From Utricularia gibba (lineage: Eukaryota > Streptophyta > Magnoliopsida > Lamiales > Lentibulariaceae), in contig NEEC01000020.1 in NCBI GenBank assembly GCA_002189035.1, positions 310,001 to 374,000 of the forward strand: DNA of 64,000 nt, read 5' to 3'. The first letter of the stretch is position 1; every line of letters begins with the position of its first letter. This document shows positions 1 through 64,000 of the stretch, one piece after another. The translations under genes were made by a program, and so were the position numbers. The notes beneath the pieces are model-generated. The model was not told the origin of the DNA, did not search any database, and worked only from the letters and a program-made list of their open reading frames with translations.

Positions 1-1786
1 ACAAAGGTGGCATATGCTTCCTGCGTTTCAACATAGAGAAGAAGAGGAGAGAAAATGGGAAAACAGAAATGAGCAACATATGGTGAATCTCTATGCTTAG
101 CATTGGAATGAGACAATAATTTTTCAAAAATGCTTACCACCAGATCATCCCCAGCTTTCTTAGCTTCGACCAGAGGGACGCACAATGCATCTGGATTACC
201 ATATTGAATCTGGAGATTGGCAAATTTGTAGAAATTTAAACGATCTGAAACACATTGTAGAAATTTAAAGAAAGTAGCATTGATACGTACTGCTGTAACA
301 GCAGCATCCGCCAGAAAATACAAGAAATCCCCATCGATTTCTAGCTGTAACAGAGGAAATATAATTTAGAGTGTAGACCAAATTTCGAATATGCTACAAA
401 GGCATCAAGCAAAAGCTCAACACTTCTGAACTAACCATGTTCCATAAGACAAGAACAGGGAAGCATGTAATGATCAAGAAGCAAATCAACCCATTGAGTT
501 TTGCCCATGGGCCAAAGCAAGGAAATAGAAGAAAGGGGCACTAAACCTTAGATGCACCAAATAATGCTTTTATCGTCCTTGCATTCGACACTAGCCTCTG
601 ATCAACAAGTTGGGTTATTTCTTGTAACACGGATTTACATTCAGGGCCTGCAGATTCGCCTATCTGAATGCCTCAATGAACACAATCAGGGACCAAACAA
701 AATGAGAAAACTAAGGCTTGTAAAGAAGATGATAACCAAATCCTTTCACCTGCTTGTCAAATTCAGTGAAATTGTAAACTGAAAGAACAACGGCAGAGCT
801 GGCAAGGCTTCCACATGTCAAATGTGGAAACTTGAGTCTGAACCACGCACTAAGAGCTCCCGCATAGGAAACACCTACCACAAACCATGAGTTATCAGCA
901 TTTGACCTATTGAGCCTCTCATTAAGAGATCCCTGCAGTGATACAAAAAAAAAGTGTCAAAAAAAGAGAAAACAAGGATGAGTTATCAGCACCCTTGGGA
1001 GTCTACCTTATAACGCATAAAACAGCAGAATAAATGTTACTTATTATTCAACAAGCACACCAACTCGTGCATCCCACAATCCGATGAAGGGAAACGGTTA
1101 AGCTACCACTTGCCTGATAATAGTTTCTGAAGGCAGCTAAATCGAATAGGGCCTGCTTTGACGAAAGGTACCTAAGATTCTCTGTCGTCAATGATCTAAA
1201 AGGCACACTTTTCCCGTAATAACGATGCTCGAGAGAAACCACAGCTGCTCCAAACTTCTTGGCCAAAACCTACAAATATTTCAAGACTCAAACGTTAGAT
1301 CACAATCCAAGGGCATGGTCTTTGTCCCAAATCCTTTTACCAGTCTTTACAACTCATATGAGAGAACGAAATCTTGGAACAAGCTTACCTTCAGATAATC
1401 ATTGGAAATTCCACCACAGGTAGACTCCCCACATATTTTCAGAAAAATGGGACCGTTAGGGAGACGAAAGTCATCAAGATACTCATAGTACCGCTGCGCA
1501 AACTGACGATGATCCTGCAGTTGTAAATGAAATGAAACAATCTCCTCAAATCCCCCGCTCCACTACCGGACAAAGGAAACTACAAAAGCAACAAACTTAC
1601 ATATGGCGAAAAGTGGTCAAGAGTTTGATTGAACCAGTGCTCTTCCGTTGTCAAATAATTCGCAGCTCCGGACACCTCCTGCCGCCGCAGAAGCCGTGGA
1701 GTTAACGAGGACGCAAAATTCACCCTTACAATCAACAGCAGCAAGCAAATAAACACCCAACGGTTTCCATCTCCGGCGAACATCAT
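1..1786 (-). CDS. Serine carboxypeptidase S28 family protein (partial, 3' end beyond window)
   Basis: Secreted or vacuolar prolyl-type serine peptidase of family S28. Seven phase-0 exons join cleanly: 1601-1786, 1389-1514, 1114-1269, 750-932, 547-663, 291-344 and 138-209. The gene then runs off the left edge. The ATG at 1786 opens a signal peptide with a hydrophobic core (WVFICLLLLIV). It is followed by the family N-terminal signature HWFNQTLDHFSPY, then the HRYYGKS block in exon 3 and GVSYAG in exon 4, which carries the nucleophilic Ser. IQYGNPD and LVEAKK in exon 7 are also typical. The Asp/His part of the triad lies outside the window. Intron 3 uses a GC donor (CAG|GCAAGT); reading through it breaks the homology, while splicing restores it. 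The family is certain; which paralogue it is (I think of Arabidopsis At4g36195-type proteins) is less so. Confidence 0.9.
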
Positions 1787-2013
1787 CCTCCTCCTCCTCC
1801 ACGGTAAAAATAACTAAACGACAAAATCACCGCGGCTTCTTCCGCACTCCAATAAAGCGTCCGCGTCCGCGTCCGACTCCGAGTCCAAGCCACCGCGTCA
1901 TTGTTCGATTTTTTTTTACAAGTTTATTTATTTAATTCAGATATTTGACCTTTTTTTAATTGCAATAATCATTATTATTATATTTTATTAATAAAAAAAA
2001 TGTTCGTCAACAA

Positions 2014-3335
2014 CTAGCCTTTCTGGGCAAGACTTGCATTCTTGAGCCAATTGGAGAAGCTTTCTAGGGTTTTGGTGTCTGCTCTGTAGTGCTGCTGCGT
2101 GAACTGAAGGAACATCGGCCACTTGAAATCGGGGTATTGCCTCGGCCGATCGGGGGTCAACAGCTCCGGCGGCGGCGCCACCATCTTGTCTTTATTTGGA
2201 CACAGAAAGAAGGCTAGTGAATTTCTGGAACTCTCCTTGTTAACCACCGCCCTGTGCAAGCAGCTTCTGTAAATCCCGTTCGAGAGAGCCTGAAAAATCC
2301 AATTGATTGATCGACGGAGGTTTGGGATTCTGCAAACGGATTGAACCGAGTCCTCTTACCATGAAGGTATCGCCTATGTTGACGATGAATTCGTCGAAAT
2401 TAGGGCTAATCGAGCGCCATTCTTCGTCGACGAATACTTGGAGGCCGTTGATTGATTCCTGATGAAGGATTGTGAGTGCAGTTGGATCACAATGCGGCCC
2501 GGTGCCTAATGTTTGATCCGGTCTCTGGCAAGGAGGATAGTGATTTAGTCTCATTATGGATTCATTTCCTTGGAACAGTCCTTGGAAGCGACCCTGGTTC
2601 ACTCCCAGGCTCTTCCCTAAAATCTCCATGATTGTAAGTGATAGATCATTCATTTTGCTGCAGTATTCTTGGTACAATTCCCTGCAAATGTTTCAATATG
2701 TGAGTTTTCAGTTTCTCAGCGTCGATTCTTACTAGTTTTTTCTGCAGATTCTCCGGCTCCATACCCTGTTTTTGAGAACTCTTCGCCAAGTGTTCGACGA
2801 AAGTACTCTTCCACAATGTGGGATGATTTCTCCGCAGAACACTGGAAGGATAGTGTCTCCTTCCATGGTAGCTTAGCGGAGAATCGCCCGGTGAAGCTAC
2901 TCGCGTAGCCGGAGATCTCTCCGGGCTTCCTCAGTGCCCGCTGTTTCTCCTTAACACCTAGACCGAAGAAATGCTCATTGCACCGGTGTGCTTGCCGTAT
3001 GAGGTTGTGGTCCACACCATGATTAACCACGGAGAAGAAACCGTGGCTCCGGCATGCCTCGCCCACCAGGCGGTTGGCTCTTGCCACAGCAATGGGGTCA
3101 CCATGGAGGAACGCAGCAATGTCAATGACCGGAACACGGAGCTCCGGCACGATTCCTGCACTTGGGCGTTCCTGTTCAGACCATATGAATTGAGATGGTA
3201 TACTGAGCTTGTGGCTTAAGATGGTGGCATCATGAATGGAAGGCTGTGTTTGTTCTCCATCTCCGGCATCCCCGCCAGCCGCACCGGTGCTTGCAGCTGC
3301 GTTCTCTTGCCAACGATCATGCAATGCATCACCAT
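2014..3335 (-). CDS. GA20ox: Gibberellin 20-oxidase (2-oxoglutarate/Fe(II) dioxygenase), N-terminus disturbed
   Basis: Enzyme of gibberellin synthesis that oxidises C-20 of GA12/GA53 step by step to GA9/GA20 in the cytosol. Three exons are supported: up to 2765, 2360-2681 and 2014-2289. Exon 1 carries LPWKETLSF, the GA20ox hallmark. Exon 2 carries NHYPPCQRPDQTLGTGPHCDPTALTILHQE, which includes the Fe-binding His and Asp. Exon 3 holds the third His (LHRAVV) and the 2-oxoglutarate motif RNS. The dioxygenase frame has no ATG anywhere in exon 1. The only nearby ATGs (about 3316-3335) are in another frame that ends within exon 1. One extra base in the C run at 3270-3273 would connect an ATG to the dioxygenase frame. 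The 5' limit is therefore inferred. A TATA-like TATATAA lies near 3410. Without the N-terminal uncertainty the protein is about 385 aa, normal for the family. Confidence 0.88.
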
Positions 3336-3404
3336 TTTGCAGAGGCTTAAGTGATTTTCAGAGTTGTAGTAGAGAAGAGAGGTGAGTGGCTCGGTGGAGT
3401 AGAG

Positions 3405-3416
3405 CCCGTTATATAG
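3405..3416 (-). promoter_or_regulatory. Probable TATA box of the GA 20-oxidase
   Basis: On the minus strand GCTATATAACGG lies about 75 bases upstream of the ATG cluster at the gene's 5' end. Its position and sequence fit a plant core promoter. It was found by eye only. Confidence 0.45.
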
Positions 3417-4268
3417 CATCCATTTCAAAGGTTTTATAAATAAATTGTTAAAATAATTTTTTATTTATGTATCTTATTTCTTAAAAGAGAAATTAATAGC
3501 ATAATGAGCCATTTAAAATATTTTAATTCTGTATCTTTTTAAGCACATTTTATTAAATATATACTTTAAAACTATGATTAATGCATAAGAGTGGAGGATT
3601 GTGTTTTAAAATCAGTTTAAATTAATATGAGGTTGTCATTGATTACAAATGAAGTAAAGTATGTGATAAAATATAGAAGTTCTTTTAATTTTGCCCGAGA
3701 ATTTTTTCATAGAAGAATAAAACATAAATCATGAGAGTAGTATATTTAGAATGTACAATATCGTATAAAAATAATATGAATCTTGACATTTGAATAATTA
3801 GTTAAAATGCATTATTTTTTATTTTTTTTTATCTTGTGATAACTTCCATATTACAATAAATCATGCATACTTCTAATTCAATAGCCAACTCTAATATCAA
3901 AAAGAAAAAAATATGTAAATAGGTTAATTTTTTATAAAAAAAAAATAAAATTCTAATAGGTTCATGATAGAAAAAGTAAAATAAAATAAATTTTAATTAA
4001 AATATTAAATCCTAAATAAAAAATAATTCATTTTTGTATTGAAAATTGATACCTTATATCATATATTTTTCCCATCATCCAATAATACTACATTATGTTG
4101 ATATTTAATATATCAGTATGTTTTTCGGAATCGAAAATCATAACATTGTCGATAAACAACATACATATATGTATAAAGTTTCAATCCCCAAAAAACAAAA
4201 ACACTATCAGTATTTATACATTGATTTCGAATACTTCAAAATTGTATATGAAATCATGATCTTAAAAA

Positions 4269-4600
4269 AATTTAAATTACTATCAATATTTATCTCAATA
4301 TTGGTATATCGATCTCCAATATCATGAACATGATTTGTGTTGGTATCCTACCTTATAAATACATTCAAAAATAAACAAGAATCGAGGCAGAGGGAATGTA
4401 ACTAAATTTTCCCTAAAAGTATGAAACGTAAGATCGTAGTGACATGTACAAAATAGATAATATCATAAAAATTAAATATGAATCTCAATTAATATTATCA
4501 AAATCTATTTCGATATTGGTATATCTACCTCGAATACCTCGAACAGTATTTGGATTGGCATCTTACCTTATGCATTCTAAAATAAATAAAATCCCCAATA
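4269..4600. repeat. Diverged direct duplication, about 110 bases per copy
   Basis: The stretch around 4285-4375 (atattggtatatcgatctcc, then ttggtatcctaccttat) is matched at about 4505-4590 by atattggtatatctacctcg, then ttggcatcttaccttat. Both copies end in AAAATAAA-type sequence. The copies lie about 220 bases apart and differ at many sites, so the duplication is old. Confidence 0.55.
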
Positions 4601-6211
4601 TTTATGAATAATTATAACCATTTGGATAAATTCAAAATAGGAGTACAAAAAAAGAAGCGCATATTTGTTTTTGTGCTAAAGTTAGTCCAAAAGTAGTTAT
4701 CTTTATGTCATTTTTCACGTGATAGAGAAAGTCAAAATACAGATTTTTGCATGATTTTATTTATTTTATTTTTTACCCCAAAATAAATATTCCTAAAACA
4801 AACATGTCAAATAAAAAGCAATATAAAAATTAAATGATTAATAATTCGCGTGAAAGTCGTGTCCAATTCCAAGTGTTGGAAAATATGTTATTTTAATTAA
4901 TATTTCTAAAGTAATCGATAATTAAGTATTTCACTAAAAAAATATAGAAAATTGATTATTTCTTATAATAATCAATTTTAAATATTTTCAAAATTCCGAC
5001 TTGCATATCAAATAATGTAATTTTATTTATTGTTCTTTCAAATTCCTTAATTCTAAACCCTAAATTTAATTAACTCCAAAACCCTCTATTTTGTAAATGA
5101 AAAAGCTATGTATCTATTCACCTTTGGAAAAACCTAAAGTAATTTTCACCAACTTTAGTTTGATGTGTGGAATGAGGAGATCGATCACCAACTTTTGGCA
5201 CAACCTCAATTTTAGGGTCGTGGTCCAATTTTAGGGACGCCAATTCATTTAAAAAACAAAACCTTTAAATCTATGTTTATAGTGATTAATGTTTCAATAA
5301 AAGTATTCAAAAGTACTTTTGGTATCACATATTGGTTAGAAACGAAATAAATGACGTGATTAAATAGAGGAATCTTAAATAGAAGAATCTTACTAATCTT
5401 GTATAAGTCATTTTTCCAAAAAATGACTTTTTAAGTTTTCAAAAAGTACTATTTGGAGAATGTTTCTAAAAAACAAAAAGTAATTCTGACTTAATAATTT
5501 TTTAAAAAATAAAAATTGTTCATATTGAATAACAAAACTGCTTTTGAAACGTTTTTCTATAAATAGAAGTTCCAACAAATAGAACCTAAATTTTATTCCA
5601 TTTTGCTTCTCCATAATCATTTTTCAAGAAGAATTTAAAATAGGAAGCATCAACTTCTTTAAAAAAAAAAAAGAAACAATGAATTGATTCCACCAATCAG
5701 ACAACACTATAATTCTTTCAATCATTCTCCATCCTCATTATGGAAATTCCAAAACAACAAGAAAATACTTCTCTGCATGCTCTAAAATTGTTCTTTTTTA
5801 TTTTTCTTCATTATGAAAAAAAAATTAAAAAACCTGAGGCAGGGACAAAAATTCGAGTTGGGAATGAGGGGAGTGGCGAGCAGGTTCACATGGGCCAAAC
5901 AGACACACAGACAAAGGAGCAAAGGGACAAAAGACTGTTGATCAGAGAAGACAAAAACAAGGAACAGTGTCATGATACCCACCTTAGTTTTGCTGTAAGA
6001 AAACCCTACTTTTGTCGCCCATTCTCCTGGTTTTTCGTTCTGTTGGAGCCACTGTGGGGGGATGAATGGGGGACAGGGCGATCTCCCCCGATCTCGCCTG
6101 CCATTGGATTCTAGCGGGGAAGCCAATGTGCGATGGATCGATCTCTCATAATACTCTACCTACATGTAATGTAAAAAGGAGGAGTATGATCGACCCTTAC
6201 TTTCGGAGTTG

Positions 6212-6270
6212 TTTGATACTATAAAACGAGTTTAGTTTATTTGGATTTAAATAAGAATGATGTAACGTAC
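6212..6270 (+). repeat. Dispersed repeat motif, copy 1
   Basis: The sequence actataaaacgagtttagtt, continuing ttatttggatttaaataagaat, is matched at 7420-7470 on the same strand. A diverged inverted match lies near 24550-24600. It may be a piece of a MITE or other small element. Confidence 0.45.
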
Positions 6271-7417
6271 ATCGTTTTTTGAGAAAATTACAAATATAAC
6301 AACTCAAGTTTCAATTAGTATAACTAGTATAATTCTAATATTTTGAAATTGTAAAAAATTCATTTCAAGTTGTCAAAACCGTTTTATGAAAACCTAAATA
6401 ATTTTCAAAACTTTTAAAAAATGAACCAAATATGAGAGATTAAATATACAACCAATACATATAAATGATAAATTAAAAATGAAAGGTTAAATATATAAAA
6501 AAAATATCAAAATAATTGTGAAAATCATTCAACCAAGACCCAAACATAAAGTTTAAATATACAATTTTATAAATTGAGGGGCAAATTGTTTACACAAAAT
6601 GTAAATTAAAGGACCTATAATGTAATTTTAAAACTTGAAGTTTAAATTCTTTATATTGATGGTAATTTGAGGTGTCAATGTCAAATTTTACCCATTTTTT
6701 TGGTATATAATATTTAATAAATAAAAAATATATACTAGATCGGTAAGATATATAGATGTAGATATGTGAATTAGTCCATTCATGAATTCAGATACGTCGA
6801 TTTGTGATTTAAAAAATTATAGATGTATTTGATTAATTTCAATTTATAATATTTAAATTATATTAAAATAATTTTAAAATACTAAAATAAAATAATTTTA
6901 ATTAAAATATGAATATTTAAAAACATTTAAATAAAAATGATAATCTATAAACGTAATCCTCGGACTTTGAATAACGGAAAATGACGACAATCGATGGATG
7001 ATGATCGAGTATTTGAGATGAAAACGAAAATATGAACAAAAAAATCAAATGAATAAATTTGAATTTTGATTATTTAATTAAATAATATTAAAATTAATGA
7101 TTAAAAATACTAAATCCGATGACAATTCGCGCCACCTGCGCACACCATGTGCGAGAATCATCGCACATACACGTGATCTTGTGTGAGAAATCTGATCCTT
7201 TTTTTTTATTTTAATATGTGAGATATAATATAAAAATAGCAAATTTTTAAATGAATATGAAGAGATGGGGCATATAGATTTAAATAAGCATTTTTTTTTG
7301 TAGAATTAGATAAACCCTTTTAAATCTCGAATTTATTTAGACTCACGACAAAGCAACACAATAGAAATTGTAATCCTTATGTTAAAACGCGAAAAGAGTA
7401 TTTTATTTATGGGGTTG

Positions 7418-7472
7418 GTATAAAACGAGTTTACTTTATTTGAGTATAAATAAGAATAATATAATATAATTA
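7418..7472 (+). repeat. Dispersed repeat motif, copy 2
   Basis: Reads gtataaaacgagtttacttt then atttgagtataaataagaataat, closely matching copy 1 at 6212-6270. The flanks do not align, which fits a short dispersed element rather than one large duplication. Confidence 0.45.
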
Positions 7473-7900
7473 ATATTTATATGATTGGTAAAACATTTCA
7501 AATTAAACAAAAGAATTAGAAATATATGTTTAAATAAATCCTATTTCATAGACTTAAATAAAATGGTCTCAATTCCGAATTTATTTTAACTGCTGCAGTT
7601 TATGCAATTTAATTTATATCTAATATATGAGTTTGTGTTATATAATAAATGATACTATATATTTATTTTTTAAAATCCATGTTATTTAATACAAAGTAAA
7701 ATTAATTGGAATGATTTTTTTTAATTTAATACAGTAAATTGAATGGGAAATAGAACTCGCTTTTCGCATCCGAGCCTCTGAGCGCTGTGCACGTGTCCGT
7801 GTGATTGCAGTGATGAGGCAGCGAGGGAGCACGCTGCGGTTTTGCCAAATACGAATCGCAAGAACTCTGTTGCCATTTTTGCCTAATTTTGTGAGCCCTA

Positions 7901-9828
7901 ATGGCAAAGGATCGCGTTTCAGGTTGGAAAGGGTTTTTTTTTTGGTTTCAATCTTGTTATTGGGGATGTGAATAGGTTTTCTTGTAGCGTGATTTGTGGG
8001 AGTTTTTGTATTGCAATCTGTTAATGGGATAGTTATGGCAATGTTTCTTGTTTTGATTATTCTATTGGCCGCTTTTTAGAATTCTGGAGTTCGTTATTTC
8101 GAAAAGCGAGACGGTTTTGGTTGTCTTCAGGGGTTTCTTCCCTGAGAAAAGGGCGATGTGGAATTTGGATTTTTCAGGTTTTAGAATTGGAAACTAGCCT
8201 GCTAATGTATTAGTGATTGCTTGATGAGACTGTCATGCCATAGCTAATGGCTTTTGTATTCTCTTTGTTTCTAACTTGGAACTTGCTAGGTGATCTTGAA
8301 CATCTTTCCCTGAAAGACCATGGAGGCCCTACTGGGAAAGGGGCTCTTGTTGTTTGCTTTGGCGAAATGTTGGTGGACTTTGTACCCGATGTGAGTGGAG
8401 TTTCACTTGCTGAAGCCCCTTCCTTCAAAAAAGCTCCAGGTGGTGCACCTGCCAATGTTGCTGTTTGTGTGGCAAAGCTAGGAGGCTCAGCAGCGTTCAT
8501 CGGGAAGGTAATTCCGTTTTCTGTTGGATACATTGCTCCACATTGTATCGGAGTTTCGTTTAGGCATTTGATGTGGTATTTGGATTGATGACCTTTTTTT
8601 TGTGTGTATCTCATAGGTTCGAGGTTCTAGATATCCAAACTCTTTTTCCTACATGAGTGTACTTGTCTTTGTGTGATGAAAAGCTGGGGTATTTTTGTCA
8701 TAGGTAGGCGACGATGAATTTGGGCATATGCTTGCCAACATTCTGAAGGAAAATAAAGTTGACAATTCTGGTATGCGGTTCGACTCCTCAGCCAGAACTT
8801 CTCTGGCATTTATTTCACTAAGAGCAGATGGAGAACGTGAGTTTATGTTTTACCGTCATCCCAGTGCTGATATGCGCTTGTGCAAGCAAGAACTCAATGT
8901 GGATCTTGTGGAAAAGGTTTGTCTTCCATCCTTTCTAAGGCTCGCCTCTTGAGAATCAATACCTTAAGTCACCCTCTAAGTCCTTGCTACTGAATACAGG
9001 CTACCATTTTTCACTATGGCTCTATCAGCCTTATTGAGGATCCATGCAGATCAACCCAGATTTTTGCAATGGGGATCGCCAAGAGATCGGGCAGCTTGCT
9101 ATCTTATGATCCAAATTTAAGGTTACCATTGTGGCCTTCCGAAGATGCTGCAAGGAAAGGCATCATGGCTGTATGGGATCATGCCGACATCATCAAGGTA
9201 TTTGGGCCAAAAAAACTAGACCTCAACATGTGTTTCCTATTCATGTGACTCAACATCCTTCCCTGATGTAACAGATAAGCGAGGAGGAAATATCTTTCCT
9301 AACCGAAGGTAATGATCCACAAGACGATGCTGTTGTGTTAAGCAAGCTGTTCCATCCGAATCTGCGGCTTCTTCTGGTAAGCGAAGGAAAGGCTGGCTGC
9401 AGATACTACACAAGGGTTAGTTTCCAGAAAAGTTTGCATTTTGATTCAACCGTGTGCTCTGCATCAGTTCAAAACTTTCTTTGTTCATACAGCAATTCAA
9501 GGGGCGAGTTCCAGGTGTCAAGGTTAAGCCGATCGACACAAACGGAGCTGGTGACGCATTCATGGGTGCATTTCTCCATTGTCTTGCTTCAGATCCCAAC
9601 ATTCTCCAAGTATCATCTCAATTCCAAATTTTCCAGAGGTGTTTCTGAGAAGCATTTTGTTTCTGCTAACCTGAAAAAAAACGTTGGCAGGAGGAGCAAA
9701 GGCTGAGAGAGGCTCTCCTGTTTGCAAACGCTTGTGGGGCGATCACGGTGACGAGGAACGGCGCGATCCCCGCACTACCCACGAACGAGGAGGTCTACCG
9801 ACTCATCACTAACAGTAAACAGGAGTAA
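7901..9828 (+). CDS. FRK: Fructokinase (pfkB carbohydrate kinase)
   Basis: Phosphorylates fructose to fructose-6-phosphate with ATP, feeding sucrose-derived carbon into glycolysis and starch. Seven exons join without a frame break: 7901-7922, 8290-8507, 8704-8916, 9000-9197, 9275-9415, 9493-9609 and 9691-9828. The product is 348 aa. [10 protein letters not shown] and the substrate-loop [11 protein letters not shown] lie near the N-terminus. VGDDEFG follows, then YDPNLR, and the second pfkB signature DTNGAGDAF has the catalytic Asp at about residue 285. There is no transit peptide, so it is probably cytosolic and of the FRK6/FRK7 type (from memory, Arabidopsis At5g51830 is closest). It ends only 205 bases from the tail of the oppositely oriented TRM gene. 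Confidence 0.96.
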
Positions 9829-10033
9829 GAAATAAACCAGGAGGTTTCAGATTTGTTCTTGCTTTCATCATTTCACAGTCTCCTGGTGTTATCTTCTTGG
9901 ATAGTTTACATTTTAGCTGATTCTTCCTTAGGTAATTGGGATTCCTAACCTCCTGAGGAAAATGTACGATTGAAAAAACTCAATAATGATTCAGCAATAG
10001 GTTACAGCATTGTTTCCCGAGAGCGGGAGTCAT

Positions 10034-11579
10034 CTACCGGACGGCGGCGGCCATAACCGCAGCCATTGTTTCCAATAGTAGTGACTCCAAGATTTGATTT
10101 TGGATTTCGGGTATCAGCGTATTTGCTTCCTCTTCCAAGTAGGCATGACTAAACGGTGGCGGCTTCTCAGCGTTGAAATCACTCTCGATCAAGCCATCGA
10201 TATCGCCCGGAAACTTGCAATCGGCCGCCGGGAACTTGTCTATTTCATCCCATATTTGATCGAATATATCTGAATCGTTGTGATTCCTCTGGTGCTTCAA
10301 GCTGTCCGCCAAAATCTCGTTCACAGCCTGAAAAATCAGCTTTCTGTTGCACCGGTGGCGCAGATCACCGCCGGCGATGGGATGGAATAGTTCGAGGTAG
10401 AAGAAGATTGATGCGTCCAAGGGATGTGAAATGTCCAGCAACTTTGCTGTGGCAAATGGAGTAGTCGGAATCCCCTTGTTCATAAAGCCCGCCCTTTTCA
10501 GGATTCTTCGTACGTATCTCTTGTACTCCGTCGTCGTCGTGGCGCAGTTGTCTCCCGGGAGTATGGATGCTTCCTCGAGATGGAGATGCTGCCGCATGTG
10601 GCTCGTCTTCCACAAAAGAAAACTCAGTGAGATCGCACGCTAGGTGTTTGATTGATGAAATCATCCAGGGATCATCTGATTTTACCAGAAGTTCAGACAT
10701 TTGGTGAATGGAAGAAAGAGATACCTCTCGTGGTGGCAACCTTGTTGCTGCAACTCTCTTCGCCTTGACCGGAGAGCGAGAATGCGCTATGGGTGTTTCT
10801 TCTACCTTGGACTTGCTGTTTTCTGGGGTTGCTTTTCTTCTTGCTGCTGACTCAAAAAAAGGCTCCTTTTTCACCTTCTTGTAGGTGTGACAATCAGAAC
10901 CTTTTCTACTCTTCTTCAAAGTGCTCTGCTGCAGGTTTCTCACCTTTGTTGCTCGACGAATCTCTTGACAATCACAGGAAGTTGGAGTTCTTGAATTTGC
11001 ATTGGTGATATCATGAAGCACATTTCTTCTTCCAACGCGTTCGCTAACTTTTCTCCTTACATGTACCCCCATCGGAGATGTACTCTGGTCCGCAGGCGGC
11101 GGCGGAGTGGCTGCTCGTCTTCTCCGGTGGGATACCTCTGTATCAAGTCTTCTGCTGTCTTTTTCTCTCGGTACGTGTAGAGACATCCTCTGTTGATGAT
11201 ACCCAGATGAGGATCCTTTCAGTGGCAAGACAGCATCAAATGAATGCCTCTTGGGGTCGTTGAGAAGAAAATCAGCAAAAAGGGATCTCGTCCTCGGTGT
11301 ATAACATGAAAGTGAAGGAGATATGGGTTCTGAGATCATCAACTCCAGCCCCATCAGCCGCGCAACAGGGCCCGGAGATCTCAACTCCGGCGGCGCCGGG
11401 CTCCTCGAAGCTGAGAGCCCTGTTCTGATCTCATTCACAAGTACGTGATTCACTCGCATCTCTCCTTCTTCCTGCTGTTTAAAAGCTCGTTGCTTCAAAC
11501 CTCCCCCTCTCATGGCAGCTTCAACAAGGCGAAGAAGTGAACTCAAGCAGCCCCCAGAAGCAGCGTAGTCACCCTCCAT
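10034..11579 (-). CDS. TRM/LONGIFOLIA-like protein with DUF3741 motif and C-terminal DUF4378
   Basis: Plant-specific family (TON1-recruiting motif proteins) linked to cortical microtubules and cell shape. The ATG at 11579 starts MEGDYAASGGCLSSLLRLVE. The DUF3741 motif ARLMGLE lies near residue 78, followed by a long basic, Ser/Pro-rich region. The C-terminus (EYKRYVRRILKRAGF through the ELFHP, NEILAD and IWDEID blocks) matches DUF4378. One intron is needed. The best fit is 10640-10724 (GAG|GTATCT to CCTAG|CGT), giving about 486 aa. An alternative intron from GTAAAATC near 10695 to CTCGAG near 10583 also keeps frame. A longer start at 11684 would need GTG and is unlikely. Probable relative: Arabidopsis At5g51850 (TRM24), from memory. 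Confidence 0.85.
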
Positions 11580-12610
11580 TTCTCCAACAGCACAACCAAG
11601 AGTGCACTCTGCAACTTGTGAAGAAGAAGAAGAATGACAAGGGAGCAGCGGTTGGGTAGAAGACAAGACTGCAAACCCGCTCACCCAAGCACCAGAGCAG
11701 GTTCCCGGGCCCCTTGAGGTTTAAATTTGCATTGCTTAATTTCCCTTCCAAAACCAGAGGCGCTGCTCATCTCAGCGCTCAGCCATCAGCAGTCTGAGTT
11801 GGAGGAAGTAAGCAAAGCGGGAGGAGGGCAGATGGGTTGCTTGCATCGCGCTGCGTTGAACGGGAAATAGCTTTAAATTCTGTGCAGAAACTGGTGACAA
11901 CTTGCCGCCTGCCCCTGCCCAGCACTGGATCGTTGCTTGTATGACTCAACCACCGTGGCAGGCGCCCTGACCCGCACACTACACGGCTATCCCTTTCATT
12001 CTCCCTCTTTTTCTTTTTAAAAAAACTAGTCTGTAGCTTTAAAATAACAAATATATTTAATATGGTAATTTCAATTATTTAATTTTAGGTTTAATAAGTA
12101 ATATGTAGCAAGGGCAATCATTTTATTTCACTAGTTCAATATGATATCGACAACTGTTTTAAGGGCTCGGTTCAAAGAATGATGAAAATACGTTAAATGA
12201 ATTTCACATCAGTTATACATATGAATTGTTTATATAGATAGATTTGTATTAATCTTACATGATATTTTTTATTAAAAGAAGAAATTGTAAAATTATATAG
12301 ATTATGAGTTCAAAACAAACAATATCATATAAGAATAATAATTATTTTTTATCAGTACAAGTTCCGTATATTATTTAAATAAAACCACATTATTATTTCT
12401 GAATTTTCAATATCTCTCGGGCCAAATTTTATTTTTAAAATTTTGTTAATATTACATTTTTGGAGATATTTTTTAAAAAAAAAAGCAGGAGAAAATCAAC
12501 ATTTAAAATCAAGTATATATATATATATATATATATATAATGGGGGCGCGGTAAAAGAGAAAGTAGATTGCATTTTCCACCCCCATTTTATTTTGTGCAA
12601 AGGCCTTCCT
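11580..12610. other. Intergenic: TRM 5' region and AT-rich spacer
   Basis: 11580-12000 is the likely promoter and 5' UTR of the TRM gene and is only moderately AT-rich. 12005-12600 is AT-rich and ends in a TA microsatellite. No further gene is seen; the short frame at 12443 crosses the microsatellite and the 3' end of the peroxidase. Confidence 0.6.
12512..12540. repeat. TA dinucleotide microsatellite
   Basis: An uninterrupted run of TA units of about 28 bases, just downstream of the peroxidase stop codon on the opposite strand. Confidence 0.9.
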
Positions 12611-13923
12611 TCAATTCACTGCTCTGCAATTCTTTCTCACTTCACCGGTCTCTATAACTCCGACGTTCCCCAATCTCACCATTGCCGCAGCGAAGGCCTG
12701 AAAGAACAACGTCTGATTCCTGGCGAACGAGTCCACCGTGGATTTGGTACGGGTATCGCCGTAGAGTCCTTGATCCGACGAGAAAACTCCCATTCCTTTG
12801 ACGATTCTCTTGTAATAATCGTTGTCGAAGACGGTGGCCGTGGAGTCCAGCAATTGGCCGGCGTTTCTGTCGGTGTTCAGTTTCGGACACTGATTCTGAA
12901 GAGTGGCGGCGAATTTGGAGTTCAGCGTGGGATCAACGCCATTCGTGGAGTTGAAATTGCGAAGGCGTGAGTTGAAAGAGGAGCAGTGCGAGAATCCGAG
13001 AGTGTGGCCGCCTGACAGCGCTACGAGGTCATTCGCCGATAAGCCACGGCTGGAAAAGCTCTGGATTAGTTGCGAGGCGCTGAACGTCGGCGCCGGGAGG
13101 TTCACGGTGTCATTCGCATTCGAAACTCGCCCGTCCTTTCTTCCCTTGAGCACGCCCCAATTCGGCCCCCCTGCCTGCGATTGAAATCGATTCGATTAGG
13201 GTTTGCTCGTTGATTTGGTGAGCGAATCAGTCAGTATACCAAGACGACAACGTCTCTAGCGGCAATCGCGATTATATCCGCGCAGGAGACGATCCGAGGG
13301 CAAGCTTTCTCCAGCCGCCGCTTGGCGTTGTCGATGACGTAAAATGCAGCTAAAGAGACATTCGGCGGGCCGTCCTTCTCCGCCTTGTTCCCCGGCGTCG
13401 AATCCAACAGCACCGACGCGTCACATCCCTGCACAGTAAGCACATGCCATCCACTCACCATCATACATACCATGCATGCATTACAAATGATCCCATCCGT
13501 CCATCACTACAAGATCCAGCGGTTCCACTAATACCATTAAATAAAAAAATTATAATATCATTAATAATAAATTATATTCCATGCAACTCCCGCATTTGCG
13601 TAAAAAAATTGATGCATGTTGTACCATGGAGCAAAAGCAAGCCCCACGCTTACCCTCACGAAGCAGTCATGGAAGAACATCCTCAGAATGCGAGGGGAAA
13701 CTCTAGGATCGTTCCTCACGGCCTTCGCCACCGCACCGGAGACGATCCTCTCCGCCCGAGGGCACGTCCGCGCGTAGAAATTCACGTCGAGCGCGGCCGC
13801 CGTGTCGCGGAGCCCCGCCACCGCGAGCAGAACCAGAAGCAGAGAAGAGCCGAATCGGAGAGGCATTGCGAGGTTGGATGCTCCGATGTGGATAGGAGCG
13901 GTGAGGCCCCGGGAGGGCGCCAT
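12611..13923 (-). CDS. Class III peroxidase, PRX64/PRX66-like
   Basis: Secreted haem peroxidase acting on H2O2 and phenolics in the cell wall, for example in lignification. Three phase-0 exons: 13654-13923, 13240-13428 and 12611-13174, giving 340 aa. A second in-frame ATG at 13866 would give 321 aa with a cleaner signal peptide ([18 protein letters not shown]). It starts mature sequence at [11 protein letters not shown]. The distal site [17 protein letters not shown] is split exactly at intron 1. Next come [17 protein letters not shown] and [18 protein letters not shown]. The proximal haem His lies in [12 protein letters not shown]. The conserved cysteines are present. All residues expected for activity are seen. 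The order next to the TRM gene resembles Arabidopsis At5g51850/At5g51890. Confidence 0.95.
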
Positions 13924-15146
13924 TATATGCAACTAAGGGAAAGTTTTCGGTTGCATGGATTTGATTGGTGAACGAGAAGATGTTGAGCGTAAACAAGAAG
14001 CATCCCACTTTCTCCATTACATCGATTGCTAATAACAACTTTTTCGTGCTCCCACATAATTGAGCATGTGAGTTTTTTTTTTCCTCGGATAATAGTGATT
14101 TAAATTATTTAGGATGTGTGTTGATAGGTCGGATAGTAAAATAGGATATATAATAATTATTTTTAGTAAACATGTTTGTTATTCATAATTTTTCTAGAAT
14201 GAAAATGTAGTTTATAAGAAATAAATATATTATATAAAATTATTCTTATTTAAATAAAATACATTTTATTCTATAAAAAATGATAAAAAAATGAAGGTTT
14301 AATTTTTCTAGGATAAATAATGTTAATTTTATATTATCAAGGTTTAATATAAACATTGTTTTGTAAAAAATGATTAAGAAGTGAGAATAAAGCTTTTAGT
14401 TGGAATGATTAATCAATCCACCCTTTTAAAGGCGTTAAAATGTTTCCATCAGGTTGGGGAATGAATTGAAGGACAAGGAATCATTATAAAAGAAAATGTT
14501 GAATACATGTAACTCATCTTTGGAATGAATCCGATTTCGGCATGACGGAATTCATAGGATTATGTTTTGATATGAAACTCGATTTTGATCGATCAAATCC
14601 GAGTTTGATTGAACTTGATTTTGATCGATTAAGTTCGAGTTTGATTGATGGATGTATATATTTTTAATTTTTTATTGTATTGTATTTACATAAACTTGAT
14701 TTTGACCGATTGAGTTCGATTTTGATTGATTAAATATGTATAATTTAATTTTGTTGTTATATTTACATAAATTTGATTTCAGTCGTATTAGGTTAATTTT
14801 CGGTATCAGAGAATAATGATTAATAAAAAAATGAAAGTTCAGGTGTTAATTCATACGGACACCTCCTATTCGCTCCTACTACATAGAAGAGGAGATTCCA
14901 ATGCATGATTCATACATATGAAAATTTGTATGATCATTCTATTCTATATTTTCCTCTTCCTTATTTGTAATCGATATTTAAGATAGTGATAACTTATTAT
15001 TGTTATCTAAAAATGAACAACTTGATAAGATTCACATATGATATACTTTTAGGATTTTTATTCGAAATATTTAGAATACAAATATGAAACCATTTTCTAG
15101 AATCTCAAATATATATTAGAAATTCCATGTGGTTGAATTAATTATT
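13924..15146. other. Intergenic, AT-rich, with a short tandem repeat
   Basis: Promoter side of both the peroxidase (leftwards) and the PPR gene (rightwards). It holds the repeat at 14576-14790. Nothing else is recognisable. Confidence 0.6.
14576..14790 (+). repeat. Degenerate tandem repeat based on aacttgattttgatcgatt
   Basis: Units starting at about 14576, 14612, 14692 and 14769 share acttgattttgatcgatt and gttcgagtttgattgat. The two middle copies also share a following segment ending in tatttacata, giving a period near 78 bases. The last copy is cut short. Confidence 0.7.
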
Positions 15147-16982
15147 ATGATTAAAAAAAGAGTAGGAATCATCGAGGTACGGCGAGGACACCATGCATGC
15201 CTCCACCGGCTTGGGACGTCATCCGACTTGTCGCAAAATGCAGGCGACGGCGGTGGCCGGGAAGGCGACCGACTCTCGGGGATTCATCGGACTTCTGTCG
15301 GAGAAATCCATGGTCATTTCATCAGAACTTATCAGCACAAAATGCCCCATGCTATGGCGCCGGTTATCAAGTCTTATGCTCGGTCTCCAGCATCAATTGG
15401 AAAGGCCCTGTTCGCATTCGAGGAGATAGAGAACCCCACATTGCCGGTTTGGAATCATATGATTCAAGGGCTGTGTAGCAGTGATTCTCCTAAAGATGCC
15501 CTTAAACTGTTCGATAGAATGTGTGAACGAGGTTTGATGGTGGATAATCTTACTTGTATTTTTATATGTAAAGCTTGTGCGAAAGTTGCAGATATTTTAC
15601 GCGGAAAAAGGGTTCATACTCTGGTTTTGAAGCTTGGGTTTGGGTCTTATCTCTTTGTTTGTAATGCTTTGATTCATATGTACGGTTGTTGTGGTGATTT
15701 GGGGTCATCGAGGAAGGTGTTTGATGAAATGGGCGAAAGAGACTTGGTATCTTGGAACTCGTTGATATGTGCATACAGTCAGTGTGGGAAAAACAGAGAG
15801 CTTTTGGCTCTTTTTGACATGATGAGAGCCAAAAATGTGAAAGCTGATGCTGTGACAATGGTGAAAGTAGTTTTAGCTTGTGACTCTTTCGGAGATTCTG
15901 AACTTTTAGATGCTTTAGTGAGATATATTGATGATAATTGTATTGATATTGATGTTTACTTGGGAAACACACTGATTCATGCTTATGGAATTCGAGGTTC
16001 CTTAACCATGGCAAGGAGCTTTTTTGATAGGATTACTAAGAAGAATTTGGTTTCATGGAACTCGATGATAATTGCTGCTGCAAGGTCAGGGGATTTGGAC
16101 CAAGCAAAGAATTTGTTTGACGAGATGCCTCAAAGAGATGTCATTTCGTGGACTTCTTTGATCTCAGGGTATTGTCAGGGAAACAGACCTAAAGATGCAA
16201 TATCATTATTCCTAGAGATGATGGCAGCCAAAATCAAGCCTGACCAGACTACGTTAGCAAGTGTGCTCTCTGCTTGCGCTCAAGTTGGAAGACTTGATAT
16301 GGGGAAGACAGTCCATGATATTATCAGGACTAAAAATATAAAACCTGACATTTATATCGGCAATGCTCTTATAGATATGTACTGCAAATGTGGATCTGTT
16401 GAAGGTGCACTGAAGGTGTTTCATAATCTGCAAGACAGGGATTCCATTTCATGGACATCTGTCATTTCTGGGTTGGCAGTGAACGGTGATTCTGAGCATG
16501 CTCTTCAACTCTTTTCGCAGATGTTACGAGAAGGAGTGACACCCATTTATGGGACATTCGTTGCGATATTACTTGCTTGTGCTCATGCTGGCCTGGTTGA
16601 AAAAGGCCTGCATTTTTTCTCCATTATGCAGAAAGATTATGGCTTGACACCTCAAATGAAGCACTACGGGTGTGTGGTAGATCTCCTTTGTCGAGCGGGA
16701 CACCTGGATAGAGCATATCAGTTCATCAAGGAAATGCCAGTATTCCCAAATCCTGTGATATGGAGAATATTTCTTAGTGCTTGCAAAGTTCATGACAATC
16801 TGGTTTTCGCCCAAATTGCAACTGAAAAACTCGTTGAGTTGGATGCTGATAACGGTTTGAACTATGTGCTATCATCAAACTCTTATGCCAGTGCACAGAA
16901 ATGGGACGATGCCATCAAAATGAGAGAGTTAATTGACAAAGATCACATCTTCAAGCCCAATGGCTGGAGTCGCATGCACTAA
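15147..16982 (+). CDS. Pentatricopeptide repeat protein, PLS subfamily, E class
   Basis: RNA-binding protein of the type that edits or processes mitochondrial or plastid RNA. Intronless, about 611 aa from the ATG at 15147. The upstream reading frame continues to 15129 without an ATG. Repeats are clear from about residue 80, including typical P/L/S spacing (WNSLICAYSQCGKN, DVISWTSLISGYCQGNRPKDAI, DIYIGNALIDMYCKCGSVEGALKVF). The C-terminus follows E-motif order and stops at KPNGWSRMH, so there is no DYW deaminase domain; any editing role would need a partner supplying it. The N-terminal 60 residues are Gly/Arg-rich and do not look like a normal PPR start. Other frames open at 15193-15197 (for example MPPPAWDVIRLVAKC), so the true N-terminus is uncertain. 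Confidence 0.92.
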   Translation: MIKKRVGIIEVRRGHHACLHRLGTSSDLSQNAGDGGGREGDRLSGIHRTSVGEIHGHFIRTYQHKMPHAMAPVIKSYARSPASIGKALFAFEEIENPTLPVWNHMIQGLCSSDSPKDALKLFDRMCERGLMVDNLTCIFICKACAKVADILRGKRVHTLVLKLGFGSYLFVCNALIHMYGCCGDLGSSRKVFDEMGERDLVSWNSLICAYSQCGKNRELLALFDMMRAKNVKADAVTMVKVVLACDSFGDSELLDALVRYIDDNCIDIDVYLGNTLIHAYGIRGSLTMARSFFDRITKKNLVSWNSMIIAAARSGDLDQAKNLFDEMPQRDVISWTSLISGYCQGNRPKDAISLFLEMMAAKIKPDQTTLASVLSACAQVGRLDMGKTVHDIIRTKNIKPDIYIGNALIDMYCKCGSVEGALKVFHNLQDRDSISWTSVISGLAVNGDSEHALQLFSQMLREGVTPIYGTFVAILLACAHAGLVEKGLHFFSIMQKDYGLTPQMKHYGCVVDLLCRAGHLDRAYQFIKEMPVFPNPVIWRIFLSACKVHDNLVFAQIATEKLVELDADNGLNYVLSSNSYASAQKWDDAIKMRELIDKDHIFKPNGWSRMH

Positions 16983-17079
16983 GGGACGCAGCCGAAGATC
17001 TGCTTTGCTTGAGTTAAAAGATGAATTTTATATCTTCACCCCTGTGAAAGAATCTTCATCTGGATGGCGGCATAAATGG

Positions 17080-17440
17080 CTGATTCTTGTTTCTGACCAT
17101 TGGTTTGGTGACATCGTCGAGAGCTCTTACAATCGACTCAAAGAAGCAGGTGAGGGCTAAAGGCCCTTGGTTCACTAGGTACCCTTCCCATGTAGCTCAG
17201 CACAATATGTGGCACAACTTTTTGATCTTGAATTCTAATCACATCTGTATTTCCTTTGATAAATTACACCCCAAATCGGGGGTAAAACATGTACAGTAAC
17301 TGAAGTTTAATTTTTATATGTTACAGCGACAAAGTGGAACCAGAAGCTGACAGAAGAAACTGGTGGTCAACGATTATATGTTCCTTTTTTTATCAACACC
17401 AGGGTACGGAAAATGCTTGATGACTGGAAGTTCAGCTAGT
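17080..17440 (+). pseudogene. Decayed fragment of prolyl-tRNA synthetase (3'-terminal exons)
   Basis: Aligns by eye with the last two exons of the ProRS gene at 33800-36633. Here gagctcttacaatcgactca and aagaagcaggtgagggctaa match 36320-36366, which encodes SSYHELKEA. aggcccttggttcactaggt matches the exon end GPWSAR and the intron donor. After an intron at the same place, acagcgacaaagtgg, agaagaaactggtgg and aaatgcttgatgactgg match exon 11 (36489-36595). Intron sequence before the first exon is also similar (attcttgtttct..accattg). Frame stops and small deletions make it non-functional. Because intron positions are kept, it arose by DNA duplication rather than from mRNA. Confidence 0.75.
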
Positions 17441-17478
17441 TGAACAAATATTCAACTAGCTACAGTTGCAAGTAGAAT

Positions 17479-17917
17479 TCATGATAAAAAATTCCGGTCA
17501 TCAATGAAGCGGCCAAAGTGAATCCCATCTTGAAATCGTTGAGAAGAACAACAGGGAAGGTGACCTTTAGGTCTGCTGTAAGCGAATCTGGTCACATACT
17601 CCGTTATCAGAAGATTGCAGCAATGACATCATTCACACCCAATGCTCCAAATGACAGAGATTGTCTGTACCACATAGAAACAAGCCACCCAAGAAGGATA
17701 TTTTTCCACAAAGTGCCCTTCTTGTTACCTCAGGTACGATCCGTACAATGTCTACCAACCGTTTCGGTGTGTCGATCTCCTGCACAGGTCGGATTCTGTA
17801 AAACTGCAGCGAGAATCGTAATGAACTAGTGGTTCTTGAACTTCCACAACGGAGGCTTGGTGCTACTGGTCTGTAACTTTGAAGGCAAGCAGACGCCAAA
17901 GGCGCTACCTTTGCCAT
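17479..17917 (-). pseudogene. Ycf20-like plastid protein copy with several frame breaks
   Basis: The ATG at 17917 begins a transit-peptide-like stretch (MAKVAPLASACLQSYRP, Ser/Arg-rich). Downstream, fragments in shifting frames read in order: LWKNILLGWLV, SLSFGALGVNDVIAA, ITEYVTRFAYSRPK, VTFPVVLLNDFKMGF and FIDDRNFLS. From memory, this order resembles nuclear-encoded Ycf20-like proteins (YSRPKVTFP, NNFKMGFTYGLFIDAF), which sit in thylakoids. Four frame changes are needed in about 440 bases: three fit a missing base in G or T runs and one fits an extra G. No intron is seen. It may be a decaying, possibly processed, copy or an active gene hidden by base errors. The family assignment rests on memory only. 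Confidence 0.45.
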
Positions 17918-17929
17918 TTCCAACAGCTT

Positions 17930-19193
17930 AAAAATGGATCCCTATCAGTTATCTGCGTCAACGTCCTGAAACAGACGATTCTCAGTCAATGAATAACAGG
18001 AGAAATTCCAAGGCGAAGTCCCAACCAGATGCATACTTTTCCCAGGTTTCATCTTTCGACCAAATGCTCATAGAAAGAGGAAAAGAACCCTAAGCCCAGC
18101 AATCGGCAATTGCTATGGCGAAAAGGGTCGAGATTGAGTAATGGAATTGGGGAAAAATGCTACATGGCGCCTGAGATAGGGAGACAGGGAGAGAGAGAGT
18201 GAGTGAGTGGAGAGTGAGGTGATCAAAAGCCGAGGGACAGTGATACGGCGTCGTATTAGGCGACCAAGTTGTCTCCAGGGAAGCCATAAATGCGTACTTG
18301 ACGTGGTAACTGGTAAATTTTGGAGAGGGATGAGCAACTTGCAAGTTGCATTTACCATGCCGAGTTTAAAGTGAAAAGCTTTGAAAACAATTTTAGAAAG
18401 GAGTGAAGTAGAGAGGACAAAGAACAGCAAACAGAAGAAGAGAGGGGTGTGGGTCTTTTCGCTCATTCACGCTGAGTTGGCCCACCGCCCATGTCGTCGT
18501 CTCCCTCCTCCAGTCGAGTTGTGTAAGCTGCTGAATCGCAACTCGCATATTTGCTGAGTTTGTTCTGTTGTGTAGACCCCTGATTGTGTTGCGCTTATCA
18601 ACTTTTGGGGCAATTTCATCAATTCCCCCATCGGAAAAGTTCGATTCTTGGCATCTTTCTCGGCAGTTCCTGGATCTGGGGGATCGTTTTTCAGTGCTAT
18701 TTTTCTGGTGGGTCTTTGATTTTGCGATTGTATGTTTACTTGGGTTTTCCTTGAATTGTCGTAGAATAGGGCTTTGTTTGCTTTGTTGCTTCGCGTTCAT
18801 ATCTCCCTTTTTCCTTTGGTATCAGTTTAAATCGATTGGACTTTTTTCTTTTGATGTTTGGTCGCATGCCTTATTTTGATTTTTCGAAGATTGCGTTCCT
18901 TTGAACTCTGCTTTTCTTGAATTTTCAGATCCAGCAACCGTGTGCGAATGAAGGATTGAAACTACACTCTTCTAGGGGGAATTTGCGGATATACGTTTCA
19001 TATTTCCATGGTTTAAAAACACTTCCAGCTGTCTGAGGCAACTGCTCCATGACCTCATCATTTATCTCTTCGTTGACTTGATTAGGTTCTCTGCTGGTTT
19101 TGACTATTTGAAGTCCATAATACAAACCAGAAGACATTGACTCTAGTATCCTGTTGTCTTCCTTGAGAATTTGAGGTTAGTTTAAGCTGTAGT
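17930..19193. other. 5' region of the PEPKR1-like kinase and spacer
   Basis: 18480-19193 is less AT-rich, with T-rich segments and splice-like signals, and probably holds the kinase 5' UTR with an intron. 17930-18480 holds no recognisable gene; minus-strand frames there are simple-sequence artefacts. Confidence 0.5.
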
Positions 19194-20997
19194 ATGGCTG
19201 TTTCCTTTGGGAACAGCCATTTGGTATCACCATCTTCGTGTTTGTGCCGCTGTTATAGAGTAGCTAGCTTGAAAGAAACTATTTTGGGGTGTAAAGAGAC
19301 GTCGAATCTTCATGATCGCTATATTCTTGGGAAACAATTGGGATTGGGGCAGTTTGGTGTGATCAGGGAATGTGTTGACAAATTCAGTGGAGAGGTTCTT
19401 GCTTGCAAATCTATTTCTAAGGACAGGCTAGTCACTCAGGAAGATGCAAATAGCATCAAGCTCGAGATCGAGATTATGGCTAGGCTGTCTGGCCACCCAA
19501 ATGTGGTTGACCTCAAAGCCGTTTATGAGGAGGTAGATTATGTGCATCTGATAATGGAGCTCTGTGCTGGGGGTGAGCTTTTCCACAAGCTAGAAAAGCA
19601 TGGGAGGTTTTCAGAATCGGAGGCAAGGGTGCTTTTCACTCATCTGATGCAAGTTGTGGCATATTGTCATGAAAACGGTGTTGTTCACCGAGATTTGAAG
19701 CCTGAAAATGTTCTCCTGGCAACAAAATCATCTTCTTCTCCTATCAAGTTGGCGGATTTTGGTCTTGCAACCTACATTAGCCCAGGTTCGAATTCTCACA
19801 CCTTTGCTAACCTTCTCATGCGTTTTCTACTAGTTTTGACATGCTTAGATTCTGTTTGAGCAGGAAAGAGTCTAAATGGAATAGTTGGAAGCCCGTTTTA
19901 TATTGCTCCTGAGGTTCTCTCTGGTAGCTATGATCAGGCTGCTGATGTCTGGAGTGCTGGTGTAATTCTTTACATTCTTCTAAGTGGGATGCCTCCATTT
20001 TGGGGAAAGACAAAGTCTCGTATATTCGAGGCTGTTAGAGCAGCTGACTTGCGCTTTCCTTACAATGTTTGGGACTTTATATCAGATTCAGCAAAGGATT
20101 TGATCCAAGGGATGCTGTGCAGGGTTACCTCCAAAAGGCCAACTGCTCGCCAGGTTCTTGGTGAGATTTCAGTTCAATGTTCATATGCAAAGCATTTTCT
20201 CTCAGCCTTTTGTATATAAATCTGAACCCTTCAGTCCCTGATAGTGTTGCATTGTTTAACAGAGCACCCTTGGGTGAAGAATACGATACCGGTTTCGATT
20301 GATCCACTAAAAGTTCATGATCAGAGTCTGGGGCTGGTTTCAGAGCAAAGTTACACACCATCATCCTTCATGGCTAGGAGTCAGGATATCAGTTTTGGGC
20401 TAGGAACTCCAATCATCCCTGATGTGCAGTCTCTTTGTTTTACTTGCAAATCATCCTTCTCTTCTTTTCCGAGCATCTCGTTCTCGGCATCACAGGAAAC
20501 CATTGGATTTACCTTCCATAACAGCTCTGGAACTAACACCGTTGAACTCTCCCCCACTGTCATTGCATTACCGAGCTTTGCTTTCTTTGGTAGCGAACAT
20601 GATGCTGAACAGGAGATGAGATCTGCAGATGCCAATGGTGATTCCTCTAGAACCAGCCTAATCCTTCATGGTATGTTGCTCTCTTTTCAACACTAAACAT
20701 GATAATGCCTACAGTTTTGTTCTGAAAAATCATCAAGCTATTCTTCTCACGCTTGTTTCATTTCACAAACTGCGTGATGCAGCATCCTCTGATCCAGGGT
20801 TGAAGGCGGGTGAGCTGCGCAACACCGGTTCCGGCAACATTCCGAGAAGGGCCGGGATACAGAGCCGGAGGAACCGCACGATCAGTCTCGGAGAGCTGGA
20901 GAACATCGACCTTGTTGTCACAGAATCAGTCATAAGATGGGCTTCCTGCACGAATCTGCCTACAACCACTTCTCTCCGGCTGTCCCTCGTATGCTAG
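19194..20997 (+). CDS. CDPK/SnRK superfamily protein kinase, PEPKR1-like
   Basis: Ser/Thr kinase of the PEP carboxylase-kinase-related group, which has a CDPK-type catalytic domain but no EF hands. Four exons: 19194-19785, 19864-20160, 20263-20670 and 20783-20997, giving 503 aa. The Gly-rich loop GKQLGLGQFGVI lies at about 47-57, the ATP Lys at about 72 (VLACKSI), HRDLKPEN at 165-172, DFGLA at 188-192 and the APE motif in SPFYIAPEVL in exon 2. The kinase domain ends in exon 3 at EHPWVKN. The rest is a Ser/Thr-rich tail with no Ca-binding loops. It shares LDLKAVYEE-type and HENGVVHRDLKPENVLLAT blocks with Arabidopsis At1g12580 as I remember it. The N-terminal 40 residues are unremarkable. Confidence 0.92.
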
Positions 20998-23900
20998 ATT
21001 GTCGAAGGCCGATTCCGAGCTCCGCCATCGGAGTCCGATATGCCGTGGAAGATGTTCCTCTTCAAGTTTTTGACGCTGACAATGTGGACCAGTGTGTGGA
21101 TTAGGTGTAATACTTGTAAGGAGTTAGCAAACGTTATATCAGAACATTGGTGTGTTAGAGGCTTACATTTTCTAAGGGTATGTTTAGTTTAGAAGTTTAT
21201 AGAATTATATAAGTTTAAAAGTAGAATTATAAATTATAAGGTGTTTAATTGATTAGTTTAAAAAATTTCGATTACACAGGTTTTTTTTAGTCTATTGTAC
21301 GTGAATTTATCTAAAACTATCCAAATTTACATTCATAATTTAAATTATATTATAAATATGGTAATAAATTAACTTGTCAAATTTACATCCAAACACGCAT
21401 CATTGCTGAGTTAAAAAATGATGGCAAGTGTGGAGTTGCATGCTTATTGAGATTTGTAGACTCTCGTAAAGGTGGGTTCGATTCGAACCAGAACCGCAAT
21501 TTGAATCGAAACCATCGATTCTGATTCAGGTTTGGTTCGGCATAATTGGAATCATGGAATCGATGGTTTCGACTCGTGTATGCATCTTAATGTTCATGAT
21601 TCCGAATCGTGAATTGTACGGTTCGAATTAAAAAATTAAAAAAATTAAATAAATGTATATTATTTTATACATTTTCTCACACACCCATTCAATGCAAATA
21701 GGTGTTTGTAAAATTTTCTCAAACATACCTTCCAAGACACACTCATCATAAATGTGGGTACCTAGAAAATAGTCTCAAGTGCCCTCACGACACACTTACA
21801 TGAGCAAATGCAGGTGGTCGGAGAATGGTTTAAGATGTTCTTCCCAAACACGCACAAGCCAATATGGGTATTTGAAAAAATATTCTTATTATCTATAAAA
21901 ATAGATGATAGTTTGATATTAATTTAAAAAATACAAAATATTTACAAAATATTAGATAAAAGTTCGATATTAAAATGTAAAATAAATATAAAAAATAACT
22001 TTATTGATTTTATATAATTTTTAATGTTATTATATTTATTTTCAAAAATATAATTTTATTGTATATATTTTAAATTATTGATAATTTTATTATTTTATTA
22101 ATTTATTTCATTTATTTAATTCACAAATTATATTGATATTAATTATAATTTATTAATGTATTTTACAAAATACTCTAAATTAAGACATTTTATAAATTAA
22201 CATAATCTATCACATAATATATTCAATAAAAAGTAACAATATTAAATATTCAATAAATGTGTATAAATTATTTATAAACGATTATGGATAATTATTAAAT
22301 TAATATTATAAATTATAAAATTAGAATGAGATTTTGAAGTCACGTATAATGATTTTTAAGGATATCTCTAATGTCTCGACAGTATGTACTTTAAAATTAG
22401 AGTTGTGGTTAAAAATGATTTGTATACTCTGATCCATTATTGAGAGTGTGTGAGATCTTCTTTGGAGTCTAGATTGATAAGGGTGTCTAGAAACTGTTTC
22501 GCAAAACAGACGTGAAATATGTAATGTTAATTTTGTAAATATAATCTATTTAATTCTTTTTATTTTTAGTTTTTAAAATATATTAGGTTTGAAAAAACTT
22601 TTTGAAATAAATAATATTTTTATTTTAATTTAAAAAATACATAATACTTATAAGATATTATATAAAATAATTATATAAATATTTTGATTTTAAAAAATAA
22701 AATATATAAATAATAATTCTATTCACTTTATATAATTTATAATTTTATTGTATTTATTTCAAAAAATTTAATTTTATCAAATGTATATTTAAATATTAAT
22801 AATTTAATTATTTATTTTATTTATTTAAATCATAAATTATATTAATTTTAATTATACTTTATTATAATATTTTATCAAATAATTTAAATTAATTTTTTAT
22901 ATAAATTAATATATTATATTATATAATATATCTATTTAAATACAAAAATTAATATTATTAAATATATTATTTGATAATATCAAAATATAATCAATTAATA
23001 ATTATTAAAAATTTCATTGTCAAATATTCATAATGATTCATATGGATACTTGAAAAATATCTATAAACAATAAACGATCAGTTTAGGTTATGATTCAATT
23101 CACAAATCTTGATTCCAATTTTGAATCGAAACCATCCATACGATTTCGGTTTCGATTCAATTCAAGCTTTCGGGATAAGGTTTCGAATTGAAACCAAACT
23201 ATTGTCCATGACAACCATGGTTTCAGAACCGACGATTCGTTAGAACCGTTCGATTCTCAACCGAAACCGTATAGTTTAGAACGTCTGGTAGCAATAGGCA
23301 GAGGTGAATACCAACACAAGTCATAACTGATACGGCATCATTATGATGTCAAAAACAACAATACTGTTTCCACATGCTTCCAACATCCATCAAACTGCGA
23401 GTCATGCTACACATTCATTGGTTGCAACATGATCTAAGTGTCAGGGGACTTGAAGCATAAAAAAGAGCTGCCCATCGTTCCAGAAACACATTTCCAACTC
23501 TCTCCATGTGTTGCATGGGTAACCAACAAGTTCAATCAGCATCAGAACAGGATGCATTGAGTTTATTATACCTTAAGAAATGTGAAGTCAAACAACCAAA
23601 CTCTGCTGGATTGGCCGCTGGAGCAGATGCAGTCTCATCTGCAGTGTCAAATGGGAATGTCAGCTCGAGAAATGGAACAAATTTCAGCAACTACCCTAAT
23701 CAAATGGGCTAGAATTTTTTTTTTCTTCAATTTCATATGGAAAGCAACACGAGGGGGGAATACCAACATCAGCACAAATGTAATAACTACATCTGCATTT
23801 TGTACAATAACGCATAGCAAGGTGTGTTATGAATTAAGAAAAAGAAAAAACAAAACAAGAATACAAAAACAGCATATGACAAAGGTATGTAGCTAACTAC

Positions 23901-24078
23901 TTTTGGTTCACGAAGCCAAATGTGATCATAATACTTTGATAAATAAGGGCCAACATTATAAATGGGCATCGAAAGCATGTGACCACCGGCAATTAGCACC
24001 AATCCATTAAAAATACAGAATACTACTACAGGGGATTGATCTAGGGTTTCCAGCGCGATCCAACAATGACAGGGAGAC
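20998..24078. other. AT-rich intergenic block with duplicated core
   Basis: No gene is seen between the kinase and the ATP synthase subunit. The block contains GAATCGAAACC-rich patches near 21470-21625 and 23090-23285, and a roughly 400-base duplicated AT-rich core between them. 23290-24078 probably includes the 3' UTR of the ATP synthase gene. Confidence 0.6.
21900..23000 (+). repeat. Diverged direct duplication of an AT-rich segment
   Basis: About 21915-22215 and about 22630-22920 align in order. taatttaaaaaatacaaaat matches taatttaaaaaatacataat. Then attgattttatataattttt matches attcactttatataatttat, and attattttattaatttattt matches attatttattttatttattt. Finally aaattatattgatattaatt matches aaattatattaattttaatt. 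Spacing between copies is about 710 bases. Divergence is high, so the duplication is old. It may be two decayed copies of one element. Confidence 0.6.
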
Positions 24079-24331
24079 TTACTTTTTACCATGCCTCTGG
24101 ACGAACGGGGAATTCTTGGCGTCCTCATCTACAAATTACGGACAAAATAAGGGCAAAAGAAACACAATTTCGCAGAGGGGATGGGGGATGAGAAGAAAAA
24201 CTGAACGGACCGGTGAGACCGAGGGAAAACTTGGTGACGATGAATCCAGTGACCGCGAATCCAACCAGGAAAGGCCAGTTCCGATTCCATTCTCTCCGGA
24301 AGAACACCGGCCACGGATCGAATTGCCTCAT
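24079..24331 (-). CDS. ATP synthase 6 kDa subunit, mitochondrial (plant-specific)
   Basis: Small membrane subunit of the plant mitochondrial F1Fo ATP synthase. Two exons, 24211-24331 and 24079-24128, give 56 aa: MRQFDPWPVFFRREW, one membrane segment (WPFLVGFAVTGFIVTKFSLGL), then DEDAKNSPFVQRHGKK. The start, the split at GLT|DEDAKNS and the length agree with the Arabidopsis proteins At3g46430/At5g59613 as I recall them. Reading through the intron would give an unrelated tail, so splicing is preferred. Confidence 0.88.
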
Positions 24332-24339
24332 CTCCGCGC

Positions 24340-25078
24340 AGCGCTGTCTGTCTCTCTCTCTCTCAAAGACGAAAATCAGGGATTAATACCATTTTCTACT
24401 ATATGTGTATTTAAATTTAATTTATTCATAAATTCTCATTTTAAACAATCCTATTAAATTTATGTTTTTTAAGAGTTCAAATAATCATAATTTATTTATC
24501 TCACCTATTATTAAAAATAAACATTCATAATTTTATTTAAAATATTTTTGTTATACATCAATTTTATTTAAACCCCAATAAATTAAACTCATTTTGTCTT
24601 ATTCATATTAAGAATTAAATTTTTGATAATTGATCTCTCGTTATGAATTAAAAAGATAAATATTTAAATAAAAAGATTTTTTTTTAATTTTATACTAGTT
24701 TTTTATAAAAAAATATAAAATTATGAAAATTAAATATTTAAAATGAATAATATTTTATAAAATTAAATTACATCATGACATTTGATATCAAAGTAAAATT
24801 CAAATATAATTTTATTATGGGATAAACACTCAACCACAACTTTAATCATCATGACATTGATATCAAAGTGAAGTCTAATGATGATATATTATATGAACTA
24901 AAATGATTCTTCTAATTATCAGAATATGAAAACATAAAATTATACCATATCGAACAAAAAAATATTATATACATGAATGGTGACATAAAACATGCACAAA
25001 GGTGATGATACCAAGCCATTGATCAGTTGAATCATGAAGAACAGCACCATCACACACACACACACACACACAGAAACA
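24340..25078. other. Intergenic, AT-rich, with CA microsatellite
   Basis: Promoter region shared by the ATP synthase subunit (leftwards) and the LTP gene (rightwards). A diverged inverted copy of the 6220/7420 motif lies near 24550-24600. Nothing else is seen. Confidence 0.5.
25051..25073. repeat. CA dinucleotide microsatellite
   Basis: A run of CA units of about 22 bases lying just upstream of the LTP gene TATA box, so its length could affect promoter spacing. Confidence 0.9.
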
Positions 25079-25088
25079 CTATATAAAG
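25079..25088 (+). promoter_or_regulatory. TATA box of the LTP gene
   Basis: CTATATAAAG lies about 55 bases before the ATG at 25137, a normal distance for a plant gene with a short leader. Confidence 0.6.
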
Positions 25089-25136
25089 AGAGCCACATTG
25101 AGCTGAGCTGATACCATCCATCCAAGAACCATAACC

Positions 25137-25481
25137 ATGACCAGGAGATGCGCGATGGCGATGGTGGCGATAACCCTCGCGATGCATCTCCTGAGCTTCT
25201 CCGACGCCCAGAGCTGCGGAGCGCGGCTCGCGAGCCTCAACGCGTGCGAGCCGTTCGTGGCGCCGGACCCCAACGTGACCCCCAGCGCCGACTGCTGCGC
25301 GGCGCTGCAGGGGCTCAACCATGACTGCATCTGCAGCACCCTCAGGGTGGTCTCCCGGATCCCGTCGCAGTGCAATCTCCCGCCGCTCACCTGCGGTGCC
25401 TCCGCCGTCTCTCTTCTCCATCTTCCTTTTGCTCGTGATGGTTTTTACTGAAAGGCGTTTGGTGTTGTCGCAGGAACCTGA
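25137..25481 (+). CDS. Anther/stamen-type lipid transfer protein (eight-cysteine, FIL1-like)
   Basis: Secreted LTP-superfamily protein. A signal peptide (MVAITLAMHLLSFSDA) precedes the mature part. All eight cysteines follow the 8CM order: QSCGARLASLNAC, DCCAALQ, HDCIC, SQCNLPPLTC. The pattern LRVVSRIPSQCNLPPLTCG resembles stamen-specific FIL1 and tapetal LTPs as I remember them, suggesting an anther role. Best model: exon 1 25137-25395, a 78-base intron, and an 8-base last exon 25474-25481, ending CGT-stop (88 aa). Without splicing, a 104-aa form ending LPFARDGFY results. The short-exon form is preferred because relatives end right after the eighth Cys. Confidence 0.82.
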
Positions 25482-25930
25482 GGCGAGCGGTGGCGCACGG
25501 CCGTGGAATAAAGAGGGACGACGCCGGTTTGCTGCAACCTCTCTCAATGTTTTGTTATCTTATTATGGAGATAAAAACCAAAAAATAAAATCCGAACTTA
25601 CCACTTATTTTTAGTAGTAATGAAAAAAATATGAATCGTAATATAAATTATAAAATAGATAATATAGTACAAAAACACATGAATTGTAACAATGTATAAT
25701 ATTATACAAAAATACAAATTAGAATATCATATTCAAGATTTAATCATGATATTTCATATTTAATACAAATGAAAAAATACGATGTATTTAAATAAAGTAA
25801 TTATTTTAATTTTAATTGAAAATAAAAAATATGAAATTATTAGAATGAAATATTTAAATTAAATAATATAGTACAATAAAAAATATATTATAACATAAAA
25901 AAATGAATTAAATGATATTTTGGATACATT
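25482..25930. other. Intergenic, mostly AT-rich
   Basis: Separates the LTP gene from the tail of the SIS gene. It begins with LTP 3' UTR and then becomes very AT-rich. No feature is seen. Confidence 0.5.
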
Positions 25931-26524
25931 TTATTCCAAATTGGTATGGCGAGCTCGGATTTGGTCGGGGCTCCGACCCAAAACGTCCGTCAGCTCATAC
26001 ACAACCATCTCAAACACTACAAACAGCGCTCCTTCGTACACACTTCCCATCGGAAGGAGAGCCCTCTCGCCGTCGCCCTTCCGGTCATCCGCCATCGTCT
26101 GTGCCGGAATCTGGGCCACCACGCTCGCCAGTCTCACCGCCGAAGATTCCGCTTCGGGCTGCGCCGTCAGCACCACCACCCGAGCGCCGGCGCTTCTCGC
26201 CACGCCGCATATCGCGTCGACCGTCGAGAACCCGCCGGGTCCGGCGGAAGCGATGAGGAGGTCGGCGGAGGAGATGGGCGGTGTGGTCATGTCGAATACG
26301 CAGTGGGACGAGAGACCCAAGTGAAAGAGACGCATGCACAGCGCTTTCATCATAAGGCCTTCCCGGCCGACCCCGTAGACGAAGATCTTGCCGCCACGGC
26401 GGTGGGCGGCTCCAATTTCTTCTAACAGGACGGCGAGGGGCGGGCGGGTGGAGATCGGAGCTGAGAATATCGACGCCAGGTGGGAACAGATCTGGGCGGC
26501 GTAATCAGCAGCCGTATCCGCCAT
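25931..26524 (-). CDS. SIS-domain sugar isomerase, 6-phospho-3-hexuloisomerase-like
   Basis: Intronless, 197 aa, ATG at 26524. It is a single SIS domain. GGKIFVYGVGREGLMMKALCMRLFHLGL carries the phosphosugar-binding start. Then come SSADLLIASAGPGG, GARVVVLTAQPE and VVAQIPAQTM. The C-terminal LPMGSVYEGALFVVFEMVVYEL and RHTNLE match bacterial and archaeal PHI enzymes. PHI converts D-arabino-3-hexulose-6-phosphate to fructose-6-phosphate in the ribulose monophosphate pathway. Its substrate in plants is not established, because the partner synthase is not a known plant enzyme. Arabidopsis At5g52190 is, from memory, the same family. There is no obvious transit peptide. The coding strand is GC-rich compared with its surroundings, which explains the long shadow frames opposite. 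Confidence 0.88.
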   Translation of the reverse strand: MADTAADYAAQICSHLASIFSAPISTRPPLAVLLEEIGAAHRRGGKIFVYGVGREGLMMKALCMRLFHLGLSSHCVFDMTTPPISSADLLIASAGPGGFSTVDAICGVARSAGARVVVLTAQPEAESSAVRLASVVAQIPAQTMADDRKGDGERALLPMGSVYEGALFVVFEMVVYELTDVLGRSPDQIRARHTNLE

Positions 26525-26900
26525 TGATGATGAAGTCCAAGCTCACCCTTATCTCATTCTCACCACATGTATATAATATTTATTTATTATTTTTAAAATA
26601 GACTGATAATAAATAACCCTTTTAATTTTAATATTTCAATTTTCTAAATTATGACTCTTTATAAATCCAAACGACAAAAAATTAAAATAAATAATATGTT
26701 TATAATAAAACTAGAATACGTTATCTTTATTTTTTAAAAATTGGAATTATTTAATTAAAAAAGTTACTTTTATTTTTAATCCTCTTATATATACATATAT
26801 ATAATCTTATATGTCAAAAATATTTTCGACTATATTTATTAAAATAAATTATTTATTAAAATAGGGCAGTCACACAAAAACTATATGAAGATTTAAGCCC
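26525..26900. other. Intergenic, AT-rich
   Basis: Spacer between the SIS gene start and the tail of the membrane protein gene, both on the minus strand; it should hold the SIS promoter. No distinct element was recognised. Confidence 0.5.
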
Positions 26901-27595
26901 TTAATCCTTGTGGGTATGGGAGTAGTGGATTTTGAAGGCCTTGGGGAGGTAAAATGGCAGCAGAAACCCTAGAAGATTGAACCCCAGAACCCTAAATTGG
27001 CCACCGCCAGCGCCCTCCCGGCGAACAGAGGCATCCGGCCAAACTCCTCCTTGGCGAATTCGATCCTCACCCACTCCCAAATGGGCGGCAGCCTCCATGA
27101 ATTGTAGAATACCGGAACAAAAACTCTAATCGGAAGTGAAAACCCGGCAGAAAACGAAACGCCCTCCATCAGAACTTGAGTCGCCAGAAGGAACACTGGT
27201 GGCGCCGCTGCTTGGACGCCGTCTCGGTCGCCCTGGAGAATACCGATGATGAGGTAGACCACAGGGAGAATCAAGCCGACTATCGCTCCCACGATAACGT
27301 AGCGACCTAGAATCCTGTTATTGGCGGCGAAGACAGGCGGCGGTGTGTCGGAGGTGGCGGCGGGGAAGGAGATTCGGGAGAGGAATAGGAGGTAGAGCGT
27401 GGAGAAGACGACGAAGGCGATATCTACGAGGCTGATTGTCGCGGTGGCGGAGATGAAGATGACGATCGCCAAGGAGTAGATATGATGCGCAGTGATGTAA
27501 ATACGCCGACGCGGCGCAGGCTCCACGGCGGCGGCGGTTGGCGTCTCGTCTCCATGGAGAGAGATGTCGCGTGGCGGATCTGCTCCGGCGGACAT
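26901..27595 (-). CDS. Multi-pass membrane protein (DUF7733-like), frame break near C-terminus
   Basis: Function unknown. The ATG at 27595 starts an Ala/Pro-rich N-terminus, then ITAHHIYSLAIVIFISATATISL and further hydrophobic segments. Next come a loop RVFVPVFYNSWRLPPIWEWVRIEF, then GRALAVANLGFW and a last hydrophobic stretch. About four membrane segments are predicted by eye. The original frame stops at 26956-26970 as GSIF-stop. One extra G at the C run 26982-26985 (G on the coding strand) would instead give GFNLLGFLLPFYLPKAFK and stop at 26901. That ending fits my memory of plant homologues, so a lost base or sequencing error is likely. No introns. Confidence 0.7.
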
Positions 27596-28570
27596 CGTGT
27601 TGTGGGTGTGGATGAAAATGCCGCGATACTGTAACAAAGATGATTGGCCGTAAAGAGTAGAGTTCAGATAGCGAGAGGAAGAAGGAAGGGCCAGCGGTTG
27701 CACACGTGGCGATTTGTAACAATATGACTGGCCAGGAACAGCAGAGTTCCGATGGCAATAGAGTAAATTTGGAATTTGATTAATCAAATTTACTACAAAT
27801 TTTGAGAATATTTCATTTTGAAAAAAAATTGAAATCCAAAATATCAAAAAAATTTCGTCAAAACTTAAAATTTCTAAGAAGAAGATGTTACAATATGCAT
27901 TGCATTATTTAAGATAAAATGCAATGTAAAATTAGAAATAATAATTGTATATAAATTATTTATCAATTTCGTTTGCAATGAATGTGAAATTAGTTTTAGG
28001 TCATTACACTCCTAATTGGACCGGGCTCTTCCATTCCTCTTGAAAACTCAATGTACTCACTCAGGTTTGCTTCATTATCAATTATAAGTTTAAGTTTAAT
28101 TCTGATATCAAATATAATGATTGATTATCTTTTTATACGATATTATATATTTTGACTATGAAATTCTATGCATCATGAAAATTATCATATCATATGAAAA
28201 TTCATTCATATTTTCATATTTTTCGGCTTACTAGTCTACATCTTTCTTTCAATACCAATCCACAAGACACAATTTTATGATTTGTTAGAAAATCGTTCTA
28301 AAAATTTATATATCCATACGACCTATTCAACTAGTCGCCATGATGTAACGAGGTGCATGTGTGGAACCTATTCCTGGTAAGGTTATGTGTCCTAAAGTGA
28401 TGGAGAGGCCAGGAATGTGCAAACTTGAGGACCCTTGATTCCTCTATTGCCTCCCTCTTTTAAGGCACACCAAGGTTGCCATTTCCCCTCAAAAGCACTC
28501 ACAAAAGTCCCCTCCCCCCTTCTCTTATCTCCCCACTGGAGTTGGATCTTCTCATCTCTGAGCTGCAAAA
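27596..28570. other. Intergenic, promoter side of the ADF gene
   Basis: The first 200 bases are the membrane protein 5' region; the middle is AT-rich. The 28350-28570 portion, with CT-rich tracts, is the likely ADF leader. No other gene is seen. Confidence 0.5.
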
Positions 28571-29181
28571 ATGGTGTGTTTCTGATCTTTTTGTAACGAT
28601 CATCTGCTTCTGGTTCGTTTTTCTTGTGAAATGATGACTTGGGTTGTCAGGCAAACGCTGCTTCTGGAATGGCAGTGGATGATAACTGCAAGCTGAAGTT
28701 TCAGGAGCTGAAGTCCAAAAGAAACTACCGGTTCATAATCTTCAAGATTGAAGAGCAGCAAGTTGTGGTGGAGAAGCTTGGTGGCCATGAATCAAGCTAT
28801 CAGGATTTCACCAGCTCCCTCCCTTCCGACGAATGCCGGTATGCGGTCTTCGATTTCGACTTCACGACGTCGGAGAACTGCCAGAAGAGCAAGATTTTCT
28901 TCATAGCATGGTAATCTTCTATAATAAACAGAGTGCAAGCATTACAGACATACCTGTGCATATTGAGTTCCTGACTTCCATCATCTTGGAATAGCACCCT
29001 GGCTAAGGTTTCGGTTTGATGCACCTACAGGTCTCCGGATTCGTCGAAGGTGAGGATGAAGATGGTTTATGCGAGCTCAAAGGACAGATTTAAGAGGGAG
29101 CTGGATGGGATTCAGGTTGAGCTTCAAGCAACCGATCCAAGTGAAATGAGCTTCGACATCATCAAAGAGCGTGCCTTTTGA
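28571..29181 (+). CDS. ADF: Actin-depolymerizing factor, pollen type (ADF7/ADF10-like)
   Basis: Small actin-binding protein that severs and turns over filaments. Exon 1 is only the ATG (28571-28573), followed by 28651-28910 and 29031-29181, giving 137 aa. An ATG-only first exon is typical of plant ADF genes. The sequence opens [22 protein letters not shown]. It contains the actin-binding helix region [46 protein letters not shown], and the regulatory Ser near the N-terminus is present. It resembles pollen ADFs (from memory Arabidopsis At5g52360 and At4g25590). It faces the ARL gene tail to tail, 580 bases apart. Confidence 0.95.
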
Positions 29182-29760
29182 AACCAAGGCCATGATCCAG
29201 CTAACTCCTTTCATCTCGTTGAACACTTTGTTTCATTGGTTTCGGTTTATAAGATGTAATCACCAATATGGATTTCAGTTCATTTACATGCTGTGAAATC
29301 TCATTCGATGCAAATATGACAACGAAATGCTCATCATTTGAGATCAATAGGCTTGACATTAAGAGGTTTCTCAACGACTATCCTTCATACTGAATTGATA
29401 AGAACTATATGAACACAAGAAGTGCACTGTCTGTGACATGAAAGTATGATTTCGTATCATTTTTTACTGGGTCGATTCATGTAAAGAGAGGTTAAGTGGT
29501 AAGCAGAGGAGATGATGCTTCAAAAGTTCACCTTTTGGAATCCAGAATGGAATTCAGAACCCCAATATGGCGAACTATTTGTGTTTGGATCCACCTCTGG
29601 TGATGCTTCCAAGTCGAATTGATCCTACTGAGAGAAAAAAAAATGGTGACATTCACTTGCCTTTAGAAAATAGGAGCATTGCAACCCCATCTTAAACTGT
29701 GGATGGTAAAAGTGTGGATATAATGAGGAGCGTAGAGTCATGAGATATGTACCGTAAACT
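29182..29760. other. Tail-to-tail spacer between ADF and ARL genes
   Basis: Contains the 3' UTRs of both genes. No coding or RNA feature is recognised. Confidence 0.5.
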
Positions 29761-31084
29761 CTAGAAAATGCTTGATCCTACACGACGTTGCAAGACTTCG
29801 GTTCTCTTACTTCTCTCTACAGCATTGATCACCCAGTTTATGCTTTCTTTGATTCCCAATCTGCAGGGAAGTTTGAAGCATGTCTCATATACTTCGACAT
29901 GGAGCCACAACGAGAGAGCACATTGCTTCTCTATGTCTTCATGGAATACATGTTTCTGGAGATGTCTGCTTACCCATCAACAGCTGAAGCCCCTTGGAAC
30001 GAATAAACTCTCTCATCCAATTTCTTGAGGTCCAGATATCCAGCAATTTCATCAACTGATACAGCATCTTCTAGATCCTGCGAATTACTCATGTCTTATT
30101 CATTACCATGTCGAGTTTTCTTACCTACACGAAGTTGCAAGGGCATTTGATGGTTCATATTGGTATACCTGCTTGTTTGCTATTATCAGGAGTGGAGCTC
30201 CTCGCAGGTCCTCATGCCGAAGGACCTTTTCTACAAATTCAAGTGAAATTAAGCCTAACTGGAAAGGAAACAAGAGAAAAAAAGCAGTGACATGAGAAGA
30301 ACATGTATCACTGACCAAGAGCAGATTTGGAATCCTCAAAACGGGATGGACATGCAGCATCGATGACAAAAATCACAGCATGCGCATCTTCATAATATTT
30401 TTCCCATATGGACTGAAGACCAGGCTGATGAAACCCAAAAAAAAAAAAAAACATCATCCAATGAAATGATCAAAGCTAAAGCAAATTTCTTGTATGAGAT
30501 TTTCAAAATTTAACCACATGCCAAATAATCAACAGGGCTTTGATGTTTCAATTAGCAGTTAGCTTTTCACGATGAATCAAATAGAGAGTGAATGTCTCAA
30601 CCTGACCACCCAAGTCCCAGAATACAAGTTTTGTATTGGGCATTTCAATGCGACCAATATTCAGTCCCACAGTTGGAAGAATACGGTCTGGAGGAAGACC
30701 TTCAGAGTTTGAGTAGTGAGATTTCACTTTCTCCAGCAATGTCTACGGATTCAAACATCTTTGTCAGCGAGACAACGAAGTCACGATATTAATCACTTCA
30801 CAGGAATTCGAAAAAAATGCAGATGCCAAATAAAGCAAATGACCCAAAGCATTCTAGAGTAGATATTCATCAAAATCTTCTGTTAAGAAACTAATTTAAC
30901 AGGTACATCTAGTCTTTTAATCAAAACACATGTTTGCTTCATCATTCACAAGGTTATGAGTTGACTTTACGAAAGCTGTTGAGAAATCTACCGTTTTTCC
31001 AGCTTTGTCAATTCCAAGTATAAGAACATGAAATTCCATCTTGCTCAGCATGTAGTTCCATAACCCATAAAACAAAGAAAACAT
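29761..31084 (-). CDS. ARF-like small GTPase, ARFRP1/ATGB1 type
   Basis: Golgi-type ARF-family GTPase. Six exons: 30992-31084, 30602-30742, 30316-30424, 30169-30230, 29974-30077 and 29761-29860. They join in frame to 202 aa. G1 is GIDKAGKT, split by intron 1 directly after the Thr. PTVGLNIG is switch I, WDLGGQ is G3 and NKQD (NKQ|D across an intron) is G4. ASAVDGLGIKE holds G5. The N-terminus MFSLFYGLWNYMLSKMEFHVLILGID lacks the N-myristoyl Gly of ARFs, as in ARFRP1. The Lys in G1, where many ARFs have Asn, also occurs in the Arabidopsis relative as I recall. From memory, At5g52210 is the counterpart, next to inhibitor-2 At5g52200, as here. Confidence 0.93.
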
Positions 31085-32446
31085 CTTTATCCCAATTCTT
31101 GTTCCTCAGCTAAACTTCCGCAAGAAACCCAAGATTGGTAATTGAAAACTGCACAGAAAAGAAAAAAAAATCCATCATTCACAAAACATACGCCCCCAGC
31201 TAAGAAGCCACGGTAACGCCTCAAGCTCTATCACTAACAATGAACCAAAGAAGGTTCAAATACCAGATCTCGCAGAAAATTCGTTAAAGACAAGCTCCCA
31301 TCATTCAAACAAAAGAAAAATAAGAACTCTAATACAGATTCCGGCCATTTACCGAACTAAAATAATAAATCTGAGTATCCCGGATCAAGATCAATACAGA
31401 AGAATCAATCAATCAAACCAACTCAGAAAACTTCATACAGTTAATCAAATCAACAAAGAATCTTCCAATCTGCACATCTCAACGAGTTACTGGAATCAGA
31501 AAGAACTAACAGCTAGCAATGCAATGCAACAACATTAATTGTACTAGATTTCTGACGCCGCCAAAAAATGGAAAGGAAATTACTTCTTTATCCCTGTAAT
31601 TTTGGATAACTATTCTCAAAATCACCTCATAGCAAACAGTGGTTCAAGAAAACACAAGTATGAGACAGAAACAGCAAAACCCCATCTAAGTTTGCAAGTT
31701 TGCTCTTTTACACCATAATTTTCTCAGAAACGATAGAAAACCCTCATCAGAAAAAAAACAAGATATGGAATGTGGAAAAGAGCATTGGTGTTAATAGCAT
31801 GTATGCATTCACTTCCCTACCAACACAGCTTCAATTAGGCATTCTGTCGAACAGGTAGCATGCAAAGGAAAAAAAATGATCACAAAGAAACCCACAAAAT
31901 TCGGCATCTTAAATGAAATGTAACCCCCCATGAATAAACAAAAAACAAAACAGATACACGCGACTTATAGCTTCGGATTTCGCAGATCAAGAGCTGAGGA
32001 GATGATTCACCTGAGAAAAAATAATTTTCCGAAAAAATTCACAGTAAATTGTTAGACTCTTGAGGGTAGTATTGGGAATTCGCAAGACTCCTCGTTGGGT
32101 GGCCAGTGCAACTGAAAACCACCACCGCAACAGATTTTCCCAACCAGAAGCGAAGGAATTGGGAGACGAAACAACACTTCGAATGTATGAAAACATTTCC
32201 TTGTTTTTTTTTTTCAATTAGATTCTAATTGTGTGATCTTCATGCGGGCATTTTCATGGGCTCACATTGGCCGCAGTTGGATATCTGTGTTGGGGAATGA
32301 TTGTAGAACAGAAAATTGTTCGATTTTTTTTTTTATTTAGGGTTCATATGGGTTTGAATGCTTGTAGATTTAGGGTTCATTTTCCCTTTAAGTTGTTGTG
32401 GCTTCGTTTTTTCAAGTATGCATTCAACCCATTGGAGGCCTTTTGT
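31085..32446. other. Head-to-head region between ARL and inhibitor-2 genes
   Basis: The two genes diverge, so this is probably a shared promoter region. 31085-32220 likely contains the ARL 5' UTR, possibly with an intron. Apparent reading frames near 31987-32473 run through T- and A-rich runs and are not supported. Confidence 0.5.
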
Positions 32447-32570
32447 ATGAAGTTTGCTCAGTCACGCGTTTGAAGTCAAGTCTAATCCTTGCAAGAACTG
32501 ATTTTTTTTTATTTTCTCTTCTTACCATGTGATCCTCTGCTCATTTCTTTGATTTTTTGCTCAGCTGTAT

Positions 32571-33567
32571 ATGAATATAAGGTGGTGGATGGTGTTTTGT
32601 GTGTTAAAATGGTTTGGTTTTTTTTTTCAGTTATTTAGGATTTTGATGATGTTCTACTGTCCGTCAGCAGGGGTCGGGTTAGATGGAATGAAGCTGAGCT
32701 AGCGGAGATAGAGGCGAATAAGCCTGTGAGGCAAAAAATAACTGAGCCAAAGACACCATATCATTCCATGATATCTGATGATGATTTCATTGTTGATGAA
32801 GGCATGTTGCTCTTCTGCTTCCATTTCTAAACATGGAGATCTTCTCTTTTACTTAGCCCAAATGCATGAATAATTTGGTGGCATGAATCTGGATGCTGTT
32901 TATACAGTTCTTTAATTGGTTTGGCTGAGGAAAAACATGCAATAGGTTTGAGTAGCATGGGTTTTCTGATTAACCATGGTGTAACACTTTAGTGGGTTCT
33001 ATGAATGATTCAGTAGACGTGTTTTCTTTCATATTCTGTGATCTTTCATGATGAATCGATGAAGTTTCATGAGGTGCAATGACTCCGCATCATGTTTGGA
33101 GTTGGATCACATTAATCATCCAGCATTTGTCACTATGCTTTTGCATATCAGAATCCACAGGAAGTTTGGAGCCGCATTCAAAAGATACAAATGGCTCAAC
33201 ATGGGGTGATGTAGGCAAAGCCAGTCCACAGAATTCAGGCTGGACATCTTCCGAAGATGATGCCGATCCAAAAGAAGGTACTCATGCCATGTTTCACACC
33301 CTACACCTCTCATGATCTCAACCACCTTCTCAATTGCACCTATCAGATACAGACCATGGGAGACACAAGAGCTTCAGGGAGCACAGGAAAGCCCATTACA
33401 ACGAGTTTCTCAAGGTTAAGGAACTCCGGCGAAAGGGTTCGTCACTCGCGGATGATTCTGATGAGGAGCATGAGGAAGTTGTGAAAAAGAAGAAAAGGGA
33501 TGGTGATTGCTCTTCATCAGGAACCACTGCTGTCAAAAGAACCAACACTGCTGAGCATGATTCATGA
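32571..33567 (+). CDS. Protein phosphatase 1 inhibitor-2 (IPP2-like)
   Basis: Regulator of PP1/TOPP phosphatases. Exons 2-4 are clear: 32671-32801, 33152 or 33161-33277, and 33347-33567. Exon 2 reads [33 protein letters not shown], containing the conserved I-2 PP1-contact segments. Exon 4 has the HYNEF motif ([17 protein letters not shown]) plus an acidic and Lys-rich tail. The intron after VDE uses a GC donor (GAAG|GCATGT). Two acceptors nine bases apart (33151 and 33160) both keep frame. Exon 1 is only a few codons; candidates are ATGAATATAAG at 32571 (giving [11 protein letters not shown]) or ATGAA at 32447 (giving MKGRVRWNE), so the start is uncertain. Total about 130-140 aa. Confidence 0.82.
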
Positions 33568-33616
33568 CCAGGCTTTCTGTTTGTGCTGATCCTTGGTATT
33601 GAGTTTGCAATTGTAG

Positions 33617-36633
<3,017 letters not shown>

Positions 36634-38610
36634 GGCAGTCTTAGCTTCTCCTTCCATAGCATTTCCTGCTTCGCCTGTTCATTCTTTTTTTATCTCACAG
36701 AAGGTTCATAAAAATAATTTTATTATTTTATTTTGCATTTTAAATTTTAAATAAATAAAAAATTAAAATATTTTATTATAAATAAACTAGTATCCTTTTT
36801 TGATCAGTAGGAATAATTTTAATTATTAATTATTAAATTACAAGAATGTATGTAATCATGTTAAAACAAAATCGAATTAAGAATCAATTAATGAAATCAA
36901 AGGGAAAATGATGATAATAATTTAATTACTGATGAATTATGTATAAAAAGACGAGAATCTACATGGAATTTGCTACACATGTGCTAATGATTTGCAAAAA
37001 TAGTTATTCATCTTTTATTTATTATAATTAAAAATTAATATTAAAAATAATTATTTTTCTCATGGATTATATTTTATACTTGACTTCTGTAAGTATACCG
37101 ACTCATGAAATTACCATCACTTCTTTTTATATTATATTACTTTATTATTAAATAACAAATTATAATCAGTTATCTAAATAAGTATCCTAAGAATTTGCAC
37201 ATCGCATTTATATTATAAAATTTGCACTTCACATTTATATTGAAAATTTACACATTAGGTAATTTGAAAGTGTGCTTCACATTATTTAGAATATAATCAA
37301 TTTTAAAATTAAATAAATAGAATTAATTTTAAAATTATAAAAATTTTTCTGCAATATTATAAAATTTAATATATATTGTAAAATTTAGTATGCTAAATTA
37401 TTTTATAATTAAATATTATAATATAAATATATATTTATATTAGATAATAAGTAAATGATATAATTTTTTAATTAATTATTAAAACACAAATTTAAAAAAT
37501 TCAATATTTTTAAAGTGCATAACGTTAAATATTAGAATTTTTAAAAATTAAATAAAAATCAATTCAGAAAATTATTCATATAGAACAGATCCTACGAAAT
37601 TATTAAAAAAGAATTTAGTTAAAATTAAATACTGTTTTTAAATAAAATCACCTTATTTATTCATTATCTTTCCTTAAGTCTGATTTTGATATTATTATTT
37701 ACTAAGTATATCTAAATCTTACCTTAGATTGTATTATATAATTAGGCAATAATGTTACGTAGGTGGCGCTGCAGTTGAAAAAACTTCGTCTTTTTGGTAT
37801 GATCGCAATTTACTTAAAATTTGCTCTGCGTGTGTGTGTGTATGTGTGTGTTTTTTTTTGGATGAAGCTTGTTGCTTCATTGGTGCTGAATGTGTGATTT
37901 TCTTACAGACTTTGTGATAATTTTTTCGATATTTTTTTTTTCTGAAAAACAGCACCGATGGGAATGGGACTCTGTCCGAAACTGCCGGGGAGTCCATGGC
38001 AGTGATGTTCGAAGTTGATGCAACAGAATCAGGGAAATTTTGGGCTAAAAAATGTTAAATGTGGCCTGCCCTAATTATGTGGAAGTTTTTGAGGAGTATT
38101 GCGGTTTGATACCCCTTGTCTGTCATTGCCGTACGTGTACCATTTGGCTGTGAATGCGATTTCAGTTTCTGCATCTTTTTATTGGTGTTTTAGATGCCTG
38201 GTGGCGCCTCGGTGGGCGGTGAGTTTTTCTTTGTATCGGCGGGAATTGGGTTTTGGGGTTTCCAATTTTTTCTGGGTTTTAGTGCGCATTCCTTTTTGAT
38301 CCGATATGGGGAAGTGTAGTGATTGCAAGTGGTGTCGTTTACGGGAATTGGCATTTGGTGATATGGGGTTTATGTGCGTCATTTAAGTTTGTGTTTGGTA
38401 GCGTGATTGCTGCTATTCAATTACCAGTTTCAGGTTGCTGCATTGATTCACCATTGTTGCCATGTGGGTGTTCTCTAAAATCCGTTCTTTGGTTTTTGCA
38501 GGTATTTGTTGGGGGTGAAAAGGCGGAGGGCTTGACTGGTTTTCGGCGGATCCGCCTGATATCGGCAAAGCTGAGAGCTTTAGTCATTCCTCCGCCTTCT
38601 CCATTTGATC
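36634..38610. other. AT-rich spacer, then promoter/leader of the TPR gene
   Basis: 36700-37740 is very AT-rich with no gene. 37740-38610 is less AT-rich and probably includes the TPR gene leader, with a likely 5' UTR intron ending in the gttttttgcag-type acceptor near 38500. A short TG/TATG microsatellite lies near 37830-37850. Confidence 0.5.
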
Positions 38611-40140
38611 ATGGAATTGAATGCTGCTGCTGCAAGTTCCTTGCAATTCTCTCATTCTTCACTTTCTCGAACGCCCTCCTCGTCACAAACTTTCCCCCCT
38701 CCGCCTGTGCGGTGGCGCCGCCGCTTCTTTACCGGTGATGGGGCTCTGTTCTTCCGGTGTGATGCGAAATCCCCTGTGCGGCCCATCAAAAAGGCCTTCA
38801 GATCAAGCTTGAATAATCCATTGAACAAGTTTCCGGACCACCAGAGGCCTTTTGATGATTTCGAAACACCACAGTTTCCAGAAAGAGAGGAGATTATTCC
38901 TGCCAACATTGAGAGCATAGCGAACTCGGTCGACATCCCCTTTTCCCTTAAAATGATCAGACGAAAGAGGCAGTGGCAAAAGGAGCTACAAAATGCTGGG
39001 GAAACAGCTCGCTGTTCAGTATATAAAGCTTTTTCTTCACTTGTGTTTATAATCGGTGAGCTTCAAAGTTACACTCTGCAGATGGAGGAGTTGCGGGGGA
39101 TGATGGGAAATGCCCATAATGAGATCCACGCCTCATTTGTTTGGCTGTTTCAGAATGTCTTCTCTCAAACTCCCACTTTGATGCTTCATGTGATGACTCT
39201 TCTCGCAAATTACAGTGTTTATGCCATCTCACCTGGTCTCGACATAGCTGAGATTCTCAGTTTTCAAACATGTATGATCCAAGAAGTGTTATCTGTGGAA
39301 GGGGAGCAGAGTACAGATCAGAACATGGACTCATCAGTTCTTACCAAGCCTGTAGTCTCATCTTCCATAGCAGAGGTCGGAGGTGGTGGTGGCAAGTACA
39401 ATCAGATTGGTTCCGGAGAAGATGACCGGTTCAAAGAATCTGATGACCATCACAAGATTGGGACCAACACCTTCAGCACCATAGAGGAAGAGGCTCATTC
39501 TCTAACCCAAGAAGAGGAGGACCAGTGGAAATCATTTGTTGATCAGGCTTATGAGATGCAAGCTGAATCAAGAGACCAAGAACTTGATCATGAAACAATG
39601 CAGCTGTTCGTGTCGCCTATCGACGCTCGAATCGAATCAGATGATGCATCAGATCTTTCCAGGACGGAGATGCTGTACCTAATGCAGCTAGCAGAACAGC
39701 CCAAGAATTCCATGCTCTTGGCCAACTTTGCTCAGTTTCTCTACCTGGTGGCACAAGATTTCGACAGGTACCCATCAGATCTTTTAAGTTTGTAGTTCTC
39801 GAAAACGGATAATATCGAACAGGGGTGTGATCCTGGATACCATTGAAAAGTATGATGATGAAACAAAACAATCCATACTGCTTGTCATTGGCTTTACAGT
39901 TGATGTTTGTGATGGAACAGAGCAGAAGACTACTTCAGGAGAGCAACGCAGGGTGAGCCACAGGATCCAGAAGCGTTCAACAAGTACGCAAATTTCCTGT
40001 GGGTGGTGAGGAAGGACCTGTGGGCAGCTGAGCAGAGCTTCTTGGAATCCATGGATATCGAACCGGGTAACCCGTATTATCGAGCTGAGTATGCCCGCTT
40101 CCTGTCCAATACCGGCGGTGAAGACACTTGCTTCCTCTGA
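38611..40140 (+). CDS. TPR-like protein, probably plastid-targeted
   Basis: Function unknown. Two exons, 38611-39767 and 39921-40140, give 458 aa. The N-terminus (MELNAAAASSLQFSHSSLSRTPSSSQT) is Ser/Ala-rich and lacks acidic residues after the first Glu, like a transit peptide. The middle has two hydrophobic segments (YKAFSSLVFIIGELQSY and TPTLMLHVMTLLANYSVYAI) and an acidic linker. The C-terminus has TPR-like helices: NSMLLANFAQFLYLVAQDFDRAEDYFRRAT, PEAFNKYANFLWVVRKDLWAAEQSFLESM and NPYYRAEYARFLSNTGGEDTCFL. The TPR-like ending matches a plant family seen in proteins such as At5g20190 as I recall. The intron splits DR|A in phase 2, and the junction reads naturally. Confidence 0.85.
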
Positions 40141-41467
40141 CCCGACCCGTACTTCTAGACATCTTTGGTAGAAAAGGGGAATACAGATATTTGTCTAGAA
40201 TAGCTTTTTTATTATTATTTAATGTAAAATATACGGAATAAAATATTATTGCAAATTTTTCGTATAAATTAGCATTGGATATTTTAACGAAGGTTCGTGA
40301 TCCAAAATGATTCAATTGTGTTTCTATTTAATTTAATTCAACTCTTATTATGAAAGATTTAAATGTGATTTTTAGTATTTATCATAACGATAAAAATCTT
40401 TTGATTTTTAATAAACGATATATCTTTCAATATTTGGTATTTATAGAAATTATTGAATGTCAAATTGAATATCGAATAATTATAAAGCTAAATATCAACA
40501 TTAGTCTTATAGAAAATCAATTGCCGAAATAACATAATATGATATTTCGAAATGGGTTGGTAGTAAGATATTAATATATTTAAATATAATATAATTGAGT
40601 ATGTATATATTCAATTGTAAGGTAGATAACAAATTATATGTTTGATATAAATAAGAAAACATATCTTATTGTAGATATAATTAATTCTAATTTCCACTTA
40701 TGTATACCACCAATGAATATGTAAATAGTATAGCAATATATGATTAACTTGCATATGCTAATTAATCAAATGATAATTTATGTGTAAACTTAAGTATAAA
40801 TTTTTTATATTATTTTATCAAACATTTTCTTTGTATTGTATACTATATACTTGTGGAGATGCTGTTTTTTGTATTTTGAGGTTTTATAGTATTGTTGAAA
40901 TTAATGTGATTTTTTGATTTAGAATAAATTTATATTTTCTAGCGAATTTAATTTAAAAAGTGTGTTTAGTACATAAATAAATTTTATCAGAAATAAAATG
41001 AGATTTATACTAAGAGTATATATAACAGTATAATTTTATCTAAATTCTTTCGATTTTATTATTTTATTTCATATTTATGATATAAATTATATCGATTATA
41101 ATTTATCTCATATATCAAATATCTTTTTATTTTTATTTTTCCATTTAACTATCATCATTTATCCTCTCTACAACACACATTTAAAAAGATTTAATTTTCC
41201 GAGTTTTGAATTTATTTTTTAAAAAATGGATATGAATTATGGCGTGGAGTGGATAACGTAGAAAATTAGGAGAATTATATGAATAATATCAATAATTTAT
41301 GGCTCTGTTGGACTCTCGGAGCATGAGAATCGTCCCTCTGACTCCTCACACCTCCTGCCTCCCCGCTCCTCTCCATTGCATTCTTATCAACAATTCTTCG
41401 CCGCCGGATTGCGAGTGCTTGTGATTCCCGGTGTTTCCAGATGCGCCTCTGCTCGGGTTTATAGGAT
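40141..41467. other. AT-rich intergenic spacer
   Basis: Very AT-rich from 40200 to 41280, with only simple-sequence frames. 41300-41467 is the likely leader of the PFK-2/FBPase-2 gene. Confidence 0.5.
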
Positions 41468-47392
<5,925 letters not shown>

Positions 47393-47884
47393 CATGAGTA
47401 AGCTTCCTTCTCCTCAAGAGCTCACAGTAAGAATAAGAAGAGATGCAAATGCATTCCTGGATTGCCAAACCGTTGGTTCAACATACACAAAATTCATCTT
47501 TGTGATCGTGTCGTCGATACCGTTACGGATCTAGATGAAAACTCATTGATTCGAATGAAGAACTTATGCTATACATCTGAGATTTCACCATTGCTCTGTT
47601 TTTCAAGATATAACACATTTTGGAGAAGGTGACTTGCAAGTGGAATAGGTGTTAGTTATGGCATAGGATCGAAAGCTTAGGCTGATGAACACAGTTTTCT
47701 GCGATCATCGTCGCACAGGATCAATGTACACAAGACTAACTAGAAACCTTTCCTGGATCAAAAGGGGGGTGGAGTGTGGTCACACTCTGGTTAACAGGCG
47801 GCTACTCTTCTTCTCTTGTAGCATTTTAGAGGTTTGTCGGTGTTTTCGACTTGCGTGGTGCTTGACATTCGGAAACTGAGCTGC
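47393..47884. other. Tail-to-tail spacer between F2KP and the PHD protein
   Basis: About 490 bases hold the 3' UTRs of two convergent genes. No independent gene is seen. Confidence 0.5.
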
Positions 47885-50800
47885 TCAACGGAGCTTGAAA
47901 GGTCCGCCTGTAGTCAAGCGTGGACAGTTTGATAAGAGTATGCAAACTGAAATGTAGGTGAGGCAATGCTGAAAACCAGACAACAGTACCGGTGTCGTTG
48001 ACAACCTGCCTTCTCTGTTGTCTATATCAATGACGGCAATGCTGAGAACACAAAGAATCAGGTGTTGTTAAATGATGAGCAGAGAATAGGGTGGATTGAT
48101 CTGTGGAGTTTGGTTCCGGTTTCTATGTAAGAAACACTGAACCATACATACCTTGCTGAGTCTTGCTCCATGCTGTTTGTGTCCATGTGGTGATGATCAC
48201 GTTGGTCAACTCGAGAACTTGATCTGTTTCCCTCTGAAGCAGGGGTGAGGCTCTTGCTTGTGTCAACGACATTTTCTGTCATGTCGAAGACGATGAAACA
48301 CGCGCACATGGCAGTTAAGAAAACAACTTGCTGATTTGGGGATTCGTACCTCCAGTTAGGTGGCTTGATGGAGTGGAGCTGTTACTTCTCGCCAAGAGTT
48401 TGTGGCAAAATTCAGTGCCCTGGAAGCTCAGCAGTGGGAATTCGAGAAACTTCATCCTCTCTGATTCTGTCATCACTGTGAACCCGAATGAGTTCGTCCA
48501 AGTGCTGAGTGCAGTTGGAGCCGCTGGCAAAACCATCCTCTCGACTCCCCATTCCACAAGTTTCTGAATAGGAGTATATGTTGTTATGCATCCATGTAGG
48601 TAGGCGCATAGGGAATCCTTTATTTTGGTAGAAAAGATTGGATGGTTACCTGCTCAAGCACATTCATGAGAATCCTACACATTCCAAGTCGTTGATAACG
48701 AAATCGCGTTGCGACGAGAGGAACTTCAGCCACTCTTTTGCCATGAATCCTGGATTTGTTGAAGGTGTGATCCTAAAGTTGTTCCCAAGGAAGAAAATGT
48801 AGAAGATCACAAGCAGACTAACCTCACTGTAGCTACAGATATCACGTCGGTGTCCTTCTCCAACAAAACTGTATAAAATCCTTGGAAGTTCAGATGGTGA
48901 ATCTTCGACCTGTCAGGGAGATGCCATTTATTTTATCACATCACAATTGAACGTCAAAGATCAGTATGCACACGTAAAATGAAGTTCCAACATGCTAATA
49001 TGCTGTGGTGAAAGGCTCTGCCTTAAAGCCGAGGCTCTGAATTGATTCGAGATCGTAAATTGATCATGAACAAACAACTATTAACATGAAGATGCAGGTA
49101 AAACATTTGCAGAGTAGGGGGGTGATTAACAGAATTAGAGGCCTACCTATGGTTGAAGATAATGAAGTTAGCTAGATCCTTTTTGGTGCGAGGCTCTTCT
49201 ATTGGATTGAAACACTCGTGAATCACTTCGAGGGCGCGTTTCAATTTGCTGGAACTCTTCTTTGAACCCTTATCATGAGGATTTGCCTTTCTGTGTTTCA
49301 ACAGTGTCCATGTCAAATTTCCAGCTCCCACATGAATTGGTTTTCCAAGAATATGCTGAAGCCCAGAAAAAATCTTCAAACGGACACCAAGATAAAGAAA
49401 AACAAAGAAAAGTGAGTCAAAGGAACAAGAAGCAAATATGCAGACAGTATGGATTTAGAAAGAGCTTCACCACCTGTTCACATGTATCTTCACAGAACCA
49501 CTCATCACCATAAGAACTGCTCCAATTTGCAATACTATCTTGTGTGAAGCAATCAGAATGATCTATAAAAGACTCAAACGATTAGAGAATAATACAAGAA
49601 TACATATGCTTTGCGTGCAATACAACTACATAAATATATAAACATGCATACGAGTGTGCAAGGTTACTTACAGCGGCAGTCGCACTGGCTACAAATGAGT
49701 GCAGAAGCTTCAATCACTCGCCCTTTTCTAAGATTGCATGTATCCTGGTGGCAAATGCGACAACAGCATGGTGGACAGTACCAGTTACCATCTGGAACCT
49801 CCTTCAGATCACAAACATAATCACATTATGAAAGTAATAATTATAAAGTAAACAAGAGAGAAGAATCGATAATTATCGAGTAAGCGGTAAGACACCTGTA
49901 AACCAAGACACTGAATATGAAACGCGGATGGACATTGATCACAAAGAAGTAATTCACCCCACAATGGCAGATACTGCATATGCAGTCATTTTTTTCGTTC
50001 TGTTTATTTTTCTTGATTTTACCCGATTTTTTTTGCCTCTTGGATTCTTTTACAGGATTTGCTTCCTTATGTCTTGTTCTCTTCCTGAAAGCGCTGTCCT
50101 TGACTGTCTTGCCTGACTTAGGAGACGATAAGTCAGAGGACTCACTCAACAGATTCTCAGGTTCCTTATTCACAGAGAGGGAATATCTTGGGTACTCCAG
50201 CGCAAGAATTTCTTGATGTGATGGGTTCGGAGACAAGCACTCATCGACATCCTTGATGTGATACATGGTTCTATGTCTTCCGAGTGTTGATGAGCTATTG
50301 CATGAAGTGAGCTCGCCATCATTTTCATAATACCATTTGCAGGCCAAAAGAAGGGATCTAAACACTTTCCCTGATGGTGACATGTAGAACATATCCCTCC
50401 TGGGACCTAGGAAGCCAAAACTCCAACCAGCATTCGACAAATGCTTCTTTGCTTTCAGAGCTATCTGTTTCAACTCCGGTTTAGCTACTCTTGAATACCT
50501 ACTGTCCTTCGGAAAGCAGTAGTAATACTCTCTTACTGCTTCTGGGCAATACTCAGGTTCGATGGCAGGCGAATTATCATGTTCCAAATTCACCGGATTT
50601 CTAGTAACCCGGAAACTTTCACCCACAATGGGTGAAACTTCTCCAGTAGATTCCACATGAATCTTTCTGTCATTGTTTGAGCTTGTAGGCCCTTGTGGTG
50701 CAGGTTCAATCATTGGAACTACAAGAGTATGATCCCGAAAAGCAAGATTAAGAGAATAGTAGAGTTTCCCATCAGGAGAAATATAACGGAACCTCGTAAA

Positions 50801-52564
50801 GTATGCATCCTCCAAAAACTCAATTCTCCAGCCTAAATACAACAGATGCTTTCTTACATTCAAGACAAGAGCACGTGGAAGTCTTTTATTCAGACTAGAC
50901 AATTCCTTGCTCTCATGAATAGCCTCAGGGAAATATTCAGCCCCGGAAATAACTATAGGCACAGCTGCTCGCCAATGACTCCCAGATCTTCCAAATGAAC
51001 TCCTGCCATCTGGAAAACAAGCATTACCACTCGTAGAAGGATCTTCACTGACGCCATTTATACCAATCCTGGGATCCTCATCTTGACTATGAGATGAAGT
51101 CATTGACGGAAGGCAGGGCATCACTAATTCCTGTTCAATGAATGCTGATTGTGAGAATTTTACCAGAGCTTTCTGTTCACATTTTTTATCATTAACATGA
51201 GTTGGCTCAATTCTTTCACGGTAGAACTTAAGGGTATCATATGGTATGGCTGTAAGAGTTTTCTGGGAAAATCCTTTTTTCTTAATAACAGCATCAAAAG
51301 CTGTTACAGGATCAACCTCTCCAATGTCACCTGATGTCAGGTCTAAAAAGAGAGGCTTAAGAGCAATCCTGTAATTATCTGATAAAACCTCCCAGACTAA
51401 TTCTTCCCAGATGTCATAACAAGAAGCAGTCCACTCAGAGAGTGCTCCAAATCCACTTTTCAATCTCACTTCGTACCATATTTGCTTGACAGAAACAGGC
51501 AACGGCCATTCTTTTTGATAATCCTCAATTAGTAGAAGAAAGACCCATGATCCGCGAGGTATCCATTCTTCTGACACTTCATCCCAGTCCTTGGACAGCC
51601 GCAGCATATCCACCGTACCTTCCATTTCATCCCCCAAGTCAGGAAAGAAAATTCTCCTCTTCCTACTGTCATCCCTTCTGTCAAAAATCACACCTTCCCA
51701 CCAGGCATCCTCATAGAAGAAGTCGACACATTGTCCATAACGAAGAGAATATGGATCTAGTTCAGAAGCAGGTGGCAAAGGCCTCATGTTCCCCCGGTAA
51801 TTCATAGGTACTTCAACATCACCACTAGCACGCCCCTCAACTGCCGGGCTCACAGTTAACGTTTCAGTCAGATTGGAAGAACCCGCGTCATTCAAAAGGT
51901 GATCATATTGAACCACGCGAAAAGAACCTTTACACCCAATAATCCTCGCAGCATGCCAAGAGCCCTGAAAACCATCATCCAAACTCCGCACCTGACAAAA
52001 GTTCCTCAAATCAGAGCAAGATCAATGGAAACTCCAAACACAGAAAAAAAAAATACAAACAGACATGTAAAGACTAAAATTACTAATTTTTCACACCGAA
52101 TGCTGAACTGGATACCACTGTAAACTACACGATCGAAACGATAAGTAAAAAAAAAAAAAAAAAAAAAAGTGTTCTTGCTGCATGCCAGAACCCGATGAAT
52201 TCGTTTCAAATCCCCTCCCGATCACTCTAATTCCTCACACTCACTCCGCTTTCGTGTCATACATTCGAAGAAACCGCACATGCAAAAAAAAAAAAAAAAG
52301 AGCAGAAACAATCACGCTCCGTCACTGGAGCGCCGACGCAATGCCGGAACAATCAACAAAAGGAAGTCTCGAAAATCAACATCGCCGGACTCCAAGAATC
52401 AAGATCATCACCAAAAAAAAAAAAACATAAGATCAAAAACGCATTCAAAATCAATCGATCAACCGAAAACCACTACATCAAAACGTGACACAAATTCCAG
52501 TACAGAACCAAACCTCAACTCTTTCATCCAATAGCAGCTTCCTCCGAGTCCCTAACGCCGCCAT
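47885..52564 (-). CDS. IDM1-like chromatin protein: Tudor/Agenet, PHD finger and GNAT domain; one frame break in the PHD
   Basis: Reads histone marks and probably acetylates histones; the relative IDM1/ROS4 supports active DNA demethylation. Ten exons: 52514-52564 (MAALGTRRKLLLDERVE), 49896-51991, 49672-49801, 49474-49562, 49147-49373, 48823-48909, 48650-48749, 48350-48563, 48152-48275 and 47885-48041. About 1,090 aa. The N-terminus has Agenet/Tudor-type blocks (VRSLDDGFQGSWHAARIIG, VDFFYEDAWWEGVIFD). The middle has two FLG/FRYISPDGK-type repeats. The PHD begins CICSICHCG; the C run at 49957-49960 is one base short, breaking CGGELLLCDQCPSAFH. Exon 3 completes the PHD Cys pairs. Exons 7-8 hold the acetyl-CoA motif RYQRLGMCRILM and SFGFTVMTESERMKFLEF. 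The last exon is less certain. Confidence 0.87.
52147..52168. repeat. Poly-A tract
   Basis: About 22 consecutive A on the plus strand inside intron 1 of the IDM1-like gene (poly-T in the direction of transcription). A second A run lies near 52283-52298. Confidence 0.85.
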
Positions 52565-53913
52565 TGAGAGCAAATCGGCAAAAACCACGCCAGCCGAGGT
52601 CACGGAGAGTTCCGAAGTTTAATGAATTCCAAATATCAAATATATACAAATCCTCTTCTTTCGCGACGTACGATAATCAGTTTGCGTGGTCGCTAATCCA
52701 CTGTAAATTTTTATTTTTGGTAATTTTTATTTTATTAATAAAAAAAATATTTCCGTTGAGATATGACAGTTGTTTTCGCGGTATTTGCATGAGATCCGAT
52801 TGGTTAGGAAACCACCCGTACGCCACGTGGCACTTGATAACATATTTAGATCAAGTCCAACTTTGGAATAATTATCTTTTTAGATATACTTTTTGTTATA
52901 AATTAAAGATCAATAAAGGGATATCACGGTGAAATGACGAGTTTAACCTCAAAGTGTCCGTTATTTTAAATATCTTAGGGACATTATTGTAAAATCGTAC
53001 ATCCTCATGTGAAATTACACTTCATGCATAATAAATGCAACTTCTTGAAAATAAGAAATAAAAATAAAATTCTCAGCAATTTCTACTTTAGATCATTTTA
53101 ATTTTCATTTATGGAAAACAAAGAGATAATTATGTTGTGCTTTAAATTTAAAACCATAATTCAAATTTTTACACCAAAATCATTACACTAAATATTCTTA
53201 TTAGGTACTTGAAATCAATTTTAAATTACTTTACATTCTCATATTATTTTGTAGTAGTTAAAACTATGTTGATAAAAAATATATTACAACAAATAAAATC
53301 AAATTTTAAATTACTTTACATTCTCATATTATTTTGTAGTAGTTAAAACTATGTTGATAAAAAATATATTACAACAAATAAAATCCAATTTTAAATTAAA
53401 TACAAAGAATATAATAAAACAATTACATACTTATGAATTTATACAATCACTACTTCACCATAGATATTTCATTGTAATTAATTATATACATATGTTTGAC
53501 TCTATCACTAACACGTGAAAATCACACAAATACAAAAATAAAAAGATATTAATCAAAATACTTTTTTAATGGTTGAAAGAAAAAAATATTTATAAAAGAT
53601 AAGATATAAATCTTACGTTTGACTTATTTGATAGATTTAGATAAAATATTATATCTATCTTAAATTTAATTTTTTTACTATTATCTTTAAATCTATATTT
53701 AATTATTGAATCCTAGATCAAGTTTTTTTAAACTAATTTTATATGATATTGCAAAATTTGGATCATTTTGGCAAATAGTACAACTCTTTGCACAAAAGTC
53801 GCAAATCCCAAACAAAAGCGCATGCTTTGGTTTTTGGTTATTTTATTCGCTCTTTTTATTATTATTTTAATTTGGGGATTGTTGGAGTGGAAGGGATCGG
53901 GGTCTGCAAGAAA
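52565..53913. other. Head-to-head spacer between the IDM1-like and MEA1-like genes
   Basis: Likely holds both promoters. Mostly AT-rich, with an 85-base tandem repeat at 53214-53398. No gene is recognised; the frame at 52564-52932 is unsupported. Confidence 0.5.
53214..53398 (+). repeat. Tandem repeat, 85-base unit, two full copies plus a partial third
   Basis: attttaaattactttacatt starts at 53218 and again at 53303, and a shorter match (attttaaatt) starts at 53388, a spacing of exactly 85 each time. The two full units differ at about one or two bases, so the duplication is recent. Confidence 0.9.
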
Positions 53914-54390
53914 ATGAACGAGGGGGGTGTTTCCGCGGCGGAGGTCGGTGACTACGAAGACGATTCCGACACGAATTCGGACGGTTCACCGGAATACTAC
54001 CAGCCAATCTCCTCAGCGGATGCCGGAGACTCCGCTGAAGACGAAGATGGAGATCTTCTGGTCTCTGGTTACGACTTTCAGTTGCCGAACGGCTTAGGGG
54101 AAAATGGAGTAGCAACTCTCGATTTGAGTGAAGAAGATGGAGAAGAGGAGGAGACGCCCGAATCGGAACGAGCGATAGAGATAGCTTTTCAGGAGGACGA
54201 GCGGCGGCGCAACGCTCCTTTGCCACCGGAAAACTCCTATAGAGTAATTGAAGCCATGCGCGGCGTATCTTTCGCAGGCACCGTTCCCGAATGGGCCCAA
54301 CAGATCCCCGAGGACCAGTGGCTTAATCGCCTGCGGGGACTGAGACCATCCCCTGCCGGCACCTCAGGTGTAACCGCTGATTCATCTTGA
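53914..54390 (+). CDS. Acidic MEA1-like protein (male-enhanced antigen 1 family)
   Basis: Function unknown. Single exon from the ATG at 53914, 158 aa. The N-terminal two thirds is very acidic (DYEDDSDTNSDGSPEYYQPI, DLSEEDGEEEETPESERAIE). The C-terminus VIEAMRGVSFAGTVPEWAQQIPEDQWLNRL looks like the conserved end of MEA1 proteins, where VPxWA and a following QW are shared with animal members as I remember them. An upstream in-frame region to 53788 has no ATG suited to initiation before 53914. A short neutral Ser/Gly tail follows. The family call is by motif recall only. Confidence 0.7.
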   Translation: MNEGGVSAAEVGDYEDDSDTNSDGSPEYYQPISSADAGDSAEDEDGDLLVSGYDFQLPNGLGENGVATLDLSEEDGEEEETPESERAIEIAFQEDERRRNAPLPPENSYRVIEAMRGVSFAGTVPEWAQQIPEDQWLNRLRGLRPSPAGTSGVTADSS

Positions 54391-54627
54391 AGCTGGTAAC
54401 GGTTATATAGTTTTTTATCTTCATTATCGAATGTGCACTCCATGTGTTCGACGAATTGAGGTCAGATTCTGTTTATTTGGAATTCAAAACAAATGCTTTA
54501 TTAGCTTCATTGACTCAATGGCTTGCACATCTTGTCATACCGTCCGGATGAACTCGCCTACATTTCTGAAAGTGAAGGCAAAACCTGAACTGTAGAATCT
54601 AAGCATCAGAGATCCAAACTGATGAAT

Positions 54628-56548
54628 TCAAGCCCCAATATTCTCAATATCAGCACTTCTCTCCATCCTCTTGATGATTCCAGCTATGACCTAATACAAG
54701 GATTGGATGACAGATGATGCATTAAAGCATTCAAAGCCGAGAAATTGAACAGAATACTGGTTTTATACCTTTCCAGGTCCCAGCTCATAGCTTTTCGTCA
54801 ACCCCCTTGTCAAAAGAGTCTTCACTGTTGTCTCCCATTGAACAGGGGAAGTAACCTGGAAATGCGAAAAGCAGGAAACATTACCTGTTTTTGTGCATTC
54901 GGATTATGACAGTTTACAGTTGAATGTGAGGTTCTTCTTACTTGGGAAGCTAGTATCTTTTTTAATGTATCTGGATTTGCATGTGGTTCAGCATCAACGT
55001 TGGAGATGACTGGTATTCTGGGGGTTTTGATCACTGTTGATGCTAAAGCAGCTTCAAGTCTTGACACTGCAGGTTGCATGAAACCAGTATGGAAGGCACC
55101 CGCTACTGCTAAGCGAACCTGCATAGATGCTTTGTGGTCATGTCGAATGCATTCTATCTTGAAGCTCATACATGGTACAAGTTGTAGGAAATGGCATTCA
55201 CCGTCATTCGAGCCTTGAATGATTTTGCCTTCGCTTCAACTGCTTCTATGCCTTTAAGGCCTCCAGAAACTGCGTAGTTACCCTACAAGATCAAGAAGAC
55301 ATGCTCCAATGGATAAGGTTATTCTTTTCAAGAACTTACACAGAGAGTACAGAACTTACAGTACACAAGAAGTTTGCAATTTGAACTCTACTGGCTTCAT
55401 CTACTTCTTCATTGGCAGCATCACAGAGTTGTTGCACCTTACCAGAGTCAAGTCCTATGATACTAACCATGGCACTCTGGACAGCATCCGAAGCATCCTA
55501 GGATCGCAGCAGAACAAAAGTATGGATTAGGGTGTACGATTACAACCGAGATTATTGTGGATGTTACCTGCATTGCTTCGCCTCTCAGCTTAACCAGCTT
55601 CAGCCCGTCCTCAAAGCTGAACAAGTGCATCTCCCCATTCAGCAAAGAGCAGTATGCCAATTTCAGAGAGTGAAGAACAATGTATCAGGAGTTCACCTTA
55701 GAGCTCCGGCAAATGAAAGTGCAGAATACTCCCCTAAACTCAAACCACAAGTTACATCAACTGAATCAATTATCTGCTGGCCACCTTCACGAGCCCGGAG
55801 AACCTCGACTGCAGCTAAACTCGTAACATAGATAGCTGGCTGTCAACACTTCAAAGGTTCAGGTGAAGCTAATCTCTCAGCAGATGAGCATATATTATTG
55901 ATATTACCTGGCTTATAACAGTAGAATCAAGTTTCTCCTTTGGTCCATTGATGCAGATGTCCAAAATGTCATACCTTGAGAACAGCATATGCAAATGACA
56001 ATCAGAAATATCAAAATATGCCTCCAGCAGATGAACTGCTAGAGTGGGTCAATCCCAGATTCCTGCTTGTGAACAACTAGTATACTAGTAGCCAATGGAA
56101 CTTTCTTCAACTGTTCATCAACATTACTGAAATTCCACCAAGAAAACCTTACCCCAAGATATCATTAGCACTTCTGTACAGTTCAGCAGCTGCAGGTACC
56201 TTTTGAGCCTCCATTCCCATTCCGACAGCTTGAGCGCCCTTGAAAATTGAAGTGGAAGCGAAATAGCCATAAGCATTTAAACAGCACAACTGCAGCCTTC
56301 AAGCACCGGTTCAATCTAACCTGACCAGGAAAGAAGAAGCCGGTGGAAGCTCTGTAATCCTTAAAAATTCCGTCATCAACAACAACGGCCTCAGAACCAA
56401 CGGAGACGCTCATCGAACACCCAGGAGTCCCAAGATTCCGGCGAGATATGCGGCGCACACTAAAACCCAATGGCCTCGTCAGCGATTCAGGAACTCCGAT
56501 TGCGGCTCTACCTAGGTAAATGGAAGGATAGGCCATTGAGGAACTCAT
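54628..56548 (-). CDS. MCAT: Malonyl-CoA:ACP transacylase, plastid (FabD type)
   Basis: Transfers malonyl from CoA to acyl carrier protein, supplying de novo fatty acid synthesis in plastids. Ten exons, all in frame: 56321-56548, 56153-56238, 55908-55974, 55697-55839, 55568-55616, 55360-55497, 55202-55282, 54942-55118, 54769-54855 and 54628-54690; 372 aa. A plastid transit peptide of about 60 residues begins MSSSMAYPSIYLGRAAIG. FFPGQ|GAQAVGMG follows. The nucleophile lies in GLSLGEYSALSFAG and the catalytic His in AGAFHTGFMQPA. ELGPGKVIAGIIKR closes the domain. From memory, Arabidopsis At2g30200; the E1 gene next door resembles At2g30110. Confidence 0.96.
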
Positions 56549-57271
56549 TGCAGCGGAACGAGATGTGATTCTGGGGGATCAAGTGAATGAACGAGGACAA
56601 GCAAACGGCGCAGCTTAAAGGTAACTGAGAAGACGGCGACGGAGAAAACTAGGGACGCAGAGTAGAACGCCGTAAAACGAGGTCGGAAGCTTTCCGTTTT
56701 CCGTACTTTCGGGTTAAAAAGAAACCGGGTAAATCGCTCCAACCGGGAATCGAGCCGGCCCGTACCGTGGCTTTGGGTTTTGGGTACGGCCCAATTGCAT
56801 CATCTTCTACTGGGCCAGTTTGCTTTGTAGCCCAATAACAAAGAGCATCAACTTCGTGTCCTATTTATACCTGAGGTACCCCGTGTTAAAGGTTGAAGCT
56901 CGAATATCTTCTTGTTGTGCCTCGTCTTCTTCTGGAAGATTCTCTTGGAACTTCATTCCTTGCTGCGTTTAGCTGTTTAAGGTGATTCATCTCTTTCGTG
57001 GCTCGATTGATTCAGAATCTTTTGGTGATCGTGAGATTCAGTGTGTAAAATGGCATCGCTGTTTGTGAGGGTGTTGCTAGGATTAGGGTTTTTGGTTTTT
57101 GTCGTAATATCAGGGAATGATGTGCTTAGAAGAAGGCTGATTCCGTTTAGTTCTTATTTATGTTCGATTAATGGTCACGATCCGGAGATTGTCTTGGGAT
57201 TGCTTTGGTATTCGCTTATTGGTGTGCTTTTTGTGGGATTTCAGTTTTTCTGTAGCTGGTTGTTTTTCTTT
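56549..57271. other. Head-to-head MCAT/UBA1 promoter region
   Basis: Two divergent genes start 724 bases apart, so a shared promoter is plausible. From 57050 the E1 frame stays open upstream of its likely start (see findings). Confidence 0.5.
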
Positions 57272-60200
57272 ATGCTTCCTCAAAAGAGACCAGGGGAAGG
57301 CAAGGAAGGTGATTCGGAAATTGTTAACAAGAAGGACCGATTGACATTCTCTGCCGGTTTCGAGACGTCCCAGGAGACCAAAAGTAGTGGAATAGGTTGC
57401 AGCAACAGCAGTAACGGTAGCAACAACGCAAACATCGTAGGGGAGAATTCATTTGCGGAAGATATGGCGTTTGATGATGGGAATCCCCGTGATATTGATG
57501 AGGATTTGCATAGCCGGCAGCTGGCTGTGTATGGGAGGGAAACTATGAGACGTCTTTTTGCGTCAAATGTTCTTGTGTCTGGAATTAATGGACTGGGAGC
57601 TGAGATTGGTACTTACCCTTTAACACTGTCATCTTTTACACTTGTTACTGGGAGAGTATGGAAAAATGTTGACATTGCATATGGGCTTCCGTATCTTGAT
57701 TTTACAGTGTCTCTGTTTTGGTCATTCCAAGTCTTGGATCTCTGGGGTTTAAGGAAGTATTAATGTGTATATATATCTCTATATGGTCATTGCAACTAAC
57801 TCGTGTTGGGATTTGGATTGATATATCTTATCCTAGCATTTGATATGCTCATTCTGCGGTTATATGTCTAATTTTGCAGCTAAGAACTTGATTCTTGCGG
57901 GTGTAAAGTCTGTGACTCTACATGATGAAGGGAAAGTGGAATTATGGGATTTGTCCAGTAACTTCATTTTCACAGAGCAGGATTTGGGTAGGAACAGGGC
58001 ACTTGCGTCTATTCAGAAACTGCAAGAGCTTAACAATGCAGTGACTGTCTCAACCTTGACTACAAAATTGAGCACAGAACACCTCGCTCATTTCCAGGTC
58101 AAATCAGGGCGTTTCTCATGTACATTTTGGATAAATTATTTGTGACTCATGAAGACTGCTTGGATTATGCAGGCTGTCGTTTTTACTGACCTAGACTTGA
58201 AGACGGCAATAGAATATGATGACTATTGCCATAGTCATCATCCACCTATTGCTTTCTTGAAAACCGAAGTTAGAGGCCTCTTTGGAAGTGTATTTTGTGA
58301 TTTTGGACCTCAGTTTACTGTCTTAGATACTGATGGCGAGGAACCTCATACTGGTATCATCGCATCTATTAGTAATGATAATCCTGCCATTGTCTCATGT
58401 GTGGACGATGAAAGATTGGAATTTCAGGATGGGGACTTGGTTGTGTTTTCTGAAATTCAAGGAATGAGTGAGCTCAATGATGGACAACCTCGTAAGATTA
58501 AAGATGTTCGTGCCTTCTCTTTTTCTCTTGATGAGGATACTTCCAGTTTCAGTTCTTATGAGAAAGGGGGCATTGTGACGCAGTTGAAGCAGCCCAAGAC
58601 TTTGAATTTTAAGCCTTTGAGAGAAGCCATTAATGATCCTGGCGATTTCCTTCTCTCTGATTTCTCTAAGTTTGATCGACCTCCTCTCCTGCATCTGGCA
58701 TTCCAGGCACTTGATAAATTTGTGTCCGAAGTTGGCCATTTTCCCCATCCTGGTAATGAAGATGATGCTCGCACATTGATTTCTATCACCAATACTTTGA
58801 ACCAGAGCTCAGGCGGGAAGCTGGATGATATTAACCCAAAGCTTCTCCGCCACTTCGCCTTTGGTGCAAGAGCTGTGCTTAATCCTATGGCTGCTATGTT
58901 TGGGGGCATTGTTGGGCAAGAAGTTGTGAAGGCGTGCTCTGGGAAATTCCATCCTCTTTTCCAGGTGACATGATTTTGCAGTTATTAAGAGTTCAGGACC
59001 TTTTTTCATTGAACCTTTGATTTTCTGCTAACCTTTTCTTTTTGTTATTCTTTGTCCAGTTCTTCTACTTTGACTCCTTGGAGTCACTGCCTACTGAACC
59101 TTTAGATCCCAATGACTTCAAGCCTTTGAATAGTCGTTATGATGCTCAAATATCAGTGTTTGGGTCAAAGCTTCAAAAGAAACTTGAAGAAGCCAGAGTG
59201 TTCGTAGTTGGTTCTGGTGCATTGGGATGTGAATTTCTGAAGAATCTGGCTTTGATGGGAGTTGCGTGTGGTAAGAATGGGAAATTGACTATCACTGATG
59301 ATGATGTTATTGAAAAGAGCAATCTTAGTAGACAATTTCTGTTTCGTGATTGGAATATTGGGCAGCCAAAGTCCACTGTTGCTGCTGCTGCTGCTTCATC
59401 AATTAATCCGCACTTTTGCGTAGAAGCTTTGCAAAATCGTGTTGGGCCAGAGACTGAAAATGTGTTTGATGATGTATTCTGGGAGAATCTTACAATCGTC
59501 GTAAATGCTCTGGACAATGTCAACGCCAGGCTTTATGTTGATCAGAAATGCCTGTATTTCCAAAAGCCACTTTTAGAGTCTGGCACTTTGGGTGCAAAGT
59601 GTAATACCCAGATGGTTATTCCACATCTGACAGAAAACTATGGTGCTTCCCGTGATCCTCCAGAGAAACAAGCCCCCATGTGTACGGTGCACTCCTTCCC
59701 CCACAATATCCATCACTGCTTGACATGGGCTCGCTCAGAGTTCGAAGGTTTACTTGAGAAGACACCTGCTGAAGTGAATGCTTTCCTTTCAAACCCTGGT
59801 GAATATGCATCTGCAATGAGGTCTGCTGGGGATGCGCAGTCCAGAAACAATCTGGAGCGTGTGATTGAGTGCCTTGTTAATGAGCGCTGTGAATCGTTCA
59901 ACGATTGTGTCCAGTGGGCTCGGGAGAAGTAATCATCATTTTCATCCTCTTGTTCATCTTTCACATGTTTGCTTCCCCTGCTCACATCTTGTTTTTTGTA
60001 ATTTCCAGGTTTGAGGATTATTTTTCCAACAGGGTAAAACAGCTGGTCTTCACCTTTCCAGAAGACGCAATGACTAGCACGGGTGCACCATTCTGGTCAG
60101 CTCCAAAGCGTATGCCTCACCCCTTGGAGTTCTCCACAGATGATCCGAGCCATCTTCATTTCATCAGAGCGGCCGCTATACTGCGAGCTGAGACATTTGG

Positions 60201-61250
60201 GATACAAGTCCCTGAATGGGTGAAGAACTCCGAGAAGCTTGCTGTTGCTGTCGGCAATGTTCTTATACCTGATTTTCAACCAAAAAGTGGTGTGAAAATC
60301 GTAACTGATGAGAAAGCAACAAGTCTAGCCACTGCCTCTGCAGATGATGCTGCTGTCATCAACGAATTGATTTCAAAACTCGAGCAAGCTCTGCTGTTGT
60401 TGCCCCCAAACTACCGGTTGAGACCGATACAATTTGAGAAGGTACGGCCTCCTCATGTAGCACTTAACTTTGATGGATCATGAGTTTTCTTCATTACTAG
60501 TCTCATTTGTCCCCTTACCTGGAGCCTCAGTATCTCTTAGCGTCCATTCATTTACACTTCCAATGTGCTTTTTCTGCTGTTTGATTATGTGCTGTTGTTG
60601 GCCAGATGGTTCTTGGTTCTTGTCCGGTAACTTGCTGCTCTTTGTATTTTCAGGATGATGATACTAATTACCACATGGACCTGATTGCTGGGCTTGCAAA
60701 CATGAGAGCAAGAAATTACAGCATCCCGGAAGTCGACAAGCTGAAAGCCAAATTTATTGCCGGAAGGATCATTCCAGCGATCGCAACATCCACGGCCATG
60801 GCCACCGGACTGGTGTGCCTTGAGCTCTACAAGGCCATTGACGGGTCACACAAAGTGGAGGACTACCGCAACACATTTGCGAACCTGGCTCTCCCCCTGT
60901 TCTCCATAGCCGAGCCTGTGCCGCCAAAGGTCATCAAACACAAGGACATGAGCTGGACGGTGTGGAATCGATGGATCATCCGCAACAACCCCACTCTTAG
61001 AGAACTTCTGAAATGGCTCTCAGACAAAGGGCTGAGTGCTTACAGCATCTCCTTTGGAAGCTGCCTGCTCTACAACAGCATGTTCCCTCGCCACAAGGAG
61101 CGGATGGATAAGAAGATAGTGGAGCTAGTCCGGGATGTCGCCAAGGCTGAGCTTCCACCTTTCCGAAACCACGTCGATGTCGTGGTCGCCTGCGAGGATG
61201 AAGATGACAACGATGTGGATATCCCTCTGGTGTCCGTTTACTTCCGCTGA
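57272..61250 (+). CDS. UBA1: Ubiquitin-activating enzyme E1 (UBA1-like)
   Basis: Activates ubiquitin with ATP and passes it to E2 enzymes; acts in nucleus and cytosol. Six exons: 57272-57608, 57880-58097, 58173-58964, 59060-59928, 60009-60441 and 60654-61250, giving 1,081 aa, the usual length. The start [12 protein letters not shown] was chosen because plant E1s begin MLP-KR. Inactive adenylation half: [20 protein letters not shown]. Active half: [19 protein letters not shown], then [18 protein letters not shown]. The catalytic Cys is in [13 protein letters not shown]. The C-terminal ubiquitin-fold domain ends [19 protein letters not shown]. No frame breaks in about 3.2 kb of coding sequence. 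Highly similar to Arabidopsis UBA1/UBA2 throughout. Confidence 0.97.
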
Positions 61251-62449
61251 AGCTTGCTTTACTCTCTTGCATTCCTCCCACACAAGGTGCCCCCTGTCCC
61301 CTTGGACTTTTACAGTGGGGAACTGGTAAGGACCATAGACAATGTCGCCCCGATGATTCTCTTTACTTGATGTTCTGGTGGCCTTGTTCATTCAAAATGA
61401 CTGGTTAATTGTGAGCTAGATGTTCCATTTTCTGTCTCCTGGAAGAAGAAGAGATGCTACCATATGGGACCTCAAAGTGTCCTCAATGCCCACGTCTGTT
61501 CACCTTTTCAGGTCCCCTGGTTTTTCTGACCTGTACCGTTTGTCGAAAATGTCGAAGAAATGACTTTATTGATGCATAGTTGAATGCGCACCCTGTAACA
61601 GCGCAGCGCCATGTCGTCGCAACCGGAATCCGGAAGCAGCAGGTAACCGATCCGGAATGATGGACTCGAGGAACAACAGCCGCCGGGGCAACGCCGCGTT
61701 AGAGAATTCCGATGATGAATTGCAAACCCTAGCGCGCTATGATGACGATCGCGATCCCCTCTCCTAATCATCCTTTTACGATCGATAATCCCTATGACTC
61801 CCGCCGCATGCGATCCCCTCCTGCTCCCCTCTCGATCTCGGGATTCCCCTTCCCTACGCAGCGGCGATTGTCAGCTCTTTCCACCAGTCGTCTTATGCCT
61901 CCCTGAGGTGCCGAATTCGCCTCGTGATTCGCAGTCCTCAGATGCTGAGTAACGAGCATCTGCGTTTCGGATCCGCAGGAGGAGGCAGATTCTTCAAAAT
62001 CGATAGTTCCGAGTAGTGGTAGTCACCTGAGCTACCTGATCACGACGGCAGTTTCTCCGATCTTCTCCATGGAAGCCACAGGGGCTTCCTGGTTCCTGCT
62101 GGCGGGGGAAACGTGGAGGTAGTTCGTGGAGCAGAGGGATGAGCGTTTTAGTAATTTTTTTATTTTAAAAGAAAATTAATTATTCTAAAATTAAATTTTC
62201 GAAATGATTTATTCTTTTTTACCCCTTTACTTTTACGGTGTCTGCTTTTCTCCCCATTTCCCGTTGGAAACTTGAGGGTCACTACTACGAGAGCAAAACC
62301 GCGTTTCCACTCAGTCGTCTCGTCGTCTTCAATTCGCGGACCATCCTCCCCGATCCTCATCTTCTTTAGCTTAGATCGAGTAGTTGAAACCGTTTCATCG
62401 CTTTGCAGATCGGAATTCCGGTGAGGAAGCTTCTGATTATCCGCAAAAA
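61251..62449. other. Intergenic: UBA1 3' UTR and EXO70 5' region
   Basis: 61251-61560 is probable UBA1 3' UTR. 61560-62449 is GC-moderate and probably includes the EXO70 promoter and leader. No gene is seen; short frames in both directions lack support. Confidence 0.5.
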
Positions 62450-64000
62450 ATGGCGGAAAACGGCGAGGAGAAGCTCATAGCTGTTGCTCGCCACATCGCC
62501 AAGACGCTGGGACACAATGAAAACATGACGGATGATATCCTCAAGATTTACTCGAATTTCGACGGCAGACTACGGGAGAAGTTCTGCGATGAGTTAACCG
62601 CTGACAGCGTGGAGCAAACACTCAGATCTCTTGACTATGAGATCTCGCTGTATATTTCCTCCGACCGGCCGATTTGGTCGAATTCCGCAAATTCTGCGTC
62701 GTTTCTCAATTTAGTAGACCAGTTGACTACTGCCGTGGAGGAGTGGAGAAACGTTATTGGGGATAAGAGCGTGTCCGGATTCCTCGGGCGTGCGCAAGAA
62801 TTGCTGAAGCAAGCCATGTCACGGTTGGAAGATGAGATGCGGACACTTGTCGAGCGTGGCGCCGAGTCCTATGTGTCGACTCAGTCGGGCTCAGTTTATC
62901 CTCCGGTGGGCCTTTCCGATGACGAGGAAGACGATGTGTTTGGGGACGAGGAAGAAGATGATTTCATTCCGGTGGCGCAGCCCATAACGGATTATAATAT
63001 CATAATCGAGGCACTCCCCGCAGGGACAATCGGGGAACTCAACGAAATAGCCAAGCGGATGGCGGCTGCTGGGTATCAGAAAGAGTGTTCACACGCTTAC
63101 AGCACTGGAAGATGGGAGTTCCTGGGCGAGAGCTTCTACAGATTGGGCCTGCAGAAGCTCAGCGTCGATCATATACATGGAATGCAATGGGACCAGTTGT
63201 CAAATGAAATCGACAAATGGATAAAAGCCATAAACGTTGCAGTTAGGATTCTTTTTCCAAGCGAGAGGCGCTTGTGTGATCGTGTCTTTAAAGGGTTACC
63301 ATCAGTAGCTGAACATTCTTTCATGGAGGTTTGCAGGGACTTCATCGAACAACTTCTCCACTTTGCTGATGCGGTAGTTACTCGGAGCCGTGATCCAGAT
63401 AAGTTGTTCAAGATGCTTGACGTTTATGAAACTATGAGGGACTTGATACCTGAATTTGAACAAGTCTTCTCAGACAAATACTGCGTATCATTCACCAACC
63501 ATGCGATTAGCACCTGGAAAAAAGTTGGTGAAGCAGTGAAGGACATTTTTATGGAGCTGGAGAATTGCATCAGAAGAGATCCTGCAACCAAGATAATTGA
63601 AGGAGGTGGGCTGCATCCCATCACTCGGTATGTGACGAACTATCTCCGGGCAGCCTGCAAATTCCCACAGACATTGGAACAGATCTTCGATGAGAGTGCA
63701 GACTTCACAAACGGGATCAATCATATCATCTCCTCCCCAGATTCCGTAACCGTCCAACTGACATGGATCATGGAGCTCCTAGTGAGCAATCTGGAGGCAA
63801 AGTCGAAAGTCTACACGGATGCCGCGCTGTGTTCCATCTTCATGATCAACAACGGGAGGTACATCCTGAAAAAAGTGAAGGACGATGGGCTGGGAGCATT
63901 CCTTGGTGAGAAGTGGATCAGGGAACACGCGGCCAAAGTGAAACAATACCATGTCAACTATCAAAGAAGCTCTTGGACCAAAGTCTTGAATGTCCTAAAA
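62450..64000 (+). CDS. EXO70 exocyst subunit, EXO70B1-like (partial, 3' end beyond window)
   Basis: Exocyst tethering subunit; B1-type members act in autophagy-linked traffic and immunity. Open without stop from the ATG at 62450 to the window edge, 517 codons and intronless so far. It begins MAENGEEKLIAVARHIAKTLG. An acidic stretch (SDDEEDDVFGDEEEDDF) lies near residue 165. The Exo70 domain contains ILFPSERRLCDRVF, LDVYETMRDLIPEFEQVFSDKY, GGLHPITRYVTNYLRAACKF and VKQYHVNYQRSSWTKVLNVLK. These blocks match Arabidopsis EXO70B1 (At5g58430) from memory. About 100 C-terminal residues are missing. Confidence 0.94.
   Translation, partial: MAENGEEKLIAVARHIAKTLGHNENMTDDILKIYSNFDGRLREKFCDELTADSVEQTLRSLDYEISLYISSDRPIWSNSANSASFLNLVDQLTTAVEEWRNVIGDKSVSGFLGRAQELLKQAMSRLEDEMRTLVERGAESYVSTQSGSVYPPVGLSDDEEDDVFGDEEEDDFIPVAQPITDYNIIIEALPAGTIGELNEIAKRMAAAGYQKECSHAYSTGRWEFLGESFYRLGLQKLSVDHIHGMQWDQLSNEIDKWIKAINVAVRILFPSERRLCDRVFKGLPSVAEHSFMEVCRDFIEQLLHFADAVVTRSRDPDKLFKMLDVYETMRDLIPEFEQVFSDKYCVSFTNHAISTWKKVGEAVKDIFMELENCIRRDPATKIIEGGGLHPITRYVTNYLRAACKFPQTLEQIFDESADFTNGINHIISSPDSVTVQLTWIMELLVSNLEAKSKVYTDAALCSIFMINNGRYILKKVKDDGLGAFLGEKWIREHAAKVKQYHVNYQRSSWTKVLNVLK

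Follow-up and report, generated by a model that had tools for sequence, protein, structure and literature searches.

The seven frame breaks that interrupt five conserved genes in a 64,000-nucleotide stretch of the Utricularia gibba genome (hereafter the window; C317:310,001-374,000) are, judging by their sequence context, almost certainly consensus errors of a long-read-only assembly, in which one base has been dropped at each site, chiefly from runs of three or more G or C residues. The genes themselves are most likely intact in the plant. A sequence-only reading of this DNA had proposed homopolymer undercalling in the assembly, and the proposal is supported by the recurrence of the defect genome-wide, by the disagreement of overlapping contigs in run length, and by the existence of intact and broken copies of one GRAS gene.

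Long-read-only assemblies usually retain homopolymer-length errors, as described in a bacterial study (PMC8812927). A U. gibba assembly was built with HGAP (Quiver polishing) at 88-fold coverage to a contig N50 of 3.4 Mb (PMC5793159), and the PacBio assembly includes the 6.8-Mb Unitig_8 (PMC8333044). The case described here resembles that published PacBio/HGAP assembly (PMC5793159, PMC8333044), where long reads are polished by long reads, and PacBio/HGAP assembly of U. gibba is the probable source of the errors. The long-read consensus would drop one base from G/C runs of three or more, and each dropped base would shift the frame of the assembled gene while the plant gene itself remained whole.

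Each named break was examined by three-frame translation and by exact placement of the flanking conserved stretches. All seven breaks in the five genes are present and each is one base short. At every named site one added base rejoins the conserved reading, with the family-matching frame leaving and resuming as predicted. Neither a nonsense substitution nor a larger deletion was seen in the three-frame translations at any of the seven breaks, and the other exons of these genes read well.

The cleanest evidence among the broken genes is, on profile and paralogue matches, that from the DUF7733 membrane protein gene (26904-27595, minus strand), which breaks at 26982-26985, a GGGG run when read along the gene. 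Positions 4-174 of the Pfam profile PF24867 match in one frame and positions 175-194 in the next, and the paralogue L018, which is intact on contig C3, agrees by putting the break at 26982. In the prolyl-tRNA synthetase (ProRS) gene (33800-36600, plus strand), the break lies in CCCCC at 35491-35495. Its frames 35384-35494 and 35491-35517, once joined, align without a gap at the junction to 1h4q and other solved prolyl-tRNA synthetases. The leader and the bacterial best match of this protein suggest that it is of the organellar type. For the PHD-finger protein gene with an IDM1-like C-terminus (IDM1_C; 48315-52021, minus strand), the break falls in CCCC at 49957-49960 (GGGG on the gene strand), where frames 49952-49990 and 49896-49958 meet. 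The frame as written matches neither the PHD models nor any other profile, and the match is regained on joining the frames: PHD models match the joined reading to E 1e-9, or the downstream frame alone. In AT-rich intergenic DNA of the window, an 85-base unit is tandemly repeated at positions 53212-53398 (97% matches over 2.2 copies).

The GA 20-oxidase-like gene (2017-3335, minus strand; DIOX_N E 2.9e-23) carries a one-base break that is less sharply placed. The frame containing the start ATG (3219-3335) differs from the conserved frame (2776-3252); the conserved exon 1 is without an in-frame ATG, which sits in the neighbouring frame. An intact paralogue (L010, 76% identical) confirms the frame shift. 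The paralogue has one extra residue, so that an ungapped junction scan against it left the break unplaced; with gaps allowed, the alignment sets limits to the break without pinning it to 3270-3273. Thus, the shift proposed by the sequence-only reading is real, and its placement at CCCC 3270-3273 (GGGG on the gene strand) is non-unique; that position is plausible rather than proven because the break is bounded only to about 3252-3335.

An eighth break, absent from the earlier reading, is likely in a LONGIFOLIA/TRM-like gene (10037-11720, minus strand) at about 10500-10600. A VARLMGL motif lies in the open reading frame at 10368-11720 and DUF4378 in that at 10037-10639; the two frames differ, and there is scant room for an intron between these parts.

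Three of the seven breaks fall in the N-terminal exons of the F2KP gene (6-phosphofructo-2-kinase/bisphosphatase; 41468-47400, plus strand), whose catalytic exons are intact and which is identified by a downstream 6PF2K domain (E 5e-61). The first (41600-41605, plus strand) occurs at CCC between frames 41468-41605 and 41602-41652, the second (41840-41843, plus strand) at CCCC between frames 41798-41842 and 41842-41865, and the third (42053-42059, plus strand) at GG/CC pairs between frames 41937-42059 and 42053-42241. A frame switch is thus found at each place where one had been proposed, near 41600-41602, 41840-41843 and 42053-42057. Taken separately, the N-terminal pieces have no Pfam match; joined, they yield a weak CBM_20 match (E 0.0098), and the N-terminal part has no match in the PDB. 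Codon-usage tracks trained on GRAS genes show a weak frame switch near breaks 1 and 3, and they resolve neither break 2 nor the TRM-like gene. The case for these N-terminal breaks rests on reading continuity, on the weak CBM_20 match and, in part, on what is known of plant F2KP sequences. Upstream of this gene, a stretch of ~220 bp (window 40957-41199) recurs in ~35 places genome-wide at about 75-80% identity, and this dispersed repeat is probably a miniature transposon.

Six of the seven breaks can be located to a precision of a few bases, the exception being that of GA 20-oxidase. Runs of three to five G or C residues hold five of these six, and G/C runs of three or more account for 6.3% of the affected exon sequence (binomial tail 6e-6, or 3e-4 when a slack of 2 bases is allowed). 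Runs of four or more hold four of the six, compared with 1.8% of the exons concerned. The statement that most breaks lie in C runs thus stands for the five sites where the G/C run has three or more bases, but not for the third F2KP site, which has only GG/CC. On the coding strand, the short run is C in ProRS and F2KP and G in the DUF7733 and PHD genes.

Three genes serve as clean controls. The PPR gene (15120-16979, plus strand) is open over 620 codons in one frame and encodes 9 PPR repeats; UBA1 (57035-61247, plus strand) has open exons that encode its ThiF, SCCH, FCCH and 4HB domains; and EXO70 (62384-64000, plus strand), which runs past the window end, has Exo70_C in one 644-codon frame. 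MCAT, which had also been called clean, gave a weak match only.

Some or all of the broken genes might instead be genuine pseudogenes that have been decaying since a whole-genome duplication, in a genome that is shrinking. The lineage of U. gibba is known for gene loss, and F2KP has three breaks within about 450 bases, which is above the expectation from the average rate. However, the five genes are conserved outside the breaks and their exons are normal, and we saw in them no nonsense substitutions, larger indels or lost conservation. F2KP also has no second copy at the DNA level in the genome, and the closest genomic relative found for ProRS is only 48% identical. True decay looks different: a plastid-derived psaA on contig C515 has several in-frame stops plus shifts. 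We therefore regard decay as very improbable. The chance that a single gene, most likely F2KP, is really damaged, leaving a kinase/phosphatase without the plant-specific N-terminal extension, is similarly slight. The psaA sequence (L094; C515:70090-72420) lies beside an open psaB on a contig of 267.5 kb, and the pair probably represents plastid DNA residing in the mitochondrial genome. It had been considered as a deep-coverage plastid control and was dropped; since C515 has the appearance of a mitochondrial contig that carries a decayed insertion of plastid DNA, psaA was used as a picture of true decay.

Genome-wide tests were made on the U. gibba assembly (100.09 Mb, 516 contigs), with all comparisons made within the assembly. 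Contigs that overlap in near-identical sequence offer an internal test of consensus error. Small contig C422, the C414 end and the C416 start were compared over 17,257 bases, in which lengths differ by a single base at 19 places; there are also a few gaps of more than one base and 11 mismatches. Ten of these mismatches form two clusters, and the isolated substitutions thus number about one. Run lengths disagree at 1/967 G/C runs of two (0.1%), 3/231 of three (1.3%), 3/60 of four (5%), 3/16 of five (19%) and 2/6 of six (33%). For A/T runs, disagreement is at most 0.5% at lengths of three to five and reaches a few per cent only from length six. Errors are thus concentrated in homopolymers and rise with run length, both at five of the six placed breaks and in the contig overlaps. 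The GRAS gene of the overlap is one open frame on C422 but is broken on C414 and C416. Copies therefore disagree in run length and not by substitution, although the contigs concerned are haplotypes or variants.

That last point raises another explanation, in which run length truly varies, between alleles or between plant lines, and the assembler picked the broken variants. C414 carries two transposon insertions that C422 lacks, so the two contigs represent different haplotypes or plants and not one molecule read twice. Yet real variants would bring many substitutions, and about one isolated substitution accompanies the 19 length changes in 17 kb. Moreover, dependence on run length and on G/C content is the signature of sequencing error. 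We consider this explanation even less probable than gene decay.

Both insertions (L092/L061; C414:3438577-3439255 and 3441965-3442650) are of the same ~690-bp element, whose terminal inverted repeats are ~80 bp long and whose target-site duplications measure 10 bp; C422 (L091, L049, L093) has clean empty sites at both places. There are eight closely similar copies in the genome, and ~5.1-kb segments bounded by the same ends, possibly the autonomous partner of the element, lie on C412, C255, C142 and C4. This indicates recent and perhaps still ongoing Mutator-like transposition.

Halving the overlap disagreement rates gives an expectation of about 27 errors per 64 kb; these overlaps sit at contig ends, where error density is higher than in interiors. 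Five interior transposon copies contain one single-base deletion in about 3.5 kb. About 2.5 errors are expected in the measured exons of the broken genes and seven are seen, compared with none seen and 2.3 expected in the clean genes, a comparison that is biased since the broken genes were chosen for being broken. The excess in one group and the deficit in the other indicate that the errors are unevenly spread or that the rates are rough.

The defect is found throughout the genome. GRAS genes, which are mostly intronless, were used as a yardstick for frame breaks. Genome-wide, ~25 have one open domain and ~21 loci are split or partial. Frameshift-aware alignment to intact paralogues identifies at least 13 loci split by a missing base without an intron, a count that includes L061 and L072, the overlapping-contig copies of the C422 gene. 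The single missing bases expected of homopolymer deletion are found at all seven window breaks and at most GRAS breaks. Five paralogues (L054, L055, L056, L057 and L059) share a break point in the conserved GC-rich stretch PGGPP, and in each the break falls in a separate run of four to six C or G residues. Breaks at the same place in independent paralogues are hard to explain by decay, but a sequencing error that depends on sequence context should produce them. The same type of break occurs in Exo70 and ketoacyl-CoA synthase loci, such that the defect affects many contigs irrespective of the gene. UGT (PF00201) was tried as a further yardstick and dropped, its matches being too patchy.

These observations also bear on two mechanisms by which real breaks could be tolerated. 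Programmed ribosomal frameshifting might bypass them, given that some lie on potentially slippery runs such as CCCCC. However, the sites share only G/C runs and have no common slippery heptamer conserved in relatives, the affected genes are unrelated housekeeping genes, and the GA 20-oxidase relative L010, the DUF7733 relative L018 and the GRAS gene on C422 keep one frame. We know of no programmed frameshifting in plant nuclear genes, and we judge this mechanism extremely improbable. Repair in RNA by insertion editing, for which the single-C insertions of slime-mould mitochondria are a precedent, is the least credible of all, as these are nuclear genes, the coding-strand run is C in some and G in others, and near-identical DNA copies themselves differ.

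Undercalled homopolymers thus remain the preferred explanation, and they resemble the residual errors described for long-read consensus sequences (PMC8812927, PMC12007338) in that single-base run-length errors fragment genes and outnumber substitutions. Those reports mainly concern bacterial or small genomes; the present errors were measured within a single plant assembly, where runs of G/C are affected at shorter lengths than runs of A/T. We infer that reads would give a longer run at the window sites.

One published case of truncation was considered as a possible victim of such errors. U. gibba DCL3 is reported to be truncated and to lack the Dicer_dimer domain (PMC8333044). We found only three genomic matches to Dicer_dimer (C244:2027168, C3:1250835 and C255:2646411), which agrees with that report, and the candidate was rejected.

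Since a base is dropped from short G/C runs both in the window and genome-wide, the pattern reflects data quality and not biology: the frame breaks are an artefact of a known kind and say nothing new about the biology of the plant. If this assembly is the public reference for a model small plant genome, it may contain roughly one false frame break per 2-3 kb of conserved coding sequence, a rough figure drawn from the GRAS yardstick and the window. Published reports of lost or truncated genes with no basis other than this assembly would then need checking against short reads or transcripts.
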